Positions 1 to 64,000 of a stretch of DNA of 64,000 bases are shown piece after piece (position 1 is the first letter of the stretch; the number at the start of each line of letters is the position of its first letter). The notes under the pieces are model-generated. The model was not told where the DNA came from, searched no databases, and was given only the letters and a program-made list of their open reading frames with translations. Position numbers and translations under genes: made by a program. The stretch is taken from assembly GCA_016839165.1 (NCBI GenBank), contig CP069300.1:1674001-1738000 (forward strand), read 5' to 3'. Source of the stretch: Bradyrhizobium sp. PSBB068. GTDB lineage: Bacteria; Pseudomonadota; Alphaproteobacteria; Rhizobiales; Xanthobacteraceae.

Positions 1-1044
1 CACGGTCTCCTGAACCTTTGGCATGCGGGTCTGGCCGCCGACCAGTACGACTTCGTTGATGTCAGATGGCTGCAGGCCGGCGTCCTTCAACGCTGCCTTG
101 CAGGGATCGATGGTGCGCTGGATCAGATCGTCGACCAGCGCTTCGAGCTTGGCGCGCGACAGCTTGATATTGAGATGTTTCGGTCCAGCCTGATCTGCAG
201 TGATGAAGGGCAGATTGACGTCGGTCTGGGTGGCGCTGGAGAGTTCGATCTTGGCCTTCTCTGCGGCATCTTTGAGCCGTTGCAGGGCGAGACGATCTTT
301 GCGAAGGTCGATTCCGCTTTCCTTGCGAAACTCGTCCGCCAGATAGTCGATGATCCGCTTGTCGAAATCCTCTCCACCGAGAAAGGTGTCGCCGTTGGTT
401 GCCTTGACCTCGAACACACCGTCGCCGACCTCCAGGATCGAGACATCGAACGTGCCGCCACCGAGGTCATAGACCACGATCTTGCCGCTGCCTCTCTTGT
501 CGAGGCCGTAGGCTAGAGCGGCCGCAGTCGGCTCATTGATGATGCGCAGGACTTCCAGCCCGGCGATCCGGCCGGCATCCTTGGTTGCCTGGCGCTGCGC
601 GTCGTTAAAATAGGCGGGCACGGTGATGACGGCCTGTGTGACGGCGCTGCCAAGCGTGGCTTCGGCGGTTTCCTTCATCTTGGTGAGGATGAAAGCGCTG
701 ATCTGGCTCGGACTGTACTTCTTGCCCCGGACGTCGACCCAGGCGTCGCCGTTGTCGCCCGGCACGATGTGATAGGGCACCATGGTCTTGTCTTTTGCTG
801 TGATCGGGTCGTCGTAACGTCGGCCGATCAGTCGCTTGATGGCATAGATCGTGTTCTCGGGGTTGGTGATACTTTGCCGCTTGGCCGGCTGCCCGACCAG
901 GACTTCGCCATCCTCCGTGAAGGCAACCATGGACGGCGTGGTGCGTCCGCCCTCGGCATTCTCAATGACCCTGGCTTTGCTACCTTCCGTGACAGCCACG
1001 CAGGAGTTTGTGGTTCCGAGATCGATACCGATTGCTTTTGCCAT
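1..1044 (-). CDS. dnaK: Chaperone protein DnaK (Hsp70), C-terminus cut by window edge
   Basis: This is the N-terminal 348 residues of an Hsp70 chaperone, an ATP-driven cytoplasmic protein-folding machine that works with DnaJ and GrpE. The start at 1044 gives [18 protein letters not shown], the canonical phosphate-1 loop of the ATPase domain. Further in are the phosphate-2 motif [12 protein letters not shown] and the adenosine motif [13 protein letters not shown] near the window edge, so nearly the whole nucleotide-binding domain is present. The substrate-binding domain lies beyond position 1. The neighbours are hsp20 and other stress genes, not the usual dnaJ/grpE context on this side. Together with its place in a putative island, this suggests an accessory second DnaK, but the main chromosomal copy cannot be seen here. 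Confidence 0.97.
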
Positions 1045-1089
1045 GATCAGTTCCTTCGGGTTTGAATCCTGGGACAGCTGCGGCCGTCC

Positions 1090-1135
1090 AAAAAATTGTG
1101 GCGTCTCGCGCTCTTGGCGGCGAGCGGCGAGACGC
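1090..1135 (-). terminator. Probable Rho-independent terminator after hsp20
   Basis: A perfect 9-bp inverted repeat (1101-1109 with 1127-1135, GCGTCTCGC/GCGAGACGC) with a 17-nt loop is followed on the minus strand by CACAA and then six T residues (1095-1090). It lies between the hsp20 stop and the dnaK start. If functional it would separate the two genes, with a dnaK promoter between it and position 1044 or dnaK expressed by readthrough. Confidence 0.5.
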
Positions 1136-1182
1136 GCCGAGCTGGGCTGTTAGGAGACTCGGGCGTCTTGCCGCGTGAACGG

Positions 1183-1662
1183 TCAAGCAGCTTCCTTGAC
1201 TTCGATTTTCTTCGGCTCCGGCTTTGCGGGCTTCGGAATCGTGATCTTCAGGACGCCGTTGGTCATCGTCGCCTGGACGAAGGAAGGATCGATGCCGGGC
1301 GGCAGCTGCAGCACGCGAAGGAACACGCCGTAGCTGCGTTCGCTGTGCTGGACATTCTTGTCGTTCTTGCCGTCGCCTGTGCCCTGCTCCACCTTCTTTT
1401 CGCCTCGAATAGTAAGCGTGTCATCCTCGAGGGAAATGTCGACGTCCTTGCGCTCGAGCCCCGGCATTTCAACGGTGACTTCGATCGCTTTGTCCGTTTC
1501 CGCGATTTCGATGTTCGGCACGAGCTGCTGTCCGTTTGGGCTCAAGCCCTGCGAAAACTCGCTGAACAGCCGGTCGATTTCCCGGTGCAGGCCGAACAGG
1601 CCGAAGTCGGGCCGCATCAGCATTCCTGCATCACGAGACGGGACGAGTGATCGTAACCTCAT
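1183..1662 (-). CDS. Small heat-shock protein Hsp20 (alpha-crystallin family)
   Basis: This is a 159-residue holdase chaperone that binds unfolding proteins independently of ATP. The alpha-crystallin domain occupies about residues 45-145. It contains the characteristic VTVEMPGLERKDVDISLEDD stretch, and the domain ends in the family signature GVLKITIPK. The C-terminal tail carries a KPAKPEPKKIEV segment that includes an I-x-V-like motif used in oligomer assembly. An AAAGGAG ribosome-binding site six bases upstream supports the start at 1662. It is encoded on the same strand as dnaK, BON and PRC-barrel genes, consistent with a stress-response block. Length and domain layout are normal. Confidence 0.95.
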   Translation of the reverse strand: MRLRSLVPSRDAGMLMRPDFGLFGLHREIDRLFSEFSQGLSPNGQQLVPNIEIAETDKAIEVTVEMPGLERKDVDISLEDDTLTIRGEKKVEQGTGDGKNDKNVQHSERSYGVFLRVLQLPPGIDPSFVQATMTNGVLKITIPKPAKPEPKKIEVKEAA

Positions 1663-1697
1663 TTGGTTCTCCTTTCAGCTTGCGATGCAACTCGGTT

Positions 1698-2351
1698 CTA
1701 GGGGCTCACGACGATGCGATCGTCGACCTTGCTCACGCCGGGCGCCGACCAGGCGACGCGCTCAGCTTCCTCGCGTTCGATCCAGGAGCGCACCGTTCCT
1801 TTAAGGATCACTTCGCTGCCGTTGGCCTCGACCTGAATCCGATTGGCGTCGACTTCCGCGTTGCGCTTGAACGCGTCCTGAATCTTCTGCTTGAGCTCGG
1901 AAGGCTCGACTTTCGGCTTGACCATGATCACGTTGATGACGCCCTTGACGCCTTTGACCTTGCGGACCGCATTCTCAGCTGCGGTCTTTTGATATTGCCA
2001 TTCGGCGGAACCTTCGAGTGTGATCCAGCCGTCTCTGACCGTGGCCTTTATCTTGTCGTGAGAGATCGGAAGCTCCGACTTGAGCGCGGAGACGGCGTCG
2101 CGTGCGATATCGGGATCCGGGCGCTGATCGATCGATGGCAGCCGAACCTCGATGTCATTGGCTATGGCGCGAACGCCCGCTACGCGCTTCGCCGCGAATT
2201 CTGCCTCTAGCCGATCGGCGTAGCTGTGTGTGAAACCTGCAAGCGTGACAACGCCGTCCTTGACCGAAACGGCTATGTCACTGGCATCGAGGTCAGGGTT
2301 CCATGTCAGTTCGTCACGGACGTCACGTTCGATCTCACTGTCTGACTTCAT
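1698..2351 (-). CDS. Triple-BON-domain protein (OsmY-like)
   Basis: This 217-residue protein is made of three successive BON domains (about residues 5-70, 75-145 and 150-217). Each has the pattern of a short helix, a VxxGxVTLxGxV-like strand turn and a conserved glycine, for example VSVKDGVVTLAGFTHS, ATVRDGWITLEGSAEW and VEANGSEVILKGTV. BON domains bind phospholipid or other hydrophobic ligands, and OsmY-type members are induced by osmotic or envelope stress. No signal peptide is visible, unlike E. coli OsmY, so it may be cytoplasmic. AGGAG precedes the start at 2351 with normal spacing. It sits 36 bp upstream of hsp20 on the same strand and may be co-transcribed with it. Confidence 0.9.
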   Translation of the reverse strand: MKSDSEIERDVRDELTWNPDLDASDIAVSVKDGVVTLAGFTHSYADRLEAEFAAKRVAGVRAIANDIEVRLPSIDQRPDPDIARDAVSALKSELPISHDKIKATVRDGWITLEGSAEWQYQKTAAENAVRKVKGVKGVINVIMVKPKVEPSELKQKIQDAFKRNAEVDANRIQVEANGSEVILKGTVRSWIEREEAERVAWSAPGVSKVDDRIVVSP

Positions 2352-2586
2352 GATTGGCTCCTGGCATTTGCGAGTGGTATTCTCGGCGCTGCTCCGTCAT
2401 CGCCGGTCGGAACAACTTGCGCGTGACGAGAGCAAGCAAGCCATGACGACCGTCAACTTCCGTCTCGACTTTCTCGCTTGAGATCCTGTGAAAGCGAACT
2501 GGACGAAGGTCGCCGAAGATGATCTCCGTGGGCGAAGTGAGAAAAGCTGGGAGAAATGACGCAGCGTGGCATGTGTCGCGGCCTCG

Positions 2587-3246
2587 TTACGGTCGCCCGA
2601 GGCGTTCGTCACCCAGCCAGGGATCGGGACGAAGTGAGTGCAGCGGCAGATCTTCCGGCCGCTTTTCGAGGTCGATTTCATGAACGTGCACGGCCTGCCC
2701 GCCATGCCGCATCAGAATCTCCTGGGCCTGAGCTTCCTTCTCAGGTGCGCGAACCCGAACCCAGATCAAGAGACCATCCCATTCTGCCGCCGGCTCCAAG
2801 CCTTTGGCGCGCTCGCGGCGCAGTAGTCGGTGTATGGGCACGATGACGATGGCTCCTGTGAAGATCCCGATCAGGATCGACCACATGGCGACTGCCATAG
2901 TCTCATAGCCTTTGATCATCAGGAAAAGAGCGCAGCCAACCGCTGCAATGCAGCCGAGAACGCCGCTGGCGACGGCTTCGGCGCTAGCCAAATCGTCGTC
3001 GCCAAAGCAGGGCTGTCTCGGCGTGGTCGCCATGTCGGCGAGATCGGCTGGAGGAACCACAGCGTAATTCATCCGTCGCTGCACTTCGTCGGGAGATGCG
3101 CTGAGGTCGATGTCGGAGCGATCGAATCCCGACAGCAGAAGATCCTGGGCCGCGTCATCGAGCGTACGTCGCGAATGAAAGACACCGGTCACTTCGCGAG
3201 TGCGCCTGTGGTCCAGGATCGTGTCGGTTGATCTTGACACCGCCAT
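2587..3246 (-). CDS. Hypothetical membrane protein with two central TM segments
   Basis: This 219-residue protein is not assigned to a named family. Residues 1-80 are soluble, starting with a stretch that reads like the short ferredoxin-like N-domain of general-stress membrane proteins (GVFHSRRTLDDAAQDLLLSG, an element also seen in GsiB/YflT-type stress proteins). Residues about 93-140 form two hydrophobic helices (GVLGCIAAVGCALFLMI and MWSILIGIFTGAIVIVP). The remainder is soluble and charged and ends with VRAPEKEAQAQEILMRHGGQ followed by a VHVHEIDL stretch, which could be an alpha/beta unit contacting the N-domain. No strong ribosome-binding site is seen, so the start is less certain. Genomic context suggests a stress role; function is unknown. 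Confidence 0.75.
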   Translation of the reverse strand: MAVSRSTDTILDHRRTREVTGVFHSRRTLDDAAQDLLLSGFDRSDIDLSASPDEVQRRMNYAVVPPADLADMATTPRQPCFGDDDLASAEAVASGVLGCIAAVGCALFLMIKGYETMAVAMWSILIGIFTGAIVIVPIHRLLRRERAKGLEPAAEWDGLLIWVRVRAPEKEAQAQEILMRHGGQAVHVHEIDLEKRPEDLPLHSLRPDPWLGDERLGRP

Positions 3247-3258
3247 ATGATGCGACTG

Positions 3259-3729
3259 TCAAGAGGATCGGTAGTGGAATTCCGACAGCTTCTTCAGCTC
3301 TTCTTTGGATGCGCCGGGGAGAGTGACCTTGCTGCCGGTATCGTCGATGACGAGGCTTTCAACCGGGACTGCGACCAGATGGCCGCCTGCGCCGAGGAAG
3401 CCGCCGACCTGTAGAATCGCGAAGTTGAGTTGTTTCTTATCTTTGGCGGCAATCAAATCGTCCAGGCTTCCGATCTTCTCATTCTTGTCGTTGATGACGG
3501 TGCTGCCGATCAGCTTGCTCATGCGATAGCCCTGCGCGACGACACTTAAGTCGACCTTGACGAGAGCCACGCCAGCCTGCGGAAGTGCGGGGCTGATGCT
3601 GAGGACAGCCACTATTCCGGCAAGTGCCGCTAAGCCGGAATATCTCCTCCGCGTCGCTGCGTTCTGCCAGCACGGAGTGGCTGCGCTGCTGATGAGTTTC
3701 GAAAGGGGACGGGGGATGGTTGCTTCCAT
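3259..3729 (-). CDS. PRC-barrel domain protein, exported
   Basis: This 156-residue protein has an N-terminal basic segment followed by a hydrophobic stretch (about residues 30-50, LAALAGIVAVLSISPALP), which looks like a signal peptide or anchor. A PRC-barrel-like domain follows at about residues 68-140. Typical strands are IGSTVINDKNEKIGSLDDLI, ILQVGGFLGAGGHLVAVP and a final LPGASKEELKKL. AGGAG six bases before the ATG at 3729 supports the start. PRC-barrel proteins of this exported type are widespread in Rhizobiales; their ligand is mostly unknown. It is clearly paralogous to the protein at 10294-10683 in the same block, sharing the G-x-GGHLVA-P and LPGAS motifs. Confidence 0.88.
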   Translation of the reverse strand: MEATIPRPLSKLISSAATPCWQNAATRRRYSGLAALAGIVAVLSISPALPQAGVALVKVDLSVVAQGYRMSKLIGSTVINDKNEKIGSLDDLIAAKDKKQLNFAILQVGGFLGAGGHLVAVPVESLVIDDTGSKVTLPGASKEELKKLSEFHYRSS

Positions 3730-4037
3730 GTCTCGCTCCTATGACTGCTGGTAGCTTAGCGAGTACCCTCTTCGAACCAGGAGTGCGCTGACCATTGTCA
3801 ATTCGCGGGTCGCTTAATCCGGCAGTGCGGGTGAACGCCTTGACTGTCCAACCGTCATGACCGCGCATTCGCGGCAGCCCGCGTCTGGATGTGGCTCAAG
3901 CGCCGTTACGTGTTTATACGTATGAAAATTTCCCAGATTTACATGGATGTACTGCTGATAGTTGATTGTCTGCGAACGGATCGTTCCTCCCGCCGAGAGT
4001 GCTTGAAGTAAGCGACTGAAGAAGGAAGGACAGAGAA
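3730..4037. other. Divergent intergenic region between PRC-barrel and Crp/Fnr genes
   Basis: This 308-bp region should hold the promoters of the PRC-barrel gene (minus) and the Crp/Fnr gene (plus). I see no full TTGA-N6-TCAA site in it. The Crp/Fnr gene has a clear GAAGGAAGGA ribosome-binding site just before 4038. No other gene is apparent. Confidence 0.5.
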
Positions 4038-4745
4038 ATGAAGCCGATAATCCACCCAGCGGACTATTATCGAAGGATTCTCGCCGCACAGTCGCACGCG
4101 TTGAAGGGGCTCGATGGACCGGTTGCAATTATCAAGCTAAACCGTGACCAGCAGGTTCCGGAAGACAAGGGTAGCGCGGGACATTGGTACTACGTGATTG
4201 CCGGCGCCGTACGGCGGTCGACCATCCGCACCGACGGACGCCGGCAGATCCTGGACTTGATGCTGGTGCATGATTTCTTCTTTGTCGGGAAGAGCCAGAG
4301 AGAAGAGCCGATCGAGGCCATTACGGGAGAGACCGTGCTCGCGGGCTATTCGGGAGCGCGGCTCGAGAGCTTCGGCGAGCGCGATCGCCAGTTCGCAAGA
4401 GAGCTGAGAGACATCACCTTTCAATCGTTGGAACGGACCCGACAGCAACTTGTCGTCCTCGGGGGTGTTACGACGGCGGACAAGGTGAGTGCGTTCCTGC
4501 TGTTGCTTGAAAGGCGCTACGGAGATCAGCGGGGAAACATACGGCTTCCGATTACGCGGTATGATCTTGCCGAGTACCTCGCCGTGTCCGTCGAGACTGT
4601 ATGCCGCGCGTTCTCAGACCTGCAGCAGCGCGGTATCATTGCCCTGATTGGGATTCGAACGGTCCGAATTGTGGATCGCGACGCACTGGAGCACCAAACT
4701 GGTAGAAAGTATCCGAACGCTGGTTCTGATACGATCGCTGCCTGA
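4038..4745 (+). CDS. Crp/Fnr-family transcriptional regulator (FixK-like)
   Basis: This 235-residue regulator has an N-terminal cyclic-nucleotide-binding-type beta-roll (about residues 25-130) and a C-terminal winged helix (about 150-225). The recognition-helix stretch EYLAVSVETVCRAFSDLQQRG matches the Fnr/FixK E-x-V-S/C-R layout, which would recognise TTGA-N6-TCAA half-sites. The N-terminus lacks the cysteine cluster of true Fnr oxygen sensors, so it resembles FixK/NnrR-type proteins that are controlled transcriptionally or by another ligand. The ribosome-binding site GAAGGAAGGA is strong. Two perfect TTGA-N6-TCAA sites occur within 6 kb (7821 and 9616), which makes local stress genes plausible targets. 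No FixK site is seen upstream of its own start. Confidence 0.92.
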   Translation: MKPIIHPADYYRRILAAQSHALKGLDGPVAIIKLNRDQQVPEDKGSAGHWYYVIAGAVRRSTIRTDGRRQILDLMLVHDFFFVGKSQREEPIEAITGETVLAGYSGARLESFGERDRQFARELRDITFQSLERTRQQLVVLGGVTTADKVSAFLLLLERRYGDQRGNIRLPITRYDLAEYLAVSVETVCRAFSDLQQRGIIALIGIRTVRIVDRDALEHQTGRKYPNAGSDTIAA

Positions 4746-4982
4746 ATGTGCTCCATCTGGGACGTGGACTTTTCTAACGCGCAGCCACAGCCCGATTGAT
4801 GCAGGTTGAATCCTTGCGACTTGCTTTGCGGCGAGTTTAATGCGCGTGCCACCGCCCGCGCTGCGGCGGTGGATGCCTTAGGAATCGCCAAGATACAGCG
4901 TCCTTGGCCGATCGCCGCGACCGCGCGTCCGAAGGAACCAAAACGCAGGCGCACGAGGCCAATCAGCTTGCTCCGTATGGCG

Positions 4983-5552
4983 TCACGCAGCAGAACGGCG
5001 TCCTCGCGCTTCGGCGAAGAGCTTGATCATCTCTTTGTTGAATGCTGTCGGGATATCATCGGGCTTGCGGCTCGTGACCAGGCCTCTGTCCACAACCGCT
5101 TCCTGATCCACCCAATCCGCGCCGGCATTTTTCAGGTCGGTCCTGAGTGAAGGCCACGACGTCATACGACGTCCCCGTGCTGCGCCGGTCTCGATGATGG
5201 TCCATGGCCCGTGGCAGATCGAGGCGACCGGTTTGCCGGCATCGAAGAAGGCTTTTGCGAAGGCAACCGCCGCAGGCTCGATGCGAAGCGCGTCGGGATT
5301 GATGACGCCACCCGGCAGCAACAGCGCGTCGAAGTCTTCTGCTTTGGCCTGATTGAGGGGAACGTCCACCGGGAACGCGTCGCCCCACTCCGTGAACTTC
5401 CAGCCACGGACTTGCTGGTCTTTCGGCGACACGATGCTGGTTTTGGCGCCGGCTTGGTCGAGCGCCTTGCGCGGCTCCACCATTTCGACTTGCTCGAATC
5501 CATCCTCGATCAGAATCGCAACCTTCAGGCCGTCGAGTGTCTCACTTGCCAT
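4983..5552 (-). CDS. PfpI/DJ-1 family protein (type 1 glutamine-amidotransferase-like)
   Basis: This 189-residue protein of the PfpI/DJ-1/YajL superfamily includes deglycases/glyoxalases and proposed proteases or chaperones that counter carbonyl stress. The nucleophile elbow is ASICHGPW with Cys113 followed by His114. The upstream acidic residue in ILIEDGFEQVEM (Glu20) matches the family triad arrangement, and DALLLPGGVINPD supplies the conserved GG loop. AGGAG precedes the start at 5552. It follows the formaldehyde dehydrogenase gene by 44 bp on the same strand, so the two are probably one operon. The pairing of an aldehyde dehydrogenase with a DJ-1-type protein points to reactive-carbonyl detoxification. 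Confidence 0.93.
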   Translation of the reverse strand: MASETLDGLKVAILIEDGFEQVEMVEPRKALDQAGAKTSIVSPKDQQVRGWKFTEWGDAFPVDVPLNQAKAEDFDALLLPGGVINPDALRIEPAAVAFAKAFFDAGKPVASICHGPWTIIETGAARGRRMTSWPSLRTDLKNAGADWVDQEAVVDRGLVTSRKPDDIPTAFNKEMIKLFAEARGRRSAA

Positions 5553-5596
5553 GATTCAAACTCCTATCGCTCACAGGCGTAGCGCTCGGCGCGCGT

Positions 5597-6805
5597 TCAG
5601 GCAGCCTTTTTCAACATATTGTGCGGATCGATAACGAACTTCTTGGGCGAGCCGTCGCTGAAGGTCTTGTAGGCCGCGGGAGCGTCTTCCAACGAGATAA
5701 TCTCGGTGTTTGCCACTTTGCGCAGATACGGCATGCGGTCCCACAGGATCGCCATCATGAGATCGCGATTGTAGTGCATAACAGGCGCTTGGCCGGCGGT
5801 GAGTTTCGGTGACTTGATCCAGGCCTTGCTGAAGGCGAGCGGAAGTTCACCTTTTTTTGCCATGGCGGTCTTCGGCGCGGCGGGATCCAAATTGGTATAA
5901 ATGCCCGGGATACCCATCGCGCCGCCGGCGCGGACGATGTCGAACAAAACATTGATGATCGCTTCCGAGTGCTCCTCCCGGTCTTCCTCGCCGTAACCGT
6001 GAGCTTCCAGGCCGACGCAGTCGACGCCCGCATCAACTTCACGCTCTCCAAGGATCGCCTCGATCTGATCGGGCACCGGCGTCGCGCTGGTCGTATCGAC
6101 GGTCTCGTATCCGCATTCCTTCACGAGGTTCAACCGCTCCCGCAACCTGTCCGCTACGATGATGCACGACGCTCCGAGAAGACGGGCGCTGGCAGCGGCA
6201 CAACGGCCGACCGGCCCGGCGCCTGCGATGTAGACGGTCGAGCCGGTCCTAACGCCGGCCTCGATGCAGCCATGATATCCGGTCGGCAGGATGTCGGAGA
6301 GCAAAGTGAGATCCAGGATCTTCGCCATCGCTTGGTCTCTGTCGGGGAATTTCAGCAAATTCCAGTCGGCATAGGGGACCAGCATGTAATCGGCCTGTCC
6401 GCCTTGCCAACCGCCGAGATTGAACCCATAAGCGCCACAGTCGACGATGTCGTTGACGTAAGAATTTTCACAAACATCGGTATGCCGCTCCTTGCAATTG
6501 CGGCAGCGGCCGCAGGAGACGTTGAAGGGAACTGATACCAGGTCTCCCTTCTTGATGAGTTCCACGTCGCGGCCGACCTCGACGACCTCACCGGTATTTT
6601 CATGACCCATGACCATGCCTTTCGGAGCCTCAAAGCGACCGTGATAGATGTGCTGGTCGCTGCCGCAGATGTTGGTCGACACCAGCTTGATGATCACGCC
6701 GTGTTCGATCTTTCTGCCGTGCGGATCCTCGAGCTTCGGATAGTCAATGGTTTTGACTTCGAGCTTCATGGGACCTTGAAATGTCAGAACGCGATTGCCG
6801 GCCAT
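5597..6805 (-). CDS. fdhA: Glutathione-independent formaldehyde dehydrogenase (zinc MDR family)
   Basis: This 402-residue zinc alcohol dehydrogenase closely follows Pseudomonas putida formaldehyde dismutase/dehydrogenase, which oxidises free formaldehyde to formate with tightly bound NAD. Catalytic-zinc ligands are visible as Cys47 (NICGSD) and His68 (MGHEN). The structural zinc site has Cys98, Cys101, Cys104 and Cys112 (SCGRCRNCKERHTDVC). A Rossmann glycine motif appears as IAGAGPVGRCAA. I chose 6805 (MAGNRV) over an upstream ATG at 6844 because it starts at the conserved N-terminus and has an AAGGAC site ahead of it. It probably heads the operon with the PfpI-like gene and adds aldehyde detoxification to this stress block. 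Confidence 0.93.
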   Translation of the reverse strand: MAGNRVLTFQGPMKLEVKTIDYPKLEDPHGRKIEHGVIIKLVSTNICGSDQHIYHGRFEAPKGMVMGHENTGEVVEVGRDVELIKKGDLVSVPFNVSCGRCRNCKERHTDVCENSYVNDIVDCGAYGFNLGGWQGGQADYMLVPYADWNLLKFPDRDQAMAKILDLTLLSDILPTGYHGCIEAGVRTGSTVYIAGAGPVGRCAAASARLLGASCIIVADRLRERLNLVKECGYETVDTTSATPVPDQIEAILGEREVDAGVDCVGLEAHGYGEEDREEHSEAIINVLFDIVRAGGAMGIPGIYTNLDPAAPKTAMAKKGELPLAFSKAWIKSPKLTAGQAPVMHYNRDLMMAILWDRMPYLRKVANTEIISLEDAPAAYKTFSDGSPKKFVIDPHNMLKKAA

Positions 6806-7140
6806 GGTTTGAGTCCTTTGCGTTGAACGGAAGTTTTGCAGCATGCCTGTCGGTTTTGCGCGCTCCTAGCGAGCAACAAATCGCTGCGGGTCGTTCGTGC
6901 GATCTCGGGGAGCGTTGGTTGCAGACAGCATACGGAAGTTTTTTTTGCGCGCCCTGACGTTCGTCAATAATTGCGAAAGCGAACTGGAAGGACTGCTTCG
7001 GGTTGCCGCCCAGTCCGCAGCGCGATGAAGACATCGTTCGGCTCGTTGACTGTTGAATGGAAAAGGAAGCTCCAATGCCTCTTTACTTCTTTCATTCGGA
7101 AGGTGCACCAAGTGCGCCTTGAGATGCTTCGAAGGGATGC
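6806..7140. other. Intergenic region upstream of fdhA
   Basis: These 335 bp lie between fdhA and the HdeD-like gene, both on the minus strand. The region presumably holds the fdhA promoter and the 3' end of the HdeD transcript. I see no convincing hairpin terminator, FixK-type site or additional gene. Confidence 0.45.
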
Positions 7141-7752
7141 TCACGCCGCCTCGGCGAGCGAGCCAGTCTGCTCCTCCTGGCGGGCGCGCAACTTAAAGGA
7201 CAGAACGACCAGCGCAATGCCAAAGGCCATCGCGTAAGCTCCCATCCACCACGTAAGCACCACAGCCCCGATCAGCGGCATAGCGACCAGCAGCGCGCCA
7301 TAAACCACGGACAACAGCCCGCCGAAAACCATCCACCAGCGGCCGTGATCAAGCTTGAGGCGAAAGCCAGCACTCATCATCAGCGCGCCCGAGACGATCG
7401 CCCAGGCGGCGACCATGAAGACAAAGGCAAACACCGTCAGGCCGGGCCAGATAAAGGCGGCAACGCCGAGGGCGATATTGAGAAGGCCTTCAAGTATCAA
7501 CAGTCCCCATTGATCCTTCCGTCGCATCGCACGAACAGCGGATATGATTCCTGCTATGCCGTCGACCAACATGTAGGCCGAGAACAATAACACCAGCGAG
7601 AGCATGGTGGGACCAGGGAAGAGCAAAGCGAGCAACCCGAAGACAATTCCGAAGATGCCTCGCAACAGGAACAGCCACCAATTCTTGGCAAGCATCGCGG
7701 AGGCAGAGTCGATGTTAAAGTCAGCATTGCTGTTGAAGGTCGTGGTAGCCAT
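7141..7752 (-). CDS. HdeD-family membrane protein (DUF308)
   Basis: This 203-residue inner-membrane protein has six predicted hydrophobic helices, in three pairs from about residue 25 to 190. It carries the repeated DUF308 layout (WWLFLLRGIFGIVFGLLALL and GLLILEGLLNIALGVAAFIW). HdeD of E. coli is linked to acid resistance at high cell density; the molecular activity is unknown. The start at 7752 (MATTTF) is preferred because GGAG lies six bases upstream; an in-frame upstream ATG at 7815 has none. A perfect TTGA-N6-TCAA site is centred about 75 bp upstream of this start, so control by a Crp/Fnr/FixK regulator is likely. Confidence 0.92.
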   Translation of the reverse strand: MATTTFNSNADFNIDSASAMLAKNWWLFLLRGIFGIVFGLLALLFPGPTMLSLVLLFSAYMLVDGIAGIISAVRAMRRKDQWGLLILEGLLNIALGVAAFIWPGLTVFAFVFMVAAWAIVSGALMMSAGFRLKLDHGRWWMVFGGLLSVVYGALLVAMPLIGAVVLTWWMGAYAMAFGIALVVLSFKLRARQEEQTGSLAEAA

Positions 7753-7820
7753 GTCGAGCTCCAAGATAACCGCCGGTTTCCAGGTCGGGTCATAGTAGCG
7801 ATCTGCCGCGAGCACGTGCC

Positions 7821-7834
7821 TTGACAGCTATCAA
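7821..7834. promoter_or_regulatory. FNR/FixK-type binding site upstream of HdeD-like gene
   Basis: The palindrome TTGACAGCTATCAA matches the Crp/Fnr-family TTGA-N6-TCAA pattern exactly. It lies in the 244-bp gap upstream of the HdeD-like gene, centred about 75 bp from its ATG, a distance that fits activation. A Crp/Fnr-family regulator is encoded 3 kb away. Confidence 0.6.
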
Positions 7835-7996
7835 GCTTTGCTGGCTGTGAGACCATTCGAATGGCGAGGCTTTACGTTCGGTCCGTGCGGCGTTCCCGCA
7901 GCGCCCGAACCAGCCAAGGTGACGCCGCAGCGCGTGAAGCAGACGCCGCTGTGCCCATGTGGATCCAGGCCACCCCTTGGTCGGGAAGGATCTCAA

Positions 7997-9013
7997 TCAT
8001 GCGCCGTGAACTGTCAGCACGATTTTTCCAAGGACCTTGCCTGCCTCGAGACGTAAGTGCGCCTTGTGGGCGTCGGCCAGCGAATAACGCTCTGCGATCG
8101 GGACCTTGAGCTTCGCCGCCTGCACTGCGTCATTGAGGTGCTCGAATTCGCGGACCCCGGCAACGGCGTCATATCGAGTCAATGTGATACCGCGTCGCTT
8201 CCTTGGCGCTGGCTCGATGCCGTTTGGGTGAGCCACCTTTCCGTTTGGCCGAAGTGCATCGAGGCATTGCCCGAGCGCGTCGCCGCCGGCGAGAGCGAGC
8301 ACGGTATCAACTCCCTTGGGCGCAAAGGCGCGCGCGCGATTGTCGATGTCGACCACCCGCTTGCCGTCGACGACCGCGTCAGCACCCATCTCTCGCACCA
8401 GTTCGACGCCCTCTATTCCGGAAGCCGTAGCAAATACGCGAGCGCCACGCAGCTTGGCAAATTGAACGGCCAGCGTGCCGACGCCGCCCGAGGCGCCATG
8501 AATGATGATTGTCTCACCCGCCCTTAAAGTCAGGGCATCGTCGATACCTTGCAGAGCCGTCAGACCTGTTGTCGCAATAGCTCCTGCGTGCTGAAGGTCC
8601 AGCCGTTTCGGGATCGGCGCCCCATTGTTGGCGGGTACTGCCACGTACTCGGCGTAGAAGCCGCCTTTCGGGTTCTGCCAGCTGTACGAATAGACCTCGT
8701 CGCCAACTTTCAGTCGGCGCACGCGAGAGCCGACAGCCACGACAATACCGGCGCCATCGACGCCCGGAACCATCGGGAAGTGTGGCTTGCGGCCGGCAAA
8801 GCGTCCGCGACGCACGTCGATATCCCATGGTCCGACTCCTGATGTATCGAGCGCAATCAAAACCTCGCCAGGATCAATCGTCGGAACCGGCAGCGCGTGC
8901 CCGATGAGTACGGCGGGTTCGCCAAAGCGATCCATGGCTGCTGCATACATCGTGCGAGGAATGCGACCTGAGTGAATTCCGGCAAGGGCGGCACGGCGGG
9001 GTCGGTCAAGCAT
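7997..9013 (-). CDS. NADPH:quinone oxidoreductase-type MDR protein
   Basis: This 338-residue medium-chain dehydrogenase/reductase is of the zeta-crystallin/quinone-oxidoreductase subgroup, which uses NADPH to reduce quinones or enones and lacks catalytic zinc. The GroES-like domain contains VPGVDGAGIVVAVGSRV and DEVYSY. The nucleotide-binding domain has HGASGGVGTLAVQFAKLRGA with the AxxGxxG-type loop. The start at 9013 is chosen because AAGGAG lies seven bases upstream; a later ATG at 8950 begins exactly at the conserved MYAAAMDRFG region but has a poor site, and an earlier in-frame start at 9103 is unsupported. It stands alone between the HdeD-like gene and a degenerate region. Confidence 0.9.
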   Translation of the reverse strand: MLDRPRRAALAGIHSGRIPRTMYAAAMDRFGEPAVLIGHALPVPTIDPGEVLIALDTSGVGPWDIDVRRGRFAGRKPHFPMVPGVDGAGIVVAVGSRVRRLKVGDEVYSYSWQNPKGGFYAEYVAVPANNGAPIPKRLDLQHAGAIATTGLTALQGIDDALTLRAGETIIIHGASGGVGTLAVQFAKLRGARVFATASGIEGVELVREMGADAVVDGKRVVDIDNRARAFAPKGVDTVLALAGGDALGQCLDALRPNGKVAHPNGIEPAPRKRRGITLTRYDAVAGVREFEHLNDAVQAAKLKVPIAERYSLADAHKAHLRLEAGKVLGKIVLTVHGA

Positions 9014-9799
9014 GGGTTGGCTCCTTGACGGGCAACGACCAGCGGGCTGGGGCGAGCGACCAAGCAAGCGGCTCGTCGTACTGCCGGGTAGCAATTCATG
9101 CATGTCGTAACGGCCTTAAGTACCCATTATCAGCAGATTGGCGTCCAGCTTGCGGCATTCCTCGATCAGCACGCCGGCGGTCTCGAGCTAGCCGAGTTCG
9201 TTGTCCTGATCTGGCAGTCCAGTACCGTGGAGCGGCCGCCAGATGCCATGATGGTTGTCAAGCCAAGCTGGGCCAAAGTCTCAAGCGCAGCTGGGTGCGG
9301 GCCGCGGCTCGTGTCGCGATCGGTGCCTTCGTTGTGGATGCAAGGAGAAAGTCTGTCGATCACTTTCGTGGACGCCATCCGTGCAACTCTCGGGCTGCTC
9401 GGCCTGTTCTTCGGGCCGACGATCATGGTCGCTTTGCTGTCCATGCGGCGCGAGGGGGGCTGCGCCCCGCGCCGGCTGATCTTTCATGCGTGCGGAGAAA
9501 GAAAGGACCGCGCAGCTGTGTGCTGGCGGTCCAAGTCGAGGGAGGAAACCCGGGACGGGCTGCGACGGTGCGAAACCTCGCACTTGGATCATCGCAAAAG
9601 CCAAGGGGCCGTGCATTGACGATTCTCAATTGAAGCGCGGAAAAATGATGAGCGCGGCGTGCCATGGACGCCGAACATCTGCTGACAGCAGTCAAGGCGA
9701 AACAATATCTTCCCGCCATATGGTCCCGTTCGATCCCGATTGACAGCTCGGCCCGACAACGCGCGTCAGGCCAGCGAAGGGAAGAGAGCGAGGGCGATC
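9014..9799. other. Gene-poor region with a possible AI-2E transporter relic
   Basis: These 786 bp have no convincing intact gene. A plus-strand stretch around 9365-9450 reads VDAIRATLGLLGLFFGPTIM, which resembles the last membrane helix of AI-2E/PerM transporters (GLLGLFxGP motif). The flanking translation has no family character, so this looks like a decayed fragment. The right part carries the FixK-type site at 9616 and leads into the PsiE-type gene. Confidence 0.35.
9616..9629. promoter_or_regulatory. FNR/FixK-type binding site upstream of PsiE-type gene
   Basis: TTGACGATTCTCAA is a perfect TTGA-N6-TCAA match. It lies about 170 bp upstream of the 9800 start and about 120 bp upstream of an alternative in-frame start at 9740. 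It faces the PsiE-type gene and is far from the start of the divergent quinone oxidoreductase gene. Confidence 0.5.
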
Positions 9800-10273
9800 A
9801 TGTCGATTAGGGATGAACTCCACGAGACGAAGAGCCAATTCAGGTTGGTGTCACTTTATCAATGGTTTGAGCACGCTGTAGTGCTCTTCCTGACGTCCCT
9901 GATCGCGATCGTTGTGGTCGCGGCGGTTTGGACACTGAGCCTGAAGATATTGTTTGGGTTGGTGTTGGCCGGCAGTCTGGATCCGTCTGATTTCAGGGTA
10001 TTCCAGGCCGTTTTCGGCATGATCTTTACCGTGATCATTGCGTTGGAGTTCAAGAAGTCCTTGCTGGTGGTGGCTGAACGTCGAGAGGCAGTGGTGCAGA
10101 TCCGGTCCGTGATCGTGATCGCGCTGCTTGCCATCTGCCGAAAGGTCATCATTCTGGATCTGAACGAAACATATGCCTTACACACGCTGGCATTTGCGAC
10201 CGTTATCCTCGCGCTCGGTGTGGTGTATTGGCTGGTACGCGACAGCGATTGCCGACAGGAAGAAGCAGCCTGA
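9800..10273 (+). CDS. PsiE-family membrane protein (phosphate-starvation-inducible E type)
   Basis: This 157-residue integral membrane protein has four hydrophobic helices (about residues 25-48, 65-88, 100-120 and 128-150). The intervening loop reads FKKSLLVVAERREAVVQIRSV, a charged signature of the PsiE family between helices two and three. In E. coli, psiE responds to phosphate starvation and cAMP-CRP; its biochemical role is unknown. The start at 9800 (MSIRDEL) has a GCGAGGG site. A longer reading from 9740 begins with a non-conserved segment. A FixK-type site upstream suggests oxygen-linked control. Confidence 0.85.
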   Translation: MSIRDELHETKSQFRLVSLYQWFEHAVVLFLTSLIAIVVVAAVWTLSLKILFGLVLAGSLDPSDFRVFQAVFGMIFTVIIALEFKKSLLVVAERREAVVQIRSVIVIALLAICRKVIILDLNETYALHTLAFATVILALGVVYWLVRDSDCRQEEAA

Positions 10274-10293
10274 AGGAAGGAGCAACGTTGGCG

Positions 10294-10683
10294 CTATGGA
10301 CTGCTGAGATAGACGGGCAGTTTTCCGAGAGCTGCCTGGCTGGCGCCTGGAAGCACAATCTCTCCACGTTGATCGTCGAGCTTGAGACCATGGAAGGGTA
10401 TTGCGACGAGATGACCACCGGAGCCAACGAGATCGCTGACCGCGAGGACGGCGTAGATGTTGCCATCCTTACCAAATATGAAGTCGCTAATCCTTCCGAT
10501 CATCTCGCCCTTGTCGCTGATCACAGGCTTTAGCTTGAGGGCCTCAGCCCGATAGCCTTTGGCGACCTCCTTCGACTCCATGGGCGTCAGGGCGATTTCC
10601 TGACCTGCGGCTCGGCCAAGTCCTTGAACAAGGGTTGCCAGAACAAGGGCGATCGCGGCGAGAAAGGGACGAATACGGTTCAT
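10294..10683 (-). CDS. PRC-barrel domain protein, exported (paralogue of 3259-3729)
   Basis: This 129-residue protein has a clear signal peptide (MNRIRPFLAAIALVLATLVQ, cleavage likely after GLGRAAG). It is followed by a short linker and a PRC-barrel-like domain with VISDKGEMIGRISDFIFGKD, VGSGGHLVAIPFHGL and LPGASQAAL. The order of motifs is the same as in the protein at 3259-3729, so the pair arose by duplication. The start at 10683 is chosen over the frame's first ATG at 10812 because it begins the signal peptide. Its 3' end lies 20 bp from that of the convergent PsiE-type gene. Confidence 0.88.
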   Translation of the reverse strand: MNRIRPFLAAIALVLATLVQGLGRAAGQEIALTPMESKEVAKGYRAEALKLKPVISDKGEMIGRISDFIFGKDGNIYAVLAVSDLVGSGGHLVAIPFHGLKLDDQRGEIVLPGASQAALGKLPVYLSSP

Positions 10684-10846
10684 GAATATCGGCTCCTGGT
10701 CGGAAAGAGCGGAGACGCTCGTTGCCGAGAAACCCTTAGCGGATATCGAGGAGGCTTTCCTACAAATGTTCTCGCCCGATCCGGCATCGCCGCCATTTTG
10801 GGGCCTCGACATCCGATCTCGCTAACGTCAGCAGCCAACGGCTGCA

Positions 10847-10860
10847 TTGACGATTGTCAC
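10847..10860. promoter_or_regulatory. Near-match FNR/FixK-type site upstream of PRC-barrel gene
   Basis: TTGACGATTGTCAC has one mismatch in the right half-site of TTGA-N6-TCAA. It shares its left nine bases with the site at 9616. It lies about 165 bp upstream of the PRC-barrel start at 10683. With one half-site altered, its activity is uncertain. Confidence 0.3.
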
Positions 10861-10945
10861 GGCGCCACTGCAAATTGTCAGCGGTCGCACTCGCGAAGTT
10901 CGCCCGATGCAATTGACGTTGGTGAATGCGATGTAATTTTCAGCT

Positions 10946-11917
10946 TCAAGTCGTGATCACTTGCATCCGGCGAGCCAGCACCTGGCATTCGCTTGGGGTA
11001 ATGCCGTAAGTGGCTTTGAATTTCCGCCCGAAGTGAGTGAGATCACCGAATCCCCACCCATATGCTATTTCGCTCACAGTACGATGAGCCTGATCGGGAT
11101 CCTCCAGAGCGTATCGGCACCGGGCCAGACGCCTCGCCAGCACCAGTTGCATTATGGACGTGTCTTGCGCTGACAAGAGTTCATTCGCATAGCGAACACT
11201 GATGCCGACCGCTTCAGCTATGTCCTGTGCATGCAGATTCGAATCGGTCAGCCTCGCCTCTATCGCCGTACGAATACGAGCAAGCAAAATCGCCTTTGAT
11301 GACGAAACCCGAACACTTCCGCCCTCAAGAGTTCGGGCGATGGACAAGGCAATCAGGTCCACCGCGTGATTGCCCACCATCTCCTCCGTGACAGACGCCA
11401 TCTTCGCGGCGAGAGAGGGCAGCATCCCAGTGAGCGTCAGGGTCAGGCTGTCATCGACCCGGATCGGACGGACGAGACGGGCGACAAGTTCCCGATTTCG
11501 ACCAAGGCGGGCTCGCAACTCGAGCCGCGGCACCTTCAAAACGAGCGTCTTCGAGCCATCAAAGAACCTGCAGTCATATGGAAGCAATGGATCGATCAGC
11601 GTGAGGTTTCCCGCGCTCAAAGTCACTTCGCGTGCATTTTGTGCGATCAAGACGGAACCGGAGACCTGGTAACACACGAATAGTTGGTCGGAACGCGCGC
11701 GAGTCGCTTGCGCGAGGGTGTGGCTTACCTGCATAGGAGAATTGCGAAACTGGACAAGTTCCAGATTGCCCAAGCCGCCAACCTCAATTGAGGCCCCAAA
11801 GTTCAACCGATCCGCGGGGATCGTCTCGTGCTCCACGATCCGTTGGCAAGCGACGCTATGCCAATAGTCAAATCGGTCGCGAGCATGCACCTGATCGGTT
11901 GTGAAAACTGTCCGCAA
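10946..11917 (-). CDS. AraC-family transcriptional regulator
   Basis: This 323-residue regulator has an N-terminal AraC-binding-like (cupin-type) domain (about residues 15-190) and a C-terminal double helix-turn-helix (about 215-315). The second helix-turn-helix carries the family signature GFGDLTHFGRKFKATYGITP. The N-terminal type (F-x-YW at the start, then long beta structure) is common in Rhizobiales regulators with unknown ligands. The best-supported start is a TTG at 11917, because AAAGGGA lies seven bases before it and an in-frame stop precedes. No obvious target operon is adjacent; the PilZ-like gene is divergent across 188 bp. Confidence 0.9.
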   Translation of the reverse strand: MRTVFTTDQVHARDRFDYWHSVACQRIVEHETIPADRLNFGASIEVGGLGNLELVQFRNSPMQVSHTLAQATRARSDQLFVCYQVSGSVLIAQNAREVTLSAGNLTLIDPLLPYDCRFFDGSKTLVLKVPRLELRARLGRNRELVARLVRPIRVDDSLTLTLTGMLPSLAAKMASVTEEMVGNHAVDLIALSIARTLEGGSVRVSSSKAILLARIRTAIEARLTDSNLHAQDIAEAVGISVRYANELLSAQDTSIMQLVLARRLARCRYALEDPDQAHRTVSEIAYGWGFGDLTHFGRKFKATYGITPSECQVLARRMQVITT

Positions 11918-12105
11918 GTAACGATCCCTTTACCGTCGTTTGGCCGAGCAATGGCGCTCATTCGACCGAGCGCCCCCCGAGGAGGGGCTTATGCTCAGTC
12001 TTGTTCGAAAATTCCCAGGAATGCGTCCGCCTTAGCCAACTGTCGAAGAAATAGCGACTCAAAAGTCCCGTCGAATATCCATAAAACGACTTGCGCCGTG
12101 CAACG

Positions 12106-12528
12106 ATGCTGAACACGTCCGGACACGAAAAGAAGCCTCCGTCGATAGCTCCAAGGCAATCGACCGGATCTGATCCTGCGAAAGGCCGACCTCAGACGTT
12201 AGGCTTTCCAGCACTTCGCGCCAAACCGAAAAGGGTCACGTTCACTGATCCGTTGGATGCGCGGTGCGTCGCCCTTGACGAGTCATGGTCGACCGATTGC
12301 CAAGTTCTAAGCGTGTGGGATGGCGGAGCGCGCTTGTTGGTCCGAGATCCGCAAGACCTGACCAGATTCTTTCTGATTTTCGCGTCGGGCCCGAAGCCGG
12401 TATTTCGACGATGCAGGCGGGTCTGGGTCCGCGGCAACAAACTTGAAGTCAACTATGAACGGCAGCAGCCTTGCTTCGCACTGGAAAGGAATCCGCTCGA
12501 TGAAGCACCCGCGCGATTTCTCGATTGA
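12106..12528 (+). CDS. PilZ-like domain protein, degenerate
   Basis: This 140-residue protein has a central region (about residues 45-118) that follows the layout of short rhizobial PilZ proteins: basic entry (KPKRVTF), a strand ending in DCQVLSVWDGGARLLV, then FFLIFASGPKPVFRRCRRVWV. PilZ domains bind cyclic di-GMP through RxxxR and D/N-x-S-x-x-G motifs. Here the second motif is altered (VLSVWDGG) and the first is not clear, so c-di-GMP binding is doubtful. A TTG at 12091 would add five residues; ATG 12106 is preferred. Its 3' end overlaps the next gene by 29 bp. Confidence 0.6.
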   Translation: MLNTSGHEKKPPSIAPRQSTGSDPAKGRPQTLGFPALRAKPKRVTFTDPLDARCVALDESWSTDCQVLSVWDGGARLLVRDPQDLTRFFLIFASGPKPVFRRCRRVWVRGNKLEVNYERQQPCFALERNPLDEAPARFLD

Positions 12529-13045
12529 TGAAATCCTGGCCTCGAACTGGGACAAGCGGCTCGCGCACGACATTGCGGCCGAATTGGAACTCGCCTCAGG
12601 TGAACCACGCACCAGCATTCCGGAGATCCGGCGGTTTTTCGCGATCAGGTCGTGCCGGAATCTTTTGGGTCGGCTCGAAAGCGCACGGAACGGCAAATCG
12701 TCGTTTTCGGCGCTCAGGGCAGTCGCCACTGAAATGCGCCGGTTTGCGGTCGAGCACCCTGCACTGGCTGCAACGACTTTTCGCGCACCTGTAACCGAAT
12801 GTCCGGAATGGCATCGAGCTTATCAGGAGGTCCACGAGTTCATGATCGCGGTGTTCGCTGAATGCAATCTCAGCGGCCGGAAAGGCGATGTCGCCTTGCA
12901 AATTCTCCGATGTCTGGTCCGCGGCTTTGCCCTGCACGAATTCATGGATGCGTTCTTACATACATTTTCTTACGATGAAGCATACGAGCTGGCGCTGGAT
13001 ATTTTTATTGCGGGTCTGCGTGTCAGCGAGACAGGCCGGCTCTGA
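12500..13045 (+). CDS. TetR-type WHG-domain protein without a clear DNA-binding domain
   Basis: In this 181-residue protein, the C-terminal two thirds (about residues 50-175) resemble the WHG ligand-binding domain of TetR regulators: ALRAVATEMRRFAVEHPALA, then the LVRGFALHEFMDAFLHTFSY helix. The N-terminal 50 residues, where the TetR helix-turn-helix should be, lack the usual GVSxxxLYxHFxxKxxL motif. It may be a former regulator that lost its DNA-binding part, or a divergent one. AAAGGAAT before 12500 supports this start, and the gene overlaps the PilZ-like gene, suggesting coupling. Function is unknown. Confidence 0.55.
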   Translation: MKHPRDFSIDEILASNWDKRLAHDIAAELELASGEPRTSIPEIRRFFAIRSCRNLLGRLESARNGKSSFSALRAVATEMRRFAVEHPALAATTFRAPVTECPEWHRAYQEVHEFMIAVFAECNLSGRKGDVALQILRCLVRGFALHEFMDAFLHTFSYDEAYELALDIFIAGLRVSETGRL

Positions 13046-13289
13046 GTTGGGTTTACGACATGGTGTGTCCGCGGTGACGAGCGATCCGAGGATCTAGTGA
13101 GCCCTTCGTCCGTTTCAATCTCCGAAAGTTGGCGGCAGCGCGCAGAGCGTACGCGGTCCCCCATCCAACGGAGCTAACGATCACCTCCGCCGAGTGTCCA
13201 GCCAAACGAGTGGCACCGGCTCTCCCGCGAGGGCTCTTCGGCTCGGGGAACCGCTGCGATTGCGCGATCGTCTCGCCCACCATGCCAAG

Positions 13290-13590
13290 CGTTTCCTCGA
13301 CCACTCTCTCGACGATTGCTATCCAAGGCTCGTTAACTTGTCCTCGATGGTGCGGGCCACCACCGCCGCAAACAGCGCTTCTTTGCCGGCAAGTGGCCGT
13401 AGATCATCGAGTTACTTTCAAGTTCATCGAGAGCGTGCTCTGGTTCTTCGATGGCCTGGAATCCTCAATGACCTGCGCGAAAATGTCGCCACTGTTCGTC
13501 TGGCGACGCGCCACCACAAGCTCCGCAGCGATAGCAGGGGAGGCGCTAATCCGGGATGGCTGTTGGCTGTCTATTTGTGGTTCCACCCGA
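13290..13590 (-). pseudogene. Decayed TetR-family regulator with frameshift
   Basis: Minus-strand translation gives fragments of a TetR protein in different frames. One frame has IFAQVIEDS followed by STLSMNL (N-terminal helix region) and runs into a stop. The neighbouring frame then reads MIYGH and, after loss of one base in the codon that should encode Phe, AGKEALFAAVVARTIEDKLT, the hallmark end of a TetR DNA-binding domain and first ligand-domain helix. A stop follows, and a further frame continues with VVEETLGMVGETIAQ. No intact reading frame joins them, so the gene is dead. Its position next to the tRNA fragment fits decay at an island edge. Confidence 0.65.
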
Positions 13591-13687
13591 TCGGTAGTTC
13601 ACCAGCTTTTTATCCCTCGCCGAGCAAGGCTCGCTAAACGGGATGATTGTGCAAACGCGCGTTGAAATCATTGAATAAACAAGCAGG

Positions 13688-13732
13688 TTTTGATTCCGCC
13701 ATTCGGAGGTTCGATCCCTCCCGCCCCAGCCA
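13688..13732 (+). other. 3' fragment of tRNA-Gln(UUG), likely island attachment site
   Basis: These 45 bases read like the last part of a tRNA-Gln gene. They contain the anticodon loop TTTTGAT, the 3' anticodon stem TCCGCC, a T-arm with GGAGGTTCGATCCCTCC, the 3' acceptor strand CGCCCCA, the discriminator base G and an encoded CCA. The 5' half (acceptor strand, D-arm, 5' anticodon stem) is absent and the upstream sequence is unrelated. Such 3' tRNA pieces are the direct-repeat copies left at the far end of an element integrated at a tRNA gene. Orientation places the element to the left of this site. The intact tRNA-Gln copy should lie beyond the left edge. Confidence 0.7.
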
Positions 13733-14345
13733 GTAATTGAGTCGTTGATTTTGATAGAAAAATAGATTCGCCCCGGTCCAGGCCCGTGCGGCCGTTGAGG
13801 ACAGGGACCGGCTTGCGCACAAGGAATGCGGCGTTGGCTCCAAGTCGACCCGTGCTCGGCATCGAGTCGCGCCGCCGCGCGAGGTTGAGCGATGTTCAAA
13901 TCATGCCGGATTCGCCGCAGACGAAAAATATCCTCGGCCGTCGCTCTGTGGCGCGCAGGCGAAAATGCTTGACATGGAGGCCGGCGAAGACCGGCTCGAG
14001 AGTGCGGGCGTGTCGTCAGATCATCTGCGCCGTCACGACGCAGCTCTCACCGCCGACACTGCTCGACGTTGAGGCGAAATTCGGATCGACACGCGAGAAA
14101 TTTTTTGCACGTTAGCCCGGCGTGAATCGTCGCACCTCACCAAGCGATCGGATATTTGCGCGAAGTCGCATCAGCTCTTCTCGCATCACGCAAAACGCAA
14201 GCGCTACGAAACGATCAACTGCGCACGTTCGACACTGCGCAGTCATTCGCGCAACGCAGTGCGGACAAGACAATTACAACGGGAAACGCCACAAAACTGC
14301 AATGGCGCGATGCTAACGTCCGCTGCCTGCCACGCGGCAGTTGCA
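13733..14345. other. Intergenic region right of the tRNA-Gln fragment
   Basis: About 610 bp without a gene I can support. Open frames here are short and have no family character. Sequence near 14100-14270 is rich in short CGCA/GCAC runs. It presumably contains the promoter for the small secreted protein downstream. Confidence 0.4.
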
Positions 14346-14801
14346 ATGAATGTCCGCAGTGCGTTCGCCCCCATGTTTCGCTCATCCTATCGACAGCTCG
14401 TTCTGACGGCGATGGCGGCGATACTCTCGTCTCGCGCCGATGCGGCTGAATTCACCATCGTCAATGCCTCCAACACGCCGCTGCAGCATCTCTACATTTC
14501 GCCGTGTGGAGCGGGGCAGTGGGGGCCGGATCAATTTACCGAGGCGTTGCCGCCGTCGCGATTGCACACGGTCTCGCGCATCGTGCCGGGCTGCTACGAT
14601 ATCCAGTTCGTGGTTGCTCCCTGGAATAACTGCGTCATTGCCGGGGCGGCGCTCCGACGCAACGAAATCTGGAAAGTCACGCAGTGGATGGTGTTCGGTT
14701 CACAGGGCGGCGATTGTTCGCATGTCGCCGGCTACGTTCCCTCGCGTCGACGCGCATGGGTCTGGCAACCGCCTTCAGGCTCGGACATGAAGAGGGAGTG
14801 A
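14346..14801 (+). CDS. Small secreted protein of unknown function
   Basis: This 151-residue protein has a probable signal peptide ending at SSRADA-AEF (about residue 33). The mature part is beta-rich: [40 protein letters not shown], then [19 protein letters not shown]. This strand order, with a Trp-Gly-Pro turn and a C-x-D-x-x-x-V segment, recalls small exported beta-sandwich proteins annotated as Tat-pathway signal proteins; the function is not known. Several cysteines could pair in the periplasm. The start is uncertain (14310, 14346 and 14373 are possible). It ends one base before the next start, with AGAGGGAG overlapping its tail, so it is probably coupled to the SDR gene. Confidence 0.6.
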
Positions 14802-14802
14802 C

Positions 14803-15750
14803 GTGGCAAAAGTGCTGGTGACCGGCGGGGCCGGATTTCTTGGCTCACATCTGTGCGAGCGGCTCGTCGAGCAGGGCCACGATGTGCTCTGCGTCGACAA
14901 TTACTTCACCGGCAGCCGGGCCAACATTGCGCATCTGGTCGGCAATCCCCGGTTCGAGGTCATGCGCCACGACGTCACGTTCCCGCTCTATGTCGAGGTG
15001 GACCAGATCTACAATCTGGCGTGTCCGGCTTCGCCGATTCATTACCAGTTCGATCCGGTGCAGACCACCAAGACCAGCGTTCACGGCGCCATCAACATGC
15101 TTGGTCTTGCCAAGCGCGTGAAGGCAAAGATCCTCCAGGCGTCGACCTCGGAGGTCTATGGCGATCCGGAAATCCATCCGCAGGTCGAAGCCTATTGGGG
15201 ACACGTCAATCCGATCGGACTGCGCTCCTGCTATGATGAAGGCAAGCGCTGTGCCGAGACGTTGTTCTTCGACTATTGGCGACAGCACGGCCTGCGGATC
15301 AAGGTCGTGCGGATATTCAACACCTACGGGCCCCGCATGCACCCCAATGATGGCCGGGTGGTGTCGAACTTCATCGTCCAGGCGCTCAGCGGCAATGATA
15401 TCACCATCTACGGTGACGGCCGCCAGACCCGCAGCTTCTGCTACGTCGACGATCTGATCGAGGCGATGATCCGGGCGATGGACACGCCGAACGATTTCAC
15501 CGGGCCAATCAATATCGGCAATCCCAGAGAGTTCACCATCCGCGAACTGGCCGAGCAGGTCATTGCAATGACCGGATCAAGAAGCAGACTGGTGTTCGCG
15601 CCGCTGCCGTCCGATGACCCCCGGCAAAGGCAGCCGGACATTTCGCTGGCGCGCGCGGTGCTCGGCTGGGAGCCGGCTATCGATCTCGGCCGTGGCCTCG
15701 AGCGAACGATCGGCTACTTCCGCGGCCAGTTGAAAGCGGCGGCCGAATAG
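14803..15750 (+). CDS. UDP-glucuronate decarboxylase-like SDR (UDP-xylose synthase type)
   Basis: This 315-residue extended SDR is of the UXS group, which converts UDP-glucuronate to UDP-xylose with bound NAD. Seen are the NAD motif [11 protein letters not shown], the [10 protein letters not shown] stretch, the catalytic Ser/Tyr/Lys set ASTSEVYGD plus YDEGKR, and the UXS-type [19 protein letters not shown] and [15 protein letters not shown] motifs. Its start codon is GTG with AGAGGGAG upstream. It converges on the T2SS operon, ending 26 bp from gspM. The sugar-nucleotide product could feed surface polysaccharide or the glycosyltransferases encoded at 23.9-28.7 kb; that link is inference. Confidence 0.93.
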
Positions 15751-15776
15751 CATCCGTCCGATTGGGACACCGTCGG

Positions 15777-16349
15777 TCAAGCCGTCCTGCGGCGCCAGAA
15801 GGCGTGCACCGTCAGATTGACCTTCAACACCAGATCGCCGGCGCTGCGTTCGGCCGATCCTCCGGGCTGCACTAGCAGTGCGTCGACGAACACATAGGGG
15901 GTGCCGCTTTCGAGCCGGTAGAGCAATGTCTGCAGCGCCGAAAGCGTGGCATTCAGGGAGATCTGCAGTCTGATGGCGTCGCTCTTGTCGTCGCGCTCGG
16001 CGGGAACGCCCGACGAGACCAGGACGGCATGCTCGCTTGTCACCAGTTCGGAGAGATAGGCCTGCAACTGCGCGGTGGCGAGGCCGCTGGTCGGCGCATC
16101 CAGGAAGGCCGCTGCTGGCGCTGCGAGGCGTTGGGTCTGTGCACCCTTGTTGGCAGCCGGCCGCGAATGTGCCTCCAGCGCCGCCAGCTCGTCGCGCTGT
16201 TCGGCGAGGTGTTGCAGAGCGTTGGAACGTGCCTGCAGCGCGCCGGCAATCGCGATCGCACAGAGCATCAGCAGCGCGCAGAAGCCGCCGACCGCGAAGA
16301 CCTGCTCGCGGCTGATGTCGAACTTGAAGTTGAGCCTCGGCTTCGGCAC
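15777..16349 (-). CDS. gspM: Type II secretion system protein GspM
   Basis: This 190-residue inner-membrane protein is of the T2SS assembly platform. A short cytoplasmic tail precedes one membrane helix (about residues 20-40, VGGFCALLMLCAIAIAGAL). A coiled coil (RSNALQHLAEQRDELAALEA) and a C-terminal ferredoxin-like region follow. The last segment reads VNLTVHAFWRRRTA, typical of the alphaproteobacterial GspM type related to PilO. It is the final gene of the operon, three bases after gspL. GspM partners GspL in controlling the GspE ATPase. Confidence 0.85.
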   Translation of the reverse strand: MPKPRLNFKFDISREQVFAVGGFCALLMLCAIAIAGALQARSNALQHLAEQRDELAALEAHSRPAANKGAQTQRLAAPAAAFLDAPTSGLATAQLQAYLSELVTSEHAVLVSSGVPAERDDKSDAIRLQISLNATLSALQTLLYRLESGTPYVFVDALLVQPGGSAERSAGDLVLKVNLTVHAFWRRRTA

Positions 16350-16352
16350 GGT

Positions 16353-17402
16353 TCACTCTCCATCGATCCTGACATGCGGCTCGACGCGCGCCTCGATATG
16401 GAACACGAAGCGGCCGCCGTCGGCATTGCGCGTGGTCGGGGCAAAGAAATGCACATCCTTGAAATGCCCGGAGCGTTCGAGCGGCGCGATCAGCGACGGC
16501 GCATCGCCTGCCAGGCCTGTGATGCGCAGCGTCGAGCCGTCCATGTTCATCTCGGTGAGATAGGACGTATCGGGGAGGGCGCGGGACAGCGCTTCGACCA
16601 CCACCACTGCAACCGGCGACGTCTCCTTCAGGGCGCGCGCCCGCTCGGCCGGCGCGAGCGAGGCGATGGCCGCTTTCGACGAGCTGCCCCTGATCTGGCG
16701 CTGCAGCGTCGCAACGCGCGGTCCGATTTCGTCGCTGTCGCCGTCCGCGGATGCCGCACTCATGAAGGCCCAGACGTTGACGACCAGCGTCAGACAGACC
16801 GCTCCGATCATCAGGCCGGCGACCATTCGGCGTGTCCGCGACAGGTTGCTGTCGGTCGCATGGGCCAGGCGCGACCACAGCGTGATCGCTCCGTCATCGC
16901 GGTCCTTGCCTGCAACGACGCGATCGACCCGCAGCCCCAGGGCACGGAGCTCACCGCATGCCTCGTCGAGCGTCGCGCGCGAGGTGGCGAGGACCTGCAC
17001 ATTGAGGATATTTGCGTCGGCGCCGGCGGCTACCTTGAAGCCGTAGGCGGCCTGGCTCGCCCGCCATGGAAACAGTCGCTCGATCTGATTGCGCACGATG
17101 CCCGCCAGAAGATCGCGCGCCTGTGCCGGAACGGTCATCGCGCGCGAAACAATATCGGGGGCGGGAAGCTCGAGAATGACGAACGATTTCTGCGCGGCGC
17201 GAACGATCTCGTCCGGCAGCGCGATGCCTGCAGACCCCGCCGCGGACGTCGATCTCGTCGATTTCTTCGCGTCTTCAAGAATCCATTCGCTGCCGACCCT
17301 GGTCACTTTCAACCAATGCCGGGCGCGGCGCCGCTCCTGCCAGCCGAGCCACAGCCGGGCGAGGATGTCGATCCAGCGTCGCATGATCACGTCGATGTTC
17401 AT
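16353..17402 (-). CDS. gspL: Type II secretion system protein GspL (PilN-like)
   Basis: This 349-residue bitopic protein links the GspE ATPase to the membrane platform. The N-terminal about 200 residues form an actin-like/PilM-like cytoplasmic domain (QKSFVILELPAPDIVSRAMT and QIERLFPW motifs typical of this fused PilM-PilN type). A membrane helix lies at about 212-232 (VAGLMIGAVCLTLVVNVWAF), followed by a periplasmic ferredoxin-like domain with SYLTEMNMDGSTLRITGLA, characteristic of PilN/GspL. The start at 17402 shares one base with the gspK stop (TGATG overlap), indicating translational coupling. Confidence 0.88.
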   Translation of the reverse strand: MNIDVIMRRWIDILARLWLGWQERRRARHWLKVTRVGSEWILEDAKKSTRSTSAAGSAGIALPDEIVRAAQKSFVILELPAPDIVSRAMTVPAQARDLLAGIVRNQIERLFPWRASQAAYGFKVAAGADANILNVQVLATSRATLDEACGELRALGLRVDRVVAGKDRDDGAITLWSRLAHATDSNLSRTRRMVAGLMIGAVCLTLVVNVWAFMSAASADGDSDEIGPRVATLQRQIRGSSSKAAIASLAPAERARALKETSPVAVVVVEALSRALPDTSYLTEMNMDGSTLRITGLAGDAPSLIAPLERSGHFKDVHFFAPTTRNADGGRFVFHIEARVEPHVRIDGE

Positions 17403-18343
17403 CAGGGCACCTCCAGCGATGCGACCGCACCTGGCGTTGCGAACCGCGATACCGGTGTCCAGGCCAGAACCCGGTACGGCTGCTTGTCGTCGGGGAGCAG
17501 CACGATGAACGCCTTGGCTCTCGCGGTGTATCCGCCGGTCGTGCCGGCGACGAGGTTCACCGCGACCACATGCGTCTGCGGCGCCTTCAGATATTTCTGC
17601 GCCGGTCCGAGCAGGAAGGAGAGCCGCTCGGGATCGACCAACGGAGAACTCCGCATGTCGAGGAAGGTGTCGAGACGCTCCGCATCGAACGACGGCAGGG
17701 CCCGCAGTACCGCCACCGGTGCGGTGAGCGGATCGACGCCGTCGCCGCCGAACACGGTGATCAGCGGTGCCATCGCGGCCATCCACTGCGGCTGCATGCC
17801 GGGAATACCGGCGATCTGCCCGATGTCGGTGAACGGTGCGGCAGCAGGCGTGGCCGCGGGCTGGTCCGGCTTGGCGGGCGCCGATGGCTTCGCCCTATCG
17901 TTCGGCCGCGGCTGCGCATCGTTCGGTCGTGCTTGCCCTGCAGACTCGCGTAGCGCGACGATCCGTTGCGCCAGGATGCCGGCATCGTCATCCTCGGCAC
18001 CGACACTGCGCAGCAGTGACGCGAGCAGCTCGACCGGGGCCCTTCCGATGTCGATGCGGCCGCCTTCGTCGCTGACGGTCAGCTGGACCGATCCGGCTGC
18101 GAATGTCAGCGTGGAGCTGCGCTCGGTAAGCGGAGCATCTCGCGACGCCGCAACGATGCCGGCGGCGGCCTCGAGCCCTGCGGCCAGCAGCCCATCGGCT
18201 TGCACGCGCTCCCGGTCGATCCGAACGATGCCGGCGAGGCTGCGAAACGTCGTCGACGTGGCCATGGCGAGGAGGGCGCACAGCGCGATCGCCCAAAGCA
18301 CGGCGAGCAGAACCATGCCGCGTTGGGCATGATGCTTGCTCAT
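17402..18343 (-). CDS. gspK: Type II secretion system minor pseudopilin GspK
   Basis: This 313-residue protein is the largest minor pseudopilin and caps the pseudopilus tip. The prepilin-type N-terminus is MSKHHAQRG followed by MVLLAVLWAIALCALLAM. GspK lacks the usual Phe1/Glu5 pattern, as expected. Domain features include the helix-hairpin-helix-like IGQIAGIPGMQPQWMAAMAPL segment and the TVFGGDGVDPLTAPVAVLRAL motif of the GspK family. A Pro/Ala-rich insertion sits near residues 140-175. It overlaps gspJ by four bases upstream and gspL by one base downstream. Confidence 0.93.
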   Translation of the reverse strand: MSKHHAQRGMVLLAVLWAIALCALLAMATSTTFRSLAGIVRIDRERVQADGLLAAGLEAAAGIVAASRDAPLTERSSTLTFAAGSVQLTVSDEGGRIDIGRAPVELLASLLRSVGAEDDDAGILAQRIVALRESAGQARPNDAQPRPNDRAKPSAPAKPDQPAATPAAAPFTDIGQIAGIPGMQPQWMAAMAPLITVFGGDGVDPLTAPVAVLRALPSFDAERLDTFLDMRSSPLVDPERLSFLLGPAQKYLKAPQTHVVAVNLVAGTTGGYTARAKAFIVLLPDDKQPYRVLAWTPVSRFATPGAVASLEVP

Positions 18344-19077
18344 CGGCGTGCTCCCGGCGCCGGGCCCTTGACCGGTGTCTCCTTTGGCGATCCGGACTTG
18401 CCGGTGACGCAGTCGGCGTTGGCTCCGGGCTGAGCGCAGCCCATCGGGGCGTCGGCGCGCAACGTAAACTGAACGCCAGGCAACAGATCGGCGCCGCTCG
18501 CGCGATCCCGAACGGTCAGCCGCACCAACTGCGGCAGCAGCGGCTGTCCGGCCCATGTCGCGCTCCAGGACAAGGTCCCGTCCGGGCCAGGATTTCCGAA
18601 CGCGAATGTGATGTCGACCTGGCCTTCGATCATGCGGACCGGGTCTTGCAGCGCGACGCCCGCGAACGGCGTGCGCTGTCCTTGCCATCGGGCCCGGCGC
18701 CGGACCAGACGATTGACACCGTCCGTCTCCTCGACCTGCAGGCTGACGACTTCCTCGCCCTGGCCACCACCCGCACTGCTTCCGGTGACGAACGTCATCC
18801 GGTTCGCGTCGCCGTCGAAGGCGGCCGTCGCGTCCGCGCCGTCCCCCTGTTTCACCTGCCGGGCCGACCCGATATCCGCCGCGAGGCGGTCGACCGCGAG
18901 CAGCAACTGATCGGTCTTTCCCACCAGGCCCGTCCTGCGATCGAAATTCAGCGCGACGTTGTTGATCAGCACCGCGGTTGCGGCAATCACCGCGGACCCG
19001 ATCGCGAGCGCGGCAAGCACCTCGATCAGCGTGAAGCCACGCGACGCATGGACTACTCTGCGAGGTGGGGTGCTCAT
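18340..19077 (-). CDS. gspJ: Type II secretion system minor pseudopilin GspJ
   Basis: This 245-residue minor pseudopilin of the tip complex (GspH-I-J-K) has the class III signal SRG then FTLIEVLAALAIGSAVIAAT, with Glu5 present. The globular part contains LLLAVDRLAADIGSARQV and a C-terminal VRLTVRDRASGADLLPGVQF strand region. It overlaps gspI and gspK by four bases each (ATGA type), so it is translated as part of a tightly coupled operon. It must be processed by a prepilin peptidase (GspO), which is not encoded in this window. Confidence 0.9.
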   Translation of the reverse strand: MSTPPRRVVHASRGFTLIEVLAALAIGSAVIAATAVLINNVALNFDRRTGLVGKTDQLLLAVDRLAADIGSARQVKQGDGADATAAFDGDANRMTFVTGSSAGGGQGEEVVSLQVEETDGVNRLVRRRARWQGQRTPFAGVALQDPVRMIEGQVDITFAFGNPGPDGTLSWSATWAGQPLLPQLVRLTVRDRASGADLLPGVQFTLRADAPMGCAQPGANADCVTGKSGSPKETPVKGPAPGARR

Positions 19078-19574
19078 TCGTCAGCCTCAGGTCCGAGCCG
19101 CAACGTATCCGCGCTGACCATCTGTCCGGGCGCCCACGACACCGTCGCAACGAGATGGTACGCGATCCAGTTCGGCCGCTTCGTTGCCGCCTCCGCCTTC
19201 TTGTCCGGCGGGGTTGACGTCGGCGCGTCCCGCCGTACGGCGATGGCACCGACGAACATCGGCTCCGACGTGACCGACCAACGCAACCCGGCGGTCTCGC
19301 CGTCACGCGTTCCATTTGCGAGAATCGCACGATCGACCGGAGAATCCAGGATCGTGCGCAACAAGACCTGAGCTGCAATACGGCCGTCGATCTTGTCCGC
19401 GATCCTGCGTGCGTAAAAAAGATGCGGGCCGAGCACCGATACGAACGCCAGGAGCAGCGCCATTGCGACCAGCGCCTCGATCAAGGTGAACCCTGCCTCA
19501 GCTGCGCGAGGTTCAGGGCAGATCGACCGCAACGCGGCCGTTGTACCAGTTGACGTCCACCTCATAGCGCACAT
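19074..19574 (-). CDS. gspI: Type II secretion system minor pseudopilin GspI
   Basis: This small pseudopilin has the signal AEAG then FTLIEALVAMALLLAFVSVL. The globular part includes LRWSVTSEPM and the C-terminal VATVSWAPGQ strand. As drawn the gene has 166 codons and overlaps gspH by 62 bases. A TTG at about 19536, nearer the prepilin signal, could be the true start, giving a shorter leader. The last bases overlap the gspJ start (ATGA). It follows the operon order H-I-J-K normal for T2SS. Confidence 0.87.
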   Translation of the reverse strand: MCAMRWTSTGTTAALRSICPEPRAAEAGFTLIEALVAMALLLAFVSVLGPHLFYARRIADKIDGRIAAQVLLRTILDSPVDRAILANGTRDGETAGLRWSVTSEPMFVGAIAVRRDAPTSTPPDKKAEAATKRPNWIAYHLVATVSWAPGQMVSADTLRLGPEADE

Positions 19575-19962
19575 TCTCCCAGGAGAACTTCAGCACCGAG
19601 CCGGTCGAGGCGCCGTCCGGCTCGAACCGCACGACCGCCTGCCGTCCCGACCAGAGCTCGTTGACGCCAATCACATCGACCCGGACGTCGCGGGGGATCG
19701 CGATCGTACCGGCCTGCGCGACGATCGTGCGCGTATTGCCGTCGAGCGACACGCGGCGGCTCTGCCCGGTGAGAATCGCCGCAAGTCGCTCGCGTCGCAG
19801 CAGCGCTACGGTTTGCAGCGTCAGCGCCTTCAGGCTGCCGCGCCCGGTGCCCGGAACGGTCGCCACCACCAGCGATGCCAACATCGCGATGATCAGCATC
19901 ACCGCCATCATCTCGATCAGGGTGGAGCCCGCCATCGAACCGCTGATTGTCGTGCGCGCCAT
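19513..19962 (-). CDS. gspH: Type II secretion system minor pseudopilin GspH
   Basis: This 149-residue pseudopilin has its cleavage site at MAG then STLIEMMAVMLIIAMLASLV. Position +1 is serine instead of the usual phenylalanine, while Glu5 is kept. Downstream are LLRRERLAAILTGQSRRVSL and a beta-rich C-terminus (VVRFEPDGASTGSVLKFSW), matching the GspH fold. Nine bases separate it from gspF upstream in the operon. The serine at +1 is tolerated by some prepilin peptidases and does not by itself mean loss of function. Confidence 0.87.
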   Translation of the reverse strand: MARTTISGSMAGSTLIEMMAVMLIIAMLASLVVATVPGTGRGSLKALTLQTVALLRRERLAAILTGQSRRVSLDGNTRTIVAQAGTIAIPRDVRVDVIGVNELWSGRQAVVRFEPDGASTGSVLKFSWENVRYEVDVNWYNGRVAVDLP

Positions 19963-19971
19963 CGGCCATCC

Positions 19972-21177
19972 CTACATCGCAAGCTCGGTGATGCTGAGCA
20001 GCGCGCTCATGATCGATACCACCAGAGTTCCGATGCCGATGCTGACCGCGATGATGGTGATCGGTCCGATCGCGCCCATCAGCCGGTCGAGGCCGATGGC
20101 GAGCCGCTGCTCGTAGAGATCTGCGGCGTGCTGTGCGATTGCCGACAGATCTCCGGTCTCGTCACCGACCCGGAGCATGCGGACCGCAAGCGGCGGCACC
20201 AGGTCGCTCTCGGACAGCGCCTCGATGAAACGCCGGCCGTTGCGCACCTGCTCATGCACCTGCTCGACCGCCGCGGCGTAGCGGGGCTCCGTCATGATAT
20301 CGCGCAGGATCTTCAGCGCGGTCGGCAATGCGACGCCGTTCTCGACCAGCAGTCCGAGCGTGCCGATGAAACGGGCGGTGCGGCGATCGTGCATCGGGCC
20401 GGATATGCCGGGGATGGTCGCGAGCAGCGCCATCAGCGATGCGCGCGCGGCCGGCTGGCGCAGCATCAGCCAGCCGAGCAACAGCACCGCGCCGCAGCCG
20501 CCAAGGAACGTGTCGAGATGGGCGCGCAGCCAGGTCGACATCGTGAGCGCAAACGCCGCGCCGGAATTGAGACGTCCGCGCAGCTCGGTGAACACCGATT
20601 CGAACTGCGGCACGACATAGAGCAGGAAGAAGGACAGGATGACGAGTGCCGACCCGACCAGGAACATGGGATAGCGGACCGCCGAGGTGATCCGTTGCGA
20701 CAGCTGCTCGCGCCGCGTCCGGTCCTCGACGATCGCCCGCAGCACCACTTCCAGCTTGCCGGACGCTTCGCCGGCGCGCACCATCGCGATGTAGATCTGT
20801 TCGATGATCTGGTTGTGGCGCTCCAGTGCCTCGGCGAAGCCGTCGCCGCCGGAGACCGCTGAACGCAGCCCTCCGGCAAAACGGGCCACCGCCTTGTTGG
20901 TGTCTTCCTCCAGGGTCTGGAGCGCCGCTTCCAGCGTCAGTCCAGAGCGAAGCAGCAAGGCCAGCAGGCGGAGGAATGTGGTGAGCTCGCGTGGCCGGGG
21001 CAGGCTCCCGCTTGAAACACCGGCGCGCAGTGCGCTGCGGCCCGCGACCTCGGCCTCGACCGGCAGGTGGCCGAGATACTCGATCCGCCGCAGCACCTCC
21101 TCGCGCGACGGCGCGTCGACGTCGCCGAGAATGATCTCGCCGGCCTTGGTCAACGCGCGGTAGCGATAGTGCGGCAT
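19972..21177 (-). CDS. gspF: Type II secretion system inner-membrane platform protein GspF
   Basis: This 401-residue polytopic protein has two T2SSF domains (about residues 65-190 and 270-395), each ending in hydrophobic helices. Membrane segments appear at about 168-190 (FLVGSALVILSFFLLYVVP), 220-240 and 370-395. Typical motifs are LLRSGLTLEAALQTLEEDTN and VENGVALPTALKIL. The N-terminus MPHYRYRALTKAG is the usual GspF opening. It is the membrane rotor thought to couple GspE to pseudopilus growth. It follows gspE by seven bases. Confidence 0.95.
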   Translation of the reverse strand: MPHYRYRALTKAGEIILGDVDAPSREEVLRRIEYLGHLPVEAEVAGRSALRAGVSSGSLPRPRELTTFLRLLALLLRSGLTLEAALQTLEEDTNKAVARFAGGLRSAVSGGDGFAEALERHNQIIEQIYIAMVRAGEASGKLEVVLRAIVEDRTRREQLSQRITSAVRYPMFLVGSALVILSFFLLYVVPQFESVFTELRGRLNSGAAFALTMSTWLRAHLDTFLGGCGAVLLLGWLMLRQPAARASLMALLATIPGISGPMHDRRTARFIGTLGLLVENGVALPTALKILRDIMTEPRYAAAVEQVHEQVRNGRRFIEALSESDLVPPLAVRMLRVGDETGDLSAIAQHAADLYEQRLAIGLDRLMGAIGPITIIAVSIGIGTLVVSIMSALLSITELAM

Positions 21178-21184
21178 GACCGTC

Positions 21185-22900
21185 CTACAGGCTCATGGTC
21201 AATCGGAATATCTCGTCGAGCGTGGTTTGCCCGGCACGAATCTTTGCGACGCCGTCCTCGGTCATCGAGGTCATGCCGGCGCGCCGGGCAACGGCCTCGA
21301 GGTCGGAGGCATCGGTTTTCGGGCCGATCGACCGTCGCAGTGCCGGACCGATCTCCATGATCTCGAACACGCCCTTGCGGCCGCGGAAGCCGGTCGAGCC
21401 GCACCAGTCACAGCCCTTGGGCCGGCAGATCACCTCACCGGCCTCGATGCCGAGCGCTGCATAGCGTTCGTCGGCCGCGATGTCGGCGGCCGACAGGGTG
21501 TGCGGTTCCTTGCAGTGATCGCACAGAATTCGGACCAGTCGCTGTGCCACGATCACCCGTGCGCACGAGGCCAGCAGGAAGCTCTCGATTCCCATGTCGA
21601 TCAGGCGCGTGACGGCGCCAGCGGCGGTGTTGGTGTGCAGCGTCGTCAGCACCAGATGGCCGGTCAGCGCGGCGTGGACGCCGATATGGGCCGTCTCGGA
21701 ATCGCGCATCTCGCCGACCATGATGACGTCGGGGTCGAGCCGCATGAAGGAGCGCAGCGCGGATGCGAAGGTAAGCCCGATGCCCGGATGCACCTGGGTC
21801 TGGGTAATGCCCGGTATCTGGTACTCGACGGGGTCCTCGATGGTCAGGATCTTGCGGGTGGGCTCGTTGATCACCGCGAGCGAAGCAGCCAGCGTCGTCG
21901 TCTTGCCGGATCCGGTCGGGCCGGTGACGATGACCATGCCATAGGGGGCAAGCAGCGCCTTGCGCAGGATTGCCTCGTGATGCGCGCTGAGCCCGATCTG
22001 GTCGAGCGAGACCAGGCCGGCCCCCTTGCGCAACAGGCGAATGACCGCGCATTCGCCGTGCATCGTCGGCATGGTGGCGACCCGCAGGTCGATCCCGTTG
22101 CCACCGACCACAATGTGCGCGCGTCCGTCCTGCGCCAGTCGGCGCTCGGTGATGTTGAGGCCGGCCATGATCTTGAGGCGTGACAGGATGCCCTTGGCCA
22201 TCGCCATCGGCGGTGCCGGAACGTTCTTCAGCATGCCGTCGACGCGCAGGCGAGCCTGCAGTGCATTGCCGGTCGGCTCGATGTGCAGATCGGTCGCGCG
22301 TTGCTCGACGGCCAGGCGGAGCAGATCGTCGAGCGCCCGCACGACCGGCGCGCCGCGCGCGAGATCACGCAGATTGTCGAGATCATCCTCACCGGCGCCG
22401 GTCGCGGCCTGCGGGGTATCGCCCGGTTGATCCGGCTCGAGCCGCAGCGCCAATGCGGCTTCGAGATCGTCGGCGGTCGCGGCCGCAAGCGCGACCGGCC
22501 GGCGCAGCATGAGTTCGACCGCTCGCAACGTCTCTTCGTCAATCGGGGAAGCCACTGCCAGACGTAACATTCCGGCCGCGCCCTCGTAAGGAAACAGGCG
22601 CTCCTCCTTGAGGAACCGGGTCGACATCTCGGCGCCGGCAAAGCGTCCGTCCACCAGGTCGTCGCGGCGAACCCGGTCGCAACCGTAAAAGCTGGCGAGC
22701 TCGTCGGCCAGCGCCGACGACGTCAGCTTGGTGACGGCGCTCCAGTCGACATGGCCGGCCGACCCGTCGCCGTTGCGCGGGCGACCAGCGCCTTCATCCT
22801 TCTGGCTGTCGCGCAACGCGCCCCGGCCGGCGAGGTACGCCATGAAGTCGATCGGCGGCGCCACAGGTGTCGCCGGCGCACCGTTGTCACGCGCTAGCAT
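21185..22900 (-). CDS. gspE: Type II secretion system ATPase GspE
   Basis: This 571-residue cytoplasmic secretion ATPase powers pseudopilus assembly. The N-terminal part contains a GspE/MshEN-like domain (LTSSALADELASFYGCDRVR). The catalytic core has the Walker A GPTGSGKTTTLAAS, an Asp box in KILTIEDPVEYQIPGITQTQ, Walker B-region RSFMRLDPDVIMVGEMRD and a His-box TGHLVLTTLHTN. A four-cysteine zinc motif (LCDHC with CDWC) marks the GspE family. It heads the E-F-H-I-J-K-L-M operon, 125 bp downstream of the ECF sigma gene on the same strand. gspG, gspD and the gspC-like gene lie elsewhere in the window. Confidence 0.95.
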   Translation of the reverse strand: MLARDNGAPATPVAPPIDFMAYLAGRGALRDSQKDEGAGRPRNGDGSAGHVDWSAVTKLTSSALADELASFYGCDRVRRDDLVDGRFAGAEMSTRFLKEERLFPYEGAAGMLRLAVASPIDEETLRAVELMLRRPVALAAATADDLEAALALRLEPDQPGDTPQAATGAGEDDLDNLRDLARGAPVVRALDDLLRLAVEQRATDLHIEPTGNALQARLRVDGMLKNVPAPPMAMAKGILSRLKIMAGLNITERRLAQDGRAHIVVGGNGIDLRVATMPTMHGECAVIRLLRKGAGLVSLDQIGLSAHHEAILRKALLAPYGMVIVTGPTGSGKTTTLAASLAVINEPTRKILTIEDPVEYQIPGITQTQVHPGIGLTFASALRSFMRLDPDVIMVGEMRDSETAHIGVHAALTGHLVLTTLHTNTAAGAVTRLIDMGIESFLLASCARVIVAQRLVRILCDHCKEPHTLSAADIAADERYAALGIEAGEVICRPKGCDWCGSTGFRGRKGVFEIMEIGPALRRSIGPKTDASDLEAVARRAGMTSMTEDGVAKIRAGQTTLDEIFRLTMSL

Positions 22901-23025
22901 TGCTTCGCTCCGACTGCCCCGACCTTGCGACGTCGACCTTGGTGAGGATGTTGCAGCTCAAGCGCCGGGCGCGATGTGGCGACCCCGGCGCGACGGACGA
23001 TGTGGATCTGCCTTGCCATCGTGCA

Positions 23026-23658
23026 TCACCTGCTGCCGCCCAACGGCAATCGCCGGCCAAGCAGCGTATCGCTTTCGCTCGCTGGATGAAGCGCCGCGCG
23101 GTCCCGTTCGCTGAACGGGTTTCGACGCCGAAACCCGACCCGCGGCATCTGCGCGTTCCGATCGATGCACACCGCGCAATGCACCAGCGCCTGCTTGATC
23201 TCGACCTGGACCGTGCGCACGCTGATGCCGAACCGCTTCGCCACTTGTTGCAACGGGATTTCTTCAACGCATATCGCCATGAAGATCTCCCGGCGACGCG
23301 CAGGTAGTTCCTGGATGGCGCGGCGGAGCGCACTGATCTCGGATCGCGCCTCGATGATCCGGTCCGGGCCGGGAGTTTCGTCCGGCAGATCGAACACCGT
23401 ATCCGCTTGCGGCACCGTGCGACGGCGACGTTCGGCGACACGCCGGTTGCTGATGGCGCTCATCGCCACGCGGAACAGATATGCGGGCAAATCGCGAACT
23501 GGTCCGATGCCGTCCGCTTTGCTCAAGCGCAGAAACGTGTCTTGCAACGCCTCGTCGGCGAGATCGGCCGATCCGGTCCGCCGTGTCAAACGTTGTTTGA
23601 GATCGTCGTAGCTTGTGACGAGGAGCGCGAGCAACGCCGTTCGATTGGTGTCGCTCAT
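23026..23658 (-). CDS. ECF-type RNA polymerase sigma factor
   Basis: This 210-residue sigma-70-family factor of the FecI-like ECF group has sigma-2 at about residues 15-85 (ADLADEALQDTFLRLSKAD and LPAYLFRVAMSAISNRRV) and sigma-4 at about 110-165 (ALRRAIQELPARRREIFMA, then IPLQQVAKRFGISVRTVQVE). An extra C-terminal tail of some 40 basic residues is unusual. The start at 23658 (MSDTNR) is more typical than a start 12 codons earlier. No FecR-type anti-sigma gene is adjacent. It is directly upstream of gspE on the same strand, so it probably controls the secretion operon. Confidence 0.9.
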   Translation of the reverse strand: MSDTNRTALLALLVTSYDDLKQRLTRRTGSADLADEALQDTFLRLSKADGIGPVRDLPAYLFRVAMSAISNRRVAERRRRTVPQADTVFDLPDETPGPDRIIEARSEISALRRAIQELPARRREIFMAICVEEIPLQQVAKRFGISVRTVQVEIKQALVHCAVCIDRNAQMPRVGFRRRNPFSERDRAALHPASESDTLLGRRLPLGGSR

Positions 23659-23903
23659 TGCAGGGGCCCCATCCCCAACCGCGGCAATCGTCACATTTCA
23701 AGTCCGTCACGACATTTCTAGCGACGATTGGTGACATGGAAATGAAACCACAGCGAGTGTTCACGTCACGGCATGCCACGCCACGATCGATGATGCGGAA
23801 TTGATCTGCGTGCTGCACGCGTGCTGCGCGCGTCACGGCTGCGGCCACACAAGATCGTTCGCAAGCGTCGAGCACGAAGCGAACACCGGTGAGGAAACGC
23901 ATG

Positions 23904-26357
23904 TCACGATATTCCGCTGACGATTGTGTTCCGCTGCACCGCCCGCTCAATTCCGAGCAAGGCCGCAGCACTTCCGGCATCGATTGCCAGCGCCTCACGG
24001 AAACTTGTCGATGCTTCATCTGGGCGTTCGAGCGTGAGATAGAGATCGGCAAGCGCACAATGGGCGGTCACCCGGCGCGGATCGAGCGCAACCGCGTGTT
24101 TCAGGCTGATTTCCGCGCCCTGCGAATTGCCGCGCGCGGCACATGCGCGACCAAGCGCTTCGTAGAATTCCGAAGACTGTTGCTGATTGATCTTCGTTGC
24201 CGCCAAAAAGTGCAGCATGGCGTTATCGATATCGCCGAGTTCGCAGAGGGCCAGTGCATATTGCGCATGCAATGCGTCGCTGGTGGGCGCGAGTTCCAGC
24301 GCCTTGCGGTAATGCTGATGTAGCTGTCGCTTCAACATATCGGCATGCATGCCGCTTGCCTGCTCGTCACCGCGGAGCTTTCGCAGCGCATTTGCGTAGG
24401 CCGCGTGCGCATCGACGCTCGTCGGCGCAAGCTCGATCGCCTTGCGGTATTGCGCAACCGCTTGCTCGCTCCTGTGGGTAGCGATCAGCACGTCGGCGAG
24501 CGCAATACGTGCCGGCGCCAGGTCGGGCGCCGTCGTGACTGCGGTCTGCAGCAACGTGTGGGCGCGCTCATGGTGGCCGCGGCCGAGCTCGATCGCGCCG
24601 AGATTGCACAATGTGTTGATGTGTCCGTGATCGAGGCAAAGAACGTGCTCGAAGAGTCTGGTGGCGCGATCCAGCTTGCCTGCGCGATGCTGGCGGCAGG
24701 CCTCGACGAACAGGGCGTCGCACATCAGCGCGTTATTCTCCTGGTGCGGGACCGTCATCTTGAGCGCGGAGGCCATGATCTGGTCGGTGATCGATTCGGT
24801 CGTCTGCTCGGAGCCGGCCCCGGCGAGCGACCTCAGCGCGGAGTTCAGCCGTCCAATCACCTCCGCCCAATCGCCCGGTCTTGTCTGCCTGAACAGCCGG
24901 GCTTGCGGATACCAGGGCGTATCGCTGCGATCCCGGAGCCAACGCCAATCGCTGCCGTTGGCGAGCAGAATCCAGACCGGCTTTCCCATCGCCCCGGCAA
25001 GATGCGCGATCGCGCTGTCGATCGAGATGACGAGGTCGAGATTGCCGATGATCGCCGCCGCATCGGCGAAGGATGCCACATCGATCTGTGCGGCGGTATC
25101 GAGGATACGCTCGTCGAAATCGGCGAGCTGCTCGCGTCCGCGGCCGATCTGCAGGCTCACAAACCGTGTGCCCGGACAGTCGAGCAGGGGACGTAGCAGA
25201 TCGAGCCGGATCGAGCGGCGCTGATCATTGAGATGGCCGGGATTGCCTTGCCAAACCAGGCCGACGGAGATGCGGTGGCCGGGATTGCCGCCGAGGCGCT
25301 CGCGCCATCGCGCGACCAGATCCTGATCGGGAGCGACGTAGGGAATTGTCGCCGGAACGGCGTCGACCTGCGTATCGAAGATCAGCGGCAAAGACAGCAG
25401 CGGCAGCTGGACGTCGAATGCCGGCGCCATGGTCGTATCACTGATCACTTCATCGACGCCGGCGACGGTTTGCATCAGGGACAGCAAGACTTGCGGCGTT
25501 CGCAGGATTACGCGGCCACCCCGCGCTTTCACCATCGGCGCATAGCGCACGAATTGAATGGTGTCGCCAAAGCCTTGCTCGGATTGCAGCAGGATGGTCC
25601 TGCCGGCAAGGTCCTCACCCTGCCAACGGGGCCGGTCGGTCGAGATCAAATGCCTGCTGACACGCGGATCCGACAGCCGCCCTTCATACTCCGCCCAGGC
25701 CGCCGACCAGCTGCCGACGCCGAACAGGCAGACGGCAAGCACGGCGCGCAGTTCTGCGCGCTCCGGGTATCGTTCCAGCGCGCTACGTAGCAACGTGATG
25801 CCTGCGTCGTGCCGGTTGGTGTCGCTGAGCAACCATCCGAAATCGACGATCGCATCGATGTAATCGGGAGCGCCAGCGATCAGGTCGCTGAATACCTCGT
25901 CGGCGAAATCGCTCAGTTCGAGCATCGCCAGCGCGCGGGCAAGGCCGAGCTGCGCCGCTAGATTGTCCGGCCGCAGCGTCAGCGCGGCAGTGTAGGCGGC
26001 CAGCGCCTGCGGATACTGGCGGCCCTTCAGCAGCAGGACGCCGAGATTGCCATGCGCTTCTCCGTCGGCTGGATTGAGCCTGACTGCTTCCTCGATCAGC
26101 TCCAGTGCCCGCTCGTCATCGTCACGCTGCAGCGCGATCACGCCGCGAATGTGCAGGACGTGTGGCCGCACTGCGGGTTCCTGCTCCATGGTTTCGAGCA
26201 GCAGATCAGCGCTGTCCAGCTGGCCGTCGCGAAACAGCGCGATGGCGCGGTTCATGACAGTCTGGATGAATTCCGCGCGCCGCCCGGACGAAGCTTGATT
26301 CAGCATCGCCAGCCCTGCACGCATCGTCTGCGCCTCGCTGATCCCTGCCTTCGACAT
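23904..26357 (-). CDS. TPR protein with central GT9-like glycosyltransferase domain
   Basis: This 817-residue protein has the layout TPR-glycosyltransferase-TPR. N-terminal tetratricopeptide repeats span about residues 25-220 (for example EAHGNLGVLLLKGRQYPQAL). A central domain at about 225-520 resembles ADP-heptose/GT9 transferases (GRTILLQSEQGFGDTIQFVRY, VGLVWQGNPGHLNDQRRSI and the LDLVISIDSAIAHLAGAMGK acceptor/donor loop). A second TPR array runs from about 545 to 810. ATG 26357 follows AAGGGG with good spacing. TPR-GT9 proteins are common in bacteria with protein or surface glycosylation, but the substrate is unknown. It lies between the sigma/gsp operon and a second TPR glycosyltransferase on the same strand. 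Confidence 0.88.
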   Translation of the reverse strand: MSKAGISEAQTMRAGLAMLNQASSGRRAEFIQTVMNRAIALFRDGQLDSADLLLETMEQEPAVRPHVLHIRGVIALQRDDDERALELIEEAVRLNPADGEAHGNLGVLLLKGRQYPQALAAYTAALTLRPDNLAAQLGLARALAMLELSDFADEVFSDLIAGAPDYIDAIVDFGWLLSDTNRHDAGITLLRSALERYPERAELRAVLAVCLFGVGSWSAAWAEYEGRLSDPRVSRHLISTDRPRWQGEDLAGRTILLQSEQGFGDTIQFVRYAPMVKARGGRVILRTPQVLLSLMQTVAGVDEVISDTTMAPAFDVQLPLLSLPLIFDTQVDAVPATIPYVAPDQDLVARWRERLGGNPGHRISVGLVWQGNPGHLNDQRRSIRLDLLRPLLDCPGTRFVSLQIGRGREQLADFDERILDTAAQIDVASFADAAAIIGNLDLVISIDSAIAHLAGAMGKPVWILLANGSDWRWLRDRSDTPWYPQARLFRQTRPGDWAEVIGRLNSALRSLAGAGSEQTTESITDQIMASALKMTVPHQENNALMCDALFVEACRQHRAGKLDRATRLFEHVLCLDHGHINTLCNLGAIELGRGHHERAHTLLQTAVTTAPDLAPARIALADVLIATHRSEQAVAQYRKAIELAPTSVDAHAAYANALRKLRGDEQASGMHADMLKRQLHQHYRKALELAPTSDALHAQYALALCELGDIDNAMLHFLAATKINQQQSSEFYEALGRACAARGNSQGAEISLKHAVALDPRRVTAHCALADLYLTLERPDEASTSFREALAIDAGSAAALLGIERAVQRNTIVSGIS

Positions 26358-26540
26358 CAACGCACCCCTTACTCTCGACCTGCGTGTCGTTCGGCCAAGC
26401 GACGGCCCGTTATTTTGTCCGCTTCGCCCGCGATTGCGGCTGACGCGCGATGAGATCAGGTCGGATCGTCATCGCGCTCTAGCTCGTTGTTCGAGCATGG
26501 TCATTTCGGAAACCCGCGTCGTACTGTTCCGGATCATGCT

Positions 26541-28730
26541 CTAGGCCGCCGCGTTGGTGCGGGCCTCGCACCACTCCGCCCAGAGCTTCATCAATTCGCG
26601 CGAGAGATTGTCGGCGAAGCGCGGCGCGTCACAAAGCGGCGAGGCGGCGACGCGGTCGCGCAGCGTACGGCGCAACTCGGCGAGTTCATCGCGCCGGCGC
26701 GTCCATCCGACTGCCATGGCGACGTAGTCGTCGATGCTGTGCGCGCAAAAGCTGCCCAGTCCCGCCGCGGTGAGATGGGCCGCCGAGTGACGGCCGGCGA
26801 ACGTATCGCCGACGAAGGTCACGGTCGGAACGCCCATCCACATCGCCTCGAGCGTCGTGACGCCGGCAGAATAGGGAAACGGATCGAGCGCGACATCGAC
26901 CTCACCGTAGGCCACAAGCAGCTTGTCCTGCTCGGTTTCGCCGACCAGCTCGACCCGCTCGCGTGGCATGCCGCCCTGGCCGAGCACGTTGTAGACCGCA
27001 TCGCGCGTGCTGGTCTCGCCGAGGCCGCCATAAACCATCAGGATGCGGGAATCCGGCACCTGCTCGAGTATCCGCGCCCAGGCCTTGCCGAGCTCGCTGT
27101 TGAGCTTCGCCGGACGGTTGAAGCAGCCGAAGGTGAAGCGGCCGCCGCTCAAGCTCGGCAGCGGCGGCACCTCGGGCGCCTTGGCCGGCGGGTGATAGCA
27201 GACATAGCAGTCGGGCAGGCGGATCGGGCGCTCGATATAGCTCGCGTCGTGCTCCGGCGGAATCTCCACCGGATCGGCGATCAGACCGTCATAGGTGTCG
27301 AGCCCGACCGTGCCGACATAGCCGGCCCAGCTGAGCTGGATCGGCGCCGCGCGCATCGCGAACAGCGAGAGTCGGTTACCGGCGGTGTGGCCGGCGAGAT
27401 CGAACAGGACATCGATACGGTCCTCGGCAATCTGTTGCCCGAGGGCCTGATCGTCCATCCCCGAGACGTCGCGCCAGGACAGCGAGATTTCCTTGTAGCG
27501 TTCGCTGAAATCGTCGTCCTGCCGCTTGCTGTCGGTCTTGTAGCAACAGATCTCGTAGCCGAGCGCGGCGAGCGCCTCGAAGGCGCGCAGCACCAGGAAC
27601 GACACGGCATGCCGGTGCAGGTCCGCCGACACCAGGCCGAGCCGCGGCTTGCGCGCCGGATCCGGCACGTTGGCGAATGCAAGACGATTGAGCGGCGCGC
27701 TCGGCCGGTACAGCATCGCCCATCGCTGGTGCTCGCGCAGCAGCTCGCCGCGCGTCACGCCCGGCTTGTGCTGAAGTGCGAACAGCAGGGTTCCGGCGAT
27801 GCCGGCGCTTCCGGGATCGAGCTCGCCGGCGCGCCGGTAGGCCGCGACGGCCTCCTCGATGCGACCTTGTCCAAGCAATCCGAAGCCGCGGCCGACATGA
27901 TGCTCCGCCTGCAGCGGATCAATCGCCAGCGCGCGGTCGACATAGCTGAGCCCGCGCTCGAACGCGCGGTGATTGATCAGAAAGTGGCCGTAGAGATATT
28001 GCGGCAGCGCGACGGTCGGCGCGCTTTCGGCGGCGATCTCGAACAGCCGCGCCGCCTGCTGGTCGCGCGCGGCGATGCCGAAATTCATGCCGAGCTCGAT
28101 GATCGCCTTGTAATTGTCGCTGTCGATCGTCGAGGCGGCCCGGAGATCGTCGACCGCCTTGTCGAACTGTCCGTCCATCACATAGGCGAGGCCGCGGGTG
28201 CGATAGGCTTCCCCGTTTCCGGCATCGAGCTCGATCGCCTTGTCCAGCGCCGCGAGGGCCTCGCTGCGCCGGTTCTCGGTCAGGAGCGCAAGGCCGAGGC
28301 TGTACTGTGCGAGCGGCATCTTCGGCAGCAGGCGCAATCCATCCTGGAGATAGGGAATGCCGTCGCGGGTGCGTCCGGTGCGTGCGAGGCAGGTGCCGAT
28401 CTCGGCAAGCGCCGGCGCATGCGTCGGTGTCACCCTGAGTTCCGCGGCGAATGCCTCGCGCGCGTCGTCGAAGCGATCGAACCGGCACAGTGCGACGCCC
28501 TTGCAATAATTGAAGCCGGACTGATCGGGCGCGAGCCGCACCGCTTCGTTGAATGCGCGCAGCGCCGGGCGCCAGCGATCCTGGCGTGCGTGTGCCACGC
28601 CCTCCTGATGCAGCGCTTGCGCCCGCTTCAGGTCAGTCGATGGATAGCCGCCGTTCAGCGGGCGCGCCAAAATTGCATGGCCGCCATGCCCCACACGAAT
28701 CGCAAGACGCCCGCTCGAGTTGTCTTCCAT
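26541..28730 (-). CDS. SPINDLY/O-GlcNAc-transferase-like protein (TPR + GT41)
   Basis: This 729-residue protein has about eight TPRs (residues 35-300) followed by a GT41 catalytic region (about 340-720), the architecture of nucleocytoplasmic O-GlcNAc transferases and plant SPINDLY. Catalytic-domain signatures are RLGLVSADLHRHAVSFLVLR, DVLFDLAGHTAGNRL, FTFGCFNRPAKLNSE and the nucleotide-sugar loop LDPFPYSAGVTTLEAMWMGV with the following GRHSAAHLTAAGL. The start at 28730 has GAGG upstream; an in-frame ATG at 28781 lacks a site. Bacterial GT41 proteins modify proteins on Ser/Thr or, in the HMW1C branch, Asn of large adhesins. The nearby giant adhesin is an obvious candidate substrate; this is inference. 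Confidence 0.92.
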   Translation of the reverse strand: MEDNSSGRLAIRVGHGGHAILARPLNGGYPSTDLKRAQALHQEGVAHARQDRWRPALRAFNEAVRLAPDQSGFNYCKGVALCRFDRFDDAREAFAAELRVTPTHAPALAEIGTCLARTGRTRDGIPYLQDGLRLLPKMPLAQYSLGLALLTENRRSEALAALDKAIELDAGNGEAYRTRGLAYVMDGQFDKAVDDLRAASTIDSDNYKAIIELGMNFGIAARDQQAARLFEIAAESAPTVALPQYLYGHFLINHRAFERGLSYVDRALAIDPLQAEHHVGRGFGLLGQGRIEEAVAAYRRAGELDPGSAGIAGTLLFALQHKPGVTRGELLREHQRWAMLYRPSAPLNRLAFANVPDPARKPRLGLVSADLHRHAVSFLVLRAFEALAALGYEICCYKTDSKRQDDDFSERYKEISLSWRDVSGMDDQALGQQIAEDRIDVLFDLAGHTAGNRLSLFAMRAAPIQLSWAGYVGTVGLDTYDGLIADPVEIPPEHDASYIERPIRLPDCYVCYHPPAKAPEVPPLPSLSGGRFTFGCFNRPAKLNSELGKAWARILEQVPDSRILMVYGGLGETSTRDAVYNVLGQGGMPRERVELVGETEQDKLLVAYGEVDVALDPFPYSAGVTTLEAMWMGVPTVTFVGDTFAGRHSAAHLTAAGLGSFCAHSIDDYVAMAVGWTRRRDELAELRRTLRDRVAASPLCDAPRFADNLSRELMKLWAEWCEARTNAAA

Positions 28731-29100
28731 GTGGGAGGCCTCGCTTGAATGAAAGCCCGCGGAGATTGCTCTGTCTATCACTTGCGATCAGACAGCGAGC
28801 TGTCGGACGCAGAGTCCATAGAGCATCTGACGAGGTATTGCCAAGATGTTTTTCGGGAGCTGATCGAAAATAATCCCTGCGCGATCCCAATCGTCGAATT
28901 GTCTATCAGACGTGAAGTCAATCATCGGCGACGGAGACATGACGTCGACGGCAGAGGTGCTTGCCTAATCATAGATTTATTCCAATAAATCTTGGTTAGG
29001 TAGAAAGTAAACTTCTTCTTGCTTGAAGATTACTTTGCACTCTCGTGACGACGCGATGACGATGTGTGCCGGTGGTGATCAACCCCACAGGAACAGCGCA
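28731..29100. other. Divergent promoter region between SPINDLY-like and PstS-like genes
   Basis: This 370-bp region drives the GT41 gene leftward and the PstS-like gene rightward. It contains an AT-rich stretch near 28965-29040. At 29045-29062, GTGACGA and ATGACGA repeat with a four-base spacer, an 11-bp period as in Pho boxes but with a poor match to the consensus. No gene is convincing here. Confidence 0.4.
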
Positions 29101-31035
29101 ATGAAAATGCAATCGTCCAAATACATGCTCGGCACCGCTTCGGTGCTCGCCCTGCTCGCGTCCTCGAGCATCACGCCCGCGAACGCGCAGGCCTCCACCG
29201 CCACTGCCGGCATCTACACGGGCGGCAGCACGCTCGCCTCGGAAGCCTTCCGCCAGATCTTCGACTGCTACATGGGCGCCAACGTCGGCTTCGGCACCGC
29301 CTATCCCGACGGCTTCGCGTTCGACCCGAGCTTCCCGGCGCCGGGCAAGCTGCCGACCACCTGCACGCTGACGAGCCTGCCGATACAAGGCATGTATGCC
29401 GGCGTCGGCAGCGGCAACGGCGTGCGCGGCTTCATCACCAACGATCCGCAGCAGTGGTACAACGGCACGGTCACGCCGAACCCGTCGGCCAACATCTCGA
29501 TCAACACGCCGCTGCCCGCGAACCAGCCCGCGACGATCGACCTCGCCAATCCGGGAAGCCCGGCGACCCAGTTCGGCAGCTATCCCTATCCGCGCGTCGA
29601 CATCGGCCTGTCGGATTCGCCGCTGGCCTTCGTTGGTACGTCCACGACGCTGACCACGTCGTCGGTCAGCTTCAACCCGACGCAGAGCTGGACCACCACC
29701 GGCGGCGCGCTGACCCAGATCACGCTGAACAGCACCTCGACGGCTTCGGTCGCCTACAACGCCACGGTGTTCGGCAATCCGATCCAGATCCCGGCTTTCG
29801 AAGTCAACGTCGCGATCGGCGTCAACACCAGCTCGATGACCGTCTACTCGGCGGTCGCCGGCACCGGCGCCACGCCGGGCACCCAGGCCAACCAGGGCGC
29901 GGCCATCCAGCTCTCGACCGCGCAGCTGTGCGCGATCTTTACCGGCCTCGTGACCGACTGGAACGACATCACCGTCGGCAAGATCCCGTACCTCAACAAC
30001 GCCGGCGGCCAAGTGCTCGCGGCCTTCGACTACACCAACATCGACAACACAGGCGCGGCACAACGCTACACGAGCTCGTCCTTGCCGATCAAGATCGTGT
30101 ACCGCGGCGATGGCAGCGGCACGAGCTTCATCCTGACCAACTATCTCAAGGCCGTCTGCCCGCTGCTCGATTCCACCGGTGCGTACGGTTACCAGTCGAT
30201 CTTCAACACCACAACCCTGCCGAGCACCAGTTTCTCGAACCTGATCACCCGCATCGCTGCGGTCCGTGGCGCGGGAGGCTGGAACAACACGACGGCGACG
30301 AACGCCTGGATCAGCGCGCAAGGCAGCGGAGGCGTGGCATCTGCGATCAGCACCGACAGCAGCAAGGCCGGCCGTATCGGATACATCAGCGCCGACTTCA
30401 CCCAGCCCTACACCACACAGGTTGGGACCATCGCTGCGCCGCGCTCGGCGGCTCTGTCGAACGAGCAGCTGCGCAGTGCCGGCACCTATGTTCCGAGCCA
30501 CGGAGTGTCGCCAGCGACTCAGCCGGCGAGCTTGACATTTATCGCACCGACACCGGATGGCGCCGCTGCCGCGTGGGCTGACACGAGGCTCAAGACGCCC
30601 TCCACGACCTGGACCTGGAACGACTACAACATCTACGCCAACGTGTTCGGCGCTGTCACCCAGTCGGGCGTGACCGTCACCGGCCTGCCGGTGTTGCCGC
30701 TCACCAACAAGCTGAACGCCTATCCGCTCAGCGGCACGACGTTCCTCGACCTGTACAGCTGCTACAACGTCCAGGCCGACGCCAACCGCCAAACCAACCT
30801 GGTCAACTTCCTGACCACCTACGTTGCCGGTGCCGACTCGACCGATCCGAACTTCGATCCGGACGTCTCGGCGGTGATCGAGAATGCCGGCTTCCACGCG
30901 GTGCCGGTCAGCTATGCGCAGAACATCAAGAAGCAGTACTGGGGCACGCTGCCGACCGCCATCAGCGCGGCTGCCGCTACCCAGACGAACGGCTGCTTGA
31001 ACGTGGCCAACGGCGCCAGCGGCGGCGCCAAGTAA
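29101..31035 (+). CDS. Enlarged PstS/DING-like phosphate-binding-fold protein
   Basis: This 644-residue exported protein has a signal peptide ending in ANA-QAS (about residue 26). The fold markers are those of PstS phosphate-binding proteins: GGSTLASEAFRQIF (N-terminal anion loop), VGSGNGVRGFI, the VDIGLSDSPL aspartate motif and YRGDGSGTSFILTNYL, which keeps the Arg and Ser-Gly-Thr that bind phosphate in E. coli PstS. At roughly twice PstS length it has large insertions, and there are no pstABC genes nearby. AGGAAC precedes the start. Together with the paralogue at 52709-54682 it flanks the secretion/adhesin genes. In Pseudomonas, DING-type PstS relatives are secreted by the Hxc T2SS, so this may be a T2SS substrate. 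Confidence 0.83.
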   Translation: MKMQSSKYMLGTASVLALLASSSITPANAQASTATAGIYTGGSTLASEAFRQIFDCYMGANVGFGTAYPDGFAFDPSFPAPGKLPTTCTLTSLPIQGMYAGVGSGNGVRGFITNDPQQWYNGTVTPNPSANISINTPLPANQPATIDLANPGSPATQFGSYPYPRVDIGLSDSPLAFVGTSTTLTTSSVSFNPTQSWTTTGGALTQITLNSTSTASVAYNATVFGNPIQIPAFEVNVAIGVNTSSMTVYSAVAGTGATPGTQANQGAAIQLSTAQLCAIFTGLVTDWNDITVGKIPYLNNAGGQVLAAFDYTNIDNTGAAQRYTSSSLPIKIVYRGDGSGTSFILTNYLKAVCPLLDSTGAYGYQSIFNTTTLPSTSFSNLITRIAAVRGAGGWNNTTATNAWISAQGSGGVASAISTDSSKAGRIGYISADFTQPYTTQVGTIAAPRSAALSNEQLRSAGTYVPSHGVSPATQPASLTFIAPTPDGAAAAWADTRLKTPSTTWTWNDYNIYANVFGAVTQSGVTVTGLPVLPLTNKLNAYPLSGTTFLDLYSCYNVQADANRQTNLVNFLTTYVAGADSTDPNFDPDVSAVIENAGFHAVPVSYAQNIKKQYWGTLPTAISAAAATQTNGCLNVANGASGGAK

Positions 31036-31103
31036 ATCGGCGCATTGTGGACGGCGCAATCGCGATTGCGCTGTACCGAGATGGTGTCGAGCACATGACA
31101 AGG

Positions 31104-31129
31104 CCGGGCGCCTCAATCGAGGCGCCCGG
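31104..31129 (+). terminator. Hairpin terminator after PstS-like gene
   Basis: A perfect 11-bp stem (CCGGGCGCCTC with GAGGCGCCCGG) and AATC loop lie 69 bp after the PstS-like stop and 80 bp before gspG. There is no downstream T-run, so it may be a weak terminator, an attenuator of readthrough into gspG, or an RNA-stability element. Confidence 0.5.
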
Positions 31130-31208
31130 AACTACCCCAGAGCGTCGAAAGTCTGGTGACGATCCTTGCCTTGCCGCTCATGGGACGAACAGTATTGGAC
31201 GAACAGTG

Positions 31209-31700
31209 ATGTCGAAGCAAAATTCCATCCTTGTTTCCGGGCGTCTCGAGCGACACAAGACGCGGCAGGGCGAGCGGGGATTCACGCTTGTCGAGATGCT
31301 GGTCGTCATCGCCATCATCGGCCTGATCATGGGATTGGTCGGCCCGCGCGTGCTGAGCTACCTGAGTGAATCGAAGGTCAAGGCCGCCAAGATCCAGATG
31401 CGGAGCTTTGCGAGCGCGCTCGACCTGTTCCAGCTCGATACCGGTCGTTACCCGACGACTGCAGAGGGGCTCACGGCGCTGGTGCAGCGAACGTCTGGCG
31501 CGCCCAACTGGAACGGTCCTTATCTCAAGGGCGGCGTGGTTCCAAATGATCCGTGGAGTCATCCCTATATCTATCGGGCGCCCGGCGAACGCGATGCCTA
31601 CGATATTCTCTCCTATGGCTCCGATGGTCAGGAGGGTGGCAGCGGGACCGCCGGCGACATCTCGTTGGACAAGCTGACGAGCGCCGCCAGCAACGAGTGA
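31209..31700 (+). CDS. gspG: Type II secretion system major pseudopilin GspG
   Basis: This 163-residue major pseudopilin has a class III leader of about 28 residues ending in GERG, then FTLVEMLVVIAIIGLIMGLV with Glu5. The C-terminal half has all GspG hallmarks: LDTGRYPTTAEGLTALVQ, GPYLKGGVVPNDPWSHPYIY and the calcium-site region LSYGSDGQEGGSGTAGDI. It polymerises into the pseudopilus piston. Unusually, it is a single-gene unit on the plus strand, 8 kb from gspE, converging on the ClpP-like gene. Its place after the PstS-like gene may allow co-expression by readthrough. Confidence 0.95.
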   Translation: MSKQNSILVSGRLERHKTRQGERGFTLVEMLVVIAIIGLIMGLVGPRVLSYLSESKVKAAKIQMRSFASALDLFQLDTGRYPTTAEGLTALVQRTSGAPNWNGPYLKGGVVPNDPWSHPYIYRAPGERDAYDILSYGSDGQEGGSGTAGDISLDKLTSAASNE

Positions 31701-31765
31701 ATGTTGCTGCGATCAGCGGCATATCGAGTTGTTGGGCGAGCCTTTCCGAGCAGGTCGCCTCTGCC

Positions 31766-32518
31766 TTACCTTCCTTGTCGAGGCAGGACATGCTGCCCGG
31801 ATCTTCCGGCGGCCTCGTGCGCGGGCTGATCGGCCGCTTGCGACCTCGTCGCTGCGTCCTCCGGCTGATTCCCAAGCCCAGCAAGCCATCGATCGTCCGG
31901 CGACGTCGGCGGCGGCGCGTGGCGTCGCGGCCGATCGGTCATGATCGCGCCCATGGCGCGCAGATCGTCGGGCGTCAGCCACGCGATCTCGTGGGCGTGC
32001 GTTGCCACCATCTGTCCGATGATGCGGGGCGGCACGCCGAACCCGCTGGCGACACGGGCCATGGCAATCGTCGCCTCTTCGGTTTGCGCCGTCTCATGGC
32101 CGAATTTGTCGGACACGCCGTGGACGCCGATCGCGGCCTCATAGCTCGCGAACTTCTCGTTTCCCGCCGCGAACACGATGAAGCAGGCCGACGCACAACG
32201 CGACCCGGCCGCAACGATCGTCGGCAGCTTGGCCCGGCGGATCAGCCCGGCGAGCTTGATCGCCTCGGCGAGGCTGCCGCCTGGCGAGTCGAGCCTCACC
32301 GCGGAGATCAGGCGGTTGCCGTCGTTGGCGGCCTTGATCAGGGCTTCCGCAGCCTCGGTGTCGCCTTGGGCGACGTCGCCGCTGAGTGCGACAATCGTGA
32401 TGTCGCCCTTCAAGCTCACGCTGCTCAGCTCGGCCGCGATTGCGGCGGTGCTGAAGATGGCTGCACCCAGCACCTGGAGAATGGATAAGACCATCGCCAT
32501 CGGCGGCCGCAGCGTCAT
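31766..32518 (-). CDS. ClpP-like periplasmic serine protease (Clp/crotonase fold)
   Basis: This 250-residue protein has a signal peptide or anchor (VLSILQVLGAAIFSTAAIAA). A ClpP-like fold follows: ISAVRLDSPGGSLAEAIKLA, then the nucleophile region VAAGSRCASACFIVFAAGNE, where the Ser in CASAC is the expected nucleophile, and AAIGVHGVS with a His. Proteins of this type (COG3904-like) are exported and of unknown substrate. The C-terminal 55 residues are Pro/Arg-rich and look disordered. It overlaps the gspD stop by four bases, so it is translationally coupled to the secretin and may process or quality-control a secreted substrate. Confidence 0.8.
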   Translation of the reverse strand: MTLRPPMAMVLSILQVLGAAIFSTAAIAAELSSVSLKGDITIVALSGDVAQGDTEAAEALIKAANDGNRLISAVRLDSPGGSLAEAIKLAGLIRRAKLPTIVAAGSRCASACFIVFAAGNEKFASYEAAIGVHGVSDKFGHETAQTEEATIAMARVASGFGVPPRIIGQMVATHAHEIAWLTPDDLRAMGAIMTDRPRRHAPPPTSPDDRWLAGLGNQPEDAATRSQAADQPAHEAAGRSGQHVLPRQGR

Positions 32519-34908
32519 TTGCGCGCGACGGCCGGCCGTGCCGCGCCCGGCACATCGAAGGTCGACGGTGCGCGCCGCATGCTGTCGAGGCGCTCGCGGA
32601 ATTCCTCGGCGACCACCTGGGCATCGTGGCCGTTGCGCACGAGCTTCGTCGTGACGAACACGATGATCTCCGAGCGGAGCTTGGTGTCGCTCTTCTGGCT
32701 CAGCAGGTCGCCGAGATATTTGATCTGGTTGAGGCCGGGCAGTCCGGCCACCGAGCGCTCGTCGTCCTCCTTGATGAGGCCGCCAAGCAGCACGGTCTGG
32801 CCGCTGCTGGTGCCGACCGTCGAGTGGATCCGCCGCTGCGAGATGGTCGGCGTCAGGTTCTGGGCGCTCGCGCCGGCCGGATTGACGACATTGGAGACCT
32901 CCTGCTCGATTTCGAGCTCGATCGATCCATTCGGATGCACGTGCGGCAGCACCTTCAAGATGATGCCGGTGTTCTGGCGGCTGATGCTGCTGACCACATT
33001 GAGGCCGGTGACGGTGCTGCCAGTCGAGATCGGCACCTGGTCACCGACCTCGAGGATCGCCGGCTCGTTGTCGGCGACCACGAGCGACGGAGCCGACAAC
33101 ACCTTGACGGTGGTGAGATTGGACAGCGCGCTGAGGACCAGCTTCGGATTGGCCTCGGCACCGAGCAACAGGTTGAAGCCGGGCAGCACGCGCGCGAGCA
33201 GGGCGGTCTGCGCGGCGGATTGCGCGGCGCTGAACAGGCCGACCGATCCCTTGTCAGGGCCGGCGCCGGCGTTGGCGCTGGTCAGATAGGCCTGCACGCC
33301 ATATTGCAGCTGGTCCGTGAGCGTGACCTCGGCGACCATCGCATCGACGGCGACCTGCAGCCGCGGGCGATCGAGCGACTCGATCGCCCGCTCGATCACC
33401 TGATAATCTTCCTGGTTCGAATAGACCATGATGGCGTTGGTCGATTTGTCGGCAGTGACGCGAACGTTCTGAAACACGCCGCGCGGCAGCGAACCCAGCC
33501 CCGTTCCGCCGCCGCCCGCCCCCGGCATATCCTGGTCGTCGTCCTTGCGATCGGAGAATCCGACCTGGGCCGCGTTGCCGTTGGTGCCGCCCGAGTTCTG
33601 GGTGCCGCCCTGCGGCGACGTCGTCGGATTGTTGCTGCTGCTGAGGGTGCCGGCACCGAGCGAGTCGATGCGCGACGTCGTTCCGCTCTGACCGGGCGCG
33701 GTCGCACTGGTCTGGCTGTCACTGGCCGATTGCGAATTGCGGCCGACGAACATCTCGTTGAGGATGCGGGCAATGCTGCGCGCGTTGCCGAAGCGCAGGC
33801 TGTAGACCCGCACCGTCGTGCCGGTGGGGTCGGAACGATCCAGCCGCCGCACCCATTGGGTGGCGCGCTCCAGCACCTTGCTGTTCTTGCTCACCGCCAG
33901 CACGGCGTTCATGCGCGACACCGGCTGAAACTTGATCACGCCCTGTCCCTGTCCGCCGTCGGCGGTGTCGAAGACCTTCTCGAGCTCGCGGATCATGGTC
34001 TCGGGCGCGGTCGACTTCAGCGGATAGAGCCCGACCGACTGATTGCGCAGCCACTCCACATCAAGCGTGCCGATGACGCCAAGCGCCGCCTGTCGCTCGG
34101 AGGCGGTACCCTGGATCAACAACACGTTGCGGGCTTGATCGACGCGAACGGCGCCGGGCCGCGACAGGAAGCTCTCCGCCGTCTTGCCGATGGCCGCGGC
34201 AGAGACGAAACGCAGTGGTACGATCGAGACGCCATAGCCGGGCTGTCCCGCACCGACGACAGAGACGCCGGCGCCCGCGGCCTCCGGCAGCGGCACGATG
34301 CGGATCAGATTGTCTTCGCGCAGCAGCGCCGCATTCGACATTCGCAGCACGCTCTCGAAGATCGGCAGCACGTCTTTGCGCGGAATCCGTTGCGCGGAGG
34401 CCAGCGTGATCGTGCCCTGCACGCGCGGGTCGACGATATAGTTCATTCCGAGGCTGTCGCCGATGACGGATTTCGCCACGGTCGGAATATCGGCGTTGTC
34501 GAAGTTCAGCTCGATGCCGCCGCTCTCGGTAGCGACGTCGCCGTCAACGGCGCTCGCGAAGCGCGTCGTCGTCGCCGTGACGGCGTCGCGCTGCGTCGGC
34601 GGTGCAGCGAGATCCTGATCGGCGCCGGGAAACACCATGGGTTGCGTGCGCGCGGAGGCCGCTGCGCCGGACGTTCCGCCGACCGGGCCGTTCCAGCGCG
34701 CCCGCAGGTCGGCATCGCGGATCGGATCGGTAACCTGGTCGCGTCCGGGCAAGTCGATGCTCTTGTCCATCATGCAGCCGCCGAGCAGGCCGGCGAGCGC
34801 AAGACATGTGGCGATCAACGCCTTGCGAGGGTGCCGCACGCCGAGTCTCTGTTGCCCGCTCTGCGCCGATGGTTCGGTGTCGCCGGCAGTTCGGTTGTCA
34901 ATGCGCAT
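32515..34908 (-). CDS. gspD: Type II secretion system secretin GspD
   Basis: This 797-residue outer-membrane secretin has the lipobox LAGLLGGC near residue 40, which suggests a self-piloting lipoprotein secretin as in some atypical T2SS. The N0 domain starts around IELNFDNADIPTVAKSVIGD, and N1-N3 repeats follow with VRVYSLRFGNARSIARIL. A Ser/Gly/Asn-rich linker interrupts N3 (about residues 390-480). The secretin core contains NLTTVKVLSAPSLVVADNEP, VGDQVPISTG and VGTSSGQTVLLGGLIKEDD. The C-terminal S-domain-like tail is short. It overlaps the upstream alkaline-phosphatase-like gene by 11 bases and the downstream ClpP-like gene by four. Confidence 0.95.
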   Translation of the reverse strand: MRIDNRTAGDTEPSAQSGQQRLGVRHPRKALIATCLALAGLLGGCMMDKSIDLPGRDQVTDPIRDADLRARWNGPVGGTSGAAASARTQPMVFPGADQDLAAPPTQRDAVTATTTRFASAVDGDVATESGGIELNFDNADIPTVAKSVIGDSLGMNYIVDPRVQGTITLASAQRIPRKDVLPIFESVLRMSNAALLREDNLIRIVPLPEAAGAGVSVVGAGQPGYGVSIVPLRFVSAAAIGKTAESFLSRPGAVRVDQARNVLLIQGTASERQAALGVIGTLDVEWLRNQSVGLYPLKSTAPETMIRELEKVFDTADGGQGQGVIKFQPVSRMNAVLAVSKNSKVLERATQWVRRLDRSDPTGTTVRVYSLRFGNARSIARILNEMFVGRNSQSASDSQTSATAPGQSGTTSRIDSLGAGTLSSSNNPTTSPQGGTQNSGGTNGNAAQVGFSDRKDDDQDMPGAGGGGTGLGSLPRGVFQNVRVTADKSTNAIMVYSNQEDYQVIERAIESLDRPRLQVAVDAMVAEVTLTDQLQYGVQAYLTSANAGAGPDKGSVGLFSAAQSAAQTALLARVLPGFNLLLGAEANPKLVLSALSNLTTVKVLSAPSLVVADNEPAILEVGDQVPISTGSTVTGLNVVSSISRQNTGIILKVLPHVHPNGSIELEIEQEVSNVVNPAGASAQNLTPTISQRRIHSTVGTSSGQTVLLGGLIKEDDERSVAGLPGLNQIKYLGDLLSQKSDTKLRSEIIVFVTTKLVRNGHDAQVVAEEFRERLDSMRRAPSTFDVPGAARPAVARK

Positions 34909-37045
34909 CGCTTGCTGCCTTCCAGGGACGATCGGCGGGGGCCAGGCTGCTGCCGGCGAGGTCCTCGACCTCGTTGACCAATGCCCCGGCGCGACCGATC
35001 AGTACGCGGGCGTAGGACGGATTGATTGGCCGATGCCCGAAAGCAGCGCCATCGAGTTGCGTGTTGATCTCGCGTGTCAGGGCATCGCGTCTGGTCGTGA
35101 TCGCGGCCATCATGTCGAGATAACGTTGATAACCGACATCGCCGCCCGTGATGGCCTGGGTCGCAAGGGCAAGGCTGTTGCGTCCGAGCTGGCCAAGCGG
35201 ATCGTTGATCGTCTTGGCGGCACGCGCCAGATACACATAGGTCTCGCGATCGTCTGCGAGCTCAGCCGGCAGCGCGCTCGGCTCAAGCGCATCTCCAAGC
35301 ACGACGCCGTCGTGGGTGTAGCGGTCGGTCAGACCCAGCACCGCCAGCAGGGTGGGCCGCAGGTCCGCGTGGTGCGAGAGGATGTCGGGTGTCTCGCCGC
35401 GGTGCGCGATCCCCGGCCCAGCCATGCCGAACCAGCTGCCGCCGAGAATCTGCGCGATGTCGCCGCGTACCCACGCCGTGTCGGGATTGACCGCAACGCA
35501 GGCCGGCGGTTGCGTACAGTCGGCGCGGCTGCCGGCCGTCCTGACGATGTAATCGGGGTCTGCGAACATGATGACATGCGGCGTGCGCGCCGGGCTTGCG
35601 GTCACCATGTGCATGAGCTGCATCTGCGCGCGGTCCGCGACCATCGACGTCAGGCGATCGGTGTTGCCGGTGACCGGGTTGACGACGGCAAGCCTGCCGA
35701 CATCCTGCGCGAGCGTGCGTGTCAGCGGATCGGCGGGGAGCGGATTGCCGCGGATGTAGAACGGCGGCGCGTTGCCGACCTGAACATCGAACGTGGTCAC
35801 GTTGTGGCGCTCGGTCGCGAGCAGCCGATCGATGGCGATGCCGATCGCGCCGATCGGCCGGTAGCTGCAAGGCACCGCAAGGCCGTCGCACCCTGGCGGG
35901 CTGGGCGGCCCGCCGACAAAACGGTCATTACCCGTGGGCACGACGACGAACAGCGTATTGCGCGTGGTGATCCCGCTTGCGCCCAGCCGGTCGATAAAGC
36001 TCCTGAAGGCGGCATCGTCGGCGGCGAGCCTAGCGACATGGTCGTGCTCTCCGGGGCCGAGGGCGCGCCGGCGCGTGGTGGGCGGCCGATGCCCATCGCC
36101 GATTCCGACATAGACCACCGGCACGCCGGCCTCCAGCATCGCCGCGGCATAGCCGAGCGATTGTGCGGCCGTTGTCGCTGACGCACCGGGAAAGCCCGGG
36201 TGACCTGCGTCGTCGTCGATGATATCGCCGTCAAGATCCCTGACCGGGCCGTCCGGCGAGATTACCGGCTGCACATTGCGGTTGCCGAACAACGCGCTGA
36301 AGCCGGCGTAGCCGCCCGGCTCATCGGGCAGCAGATCCGAACGTGCGTTGGCGTTGCTGCATAATGCGCTGCCGCGAGCGCAATGGATCGCAATGCCAAG
36401 GAAATCGGCCCGCCCCTTGAGCGGATCGCCGGCAGCGGCGCGGGCTTCGGAGGGGCCGAGCGTTGCCGCGATCTCGGGGCCGATCTCCTGCAGTGTCAGG
36501 CCGGTCGTTGCGAACGCGCCGACGTCGCAGCCGGCGGCCGTGAACGGCACCCACGGTGCGGGCACGGTCTTGCCGGTGTCGGCCAACATCAGCGGCTTGC
36601 CATCGCTGCTGGTCGCGGTCCAGTAGGCGAAGGCGCTGGCGAAGCCTATGCTGCCGTCGCTGCGGAACGCAGCATTGCTGTTGCCGGTTGCAACGCCCAT
36701 CCGGTCGCCATGCAGACCGGTCAGGATCGTGAGCGCGTCAGTCGCGGTCTCGGCAAGCGGCGAGGTCTGATGATTGCTTCCGATGATTCCGTCGCGCGTG
36801 ATGAAGTCGCGCAAATGCGGCATCTGCTCGAGATCCGACGGCACGTTGGGGTCGTCGCGGCGCAGGTGAACATTGTCGAGCTCGATCTGCACGACGTGCT
36901 TGATCACGCCGCCGCGCGAGCGCAACTCGCATGCCGCGAGCGCCTGCGCGGATCCGGTGCTGCACGTCACGACACAATCCAGCGCCAGGAACAGCGCGCC
37001 GAGCAGCAGCGGCATGAGGCCGGCACGGATGCGACTCGAACGCAT
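34898..37045 (-). CDS. Exported alkaline-phosphatase-superfamily protein
   Basis: This 715-residue protein has a signal peptide (about residues 1-33, LMPLLLGALFLALDC). It has the alkaline-phosphatase/phosphodiesterase fold pattern: HVVQIELDNVHL near the start (metal-binding Asp), TSPLAETATDALTILTGLHG (candidate Thr/Ser nucleophile region), DGDIIDDDAGHPGFPGASAT, and late ISHH-type metal-ligand motifs (PDILSHHADLRPTLLAVLGL). The exact substrate class cannot be told. The start at 37045 fits the signal peptide; an ATG 19 codons earlier is possible. It heads an operon with gspD. A phosphatase-fold enzyme joined to a secretin gene recalls Hxc/LapA-type systems, where the phosphatase is the secreted cargo. 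Confidence 0.8.
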   Translation of the reverse strand: MRSSRIRAGLMPLLLGALFLALDCVVTCSTGSAQALAACELRSRGGVIKHVVQIELDNVHLRRDDPNVPSDLEQMPHLRDFITRDGIIGSNHQTSPLAETATDALTILTGLHGDRMGVATGNSNAAFRSDGSIGFASAFAYWTATSSDGKPLMLADTGKTVPAPWVPFTAAGCDVGAFATTGLTLQEIGPEIAATLGPSEARAAAGDPLKGRADFLGIAIHCARGSALCSNANARSDLLPDEPGGYAGFSALFGNRNVQPVISPDGPVRDLDGDIIDDDAGHPGFPGASATTAAQSLGYAAAMLEAGVPVVYVGIGDGHRPPTTRRRALGPGEHDHVARLAADDAAFRSFIDRLGASGITTRNTLFVVVPTGNDRFVGGPPSPPGCDGLAVPCSYRPIGAIGIAIDRLLATERHNVTTFDVQVGNAPPFYIRGNPLPADPLTRTLAQDVGRLAVVNPVTGNTDRLTSMVADRAQMQLMHMVTASPARTPHVIMFADPDYIVRTAGSRADCTQPPACVAVNPDTAWVRGDIAQILGGSWFGMAGPGIAHRGETPDILSHHADLRPTLLAVLGLTDRYTHDGVVLGDALEPSALPAELADDRETYVYLARAAKTINDPLGQLGRNSLALATQAITGGDVGYQRYLDMMAAITTRRDALTREINTQLDGAAFGHRPINPSYARVLIGRAGALVNEVEDLAGSSLAPADRPWKAASDAH

Positions 37046-37405
37046 GACGCCACGTCTTTGATACCGGTGTTTCGTCTCGACGGCTTTTAGGCGTCGATGC
37101 AAAGCGGCAGCGCCGGCAAGTTGCCGCCTGCTACACGCCTGGAGTGTGTGGGGCTTGGATGACGCCGTCGTAACAACAGCTCGCGCATGACGCGCATGGC
37201 GACAATGTCCGGCTGTGATTCACTTTCACAGATTTGACGCATACACGCTGCGATGCGCGACACAACGCGTTGCCTAGTAACGAGAAGCCTTGCAACGCAG
37301 GCGCTCCTGGCGCAGGTTGATTGTTGCACGCGGTGATGACGATCCGGTGCACGCGGACAGGTGCGAGCAGAAAACAACCAGCTCAGACCTAGGGACAGCC
37401 GACAG
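37046..37405. other. Divergent promoter region between phosphatase-gspD operon and gspC-like gene
   Basis: These 360 bp separate two secretion units that face away from each other and should contain both promoters. I found no recognisable operator. No gene is supported here. Confidence 0.4.
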
Positions 37406-37909
37406 ATGTCGATCGCAGTGCAAATGTTGATGGTTGCCGGGCTTTGTCTTTGCGCATTGTTTGCGCGCGCTGCGGAACTTGCGGCAGGCGGCGAGGTCGT
37501 CGTCAACAATCCGGTCGAAGTCCAGCCCTTGCAACAGTTGAGCGCGACCATCGACAAGCCGCTGTTCTCGCCGGCGCGGCGTCCGCCGGCCAAGCCGGTC
37601 GCGCCGGTGGCGCGGCAGGAAGCGCCACCGCCACCGCCGCCGCCGAGCGTGGTGGTGCTCGGCATTGTCAGCGAGAATGGCGACGGTCGTGCCGCGATCC
37701 GTGCCGCGAGCAAAGGCGACAAAGTGATGCGCGTACGCACCGGTGACGACGTGAGCGGCTGGAAGGTCGAGCGGATCGAGCCGCGCCGGCTTGTGCTCAA
37801 ACAGGGGGAACGCTCGGTGGATTTCGCCCTGTTCACCGGCGCGGCGAAGCCGCCGAAGCCCGCCGAGCGGCCGCTCCGGCAGTCCAGAGCAGCATCGCCA
37901 ACCAATTGA
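37406..37909 (+). CDS. Type II secretion system GspC/GspN-like protein
   Basis: This 167-residue exported or membrane-anchored protein has a hydrophobic N-terminus (VQMLMVAGLCLCALFARAAE). The segment QQLSATIDKPLFSPARRPPA is the conserved entry to the GspC homology-region domain, followed by a proline-rich linker (EAPPPPPPPS) and VVVLGIVSENGDGRAAIRAA, VRTGDDVSGWKVERIEPRRL, matching the HR-domain beta-sandwich. GspC links platform and secretin. Here there is no PDZ domain and the protein is about half the usual length, as in GspN/short GspC forms. It stands alone 280 bp before the giant adhesin gene on the same strand. Confidence 0.8.
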   Translation: MSIAVQMLMVAGLCLCALFARAAELAAGGEVVVNNPVEVQPLQQLSATIDKPLFSPARRPPAKPVAPVARQEAPPPPPPPSVVVLGIVSENGDGRAAIRAASKGDKVMRVRTGDDVSGWKVERIEPRRLVLKQGERSVDFALFTGAAKPPKPAERPLRQSRAASPTN

Positions 37910-38187
37910 CGCGACGGTGTTTTTGAACTGGCCGGTTCGCGCCGAGGTTGAGTTCCACCGCAGGGTTAAAACTTTTTTGCGAAATCGCTTCGCGTTAGCT
38001 CGTCTCAAACTGTCTTAAGATCAGAGAGGCGTCCCGAACTGTCGGGCGTGTCCGCTCGCGGGCGGCTGCGCCAGCAGGGTTGCGCGCTTTTCACTGAGAT
38101 GTCGGCATCGGGCCAACTGATCGCAGGCTGGCCGGTGCCTCGTTGCGTCACGATCGTTCGCATCGTCTGCTGCATTGGAAGGCCCGC

Positions 38188-41100
38188 ATGCATTCGCTCC
38201 CTCGCTCGATCTCGCGCCGTGGCCTGTTGCTCGCAGGTGCAAGTTCGATCGCGATCGCAATGAGCTCGCCCGCGGCGGCGCGCCCGTTCGGCGCCTGGGG
38301 TGGCGTCAGCAGCGCGGCCACGCAGGCGGCGATCAGCGCGGCGCAGGATGCCGCACAGCAGGCGCAGCAGGCCGCGCAGAACTCGCAAGCGTCGATGGCA
38401 CGCGCCGCGCAGGCGATCCAGGCATTGCAGGCGGCCCAGAGCGTCGCGCGCGGGTTGGCAGCGAGCGCGCCGAGCGCAGTGCCGAACGGCCTCAATGCCG
38501 GCGGCCTGGTGCCGAACAGCGGCCTGGCCGCGCCCGGCGTCGCCAATCCCGTCACCAACTGGGTCGGTGCCGCCACGCCGACGCAGACCAGCAGCGGCGG
38601 CCAGACCACGGTCAATATCAACCAGACTCAGCCCCAGGCGGTGTTGAATTGGCAGTCGTTCAATGTCGGCAGCGGCACGACCGTCAATTTCAACCAGCAG
38701 GGCAACGCGAACTGGGCCGCGCTCAACAGGATTGCGTCGGCCGGCGTGCCGAGCCAGATTCTGGGAACGATCAGGGCCGACGGCGCGGTCTACCTGATCA
38801 ACCAGAACGGCATCATCTTCGGCGGCACCAGCCAGATCAATGTGCACACCTTGATCGCCTCGACGCTGGATCTGCCGTCGCAGCTCAGCGGCAGCAATTA
38901 TAAGGGATTCCTGCAAAGCGGGCTGTTCTCGCAGCTCGGCAACGTGCCGGTCAGTGTTGTCCCTCCCAATACGGCTTCGGGTGCTGCGATCTTCAACGTG
39001 GGCAGCGGCAGCGGAAAGGTCACGGTCCAGCCGGGTGCGATCATCGACACAACCGGCAAGCTGAGCGCGAATGGCGATGGTGGCTACGTCGCGCTGCTCG
39101 GCGACGGCGGCGTCAGCAATGCCGGTGCGATCACCACCAGGAACGGCCAGATCATCCTGGCGTCGGACAGCTCCGTCACCCTGGTAACGCCGCTGTCGAC
39201 CGCAGTCGGCGTCCAGACCGCGATGCGGGTGCTGGCCAATGGAGGCGTGGTAACGAATCAGGCTTCCGGCCTGCTGACGTCCAATTCCGGCGCGGTCACG
39301 CTGTCGGGCGGATCGATCAACCAGCTCGGTGGCATCGTCGCGACCACCTCGACCACCCGCACCGGCTCGATCAACATGAACACGGCCTGCGTGCAAAGCG
39401 GCTGCGCGTCCGGTGCCGACGGCAATATCGTGCTGGGGTCGGCGAGCCTCACGTCGATCCTGCCGGACGAGACCAGCGGAACCCTGCCGACCGCGACGCT
39501 CAACACACCGACATCAGCGAACGGCGCCAGCAACGCGCCGTATTTCCAAACGGTGCTGCAGCCGCAGCTCAGCATAACGGCGGTTGGCAGCGTCGATGTG
39601 CAGGGCACCGGCGCGGGTGCCGCCGGTGCCATGATCAAGGCGCCGGGCGCCGCGCTGACGATCGGCGCCGACAGTGTTGCCGGCACGGTCCTGCTCGAGA
39701 AGGGCAGCACCATCGATCTCTCCGGCATCACCGGGGTCACGCTGCCGATGTCGATCAATCAGATCAGCATCCTCGTCACCGCGGCGGAGGTCGCCGACAG
39801 CCCGCTCGCCCAGGCCCTGATCGGCAAGACCGTGACCATCGATGCGCGCCTCGGCGGCACGCGTGCCGACGGTGTGAAATGGGTCGGCTCGCCGCTGCTC
39901 AACGCGGCCGGCTATGTCGGGCTGATCCCGCAAAGCATAGACCAGATCCTCACGGCTGGCGGCAGCTTCTCGACATCAGGAAAGAATGTCGTGCAGCAGC
40001 CGGGCGCGACCATCAACGTGTCGGCCGGCTATGTGCAATACACCGGCGGCTTGATCAGCACGACGCGCCTGCTGGGTGCCGACGGGCGCGTCTACGACAT
40101 CGGCCGCGCCGATCCCACCATTGCCTATGTAGGCGTCGGCGGCGGCTTCACGGTCCTGCACAAGGTCAATGGCGTCGTCGATACCAAGCTGACTGAGATC
40201 TATCTCAGCCCCTGGGGCGGCAGCAGCAATTCGCATTATGAGGCGAGCTACATCACCGGCGCCAATGCCGGCTCGGTCACGGTCGCGGCCGTCAATCCGA
40301 TCGTCAACGACATCATCGGCAACGTGGTGGCGGGCAGCCGGCAACGCGCGCTGGCGGGATCGTCGAATCTCTCGTCCGCCGACCAGATGCCGAAGGGTGC
40401 GTCGCTGAGCATCACGTTCGCGAATCCGACGGGCACCGGCAACCCGAACAATTTGGTGCTCACGTCGCAGGCCGCTGCCGGGGCGGATCCGTACGGTCTC
40501 GGCGGCTTGAACTTTGCCAACGCGTCGAGCTGGTCGCCTACGCTCGTCAACGGCCTGTTCCCGATCTTCACCGACCTCCTCTCCAATGCATCGCTCGGGG
40601 CCGTCTCGATCACGGGCGCGCATCGGCTAGACATGACAACGAATGCCGTTCTGTCGGTGCGGCCTGGTGGCAGCATCACGCTGGACAACGTCGCCACGAT
40701 TGACGGCACACTCAGTGCGCCCGCCGGCCAGCTCAGCCTTACCGGCTTCACCTATCCCGTCAAGTTTCAGCCGGCGCAGCCGCCGGTTCCGGCCCTGGTC
40801 ATCGGGCCGCATGCGGTGCTCGACGTGCGCGGGCGCTGGGTTAACGACACAGGCTTGTCGGCGGATCAGCTCGAGGGACGCGCTTACGTCAACGGCGGCA
40901 GCGTGAGTATCTCAACTCTCTCAGCCAGCAACGGGCCGAGCAGAGGTGACGGCGCCTTCGTCGACGTCACTCAAAGCATCGTGCTCTCGCCTGGCAGCGT
41001 CATCGACCTGTCCGGCGGCGGTTATGTCGATACGACCGGCAAGGTCAAGATCGGGTCCGATGGCTTGCCGGTCGGCAAGGGTGGTAGCTTGACCCTATCC

Positions 41101-44100
41101 CTCTACACCGGCGCCTTCTCCGGTAATCTTGGTAGCAATGAAAGCCCTGCCGACTTCAACGTCCTCCCGCACGGCACCAATCCGGATGGCACCGTCAACT
41201 ATCCCAACCAGGCCAATGTGCTGCTTGGCGGCACCGTCTACGCAGGCGGCTTCGATGGCGGCGGTACGCTGACATTGCAGGCCTCGACCATTGCGGTCGA
41301 CGGCGCGACCGCGGATGTGACGTCGTATGTTTCCACGAATACGGCAAACGCCGTCGCCCTCCAAAGCGGAATCCCTGTCGCGGGCATGGCCGTATCGGAC
41401 GCGAAGGCCGGTCGGGTGGTTCTGCCGCCTTCGTTCTTCACCAGCGGCGGATTCTCCCAGTACACCCTGACCGATATTTCTGGCGGGGTCACCGTGACCG
41501 CGGGCACGCAGCTGCTGCTGCAGAAGCAGCCGAGCGCCGTGCTCTCCGGCCGCGAGGTGAAGATTCCGACCGGCGCGCGGGTGCGCGACTTCGCGTCCCT
41601 GGGACTGGTGCCCGATGGCTTGCGCAAACCGGTCAGCCTGACGCTGGGCGGGACTAATGTGCTGGTCGATCGTGGCGCCGCCATCGTCACCGATCCGCTG
41701 GCCACGGTCGCACTGAATGCGGTTGCGACGGCCGCTATTCGCGGCAACATCGTCGTGCCAGCGGGCAGCATCAATGCAACGGGTACGGAGGTGCGCATCG
41801 GTGCGACCGCCGTGCTCGATGTGAGCGGCGTGTTCGTGCCCAATCCGCAGGTGACCGCCTATTCGACGGGCACAGTGCGCGACGCCGGCACCATCTCGCT
41901 GTTGGCGACCAGCGTGGTGGCGGAGCCCGGCGCGCAGTTCAATCTGCAGGGTGCGGCGGTGACCGCGGAAAGCAACCTGATCCAGTTGCCGCAGGCTGGT
42001 TTCGGACCGCACGTCGTCGGGCAGGCGGCCTGGAGCAACGGCGGCAGTCTGCAGCTGTCCGGCAGGACGGTCTATTTTGCCGGGTCCGTCGATGCGGCGG
42101 GCGGAGCACCGCTTGCGACCGGCGGCAGCCTGACCATCGGCGTCGTCAATGACACCGCGAAGGGCGCTCCGCCGGCGCCGGACATCATCACGGTGCAGCA
42201 GCCCGGCGTGGTCGCAGCGAACCTGCCGGCTTTGGGCGCGTCGGCGACAGCGGGTGCATTCATCGGGGCCGATACGCTGAGCAACAGCGGCTTCGATTCC
42301 GTGACGCTCAATGCTCAAACCATTGCGTTCGGCGGCTCGGTCAATGTCAGGATTCCCGGCGCCCTGACCCTTAACGCGCGTGCCGGACACATCGCGATCG
42401 CGGACGGGTCGGTCGTCAATCTGAACGCCGGCTACGTTCGCTTGGTCGGACTCGTGCCCAGTGCCCAGTCGATCGTCCCGACTGCCGGCGCCGGCACGTT
42501 GAACGTGACGGCTCAATGGATCGACCTCGAGCGCGGCATCGGGCTCGACAACGCCGGCAGCGTCAACCTCACCAGCGCGGGCGCCATCCGGTTGCTGCCG
42601 CAATATTATGGTTTCGTCGACGGCAGCTTTGGCGCGGGAGAGACGACGTTCGGTGGAGCGCTGCTGGTTCCCGGCAATCTCACGCTGCGCGCGGCCGAGA
42701 TCTACCCGGTCAGCAACACCGCGTTCCTCCTGATGTCGACCGGCGCGTCGGGCGCGATCACGATCGCACAGAACGGCATTCCGACGCCGCCGCTTTCGGC
42801 GGGCGGAAGCATTGTGATCAGTGCACAGAACATCGTGCAGGGCGGCACGCTGTGGGCGCCGCTCGGCAACATCATCCTGGGCGTGCGGACCAGCAGCGAC
42901 GTCCCGGCCCAATTCATCAACGCGATTGCCAACGAGGGGCACGTCACCTTCGCCTCGGGGACCTTCACGCCGACGGCGAGCGTGACGCTGGCAGCGGGCA
43001 GCCTGACCTCCGTGTCGGCAGCCGGTCTGGTCGTGCCGGATGGCTACACCGTCGACGGCACCACCTGGTATCAGGGCGCTTCTACCAATCAGGGCGTGCC
43101 AGTGCTGGCCGCGCCGCCGAGCAAGTCGATCGACCTGTTCGGTACGAACGTGGCGACCCAGTCGGGCGCCTTGCTCGACCTCAGCGGCGGCGGCGATATC
43201 TATGCGACGGAGTTTGTCGCAGGCACCGGCGGCAGCCGCAACGTGCTGACGACTTACCAGCAGAACCCTGCGAATGGCAGCGCCATACCGACCTATGCTG
43301 ACGGTCGCCAGATCTATGCGCTGGTCCCGACCTACTCGGCCGGCGTTGCCGCCTACGATCCCAACTTCGCCTTCGCGCCATACTCTTCCGGCCTGGTGGT
43401 ACCAGCCGGCAACAGTACGAATGGCGCCCCTGCGGGAAGCGTGCAGCCGTTCGCGAATGGGATCGCGCCGGGCCAGTCGGTGACCATCGGTGCCGGCAGC
43501 GGCATCCCTGCCGGCACCTACACGCTGCTGCCGGGAATGTACGCAACGCTGCCCGGCGCCTACCGCGTCGTCCAGGTTGCAAACAACGTCAATCCGAATG
43601 CGGTCGCCGGTACCTCGAGCTCGGACGGCTCGCGATATGTCACCGGCACGTTCGGCAATCAATTGACCGGCGCGCGTTCGTCGCAATCCGCCGTATTCCA
43701 GCTGCAGTCGCAATCGGTCTGGTCGCAGTATTCGCGCATCGACATTACCTCGGGAACAACCTACTTCCGCAACCAGGCGCTTGCGGCAGGAAATGCTCCG
43801 CCGCCGCTGCCGATCGATGGCGGCGTGCTGGTGCTCGGCGCAACCAATTCGCTCAATCTTGCCGGCACCAACCGGTTTGCGCCCGGCACCAGCGATCTGG
43901 CGCCAGGCCTCGTCGGCGGCGGTGGCCAGGTGCAGATCAGCGGCAAGAACATCCTGGTCCTCGCTTCCGACAGAGCGGTGCCGGCCGGCGACTGCGTTGG
44001 AGGAAGCGCCGCCGGCTGCACGGACGCGAACAACTACCTCGTTCTCGATGCCGACCAGATCAGCGGGCTCGGGGCGTCCTCGGTGCTGATCGGCGGCACC

Positions 44101-47100
44101 GCTCAAGTCATCAACGGCGTGCAGAACATCACCGCCAGCGCGCTCAATCTCGAGGTCCTGACCGACGCGGCGCATCCGTTGACCGGGCCCGAGCTGCTTC
44201 TTGTCTCGCTCGCCGGCGACGGAGCTCTTGTCACCGGCAGGGGCCTTGTCATCGGTGACGGCAGCGTCGTCAGGGCGGTCGGCGCGGTGCCCGGCGGCAC
44301 CGACCGTAACATCACGATCGGCTCGCTGCCGGTCAAACAGTCCGATGGCAGCTATGTGTTTGCCAGCGGCGACGGTGCGCTGCTGCGGGTTTCGAATGGC
44401 GACACGGTGACGGTCAGCCGAATCTATGTTCCCGGGCAATATGCCGGCAGCGGTCCGCCGCCGAGCAGCAAGGTTCCGCTGGGCGCCTTCTCGATCGGCG
44501 CCGGCGCGATCATCGATGGCGGCAATGCGCTGACGCTCGACACCAGCGGCAGCGGCACGCTCGCCTCCGACGCCATCCTGAATGCCAGGAATTACGACAT
44601 CGCCGGATCGGTCATCAACATCGGCGGCGGCAGCACCGGCATTGTGTTGAATTCTACCATCCTCGCGAATTTCAACGATGCCGTCTCGGTCCGGCTGCGC
44701 AGCGCGACCGCGATCAATCTGTACGACGCCAACGGATTGCAGATCGGCGATGCTGCGCATCCGATCGGCACGCTGACCTTCGATGGCGCCGGGCTCTTCA
44801 GCCAGGGTGGCAACACCACGGTCAACGCCACCAACATCGATCTCGCCAACACCAGTGGCGCGACCGGGGTCGGCATCACCGGCGCCGGCGGCACCCTCAC
44901 GCTCAATGCGTCGCAGGTCATCACCGAGGACGTCGGCGCCAAGCATCTCGGCGGCTTCAGCCAGATCAATTTCAACGCCGGCAAGGCGATCGCGTTCAGC
45001 GGCAACGGCACACTCGATACCGGATCGATTGCGGCTGCGGCGCTGGCGTTCAATGTCGGCGGCGTCACGATCTCGAACCCCGGCACCGGCTATACCGGAG
45101 TCCCGACCGTGACCATCTCGGGCGGCGGAGGATCCGGCGCCCAGGGCACCGCGTTGCTCGGCGTGGTCAGCTTCGCCGTCGTCAGTGGCGGTTCGGGCTA
45201 CAGCAACGGCGATCCGGTCACGGTCTCCGGAACCGACAGTAACGGCAACCCGGTCACGGCGACCGGGACCGCCATCGTCGATGCCAACGGTGCGGTCACC
45301 GGCGTCAAGCTCACCTCGTCCGGCTCCGGCTTCCCCGGTTCTGTCGACTCCATCTCCGTCAACAGCGCCACGGGGGATGGCAGCGCCCAGTTGACCGCGG
45401 CGCTGGGCGTGGTCGGCGTGACCATCACCAATCCGGGCACCGGCTACACCAGCATGCCCACCTTCTCCTTCTCCGGCGGCGGAGGCGTGGCCACGGCGGC
45501 GCAGGTTCTCGTCAATGTGACGGGAATCAACCTGACCAATGCGGGTGACGGTTACCTGAGCACTCCGACCATCAAGATCAGCGGAACCGGCACGACGGCG
45601 ACCGCCACCGTGTCCGGCGGCGCCGTCACCGGACTGGCGCTGACCAATGCCGGCACCGGCTATTCGAGCCTGCCGACCGTGACGTTCTCGGGCGGTGGCG
45701 CGGGCGCCGCGAACATGGTGCTGTCCGCCCCGGCGATCGTGGTCAACAGCGGGGCGACGCAATCGCTGAGCACGCTGGGCAATGTCAGCCTGCTCACCGC
45801 CGCAGGTAACAAGCCGGCGAGTGTCGCCAGCAATATCGGCGGCGCTCTCGCCATCGCCGGCGGGTCGATCACCGATAGCGCGACGATCCAGGCGCTGTCC
45901 GGCAAGGTCAGCCTGACCGCGACCGCCGGCGACGTCGTGCTGGGTAGCGGCGCGCTCATCAATGCGTCCGGCTCGCGCATTGCGATCCTCGACGTGGTCC
46001 AGGATGCACCCGGCGGCGACGTGCAACTCGCGTCGACGACCGGCAATGTGATTGTCGGGCAGGGTGCCACCGTCAGTGTTGCCGGGGCAGGCCGCGGCTT
46101 TGCCGGATCGGTGTCGATCCTGGCTGCAAACAGCGCGACGCTCAACGGCACCCTCGACGGTAGCGCTGCGTTCAAGGATCTCGGCGGCAATTTCACGCTG
46201 CAGGCGGGAACCCTCAATGGAGCGACCGGCCTGCCGCTCTCGGCATTCTCCGGCGGCTTCACGGTGCGCCTCGGCAATGGCGACATCCGCATCGATGCCG
46301 GCCAGACGCTCAGCTCCGGCAAGGTCCTGCTGGTTGCCAACAACGGCAGCGTGATCGTCAACGGCACCATCGATGCGAGCGGGCCGAGCGGCGGCCAGAT
46401 CTCGCTCTATGGCGCCGGCGTCACCGCGGGCGGCGTCACCACCGGCGGCGTCAGTATCGGCAGCAGCGCCGTCCTCAATGCGTCCTACGCCGCAGGCAAT
46501 CCATCCGACCCGGCCTACGCCACGGCCAGCCTGGTGCAGACCGGCGGTACCATCACGCTGGGCACCACCGGCACGCCCGACGCCGGCGGCGCCGTCAACG
46601 CCACCTATGGCTACCAGAACATGACGACCTCGGGCGCGATCAGCGTCGCCCCGGGGGCCATATTCGACGTCAGCGGTGGCCCGGGCGGGCCGAACATCAA
46701 CAACTCCGGCGGTGCGGTCATCATCCGGGCGCCGATCCTCACCAACAACACCGTCAATGTCGATTTCCGCGGCACCGTCCGCGGCGTGCTCGATGCCAAC
46801 GGCAACCCGATCGGCAAGGGTGTCGTGCTCAATCCCTACGCGGTGTGGAGCACCACCGACAGCTCGACCGGTGCACGGCACTTTGACGGCATCATCGATC
46901 CGGCCGGATGGTTCGACGCCGCCGGCAATCCGCTGCCGGGCACCGATCAGAACGGCAAGACGATCGTCGCGCCGACGCCGCAGGCGACCGGTACGGTATT
47001 CATCGTCTCGGCGCCGAATGCCGATCACGTCAGCTTCTATCAGAACACGCTGGCGGGCTTCGTCCAGAACCTGGCCGTGACGCCGGCGGGCGGCAGCGCG

Positions 47101-50100
47101 AGCTTCGCCAACATGCACGCGCGGCCGGAGATCGATCTGATCAATCCGAGCCTCAACATCAACAACGGCAACATCACGGTCGCCAGCAACTGGAATCTGG
47201 GCGCGGGCAGCGTCGACGCGTCCGGCCATGTCTCGCTGGTGTACCGCACCGCGACCGGCGGCGAGCCCGGATCGCTGGTTCTGCAGGCGAAGAACAACGT
47301 CAACATCAACGCGACGGTGACCGACGGCTTCTTCGTCAACTACACGCCGCGCGGCGGGGACGCGTCCGCGCTCTACGCCAGCGAGATCAATTCGAGCCTC
47401 TACAGCTCCTATCTCGGCATGTTCCAGAACGGCGTCCTGCAGTACAATTCAAGCGGCATCGTCGACTATCTGGTGAAGACCAACGGCTCGTGGTCGGGCC
47501 CGTCATCGCCCACGGCCTCGCCCAGCGCCGCGTTCTTCGGTCTGTCGGCTGCCGCCTATAACGCGCTCGCACTGCAGTTCAAGCTGGTGCAGCCGACTGT
47601 CATAAGCTCCAGCAATCCGGCGGTGATCGATCAGTACAATCTGTACTATTCCCAGTACCTGAGGATGTTCCGCGCCTACGAGACCGAGCTGGTCGGGGTC
47701 AACGTCAATGGGATCAACGCATCGATGACGGGCGTTTCGGCGCGCGGCGGCATCGTGCTGTCCTACGCAGACTTCGTGGCGTACACCAACACGCTGTCTG
47801 ACAATCACGTGAAGCCGTCAATCAACGCGATCCCGGCGGCACCAACCACAAGGACACAATATTACAATCTGACCAACGGCATCGGAAAGTTGTTGTACAA
47901 TTCGGGGACCGGCAACGTGGTCACCGGGGCGCAGGACTATGCCACTAAGTGGACGGCATACTTCCTCAGCGTCATCAATACCAATCTGGTGAACAACAAT
48001 AAGGGCAAGTTGAACAATTTCGTCAGCCAACCGAATTTGCTGGGAGCCCTGGACCATGCGGCCGGAATCGACGTCGCCGACGGAATCCTTGCGGCTATCG
48101 CGGTGACGCCGCCGGCGGCGCCGCCGGCCTATACCACCCTGCAGGGGACATACGCGCCTTCGGGAGATCCGACACCTCCCGCCGACCGGATCGCGAACAA
48201 TCCGACGATCTACAACCCGCCTGGTGGAAACCCCATCGTCGTCTTCAACACCACCGCGGCGTCGCAATTGATGTCGGCGGCGGTGAGCGGCAAGGGGAGC
48301 TTCTCCTACGATATCGTTGCCGGCGCGGCTTTCATCGGCAATACGCCATCGGTTGATCCCAACGCGGTGACCGCCTTGTCGTCGTTGCCGCCGACGGTGA
48401 CGGGCAAGGTCACCATCGATGGCCACACCTCCTATCTGAACACCGAGCCAAACCTTGCAGGTGCCGGCACCATCTACATTCCGACGGTCGTGCGCACGGG
48501 CACCGGCTCCATCACCATCGCTGCGGCCGGCAATGTCGAACTGCGCGACCAGGTGGCTCCGGGCGCGGTCTACACGGCGGGCGCCGCCACGGCCACGCCC
48601 GCAGATTTCAATGCACCGACGCTATCTATCGGTTACGGTTTCAATCCGAACGGGCTTGTCAGCACGCCGACTTGGGCAACGGGCGGCGGGGCAGTCACCA
48701 TCAGCGCTGGCGGCTCGATCATCGGCATCGAGATGCCGATCGATTCCAACGGCAGCCGGTTCGGCGTGCAGGGCGGGCCGGCCGGCCAGATGTGGAGCGA
48801 CTGGTATGTCCATTACGGCCTCTCAAACGGCACGTCGACGCCGTTCGCGGCATGCGCGGCCTCGGGCTCTGTTGCCTGCCAGACGGCGGCTTGGGTCAAT
48901 TACGCCACCTTCTTCCAAGGCTTCGGCGCGCTGGGCGGCGGCAACATCGCGCTTTCGGCGGGCGCCGATATCATCGATGTCGGCGCGTCGTTGCCGGAGA
49001 CGCTCGTGGTCGGCGGCGGTTTTACCTCGGCCAATCCGCCAAAGATCACCTATTTCGGCGGTGGCAATCTCAGCGTAACCGCCGGCGGCAACCTCCTGAG
49101 CAGCGATTTCCTGGTTGGCCGCGGTGCCGGCCTGATCCGGGTGGGTGGCTCAGTCCAGGCCACCAGCAGCAATCCGTTGAACCAGGGCCTGCCGACGCTC
49201 GGAGTTACACTCGCCGCGAACTCCGTCGCCGGCACCTACCCGCTGCCCTTGTTGCTGGCGGTGCAGGACGGCTTCATCAGTTTGGCCGCGCGAGGTTCGG
49301 TGACGCTCGGCAACGTCTACGATCCCGCCGCATTGCCAGTCAATCTTGGGATCCAAGCCGACCCGACGCGATTTTTGCCTGGAGCATCGCCGGATGCTCG
49401 GAGCAATGGCAACGCCGCTTGGAGCAACTATTTCACTAGCTATGGCCCAGGCAGCGGCGTTTCGCTGACGAGCCTCACCGGCGATGTGACAGGCCCGACT
49501 GTGTCGGTGAATTCGATCCCAGGACTTTTTGTGCACAACGCGGGCGGTGTTCAGATCGGCGGTCAGGCAGACCCTGCGACCGTCGGTCTGCTGCTTCCCG
49601 CCACGTTCGATCTGATAGCACTTAACGGAAATCTGACCCTCAGCAAAACGGACGTCAGCAATCTGCTGCCGAGCAACACGGGCACGATCAATCTTGTCGC
49701 AGCCGGTTCAATTAGCCTCGGAGCCGGCCTCGCGATGCTAGATATCGATAGCCGCTTCACGCGATATATCGGCTCAAATGACACCTTCGTCAACTTGGCC
49801 GGTAACTCTATCAATCTCCTCGGAACTCCGTGGCCCACGCTGACCCAGGCGCTGCATGCCAACGATCCCGTGCCGGCCGTCATCGCGGCCGGCAAGGATA
49901 TCTATGGCGTTGATCCCGTCAGCACTCTTGCCGCCAGCGTGACCCTGATCAAGCCGGCGCGGATCGAGGCCGGCCACAACATCTACGCGGGGCGGGCCCC
50001 GGGCGGCGGCGTCTCGACGACCAGCAATGGCACACCGCTGGGCGGCAACAGCCTTAATTTCCTCGGCCAGAACAACAATGCGACCGATATCACCAGCATC

Positions 50101-51471
50101 GTCGCCGGCAACGATCTGGTCGGCGGCTCCTATCTCCTCTACGGCCCCGGCACCTTCGTGCTGGAGGCCGGGCATGATCTAGGTCCGTTCTCGCCGTCCG
50201 ACTCGTCGACACGCGGCATCGCGACGATCGGCAACGGCAGCGCGGCCGGCGGCGCATTCGCTAGTGCTCTTCCCAATAATCCTCTCAAGCCTTATTTGCC
50301 GTCCAAGGGAGCCGAGCTCGATCTGCTGTTCGGCGTGAAGCCCGGCATCAACTATGCCGCGGCGATCGCCAACTACGTCGATCCGGCGCAGGCCGGCACC
50401 GGCGGTATCGACTTCCTCACCGATATCGCCGCCGTGCTCGGCCAGCCGCGCGATCAGGCCTGGGCCACTTTCAAGGGCCTGCCGCAGGCGCGGCAGCAGC
50501 TGCTCGTCAACCGCGCCTTCCTCGATTTCCTGATCCAGGTAGGCAAGGACTTCAAGAATCCGGATAGCCCTTATTTCGGCCAGAACGCCCGAGCCTATAC
50601 GGCGATCTCCACGCTGTTCCCGGCCGGCTACGGCTACACCGACAACAGCCTGAGCGTCGCCGGCAAGGCCGCGCCGAAGATCGCGACCGGCAGGTTCAAT
50701 GTCGCGGCCTCCGTGCTGGAGACCCAGATGGGCGGCGACGTCAACATCCTCGGGCCGGGCGGCGGCATCACCGTCGGCCATTCCTCGCTCGATACCTTGA
50801 GCCCAAGCCAGGAAGGCATTCTGACCCTCGGCGGCGGCGCCATCCGTGCCTTCGCCGACGCCTCGATCCTGGTCAACCAGAGCCGCATCATGACCCAGCA
50901 GGGTGGTGACATCGGCCTGTTCACCGCCAATGGCGACATCAGCGCCGGCGCGGGACCGAAGACCTATGTCTCGAGCCCTGCGCTCGGCGAGATCTGCACC
51001 CTCGGCGGCTATTGTTACATCAATCCGCAGGGGCTGGTCACCGGCGCCGGCATCGCCGCGCTGGTCACGCTGCCCGGACAGGATCCGACCAAGAGCAACG
51101 TCACCCTGGTCGCGCCCCGCGGCACCATCGATCTCGGCGCGGCGGGCGTTCGCGGTCATGATCTCATTTTCGTGGCGCCGGTCGTCCAGAACGGGTACAA
51201 CGCGCAGGCCACCGGCACGGAGACAGGGCTCACAGCCCCACCATCCGCGAACACGGCGCTGGCCGGAGTCACCAACAACGCGGCGGCGGCGACCCAGCAG
51301 TCCGGCCAGCCGGCGCAGAACAAGCCCAACGACCAGCCTTCGGTCGTGATCGTCGAGGTGCTGGGCTATGGCGGCGGTGGCGACGACGCGACGCCGGCCG
51401 GTAGCAGCGGCAGTGGCGACAGCCAGAAGCAGAACGGCAGCGACGACGAGCACCGCCGGCAGCAGCCGTAG
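38188..51471 (+). CDS. Giant filamentous-haemagglutinin-family surface protein (4,427 aa)
   Basis: The signal peptide (about residues 1-32) contains SRRGLLLAGASS, a twin-arginine-like motif, and ends at SPAAA. An Ala/Gln-rich, probably coiled-coil segment follows (about 42-100). The haemagglutinin/TPS domain spans roughly 125-330, with NWQSFNVGSGTTVNFNQ and LINQNGIIFGG as in two-partner-secretion proteins. Most of the rest is beta-helix-like, rich in Gly/Ala/Ser/Thr/Asn with GGxxxxSAG-type turns. A GxGY repeat block lies near 2290-2510 and a Tyr/Asn-rich non-repeat region near 3070-3350. A DUF3739-like region lies near 4130-4350, before an acidic/Gln-rich C-terminal tail. GGAAGG precedes ATG 38188. 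No TpsB/FhaC gene is present; T2SS genes flank it instead. No frameshift is seen. Confidence 0.93.
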   Translation: MHSLPRSISRRGLLLAGASSIAIAMSSPAAARPFGAWGGVSSAATQAAISAAQDAAQQAQQAAQNSQASMARAAQAIQALQAAQSVARGLAASAPSAVPNGLNAGGLVPNSGLAAPGVANPVTNWVGAATPTQTSSGGQTTVNINQTQPQAVLNWQSFNVGSGTTVNFNQQGNANWAALNRIASAGVPSQILGTIRADGAVYLINQNGIIFGGTSQINVHTLIASTLDLPSQLSGSNYKGFLQSGLFSQLGNVPVSVVPPNTASGAAIFNVGSGSGKVTVQPGAIIDTTGKLSANGDGGYVALLGDGGVSNAGAITTRNGQIILASDSSVTLVTPLSTAVGVQTAMRVLANGGVVTNQASGLLTSNSGAVTLSGGSINQLGGIVATTSTTRTGSINMNTACVQSGCASGADGNIVLGSASLTSILPDETSGTLPTATLNTPTSANGASNAPYFQTVLQPQLSITAVGSVDVQGTGAGAAGAMIKAPGAALTIGADSVAGTVLLEKGSTIDLSGITGVTLPMSINQISILVTAAEVADSPLAQALIGKTVTIDARLGGTRADGVKWVGSPLLNAAGYVGLIPQSIDQILTAGGSFSTSGKNVVQQPGATINVSAGYVQYTGGLISTTRLLGADGRVYDIGRADPTIAYVGVGGGFTVLHKVNGVVDTKLTEIYLSPWGGSSNSHYEASYITGANAGSVTVAAVNPIVNDIIGNVVAGSRQRALAGSSNLSSADQMPKGASLSITFANPTGTGNPNNLVLTSQAAAGADPYGLGGLNFANASSWSPTLVNGLFPIFTDLLSNASLGAVSITGAHRLDMTTNAVLSVRPGGSITLDNVATIDGTLSAPAGQLSLTGFTYPVKFQPAQPPVPALVIGPHAVLDVRGRWVNDTGLSADQLEGRAYVNGGSVSISTLSASNGPSRGDGAFVDVTQSIVLSPGSVIDLSGGGYVDTTGKVKIGSDGLPVGKGGSLTLSLYTGAFSGNLGSNESPADFNVLPHGTNPDGTVNYPNQANVLLGGTVYAGGFDGGGTLTLQASTIAVDGATADVTSYVSTNTANAVALQSGIPVAGMAVSDAKAGRVVLPPSFFTSGGFSQYTLTDISGGVTVTAGTQLLLQKQPSAVLSGREVKIPTGARVRDFASLGLVPDGLRKPVSLTLGGTNVLVDRGAAIVTDPLATVALNAVATAAIRGNIVVPAGSINATGTEVRIGATAVLDVSGVFVPNPQVTAYSTGTVRDAGTISLLATSVVAEPGAQFNLQGAAVTAESNLIQLPQAGFGPHVVGQAAWSNGGSLQLSGRTVYFAGSVDAAGGAPLATGGSLTIGVVNDTAKGAPPAPDIITVQQPGVVAANLPALGASATAGAFIGADTLSNSGFDSVTLNAQTIAFGGSVNVRIPGALTLNARAGHIAIADGSVVNLNAGYVRLVGLVPSAQSIVPTAGAGTLNVTAQWIDLERGIGLDNAGSVNLTSAGAIRLLPQYYGFVDGSFGAGETTFGGALLVPGNLTLRAAEIYPVSNTAFLLMSTGASGAITIAQNGIPTPPLSAGGSIVISAQNIVQGGTLWAPLGNIILGVRTSSDVPAQFINAIANEGHVTFASGTFTPTASVTLAAGSLTSVSAAGLVVPDGYTVDGTTWYQGASTNQGVPVLAAPPSKSIDLFGTNVATQSGALLDLSGGGDIYATEFVAGTGGSRNVLTTYQQNPANGSAIPTYADGRQIYALVPTYSAGVAAYDPNFAFAPYSSGLVVPAGNSTNGAPAGSVQPFANGIAPGQSVTIGAGSGIPAGTYTLLPGMYATLPGAYRVVQVANNVNPNAVAGTSSSDGSRYVTGTFGNQLTGARSSQSAVFQLQSQSVWSQYSRIDITSGTTYFRNQALAAGNAPPPLPIDGGVLVLGATNSLNLAGTNRFAPGTSDLAPGLVGGGGQVQISGKNILVLASDRAVPAGDCVGGSAAGCTDANNYLVLDADQISGLGASSVLIGGTAQVINGVQNITASALNLEVLTDAAHPLTGPELLLVSLAGDGALVTGRGLVIGDGSVVRAVGAVPGGTDRNITIGSLPVKQSDGSYVFASGDGALLRVSNGDTVTVSRIYVPGQYAGSGPPPSSKVPLGAFSIGAGAIIDGGNALTLDTSGSGTLASDAILNARNYDIAGSVINIGGGSTGIVLNSTILANFNDAVSVRLRSATAINLYDANGLQIGDAAHPIGTLTFDGAGLFSQGGNTTVNATNIDLANTSGATGVGITGAGGTLTLNASQVITEDVGAKHLGGFSQINFNAGKAIAFSGNGTLDTGSIAAAALAFNVGGVTISNPGTGYTGVPTVTISGGGGSGAQGTALLGVVSFAVVSGGSGYSNGDPVTVSGTDSNGNPVTATGTAIVDANGAVTGVKLTSSGSGFPGSVDSISVNSATGDGSAQLTAALGVVGVTITNPGTGYTSMPTFSFSGGGGVATAAQVLVNVTGINLTNAGDGYLSTPTIKISGTGTTATATVSGGAVTGLALTNAGTGYSSLPTVTFSGGGAGAANMVLSAPAIVVNSGATQSLSTLGNVSLLTAAGNKPASVASNIGGALAIAGGSITDSATIQALSGKVSLTATAGDVVLGSGALINASGSRIAILDVVQDAPGGDVQLASTTGNVIVGQGATVSVAGAGRGFAGSVSILAANSATLNGTLDGSAAFKDLGGNFTLQAGTLNGATGLPLSAFSGGFTVRLGNGDIRIDAGQTLSSGKVLLVANNGSVIVNGTIDASGPSGGQISLYGAGVTAGGVTTGGVSIGSSAVLNASYAAGNPSDPAYATASLVQTGGTITLGTTGTPDAGGAVNATYGYQNMTTSGAISVAPGAIFDVSGGPGGPNINNSGGAVIIRAPILTNNTVNVDFRGTVRGVLDANGNPIGKGVVLNPYAVWSTTDSSTGARHFDGIIDPAGWFDAAGNPLPGTDQNGKTIVAPTPQATGTVFIVSAPNADHVSFYQNTLAGFVQNLAVTPAGGSASFANMHARPEIDLINPSLNINNGNITVASNWNLGAGSVDASGHVSLVYRTATGGEPGSLVLQAKNNVNINATVTDGFFVNYTPRGGDASALYASEINSSLYSSYLGMFQNGVLQYNSSGIVDYLVKTNGSWSGPSSPTASPSAAFFGLSAAAYNALALQFKLVQPTVISSSNPAVIDQYNLYYSQYLRMFRAYETELVGVNVNGINASMTGVSARGGIVLSYADFVAYTNTLSDNHVKPSINAIPAAPTTRTQYYNLTNGIGKLLYNSGTGNVVTGAQDYATKWTAYFLSVINTNLVNNNKGKLNNFVSQPNLLGALDHAAGIDVADGILAAIAVTPPAAPPAYTTLQGTYAPSGDPTPPADRIANNPTIYNPPGGNPIVVFNTTAASQLMSAAVSGKGSFSYDIVAGAAFIGNTPSVDPNAVTALSSLPPTVTGKVTIDGHTSYLNTEPNLAGAGTIYIPTVVRTGTGSITIAAAGNVELRDQVAPGAVYTAGAATATPADFNAPTLSIGYGFNPNGLVSTPTWATGGGAVTISAGGSIIGIEMPIDSNGSRFGVQGGPAGQMWSDWYVHYGLSNGTSTPFAACAASGSVACQTAAWVNYATFFQGFGALGGGNIALSAGADIIDVGASLPETLVVGGGFTSANPPKITYFGGGNLSVTAGGNLLSSDFLVGRGAGLIRVGGSVQATSSNPLNQGLPTLGVTLAANSVAGTYPLPLLLAVQDGFISLAARGSVTLGNVYDPAALPVNLGIQADPTRFLPGASPDARSNGNAAWSNYFTSYGPGSGVSLTSLTGDVTGPTVSVNSIPGLFVHNAGGVQIGGQADPATVGLLLPATFDLIALNGNLTLSKTDVSNLLPSNTGTINLVAAGSISLGAGLAMLDIDSRFTRYIGSNDTFVNLAGNSINLLGTPWPTLTQALHANDPVPAVIAAGKDIYGVDPVSTLAASVTLIKPARIEAGHNIYAGRAPGGGVSTTSNGTPLGGNSLNFLGQNNNATDITSIVAGNDLVGGSYLLYGPGTFVLEAGHDLGPFSPSDSSTRGIATIGNGSAAGGAFASALPNNPLKPYLPSKGAELDLLFGVKPGINYAAAIANYVDPAQAGTGGIDFLTDIAAVLGQPRDQAWATFKGLPQARQQLLVNRAFLDFLIQVGKDFKNPDSPYFGQNARAYTAISTLFPAGYGYTDNSLSVAGKAAPKIATGRFNVAASVLETQMGGDVNILGPGGGITVGHSSLDTLSPSQEGILTLGGGAIRAFADASILVNQSRIMTQQGGDIGLFTANGDISAGAGPKTYVSSPALGEICTLGGYCYINPQGLVTGAGIAALVTLPGQDPTKSNVTLVAPRGTIDLGAAGVRGHDLIFVAPVVQNGYNAQATGTETGLTAPPSANTALAGVTNNAAAATQQSGQPAQNKPNDQPSVVIVEVLGYGGGGDDATPAGSSGSGDSQKQNGSDDEHRRQQP
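45058..45720 (+). repeat. GxGY/PTxxxSGGG repeats inside the giant adhesin
   Basis: Within residues about 2290-2510, at least four imperfect units repeat the pattern N-P/A-G-x-GY-xx-x-P-T-x-x-x-SGG(G). Examples are NPGTGYTGVPTVTISGGGG, NPGTGYTSMPTFSFSGGGG and NAGTGYSSLPTVTFSGGGA, plus a variant NAGDGYLSTPTIKISGTG. The units are about 30-70 residues apart. Similar motifs occur in phage tail-spike-like and autotransporter-like proteins. It is a sharp change from the surrounding haemagglutinin-type beta-helix and looks inserted. Confidence 0.8.
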
Positions 51472-51516
51472 CCTGTCGTTGGCCTCACGGTGAAGGCCAG
51501 TGAATGCATGCAACCT

Positions 51517-51640
51517 CGTCATTGCGAGGAGCGAAGCGACGAAGCAACCCATGGTTCCGCGCGTGTGGACGGATGGATTGCTTCGCGGAGCCTGTCATCC
51601 GGCGGCGCTTCGCGCCGACCGGGTGGCTCGCAATGACGGG
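51517..51640. repeat. Dispersed palindromic repeat of Bradyrhizobium type
   Basis: An imperfect long inverted repeat opens with CGTCATTGCGAGGAGCGAAG and closes with GGCTCGCAATGACGGG; the inner arms are GACGAAGCAA and TTGCTTCGC. Elements with this sequence are very common between genes in Bradyrhizobium and relatives (established pattern, from memory). It can fold as a large hairpin after the giant gene and may act as terminator or mRNA stabiliser. Confidence 0.7.
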
Positions 51641-51701
51641 GATTGAGCTTTGCGCTTCGACCGCAAGGTTCGACGCGCCTTGCAACGCTCCGTGAGGTCT
51701 C

Positions 51702-52610
51702 ATGATGTCATCCCCGTCAACCGCGTCCGCGCCATCGCTTCCCGTTTCCGAGACCGACCCGCTGAGCACGCTGCTTGCAGCCGAACGGCTTACCGCTGTG
51801 GTCGATATCGGCGCCAACCCGATCGACGTCCCGCCCTATCTGCCGCTGCTGCAGAAACGCCTGTGCCGGCTGTTCGGCTTCGAGCCGCAACCGAGCGCGC
51901 TGGCCGAGTTGAATGCCCACAAGAGCGAGCTCGAGACTTATCTGCCTCATGTCGTCGGCAGCGGCGAGCAGGCCCGCCTCCGCGTCTGTGCCGCACCCGG
52001 GATGACCAGCCTGCTGGAGCCCGACCCAGTCATGCTGAAGCACTTCCAGGGCTTCAACGAATGGGCCCGCATCATCGCCGACAGCAGGATCGCGACGCAT
52101 CGGCTCGACGATATCGGCGAGATCGATGCGATGGATTATCTCAAGATCGACGTGCAGGGCTCGGAGCTCGCGGTTTTCCAGAACGGACGGCGGCGGCTCG
52201 CGGAAGCGGTCGTGATCCAGACCGAGGTCTCGTTTCTGCCGCTGTACAAGAAGCAGCCGGTGTTCGGCGAGATCGACCTCGAGCTGCGCAGCCAGGGCTT
52301 CATCCCCCATGCCCTGCTGGCGATCAACAAGCGGATGATCTGGCCGATGCGCGGCGTCAATGCCTATGAGGCGTTCAACCAGCTGCTCGAGGCCGACGCC
52401 GTCTATGTCCGCGATTTCACCAAGGCCGACGCGATGAGCTCCGAGCAGCTCAAGCATCTCGCCCTCGTCGCCCATCACTGCTACGGCTCCTACGATCTCG
52501 CGGCGATCTGCATCCAGCATCTGCTCAATCGCGATGCGATCATCCCCCAGGCCGGAAGCCGCTATTTCGAGCTGGTCGCCGCGCAGCGCGCCGCCGCCAC
52601 GGCCGGCTGA
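51702..52610 (+). CDS. FkbM-family methyltransferase
   Basis: This 302-residue SAM-dependent methyltransferase is of the FkbM/Methyltransf_21 family, whose members mostly O-methylate sugars. Motif I appears as AVVDIGANPIDVPPYLPL with FGFEPQPSALAELN behind it. The family signature MDYLKIDVQGSELAVFQNGR lies near residue 145. The C-terminal 70 residues are helical and non-conserved. Starts ATGATG at 51702. It sits between the giant adhesin gene and a PstS-like gene, both probable exported proteins, so it may decorate the glycan added by the TPR glycosyltransferases. That role is inferred. Confidence 0.9.
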   Translation: MMSSPSTASAPSLPVSETDPLSTLLAAERLTAVVDIGANPIDVPPYLPLLQKRLCRLFGFEPQPSALAELNAHKSELETYLPHVVGSGEQARLRVCAAPGMTSLLEPDPVMLKHFQGFNEWARIIADSRIATHRLDDIGEIDAMDYLKIDVQGSELAVFQNGRRRLAEAVVIQTEVSFLPLYKKQPVFGEIDLELRSQGFIPHALLAINKRMIWPMRGVNAYEAFNQLLEADAVYVRDFTKADAMSSEQLKHLALVAHHCYGSYDLAAICIQHLLNRDAIIPQAGSRYFELVAAQRAAATAG

Positions 52611-52623
52611 TATGGCAACGAAA

Positions 52624-52652
52624 CAGCCGGGCCTCGATCGAGAGCCCGGCTG
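52624..52652 (+). terminator. Hairpin terminator after FkbM gene
   Basis: A perfect 9-bp stem CAGCCGGGC/GCCCGGCTG with an 11-nt loop lies 14 bp after the FkbM stop. It lies between convergent genes. There is no T-run on the plus strand. Confidence 0.55.
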
Positions 52653-52665
52653 CTGAAGTCTTGAA

Positions 52666-52697
52666 GATCGTGATCCGGATCGTCCCGGATCACGATC
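52666..52697 (-). terminator. Hairpin terminator after second PstS-like gene
   Basis: A perfect 13-bp stem GATCGTGATCCGG/CCGGATCACGATC with a 6-nt loop lies 12 bp after the minus-strand PstS-like stop. Together with the hairpin at 52624 it forms a two-sided barrier between convergent genes. Confidence 0.6.
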
Positions 52698-52708
52698 CGA
52701 TGTCGGCG

Positions 52709-54682
52709 TCAGTTCGCGCCGCCGGTGACGCCGGCGCAGCCGTCGGTTTGCGTGCCCGACGTGCTGTAGGCCGCGATCGCGGTCGGCAGGCCGCCGGCCG
52801 CGCTCGATGTCAGATAGGCGTTCAGGATGTTGGTGGCCCACAGGCCGTCGAGTTCGTGGAAGCCGTTGTTGCGGATCACCCGGGCGACGTTCGGATCATA
52901 GCCGGGATTGTCGGAGTTCGAGGTCGCCGGATTGTAGTTCGGCAGCCCGGTGATCGATCCGCCGAAGTACCAGGCGAGCCAGTTCTTCACAGCAGGCACC
53001 CGCGTCCCGGCCGTGTCGCTGTAGCAGCTATACACGTTGAGGAAGCTCGCGCCGGTGATCGGATAGTCGCTCTGCGTCTGCAGCGGGATGCCGATGACGG
53101 ACAGGCCGTCATAGGTCACGCCGCCGACGACGGTGCCGGCGGGATAGACCTGGGCATACAGGTTCCAGGCATCATAGCTGCTGTTGACGCTCGGCGCGGT
53201 CAGGTTGGAAAACGCCAGCTGGGCATTGTTCGGCGTCGGCCGGACGAAGTTTTGCGCCCTGCCATTGCTGCCGGTCTGACCGGGGTGATAGACGCCGAGC
53301 AGGCGCTGCCGTTCGTTCTGGACGCTGGCCGACAGCGGTGCCGCCGCGGAGATCGTGGTGCCGGCGATTTCCTCGGTCACGGTCTGCGCATAGGGCTGGG
53401 TGAAGTCGGCGCTGAGATAGCCGATGCGGCCGGCGAAGCGCGGATCGGTCCCGATCTTCAGCGCTTCGTGGTTGCTGCCCGACGCGCTGATCCAATGCGG
53501 ATCCGGACGTTCCTCATCGTCGTCCACGTCGAACGGGTCGCTCTGGTCGGAGCTGCTCACCGCCCTGATGTTGTCGAGCAGGCGGGAGAACTTGCCGGAC
53601 GGCAGGTTCGCCGTGGTGCTGCCGCCGACGCCGACGCCGGTGAAGATCTTCTTGTAGTTATAGGTGCCGGTCGGGTCGAGTAGCGGGCAGAGGTTGGCGA
53701 GGTAGTTGGTCAGGATGAAGCTCGCGCCGGCATCATCCACGCGGTAGACCACCTTGATCGGCAGCCGGCCGCTGGTATAGGCGACCGGGGTCAGCGAACC
53801 GTTGGTGTTGGCGTCGTAAAAGTGCTGGAATTGCTGCACGCCGTGGGCGTCGAGCGCGGGGATCAGCGTCGAGGTGTCGTGCCAGTCCGTCACGGTCGCC
53901 GAGAAGATCGCGCAGAGCTGCGCGGCGGAGAGCTGGATCGCTCCGCCGGCCTGGTTGTTCGGCGACAGCGCCGACTGGTTGGTCCAGGTCACGCCCGAAG
54001 CGGAGTTCGACGTGTTGACCGCAATCGCAACCGGGACCTCCATGGCCGGCACCTGGATCGGCGCGCCGACGGCTGACGGATTGAAGCTGGCGGCCGTGCT
54101 GCTCAGGGCGCCGATCAGCAACGTGTTCTGCCAATTGGTCGACGGGATGAAATTGCTGAACGAGATCGTGGTCAGGCTTGCAATCGAGCTGGCGAGCGGC
54201 GCGTCGCTGGCGGCGAAGTCGAGCCGCGGATAGGGATAGCTCTTGAAGGCCGAATTGGCGGTGTCGCGGAACGCCGGCTTGGCCGAGGGCTTGCGCACCA
54301 CGGCCGGCGCGGAGGCCGGGCTGCCGCGGAACAATTGCTGCGCATCGTCGGCGATGTAGGCGCGCTGGCCGTTGCCGGAGCCGACGGCGGCGAACAATCC
54401 CTCGATCGAGGTCGAGAACAAGGTGCAGCTGGTCGGCAGCAGGTTCGGGCTCGGCGTCGCGGTCGAGAAGCTCGGCGAGAATGCCTGGCCGTCATTGGCC
54501 AGCGTCGCGCCCGCATAGCAGTCGAAGATCTGCCGCAGCGCCAGCGACGACAGCGTGCTGCCGCCACCGTAGATGCCGGTTTGGGCCGCAGCCGGTTGCT
54601 GGGCTCCGATCATGGCGGCGGCCGACAACACGACCAGCGAGGTCGTGCCCAGCACGCGTTCGGCGAACGATTTCGTCTTCAT
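52709..54682 (-). CDS. Second PstS/DING-like protein with altered phosphate site
   Basis: This 657-residue exported protein is paralogous to 29101-31035. The signal peptide ends near AAA-QTG (residue 31). Conserved fold motifs are GGGSTLSSLALRQIFDCY, AVGSGNGQRAYIAD, the aspartate motif LDFAASDAPL and the VYRVDDAGASFILTNYL helix entry. In the last motif the Ser-Gly-Thr that contacts phosphate in PstS is replaced by Ala-Gly-Ala, so the anion site is probably changed or lost. The C-terminal half (residues 450-657) again aligns with its paralogue by eye (IGYLSADFTQPYA). GGGAAGG precedes ATG 54682. No transporter genes are nearby. Confidence 0.83.
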   Translation of the reverse strand: MKTKSFAERVLGTTSLVVLSAAAMIGAQQPAAAQTGIYGGGSTLSSLALRQIFDCYAGATLANDGQAFSPSFSTATPSPNLLPTSCTLFSTSIEGLFAAVGSGNGQRAYIADDAQQLFRGSPASAPAVVRKPSAKPAFRDTANSAFKSYPYPRLDFAASDAPLASSIASLTTISFSNFIPSTNWQNTLLIGALSSTAASFNPSAVGAPIQVPAMEVPVAIAVNTSNSASGVTWTNQSALSPNNQAGGAIQLSAAQLCAIFSATVTDWHDTSTLIPALDAHGVQQFQHFYDANTNGSLTPVAYTSGRLPIKVVYRVDDAGASFILTNYLANLCPLLDPTGTYNYKKIFTGVGVGGSTTANLPSGKFSRLLDNIRAVSSSDQSDPFDVDDDEERPDPHWISASGSNHEALKIGTDPRFAGRIGYLSADFTQPYAQTVTEEIAGTTISAAAPLSASVQNERQRLLGVYHPGQTGSNGRAQNFVRPTPNNAQLAFSNLTAPSVNSSYDAWNLYAQVYPAGTVVGGVTYDGLSVIGIPLQTQSDYPITGASFLNVYSCYSDTAGTRVPAVKNWLAWYFGGSITGLPNYNPATSNSDNPGYDPNVARVIRNNGFHELDGLWATNILNAYLTSSAAGGLPTAIAAYSTSGTQTDGCAGVTGGAN

Positions 54683-55211
54683 GATAACCTTCCCTGTTTT
54701 TGTTGCGTGACACAGAAGCGCCGCGTGACCGCCTGACGGCCTCGTGATGTCCAGAACGTCTTGTTCGATGGCAGTGAATGGGACGGCGATGAAGAAGACC
54801 TTGCAGGAACGTCTCAAGACAATCGAAGCTGTTCGCCGCCCAAGGTGAACAGCCCTGCGCGGCGTGTGTCGGCTTCGGCGCCGATGTGGCTCACACCCCT
54901 TAGACAATCTGAATTGGTGCGATGCGCAGGAGCTCGTGGTGATTTTTCAGACGAGTGGAGTTCTCGGACAAGTGGCGTCTCACCGGAGCAAAGCGCAAGC
55001 GCCGCGACCTGATGTGGGGGCCGGATGACAAAGGAGCTGACGGCACCGCGCGAGACGATCCCCGTTGCCGCAATTGATCCCCAACCCGCGGCTATCCAAC
55101 GCGCGTGCGAGACTGTAATGAGGGCGCGGCCTGCGTGCGTCGGGGGGCGCCGGCGGCCTGCGGTCGCTTGTCACCAGGCGATCGCTCTCACGAAATAACG
55201 ATGGATTTGAC
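54683..55211. other. Intergenic region between PstS-like and Mfd-like genes
   Basis: 529 bp holding the divergent promoters of the second PstS-like gene and the Mfd-like gene. TGAC tetramers recur at 54708, 54726 and 54734 (TGAT at 54745), but spacing is irregular and I do not call a Pho box. No supported gene. Confidence 0.4.
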
Positions 55212-58200
55212 GTGGCGAATACCAAGAAGGCCCGCGCTGCTGCTGGCGCGACGAAGAACAGCAAGGGAGCGGCGCGTTCCGGGATATCATCTTCCTCGCC
55301 CCTCGGCATGTTGGCGCTGCACCTCCGCGAGCAATGGAAGCAGTCCGGCCGCGACGGCGTCGTTTTCCTTGCAGAGAGCGAGAACAGGGCCGAGCGCCTC
55401 GGCAGCGTGTTGCATTCGCTCGATGCTTCGCTCGAGGTGCTGGTATTCCCGCGGCTGAATACCTTGCCGTTCGACGGGCTGGAGCCGTCGCGCGAGATCG
55501 CCGGCCGGCGCAGTTCGGTGTTGCGGCGTCTTGCGAAGCGCAAGAAGCCCGTCTTCCTGGTGTCGACCGCGGAGGCGGTCATGGAGCGGCTGCCGTTGCC
55601 CGCGAGCTGGGGCCGCCTCAGCATCAGCTTGAAGGTCGGCGCGCGCCATTCCGAGCAGGATCTCAAGGATCGCCTGGAGGCGCTCGGATACGATCTCGAC
55701 GAAGAGGCGGATTATCCCGGGAGCGTTCTGTTCCACGGCATGACGTTCGAAGTGTTTCCGGCCGGCGGCCTCGGGCCGTTCAGGATCGAGCATTCCGGCG
55801 ACGTGATCCGCAGGATCGCCCGCGTCGATCCCAACGAGCACGACGTCGTCTTCGACACGCAGGAGCTGCTGATCGATCCGATGTCGGAACGGATCGCGCT
55901 CGGCGGCAAGCGGGCGCAGCGGGCGGTGCTGCCGGATTATTGTGAGCGCGCACGCTGGATCGCGGACGCGGGCGTGTCCGGTCACGCCGATAGCTGGCTC
56001 AGCACGATCAAGGAGGCAGCCGGCCGCAGGGAGACCGAGCGCGAGTATTTTGCGCCTGCTGACTGGAAGCGGCTGACCAAACGCATGAGCGTGCTGCCGC
56101 GAAAGGCGGCGTTCACTCCGACGCCTGATTTCTCCAAGGTCGCCTCGTCGCGGAAGGCGCTCCGCGCCTTTGTCGCCGACACGGAGCGCGCCGGATCGCG
56201 GCTGCTGCTGGTTGCGGCGGTTGAGGACGACCTGCGCGCGATGGAGCGGATGGGCGGGATCAAGGCGGAGCGCTTCACCGACTGGGACGAGGCGGCGAAC
56301 GGACGGGGCGGCGAAGCAGCGCTGCTGGCGGACTTCGACACCGGCTTCATCGGTTCGGGCCGCAAGCCGCTTGTCGTCGTGACGGCGACCGACGTGCTCG
56401 GCAGCCGGGCCCATCATCCGCAGCCGATGGCCAGAGCCTGGAGTGCGGCGTTCGATCATCCCGACGTGCCGGAGCGGGGCGCGGTCGTGGTTCATCTGCA
56501 GCGGGGGCTCGCCGTGCTCGATGGCTTGCAGGCCCTCGACATGGGCAAGGGATCATCCCGCGAGATGATCAGGCTGGCATTTGCGGGCGATGATGCCGCG
56601 CTCGTTCCGCCCGCTGACCTCGCGCTGATCTGGCCCTATGCGGCGGAGCTCGGCAGGCTGACATTGGACCGGGCGGATGGCAGCACGTGGTGGGCGCGGC
56701 GCACCAGGGCGGAGCAGGAAATCCAGATCGCCGCCAAGGCGCTCGCCAAGCACATCGCGCAGCGGCGGCGCCGGCGCGCTCCGAAGCTGGTCGCTCCCGG
56801 TCCCGCCTACGAACGGTTCGTCGCGCGCTTTCCGTATTTCACGACCGTCGACCAGGCGAAGGCGATCCGCGATGTGCTCGACGATCTTGCGTCGGGTCAT
56901 CCGATGGACCGGGTCGTCTGCGGCGACGTCGGTTTTGGCAAGACCGAGGTGGCCTTGCGCGCGGCGGCGGCCGTTGCCCTGTCGGGCAAGCAGGTTGCCA
57001 TCGTCGTGCCGACCACCGTTCTGGCAAGGCAGCACGTCGCAACGTTCCGCAAGCGCTTTGCACCGTTCGGCATCGAGGTGGGAAGCCTGTCACGCGCGAC
57101 GTCAGCGCAGGAAATGCGAGAGACCAAGGAAGGCCTGCGAAGCGGCAAGATGAAGGTCGTGGTCGGCACGCAGGCGATCGCCTCGAAGGACGTGAAATTC
57201 GCCAAGCTCAGCCTGGTCATCGTCGACGAGGAGCAGCACTTCGGGGCCGCGGAGAAGGCGAAGCTCTCGGGGCTCGCGAAGGGCGTCCATACGCTCTGGA
57301 TGAGCGCGACGCCGATCCCGCGCACGCTGGCGGCGGGTCTTGCGGGCTTCAGGGATCTGAGCGTGATCGCATCCCCGCCTGTGCATCGGCTTCCAATCGT
57401 GACCAGGATCGCGCCGTTGTCGGACGCGGCCATTGCCGCGGCATTGCTGCGCGAGCAGCGGCGTCACGGGCAGAGCTTCCTGATCTGTCCGCGCATCCAG
57501 GATCTCGATCCGCTGCTGGCGCGCGTGCAGGCGGTCGCCCCGGAGCTCCGCATCGTTTGCCTGCATGGCAAGCTCCCCGCCGACGAGCTTGACGACCGCA
57601 TGATGAGCTTTGTCGAAGGTGAGGCCGACGTTCTGCTGGCGACCAATATCGTGGAGAGCGGTCTCGACATTCCCCGGGCGAACACCATCGTGGTCTGCTG
57701 GCCGGAAAAGTTTGGCCTCGCGCAGCTGCACCAGCTGAGGGGACGGGTGGGGCGCGGCGGAACGCGCGCCTTCGCGTACATGCTGACTGAATCGAGCTCG
57801 GAGCAGTCCGGCAAGCGTCTGGCGGTTCTGGAGGAGTTCAGCAGGCCGGGTGCCGGCTTTGCGATCAGCGAGCGTGATCTGGACCTCAGGGGTGCCGGAG
57901 ATTTGTTGTCCGAGCGGCAGTCCGGCCACGTGCAGGTGTTCGGACCGGTGCTGTACAGCCACCTTCTGAAGCAGGCTTCGGAGAAGGCCAGCGATCGGTC
58001 CGGCGATCTGTGGGTGCCGGACCTCAATATTCCGGTCGCGGATCTCTTGCCGAGGAGTTACGTGCAGTCGGAATCGATGCGCCTCGAAATCTATGGCCGC
58101 GTCGCGAGGTGCCGGAACGAGGACGATCTGGAAGATCTCGAGGAAGAGACCTCTCGCCGCTTCGGCAGGCTGCCGCCGGCGGGGCGCGACTTCTTCGCGG

Positions 58201-58412
58201 CGGCAAGACTGAGGATCGATTGCAAGCGGCGCGGCATCGTCAGGCTCGACGTCGGACCGGAGGCCGTCGCAGCGACGTTCCTGCCTGGGCGGTTGCCTAA
58301 ATCCAGAGCGCGATCGCTACAACGTGACGGCGATCGCGTCTTCTACTCGGGCCGGACGCAAGAGCCGCCGTTCGAGCGGATCAACGATCTGCTGGATATC
58401 CTGGACGAGTGA
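55212..58412 (+). CDS. Mfd-family DEAD/DEAH helicase paralogue
   Basis: This 1,066-residue protein has the full layout of transcription-repair coupling factor. The UvrB-like N-terminal module contains FPRLNTLPFDGLEPSREIAG. A divergent RNAP-interaction-like segment (GAVVVHLQRGLAVLDGLQAL) replaces the usual VVHVDHGIGRY motif. The translocase has Walker A CGDVGFGKTEVALRA, DEEQ box VIVDEEQHFG, MSATPIPRTLA and the ATNIVESGLDIPRANTIV and QLHQLRGRVGRG motifs. A C-terminal D7-like domain follows. It is about 100 residues shorter than housekeeping Mfd, whose RID tudor-like core it has largely lost, so RNAP binding is doubtful. Start is GTG with a weak site; ATG 55308 is an alternative. A second, canonical mfd is expected elsewhere. 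Confidence 0.88.
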   Translation: MANTKKARAAAGATKNSKGAARSGISSSSPLGMLALHLREQWKQSGRDGVVFLAESENRAERLGSVLHSLDASLEVLVFPRLNTLPFDGLEPSREIAGRRSSVLRRLAKRKKPVFLVSTAEAVMERLPLPASWGRLSISLKVGARHSEQDLKDRLEALGYDLDEEADYPGSVLFHGMTFEVFPAGGLGPFRIEHSGDVIRRIARVDPNEHDVVFDTQELLIDPMSERIALGGKRAQRAVLPDYCERARWIADAGVSGHADSWLSTIKEAAGRRETEREYFAPADWKRLTKRMSVLPRKAAFTPTPDFSKVASSRKALRAFVADTERAGSRLLLVAAVEDDLRAMERMGGIKAERFTDWDEAANGRGGEAALLADFDTGFIGSGRKPLVVVTATDVLGSRAHHPQPMARAWSAAFDHPDVPERGAVVVHLQRGLAVLDGLQALDMGKGSSREMIRLAFAGDDAALVPPADLALIWPYAAELGRLTLDRADGSTWWARRTRAEQEIQIAAKALAKHIAQRRRRRAPKLVAPGPAYERFVARFPYFTTVDQAKAIRDVLDDLASGHPMDRVVCGDVGFGKTEVALRAAAAVALSGKQVAIVVPTTVLARQHVATFRKRFAPFGIEVGSLSRATSAQEMRETKEGLRSGKMKVVVGTQAIASKDVKFAKLSLVIVDEEQHFGAAEKAKLSGLAKGVHTLWMSATPIPRTLAAGLAGFRDLSVIASPPVHRLPIVTRIAPLSDAAIAAALLREQRRHGQSFLICPRIQDLDPLLARVQAVAPELRIVCLHGKLPADELDDRMMSFVEGEADVLLATNIVESGLDIPRANTIVVCWPEKFGLAQLHQLRGRVGRGGTRAFAYMLTESSSEQSGKRLAVLEEFSRPGAGFAISERDLDLRGAGDLLSERQSGHVQVFGPVLYSHLLKQASEKASDRSGDLWVPDLNIPVADLLPRSYVQSESMRLEIYGRVARCRNEDDLEDLEEETSRRFGRLPPAGRDFFAAARLRIDCKRRGIVRLDVGPEAVAATFLPGRLPKSRARSLQRDGDRVFYSGRTQEPPFERINDLLDILDE

Positions 58413-59169
58413 CTGCGACGGCGTTCGTCGGCGGCGTCATCTCACGGCGTCGCGCCTTGTGACTGCTTCACGCATGCAGTGGAGATATTTCATCGCGTGG
58501 CTGCTGCGGAGAACGAATCGACTGATCTGCGGACTGACATCGCGGTGACATGTAGCGCCGCTAATGCAGACAACAAGCGGTCCGTCCGCCGTCTTCGTGC
58601 CTGCTCCGAGCCGATCGGAAAGCCCCCTTCCAGGCGCGAGTCGACGGTATTTTGGGCGGGCTATGTTCTACAGATAGCGGTTTTTTTGGACTGAAACAGT
58701 CTGCCCGTGGCCGGAATCAGTGCCGCCAAAACGGGCTCCGATTTTCGCCTTCTCCGTAGGACTACGCGTTTTGCACACCGTTCCGCCCGGTGTTGCCCAA
58801 TTTGTGCCCGCTAGCGGTAACTCCAAATATTATGTATATTTTTCAATGACTTGCTGAAATGCCGCAGTTCAAAAGCCCGTGATATTTGTGCAACATTTGC
58901 CCAAAAACAGCCGCAACTCCTGCCAAGGCGAGCGGTCTTTTGTTGCGTGATCGGGGGCCTTCTGTCTCATATGGAACTGCGACGGAGGGGGGCATCCCAA
59001 GGTCGTCCCGTTCTAGGTGGTTCGCTTAAGTCCCTCGCGTTCATGCGGGTGTGTCCGAAGGCGCGAAGCGACTGAGCGGGGATTTAAGGGACAAAGGGAA
59101 CCAACCTGAGGGTGTTTTACCCGGCGGATCCGGAACCTTCCCTGAGATAGAGCAACTTGGAGGTTTAAC
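58413..59169. other. Long intergenic region upstream of the porin
   Basis: 757 bp without a supported gene. It includes an AT-rich patch at about 58820-58860, unusual against the GC-rich surroundings. The porin's long 5' leader probably lies here, as it does for other highly expressed outer-membrane protein genes. A strong GGAGG site precedes 59170. Possible small RNAs cannot be judged by eye. Confidence 0.45.
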
Positions 59170-60720
59170 ATGAAGATGGTTAAGAGCCTTATCCTCGGCT
59201 CGGCGGCGGCACTCGTCGCGGTCGGCGGAGCTCAGGCGGCCGATCTTCCCGTCAAGGCCAAAGCGGTCGAGTACGTGAAGGTTTGCTCCCTGTATGGTCC
59301 CGGTTTCTATTACATCCCGGGCACCGACACCTGTATCAAGCTGGGCGGCTACCTGCGCGCCGACGTCGTCGTGAACTCGAACTCGGATCACACCGGCAAC
59401 ACCTCGGGTGCCGGCGGTGCAAACAACCGGTTCACCAACGGCTACACCTGGCGCTCTCGTGAAGACCTGAACATCGATACGCGTACTGCGACCGAATACG
59501 GTGTCGTCCGTACCTTCTTCGATGCGACGTTCTCGTGGACTTCGGATACCTACGCCGGCCAGGGCAACGGTGCGACCGTTTACTCCCCGATCGGCGCGGT
59601 TCAGGCCCCGAACAACGCGAACTCCGGTGCGGTTGCAGGCGGTACGGTTGGCGTCTACTACGCCTTCATCCAGTTCGCCGGCTTCACGATGGGTAAGGCA
59701 GTCTCGCAGTTCTCGGCTCCGTGGGCCAACTATCCGGGCAACAACTTCGACGGCCTCGTCGGCGGCGGCGGTACTATCACTGGCGTGAACCAGTTCACCT
59801 ACACCGCTCAGTTCGGCAACGGCGTGTCGCTGTCTCTGTCGGCTCAGGACCAGACCGCCTACTACCAGGCTGGCGTGAACAACATCCTCGCGGGTGGCGC
59901 TTACGGCACCAGCGATTACGCCGGCACGATTGCTCCGGACCTCGTCGCGATGCTGCGCGTCGACCAGGCTTGGGGTCTGTTCCAGGCGTCGTTCGCGGCG
60001 CATAACAACCACGCGGCCTACTACGGCGGCACTGAGTTGACCGGTCATCCGGACGACAAGTGGGGCTGGGCTGGTCAGCTGGCCTTGTCGATCAAGAACA
60101 TTCCGACCGGACCTGGCGACACGATCAACGTGCAGGGCGTCTACACCAACGGTGCGACGCGCTACAACATCCAGGACCTCGCTGGTTCGGCTGGTGCGAA
60201 CACCATTTATGGTGGAACCGGTCTGCCGGGCGCCTACCAGAGCGTTGGTATCGGCGTTGCGCCGGACAGCGTGTTCGGTGCTATCGGTGGCGTGAACACC
60301 GGGCAGCAGCTGGTCACGACCTGGGGCTTCCGCGGTGCATACGTGCACAACTGGAGCCCCTACTGGAACACCTCGATCTACGGTGCTTATGCCGGTATCA
60401 CCTACAACGATACGGCTAAGACCCTGCTCTGCGGCGTCGGCGGCGTGGGCGGTTCGGTTCGGACCACCCTCAATGCTCTGGGCGGCGCGATCACCACCTG
60501 CAACCCCGACTACAATATCGCGCAGATTGGCACCCAGACCCAGTGGACCCCGGTCAAGAACCTGACCTTCACGGCAGACCTGACCTACACCCATCTGGAT
60601 CAGAAGTATGCTGGTACGGTGGCGGCGCCCAGCGCCGCGATCGGCAAGCCTGCTGCTCTCTACGAGTTGAAGGACCAGAATACTGTGACCCTGCTGCTCC
60701 GCGCTCAGCGCAACTGGTAA
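59170..60720 (+). CDS. Outer-membrane porin (Porin_2 / Omp2b type)
   Basis: This 516-residue trimeric beta-barrel porin of Rhizobiales (Omp2b, OmpII) has a signal peptide ending at GGAQAAD (residue 24). The mature start has the conserved VEYVKVCSLYGPGFYYIPGT and DTCIKLGGYLRADVV motifs. Next come TWRSREDLNIDTRTATEYG and a barrel with many aromatic/Gly strands, ending in VTLLLRAQRNW with the C-terminal aromatic needed for Bam recognition. GGAGG lies eight bases before the ATG, and codons are strongly biased to C/G third positions, in keeping with high expression. A strong terminator follows. Confidence 0.96.
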   Translation: MKMVKSLILGSAAALVAVGGAQAADLPVKAKAVEYVKVCSLYGPGFYYIPGTDTCIKLGGYLRADVVVNSNSDHTGNTSGAGGANNRFTNGYTWRSREDLNIDTRTATEYGVVRTFFDATFSWTSDTYAGQGNGATVYSPIGAVQAPNNANSGAVAGGTVGVYYAFIQFAGFTMGKAVSQFSAPWANYPGNNFDGLVGGGGTITGVNQFTYTAQFGNGVSLSLSAQDQTAYYQAGVNNILAGGAYGTSDYAGTIAPDLVAMLRVDQAWGLFQASFAAHNNHAAYYGGTELTGHPDDKWGWAGQLALSIKNIPTGPGDTINVQGVYTNGATRYNIQDLAGSAGANTIYGGTGLPGAYQSVGIGVAPDSVFGAIGGVNTGQQLVTTWGFRGAYVHNWSPYWNTSIYGAYAGITYNDTAKTLLCGVGGVGGSVRTTLNALGGAITTCNPDYNIAQIGTQTQWTPVKNLTFTADLTYTHLDQKYAGTVAAPSAAIGKPAALYELKDQNTVTLLLRAQRNW

Positions 60721-60751
60721 TACCGGTTGATCTGATAGCCAGCTAACAGAG

Positions 60752-60779
60752 CCCCCGGCGCCAAAACGCCGGGGGTTTT
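60752..60779 (+). terminator. Strong Rho-independent terminator of the porin gene
   Basis: A 9-bp G/C stem CCCCCGGCG/CGCCGGGGG with a 6-nt loop CCAAAA is followed by TTTT and further T-rich sequence (GCTTTG). It lies 31 bp after the porin stop. Confidence 0.9.
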
Positions 60780-60869
60780 GCTTTGTTCGGGCAATGCGGC
60801 TGCTCTCACAAGAGCGCCATTTTTTCGTACGATGTCATATTTGGTTCATTAATCAGTACCGATCCACCG

Positions 60870-61103
60870 ATGGATCGTTTTTGGCGACCGATGACGGTAG
60901 CTCAACAAATAATTCGGCTTATTCGCGAACAGCCGGGTCTGACCGAACGCCAGATTGCCGAGCGTATCTTCGGCGACGGAGGCTCCATACAGCGCGTCAA
61001 TCCAACGTGCCGAAAGTTGGTGGCAGAGGGCTGGCTGGAGCGACATGGTCGAGGATGGGCGGCGGACCCGTTCACGTATCACGCCGCGAGACCCAACCTC
61101 TGA
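60870..61103 (+). CDS. Small winged-helix-like DNA-binding protein
   Basis: This 77-residue protein (or 70 residues from ATG 60891) contains QQIIRLIREQPGLTERQIAE, then FGDGGSIQRVNPTCRKLVAE and GWLERHGRGW. This fits a winged helix in which the first part is helices 1-2, the RVNPTCRKL segment is the recognition helix and WLERHGRGW the wing. Such stand-alone winged helices occur widely in Rhizobiales with unknown targets. An upstream in-frame start at 60783 would overlap the porin terminator and is less likely. A terminator nearly identical to the porin's follows it. Confidence 0.65.
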   Translation: MDRFWRPMTVAQQIIRLIREQPGLTERQIAERIFGDGGSIQRVNPTCRKLVAEGWLERHGRGWAADPFTYHAARPNL

Positions 61104-61167
61104 ACCAAGATTGAGGTTGATTCGATTGTTTCGGCCAGCCAGGCATCGCGGGCCTGTCTGTAATGCG

Positions 61168-61194
61168 CCCCGGCGCTAGAACGCCGGGGGTCTT
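61168..61194 (+). terminator. Terminator, near-copy of the porin terminator
   Basis: The stem CCCCGGCG/CGCCGGGG with a 6-nt loop CTAGAA is followed by GTCTTGCTTTG. Apart from loop and single-base changes it repeats the element at 60752, including the downstream GCTTTGT. Confidence 0.75.
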
Positions 61195-61219
61195 GCTTTG
61201 TGTGGGCGGCTCGCAGGTG

Positions 61220-62254
61220 TCACGCGGCGAGCATGTCGCGCACCATCGGCACCACCTTGCTTCCATAGAGCTCGATGCTCTTCATCAGCTTCTCATGCGG
61301 CAGCGGGCCCGCCGAATATTTCAGCTGGAAGCGCGCGGCACCGAGCGCCTTCACGGTCGCCGCGATCTTGCGCGCGACGGTTTCCGGCGCTCCGACATAG
61401 AGCGAGCCGTGCTCGGCCTCGGCGACGAACTCGTCGCGGCCCATCGGCGGCCAGCCGCGCTCCTTGCCGATCCGGTCACGCATCACCTTGTAGTGCGGCC
61501 ACAGCTCTTCGCGGGCCTGCGCGTCGGTCTCGGCGACATAGCCCGGTGAATGCACGCCGATCGGCTGCGGCGTCCGGCCGAACTGCTGGTAGGCGCGCTG
61601 GTGCAGATCGACATAGGGCGCGAAGCGCTTGGGATCGCCGCCGATGATGGCGAGCATCAGCGGCAGGTCGTAATGCGCTGCGCGCACCACCGATTCGGGG
61701 CTGCCGCCCACGCCGATCCAGGTCTTCAGCCGGCCGCGCTCGACCGGCGGATAGACCGACTGGTCCTTGAGCGGCGGCCGCAGCTTGCCCTGCCAGGTCA
61801 CCGGTTCCTGCTTCAGGAGCTCGGTGAACAGGTCGAGCTTCTCCTCGAACAGCTCGTTGTATTGCCTGAGGTCGAAGCCGAACAGCGGGAACGATTCGGT
61901 GAAGGAGCCGCGGCCGAGGATCACCTCGGCACGGCCGTTCGAGACCGCATCGACGGTTGCGAAGCGCTGGAACACGCGGATCGGATCGTCCGAGCTCAGC
62001 ACGGTCACCGCCGAGCCGAGGCGGATATTCTCCGTGCGCGCGGCGATGGCCGCCAGCACGGTCTCGGGCGAGGAGATCGCAAAATCGGCCCGGTGGTGCT
62101 CGCCGAGCCCGATGAAATCGATTCCGAGCTGATCGGCCAGCACCGCTTCGTCGACGACGTTGCGGATCACCTGGGCGTGGGCCAGCGGCGCCCCGCCGGC
62201 GTCGTTGGTGACGTCGCCGAACGTATCGAGCCCAAATTCGAGGGAGGTCGTCAT
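61220..62254 (-). CDS. LLM-class flavin-dependent oxidoreductase
   Basis: This 344-residue bacterial-luciferase-like monooxygenase uses reduced FMN or F420. It has the family features FGLDTFGD at the start, GIDFIGLGEHHRADFAISSP, IRLGSAVTVLSSDDPIRVFQ, AEVILGRGSF and TWIGVGGSPESV. Substrate cannot be predicted. The start at 62254 (MTTSLEF) is conserved-looking; an ATG 32 codons upstream would add a non-conserved leader. It is one of three consecutive minus-strand genes (SDR, GST, LLM) that may be involved in metabolism of xenobiotics or aldehydes, but spacing (over 200 bp to the GST gene) does not require an operon. Confidence 0.93.
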   Translation of the reverse strand: MTTSLEFGLDTFGDVTNDAGGAPLAHAQVIRNVVDEAVLADQLGIDFIGLGEHHRADFAISSPETVLAAIAARTENIRLGSAVTVLSSDDPIRVFQRFATVDAVSNGRAEVILGRGSFTESFPLFGFDLRQYNELFEEKLDLFTELLKQEPVTWQGKLRPPLKDQSVYPPVERGRLKTWIGVGGSPESVVRAAHYDLPLMLAIIGGDPKRFAPYVDLHQRAYQQFGRTPQPIGVHSPGYVAETDAQAREELWPHYKVMRDRIGKERGWPPMGRDEFVAEAEHGSLYVGAPETVARKIAATVKALGAARFQLKYSAGPLPHEKLMKSIELYGSKVVPMVRDMLAA

Positions 62255-62465
62255 CACATAGTCCAGTTTGTCGGCGTGGCGGAGCATCCGCCACGGGCCA
62301 CCCATCGCACGCAGGCCGAGAGGTCGTGTTGCTTGCTGAGATGTCCGCAAGCCCGCGCTGTGGAGCCTTCAGTTGGAGATGGGACGGAAATATTACCGGT
62401 TCGCGGCCCGACAAGGTCACGTCGCGAAACGCAGCGTTTCCAGGTCGCGGGGCGCCGCTGGCTGA

Positions 62466-63389
62466 TCAGCCCGGAACGACCAGGAAGCCGGCGCGCGGGA
62501 AATGCACCACGACCGCGCCGGCGCGTTCGTCGGACCGGCGGATCGCGATGTGCTGGGCCGACAGCGAGACGATCTCGCCGCGGACCGGGACCTTGCCGTA
62601 GTCATCCGGCATCACGCTGACGATGTCGCCCGGTTTGCGGCCGTTCGGATCGGCAGGGTCGCCGAAGACGGGCGACTCCGGCCGCGCCTTCGCCGCGATC
62701 TCGAGCGCGTCGCCCGACGACATCTCGGTGCGCGTGCCGTGGCCGATGGCGCGGATGCGTTGCTCCCAGGCCGCAATGCGGGGCCAGGATTTCATCATCT
62801 CGTCCATCGTGGCGAGGCTCTGCCGCGCGTACCACACGTTCATGTAGGCGCTGACGTCGGCGAGGCTGAACTCGCCGAAAAGAAACGGCCTGTTGTCACC
62901 GAGTTGCGCCTCGATCCAGTCGACATTGGCGCGGAACTGGTCGCGCATCTGTGGCAGCGCCGCGGTCATGGCGGCAATGTCGAACTTGCCGCCACGCAGC
63001 TTCTCGCGGTCCGCGATAAAATCCTGCGGGACCTTGTCGCCGATGAAGCCGAATACGAGGTTCACCGTGCTCTGGAAGAATGGCCGGTCGGTCCACATGC
63101 CGAGCGCCCAGGGCATCCCGGCATGGCCTGCCGGAAACAGCGTCGGCGTTGGAAAGCGCCGCTCCAGTTCGCGGATGATGATCTGGGTGTCGCAATAGAT
63201 GTCGGCACCGATCTGCATCGTCGGCGTGCGGCGGTAGCCGCCGGTCATCGGCATCAGGTCCGGCCGCGGCATGATCCGGGAAATCCGCACCGAGTTCCAG
63301 GCGAGCTGCTTGAATCCGAAGATGACGCGGATCTTCTCGGAGAACGGCGACTGGTCGAAATGATGCAGGATCGGCGTGGGCTGCGACAT
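62466..63389 (-). CDS. Glutathione S-transferase-family protein
   Basis: This 307-residue protein has an N-terminal thioredoxin fold (residues 1-85). Its active-site region is HHFDQSPFSEKIRVIFGFKQ (SPFS in place of CPxC), followed by IGADIYCDTQIIIRELERRF with the cis-Pro/glutathione loop. A helical GST C-domain extends to about 225 (FLFGEFSLADVSAYMNVWYA, a typical N-capping box). The last 80 residues add a small domain not found in standard GSTs (IVSVMPDDYGKVPVRGEIVS), possibly a beta-barrel. MSQPTP at 63389 is a better start than the ATG at 63533. Confidence 0.88.
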   Translation of the reverse strand: MSQPTPILHHFDQSPFSEKIRVIFGFKQLAWNSVRISRIMPRPDLMPMTGGYRRTPTMQIGADIYCDTQIIIRELERRFPTPTLFPAGHAGMPWALGMWTDRPFFQSTVNLVFGFIGDKVPQDFIADREKLRGGKFDIAAMTAALPQMRDQFRANVDWIEAQLGDNRPFLFGEFSLADVSAYMNVWYARQSLATMDEMMKSWPRIAAWEQRIRAIGHGTRTEMSSGDALEIAAKARPESPVFGDPADPNGRKPGDIVSVMPDDYGKVPVRGEIVSLSAQHIAIRRSDERAGAVVVHFPRAGFLVVPG

Positions 63390-63501
63390 GGCCTTCTCCC
63401 GGGACAGGTTGCGATCTCGAACGGACCTTGTCGCATAGCCTGACAAGATTTGCGCCGATCGCAATCGATTTTCCCGGGTGAAGGCGTGCCGCCACGGGCG
63501 C

Positions 63502-64000
63502 TCAGAACTGCTCCGCCCACGGCCGCAGATCAAGCTCCAGCGTCCAGGCGCTGCGATGCTGGTGATGCAGCACCCAATAGGCGTCGGCGATCGCAGCGAT
63601 GTTGAGCAGCCCGTCCGGTCCGCGATCGTCCTTCAACTGCGGACGCAGGCTCAGCAGGCGATCCCCCTCGATGCCGCCGTCGACCACGACGTGGCCGACA
63701 TGAATGCCCTGTGGCCCGAATTCCCGCGCAACGCTCTGCGCCAGCGCGCGCAGCGCCGCCTTGGCGGCGGCGAAGGGCGAATAATTGGCTTTGCCGCGCA
63801 GCGAGCCGCTGGCGCCGGTGAACACCAGCGTGCCGCCGCCGCGCGCGAGCAGCGCGGGGATCGCGGCCTGAGCGAGCTGGAAACCGCCGAGCGCGTGCTC
63901 GCGCCAGTGCTCCTCGAAACGCTGCTCGCTGACCTTGAGAAACGGCGCCGGCCGGTTGGAGCCCGCATTGTGCACGGCCATCGCGAGCGGCGCGAGCTTT
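63502..64000 (-). CDS. Short-chain dehydrogenase/reductase, N-terminus beyond window
   Basis: These are the C-terminal 165 residues of a classical SDR; the frame is open through position 64000. The NNAG-type motif appears as VHNAGSN. The catalytic region is LVFTGASGSLRGKANYSPFAAAKAALRA, read in parts as TGASGS and YSPFAAAK (Tyr and Lys of the YxxxK motif). The later stretch IHVGHVVVDGGIEG is the usual substrate-pocket strand. The Rossmann TGxxxGxG motif lies beyond the right edge. Substrate unknown. Confidence 0.9.
   Translation of the reverse strand, partial: KLAPLAMAVHNAGSNRPAPFLKVSEQRFEEHWREHALGGFQLAQAAIPALLARGGGTLVFTGASGSLRGKANYSPFAAAKAALRALAQSVAREFGPQGIHVGHVVVDGGIEGDRLLSLRPQLKDDRGPDGLLNIAAIADAYWVLHHQHRSAWTLELDLRPWAEQF

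Follow-up and report, generated by a model that had tools for sequence, protein, structure and literature searches.

A giant TpsA-type adhesin beside a type II secretion system in Bradyrhizobium: probable half of a dispersed PUMA3-type system

The window analysed here is a 64,000-nucleotide stretch of contig CP069300.1 of Bradyrhizobium sp. PSBB068. ORF calls found the reading frames of positions 14803..54682 where a preliminary description had placed them, and profile matches bear out the gene mix it had claimed, in which type II secretion system (T2SS) genes are interleaved with those for a giant adhesin, two TPR glycosyltransferases, an FkbM protein and two PstS/DING-like proteins. The features are as follows.

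14803..15750, +, NAD-dependent epimerase/dehydratase (UDP-xylose-synthase-like), flanking gspM
15777..16352, -, gspM (XpsM type), over the NCBIfam cut-off
16353..17393, -, gspL, by PilN domain and position
17402..18349, -, gspK, NCBIfam match below equivalog cut-off
18340..19077, -, gspJ, by prepilin-type N-terminus (N_methyl) and position
19074..19499, -, gspI, by prepilin-type N-terminus (N_methyl) and position
19513..19971, -, gspH (XpsH-like), NCBIfam match below equivalog cut-off
19972..21177, -, gspF, NCBIfam match below equivalog cut-off
21185..22900, -, gspE ATPase, NCBIfam match below equivalog cut-off
23026..23694, -, ECF sigma factor, by profile match; absent from the preliminary description
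23904..26360, -, TPR protein with GT9-like domain (Glyco_transf_9, 24.2 against a cut-off of 22 bits)
26541..28781, -, TPR-GT41 glycosyltransferase (Glyco_transf_41, 1e-33)
29053..31035, +, PstS/DING-like protein 1 (PstS1; PBP_like_2), divergent from the GT41 gene
31203..31700, +, gspG major pseudopilin, NCBIfam cut-off reached
31766..32518, -, SppA/ClpP-like serine-protease-like protein, weak match below cut-off
32515..34908, -, gspD secretin, NCBIfam cut-off reached
34898..37102, -, putative alkaline-phosphatase-superfamily protein, nucleotide pyrophosphatase/phosphodiesterase-like, by relatives' PF01663 and predicted fold
37361..37909, +, gspC-like, tentative (7.5e-9, below cut-off)
38143..51471, +, giant TpsA-type adhesin (TPS domain, NQNGI motif, DUF3739)
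51702..52610, +, FkbM-family methyltransferase, by profile match
52709..54907 (likely start 54682), -, PstS/DING-like protein 2 (PstS2; PBP_like_2)

The core T2SS genes are present from GspC to GspM, as had been proposed. Of the subunits, GspD, G and M score at or above the NCBIfam cut-off and GspE, F, H and K below the equivalog cut-off of their families; GspI, J and L are assigned by domain and position, and GspC is tentative; a gspC-like gene also lies between GspM and GspD in two relatives (G179 and G335). The set resembles Xps/Hxc-type T2SSs in its GspC-M complement, its XpsM-type GspM and XpsH-like GspH and the phosphatase-superfamily gene inside it, but here it is interleaved with a tpsA module. 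Three further identifications hold in part. The proposed UDP-xylose-synthase-like enzyme belongs to the NAD epimerase/dehydratase family, with a specificity that NCBIfam does not fix, and the proposed ClpP-like protease has SppA/ClpP-related matches that are weak and below cut-off. The phosphatase-like protein has no match of its own in Pfam, NCBIfam or PDB sequences, but 8 of the 120 relatives listed carry PF01663 (50-53% identity), and its modest predicted model (mean pLDDT 66) matches nucleotide pyrophosphatase/phosphodiesterases in a fold search (best E 6e-5).

The giant is 4,442 residues long, with a TPS domain at residues 147-391 (PF05860, 6.3e-19) and DUF3739 at residues 4254-4364; a Pfam search found no other domain in it. 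An NPNG-type motif is a mark of the TPS domain in TpsA proteins. The window giant has NQNGI at residue 220, a motif shared by all those read among the genome's other giants (four of five); the giants linked to TpsB in Methylosinus and Methylomagnum have NPNGI and NQNGF. The fold predicted for the DUF3739 C-terminal region (mean pLDDT 75) has no significant PDB match, and the term 'DUF3739' was not found in a PMC literature search that left Bradyrhizobium papers unread for this cluster. With all candidates scored, the genome encodes six TPS/DUF3739 giants and one TpsB. Two of the six, the window giant and one other, adjoin a T2SS; this looks like more than chance, and some T2SS involvement is therefore possible.

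The sole TpsB carries POTRA_2 and ShlB domains. Its gene lies ~4.9 Mb along the contig from the window giant (or 2.7 Mb in the opposite direction, should the contig be circular), in an operon (L009) with ExbB, ExbD, TonB, a porin and, by Pfam, a triad of ECF sigma factor, FecR and STN-TonB protein; the ExbD was named via relatives and shares 93% identity with an ExbD annotated on a Methylosinus plasmid. Adjacency of tpsA and tpsB is usual for two-partner secretion, although not strictly defining. Since giant and TpsB lie in separate chromosome regions here, their pairing is a matter of inference. The ECF sigma factor of the cluster is related to those near TpsB and, by similarity search, near all five other giants; one of these (at L016) has STN plus TonB_2 and FecR nearby by Pfam.

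Of 242 genomes surveyed in the genus, 66 bear DUF3739 and 176 do not; this TpsB family is present in 58 of the former and 1 of the latter (58/8/1/175; Fisher p=7e-46, genomes taken as independent). The same comparison of DUF3739 with GspD gives 56/10/106/70 (p=2e-4, again taking genomes as independent). These are counts among the matches listed, with 4-5 or up to 8, 11 or 18 first-look candidates scored per genome, on which the absences rest; all candidates were scored in the TpsB and giant searches of the own genome and in the TpsB search covering G337 and G330. Thirteen DUF3739-positive genomes of 1-6 contigs have one DUF3739 match and a TpsB match (G268 and G307, with a weak or fragmentary giant and no TpsB, were left out), and in these TpsB lies within 40 kb of the giant in 13/13 and GspD within 60 kb in 9/13. 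In the remaining four (G292, G312, G334 and G368), the 120 kb read around each giant gave no match to a T2SS gene, which leaves ~45 kb or more free on either side. In six genomes giant and TpsB are present while a GspD of this type was not detected. The stretches read from G187 (40 kb), G249 (60 kb), G176 (50 kb) and G214 (60 kb) held no T2SS gene, 80 kb of G245 gave a single weak GspD-type match (28% over 260 residues) and no other T2SS gene, and the sixth, G375, was counted from the searches. Conversely, G337, G179 and G335 have such a T2SS and no giant.

The gene order recurs in relatives, as the preliminary description had asked to be checked, so the cluster is a conserved unit and not a chance assembly. 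Giant and T2SS genes stand together in 13 genomes, and gspC is the giant's neighbour in the 10 with a single contig across both. TpsB joins them physically in several: in G220 and G228 the genes gspJ/K-L-M, epimerase, STN, sigma factor, FecR and the start of TpsB are contiguous up to the contig end that cuts them, and in G370, G363 and G324 T2SS genes, TpsB and giant share one island. G244 has STN-sigma-FecR beside the cluster and TpsB on another contig; neither G244 nor G320 has an FkbM match beside the giant. G228 has a second window-type giant (C2), preceded by STN-sigma-FecR, and the 40 kb read there holds no T2SS gene. G330 has three giants (3,623-3,891 residues), and no TpsB of the family was found in its assembly, which is 81% complete. 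Genes are also lost together. G337 keeps the T2SS, ClpP-like and phosphatase genes, with the epimerase still beside gspM in two matched pieces, while in the 52 kb read the giant, FkbM, both glycosyltransferases and both PstS genes were not found and the ECF sigma factor was matched by a 51-residue remnant only. Genome-wide, the searches of G337 gave neither DUF3739 nor a relative of TpsB at 1e-3, nor GT41 at 1e-150.

The preliminary description had held the known parallels to be separate, a view we reject. In Pseudomonas aeruginosa, one VreI-controlled locus joins the Hxc T2SS, an alkaline phosphatase, TpsA/TpsB and ExbBD, and similar clusters are also described in Rhodopseudomonas, Burkholderia and Janthinobacterium, with several tpsA and a single tpsB in R. 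palustris and Janthinobacterium (Llamas 2009, PMC2729926). By gene content, this genome shares with PUMA3 (vreAIR-hxc-lapA-pdtA/pdtB-exbB2/exbD2/tonB4-PA0696; PMC2729926, PMC7035377) a giant TpsA, TpsB, ExbBD, TonB, a putative porin, an ECF sigma factor, a FecR-type regulator, an STN-TonB (VreA-type) protein, a T2SS and a phosphatase-type exoenzyme, the last two encoded together in the window cluster as in PUMA3. Unlike the single PUMA3 locus, the parts are dispersed over the chromosome, with the tpsB operon elsewhere, six tpsA genes and a T2SS cluster that has a sigma factor without FecR or STN. TPR-GT41, TPR-GT9, FkbM, the PstS pair, the SppA/ClpP-like protein and the epimerase are not among the genes named in the PUMA3 text consulted. 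The window is thus probably the half with tpsA and T2SS of a dispersed surface and phosphorus-scavenging system of the PUMA3 type (vre-pdt-hxc), in which TpsB exports the giant.

Domains, co-occurrence, linkage and co-loss, all read from sequence, suggest the following route, cargo, modification and regulation. Sec would export the giant and the distant TpsB would move it over the outer membrane, probably serving the five other giants as well. The co-clustered T2SS would export the phosphodiesterase-like protein, which is its likely cargo, and expression of the giant module is probably switched on by the ECF sigma factor of the cluster. The PstS proteins were also considered as sure T2SS cargo, an assignment now dropped: G292 and G312 have PstS genes beside giant and TpsB with no T2SS gene nearby, which speaks against it as a general rule, and in the loci compared PstS travels with the giant module. 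Among solved structures, PstS1 comes closest to phosphate-binding/DING proteins, with low similarity and listed chains of 376-381 residues against ~660-730 here. A Pho-box pattern gave 1 match with 3 mismatches against 3.4 expected; the phosphate link therefore rests on gene content.

TPR-GT41 and TPR-GT9, sometimes with FkbM, probably add sugars to the giant (or to PstS1) while it is still in the cytosol, ahead of export. HMW1C is a GT41 member. The nearest solved relatives of TPR-GT41 are SPINDLY, then 5djs and OGTs, and no molecule named HMW1C is among the best 60 of 93 matching chains. At 1e-150 it occurs in 13 of the 242 genomes (candidates scored), all with a window-type giant (13/0/1/228); the 14th genome with such a giant lacks it and is 62% complete. 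One glycosyltransferase thus tracks this giant subtype, as the proposed pairing had implied. There is also precedent in HMW1A/HMW1B/HMW1C, a two-partner adhesin with a dedicated cytoplasmic glycosyltransferase, in which the enzyme gene likewise accompanies a TPS giant (PMC5422565); in comparison, the enzyme here is TPR-rich and near SPINDLY, 5djs and OGTs, there are two TPR glycosyltransferases, and TpsB is not adjacent. The GT41 gene, on the other hand, adjoins PstS1 in 13/13 clusters read, which makes PstS1 an alternative substrate, and both PstS genes are missing in G337 along with GT41 and GT9. A reading in which the pair acts on the PstS/DING-like proteins, or on a pseudopilin, and not on the giant is possible but ranks lower, given the match of GT41 to the window-type giant in 13 of 13 genomes (PstS was compared in the loci read) and the HMW1C precedent.

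It is improbable that the T2SS and the TPS giant merely happen to sit in one island, with no functional link. GspD without DUF3739 in 106 of 162 GspD-positive genomes, the six genomes with giant and TpsB where GspD was not detected, and the four giants standing clear of T2SS genes would fit such a chance co-location, but the interleaving in 13 genomes, the two separate pairings in this genome, a T2SS adjoining TpsB on a Cupriavidus plasmid and the same pairing under one sigma factor in the P. aeruginosa account (Llamas 2009, PMC2729926) argue against it. The original proposal, that the T2SS replaces TpsB and exports the giant itself, drew on their adjacency here, at the second giant and in relatives, yet it is hardly credible and was rejected as the main reading: the TPS domain and motif are intact, a TpsB of the own genome pairs with the giant family, as had been named beforehand as refuting, the TpsB operon start adjoins this cluster in G220 and G228, giants occur with TpsB where GspD is not detected, and the T2SS persists in relatives without giants, among them G337, where giant and TpsB are gone.

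In the preferred reading, with TpsB as exporter, the energy source deserves comment. Among the best 80 of 401 loci of TpsB relatives, ExbB is present in 80/80 (named loci), a DUF3739 giant lies within 10 kb in 56/80 and T2SS genes within 10 kb in 4/80; found through TpsB, these loci are uninformative on giants without it. A member on a Methylomagnum plasmid has no ExbB, ExbD or TonB-like genes nearby. The POTRA domain of several members seems to follow the signal peptide so closely that a plug helix of the usual kind would hardly fit between them. The superfamily that includes the TpsB transporters is described in the FhaC paper as needing no external energy source (PMC9355242). The constant ExbB, the family's own ExbD and the frequent TonB-like protein form the basis for a more speculative and rather unlikely proposal, that DUF3739 giants and their TpsB form a two-partner secretion class of their own, powered by the proton motive force, to which one lineage of this genus would have added SPINDLY-like glycosylation of the giant and a T2SS for phosphorus scavenging.

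In this study, we find an arrangement known in outline from Pseudomonas, in which the giant most likely leaves the cell by a dedicated transporter encoded elsewhere. Newer against the PUMA3 precedent is the SPINDLY-like TPR-GT41, tied in these genomes to one giant subtype, a clean and testable link between a bacterial glycosyltransferase and an adhesin. Our results point to the probable transporter of a very large surface protein, connect the genus with a system known from work on P. aeruginosa, and put numbers on a little-noticed point, that ExbB-ExbD genes of its own accompany this TpsB family.

The gene set given in the preliminary description is supported by the open reading frames and the codon-position composition of the window (G000:C1:1674001-1738000). 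GspD, E, F, G, H, K and M of the T2SS were identified with Pfam and NCBIfam, GspL by its PilN domain, and GspI and GspJ by prepilin N-termini and position; GspC gave a weak match. The giant adhesin carries two Pfam domains, TPS toward the N-terminus and DUF3739 toward the C-terminus. A PDB fold search with the predicted DUF3739 structure returned no significant match. The features needed here are as follows.

38143..51471, plus strand: the giant, a 4,442-aa TpsA-type adhesin
50479-51468 of the window: DUF3739 region of the giant, predicted to be beta-rich, its tail modelled at low confidence
26541..28781: GT41, a TPR-GT41 glycosyltransferase
23026-23694: ECF sigma factor gene (Pfam), between gspE and the TPR glycosyltransferase genes
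L009:2399-14252, a locus of the source genome: TpsB operon, in the order STN/TonB_2, unassigned gene, ECF sigma, FecR, TpsB, ExbB, ExbD, TonB_2, putative porin

Judged from sequence, the giant would very probably be exported via Sec and TpsB, the outer-membrane partner of two-partner secretion. The source genome (7.67 Mb, two contigs) contains, with all candidates scored, one ShlB-type TpsB and six DUF3739 occurrences in open frames of 3,778-4,457 aa; the frames of its six TPS domains match these in length and place. The ExbB of the TpsB operon also carries DUF2341 and a laminin-G-like domain. DUF3739 was found in 3/150 genomes of the order, own included, and both of those outside the genus also carry TpsB of this family. 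Within the genus, DUF3739 is present in 66 of 242 genomes, TpsB (1e-20) in 59 and a window-like GspD (1e-50) in 162. DUF3739 and TpsB occur together in 58 of the 242, DUF3739 alone in 8, TpsB alone in 1 and neither in 175; for DUF3739 and GspD the corresponding numbers are 56, 10, 106 and 70. The single genome with TpsB and no DUF3739 is G361, where TpsB is a fragment. Among the DUF3739 genomes counted as lacking TpsB, the open frame is short in G205 (260 aa), G266 (1,275 aa) and G307 (791 aa), the match is weaker in G208 (7e-16), G216 (9e-12) and G268 (9e-4), and G330 is an 81% complete assembly with three giants of 3,623-3,891 aa. In G220, the TpsB start (69 residues aligned) sits at a contig end after gspJ-M, epimerase, STN, sigma and FecR, so its absence looks like an assembly break. 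G307 is a one-contig genome in which the giant has shrunk to its 791-aa frame (G307:C1:6261577-6261906) and TpsB of this family was not found, which suggests decay following transporter loss.

Physical linkage was measured in 13 genus genomes of 1-6 contigs with a single giant plus TpsB. The giant lies within 40 kb of TpsB in 13/13 and within 60 kb of GspD in 9/13, and no T2SS gene match was found within the 120 kb read around the giant in the remaining four, G292, G312, G334 and G368. In G187, G249 and one G368 island, the stretch read has the TpsB operon and giants and lacks T2SS genes; in G179, G335 and another G368 island, it has a related T2SS and lacks a giant; and single islands in G370, G363 and G324 hold T2SS genes, the TpsB operon and a giant. 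That the T2SS itself takes the place of TpsB as export route of the giant, as the preliminary description proposed, is highly improbable. gspC adjoins the giant in 10/10 clusters with both on one contig (window included). G216, G220, G268 and G307 have a giant and GspD with TpsB not found, and G176, G187, G214, G245, G249 and G375 have a giant and TpsB with GspD not found at 1e-50.

The order of the window genes, which the preliminary description set out to have compared among Bradyrhizobium genomes, is conserved, with 24/24 queried genes or domains syntenic in G254, G153, G329, G311 and G295. Elsewhere the cluster is divided among contigs (G343, G190, G220) or rearranged (G152, G228, G244, G190), and in G320 the part from gspD to sigma is present and gspE-M are absent from the stretch read. 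The G228 contig reads gspG, ClpP-like, gspD, phosphatase, gspC, giant, FkbM, PstS2, PstS1, GT41, GT9, then sigma, gspE-M, epimerase, STN, sigma, FecR and TpsB, and ends within TpsB. In G244 an STN-sigma-FecR set adjoins the cluster and TpsB is on a different contig. No FkbM match adjoins the giant in G320 and G244. GT41 in G220 and GT9, the TPR protein with a GT9-like domain, in G244 each match in two overlapping pieces and are possibly broken genes. A second window-type giant of G228 follows STN-sigma-FecR, and the 40 kb read there contains no T2SS gene (L194-L195, G228:C2:125001-165000).

A natural deletion in G337 separates the parts. This genome retains gspC-M, the ClpP-like gene, the phosphatase and the epimerase (in two pieces), and its sigma factor is a 51-aa remnant. 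Queries with the giant, FkbM, GT41, GT9, PstS1 and PstS2 all went unmatched in the 52 kb read, and in the whole genome DUF3739, GT41 (1e-150) and any TpsB relative (1e-3) were not found. The losses thus mark the giant, glycosyltransferases, PstS pair and sigma factor as one module, and the retained genes place the phosphatase with the T2SS in another. This phosphatase, a phosphodiesterase-like protein encoded beside gspD, is probably a T2SS cargo. In G304, window-type GspD, GspG and the ClpP-like gene lie close to a contig end; neither the phosphatase nor gspC nor a window-type giant follows GspD in the 60 kb read, where the giant present is of a different type, and GT41 was not found at 1e-150.

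The PstS/DING-like genes group with the giant and not the T2SS, since, besides the loss in G337, a PstS2 relative (40-41%) lies between the giant and the TpsB operon in G292 (L202-L207) and G312 (L196-L201), where the 120 kb read lacks T2SS genes, and a PstS-like gene precedes TpsB and the giant on a Methylomagnum plasmid. This grouping lowers the odds of PstS as T2SS cargo, and export of the PstS proteins by that route may be regarded as doubtful. PstS1-type genes occur in two copies in the clusters of G152 (L088-L089) and G295 (L183-L184).

GT41 was found at 1e-150 in 13/242 genus genomes. The window-type giant C-terminus (at least 66% identity) occurs in those 13 and in G341, a 62%-complete assembly. 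Queries with GT41, GT9 and FkbM gave no match at the five other giant loci of the source genome (32-34 kb read around each). The closest solved chains to GT41 are SPINDLY (2e-93), then 5djs and OGTs. PstS1 adjoins GT41 in 13/13 clusters read and is thus a further candidate substrate beside the giant, which is favoured; we put glycosylation of the giant by GT41 at even chances.

Control of the giant module by the cluster's sigma factor is a somewhat favoured reading. Relatives of this factor, by similarity, lie near TpsB and all five other giants of the source genome, and the gene calls upstream of giants include short STN-like, sigma and FecR-like genes. At the L016 giant locus, the STN+TonB_2 gene and FecR gene were confirmed with Pfam; the former has the two-lobed make-up reported for VreA of P. 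aeruginosa in Llamas 2009 (PMC2729926). A second T2SS in the source genome adjoins the giant at 6317995 (L012, G000:C1:6309001-6329000). Such close GspD-DUF3739 pairing (~1 kb between matches) is also seen in G338, G153, G265 and G254, among others.

Related loci also occur elsewhere. A Methylosinus C49 plasmid carries STN-sigma-FecR-TpsB-ExbB-ExbD-TonB-porin, then a 4,128-aa DUF3739/TPS giant. On the Methylomagnum plasmid (L092), the PstS-like gene, TpsB and the DUF3739/TPS giant are consecutive, phoU and phoX lie within 20 kb, and ExbB and ExbD were not found in 41 kb. RiPP radical-SAM genes adjoin this TpsB-giant pair (L092:32442-37955), in the same 41 kb as the PhoU and PhoX genes. On a Cupriavidus USMAA2-4 plasmid, a T2SS adjoins TpsB-ExbBD-TonB-porin, with no giant match in 41 kb. 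Records of B. arboris, C. campinensis and V. paradoxus show TpsB-ExbB-ExbD with giant domains close by, and that of B. arboris has GspF and GspG as well. A scan of named genomes with the TpsB alignment yielded 401 relatives, of which the best 80 (L096-L175; beta- and gammaproteobacteria) were kept. Near TpsB in these best 80 are ExbB (80/80), ExbD (75), a porin (75) and a TonB-like gene (46); a DUF3739 end lies within 10 kb in 56/80, or 49/59 where flanks are full. T2SS genes were near 4/80 in the 10-kb flanks, an undercount since the flank is shorter than the giant gene. Among the TpsB N-termini inspected by eye (14 of L096-L175 and 9 of P0001-P0094), several beta- and gammaproteobacterial ones have the POTRA start motif ~10-20 residues after the apparent signal peptide, a gap that would scarcely accommodate the plug helix reported for FhaC; in the alphaproteobacterial members the linkers are longer.

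Earlier work describes similar combinations. The VreI regulon includes Hxc T2SS genes, an alkaline phosphatase, TpsA PA0690, TpsB PA0692, ExbBD and PA0696, and four such clusters are reported in R. palustris and Janthinobacterium, of which three precede a tpsA gene and the fourth precedes tpsB with exbBD (Llamas 2009, PMC2729926). PdtA and PdtB form a functional TPS system, and the TonB system exbB2-exbD2-tonB4 is described there as still uncharacterised (Quesada 2020, PMC7035377); control of pdtAB by phosphate and glycosylation by HMW1C are covered in a TPS review (PMC5422565). The whole composite is a lineage-specific variant of an already published kind of locus. ExbB is constant beside TpsB among the best 80 of 401 loci, despite the TpsB superfamily being reported (PMC9355242) to work without external energy. 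The parts worth pursuing are the glycosyltransferase link and this near-constant ExbB association.
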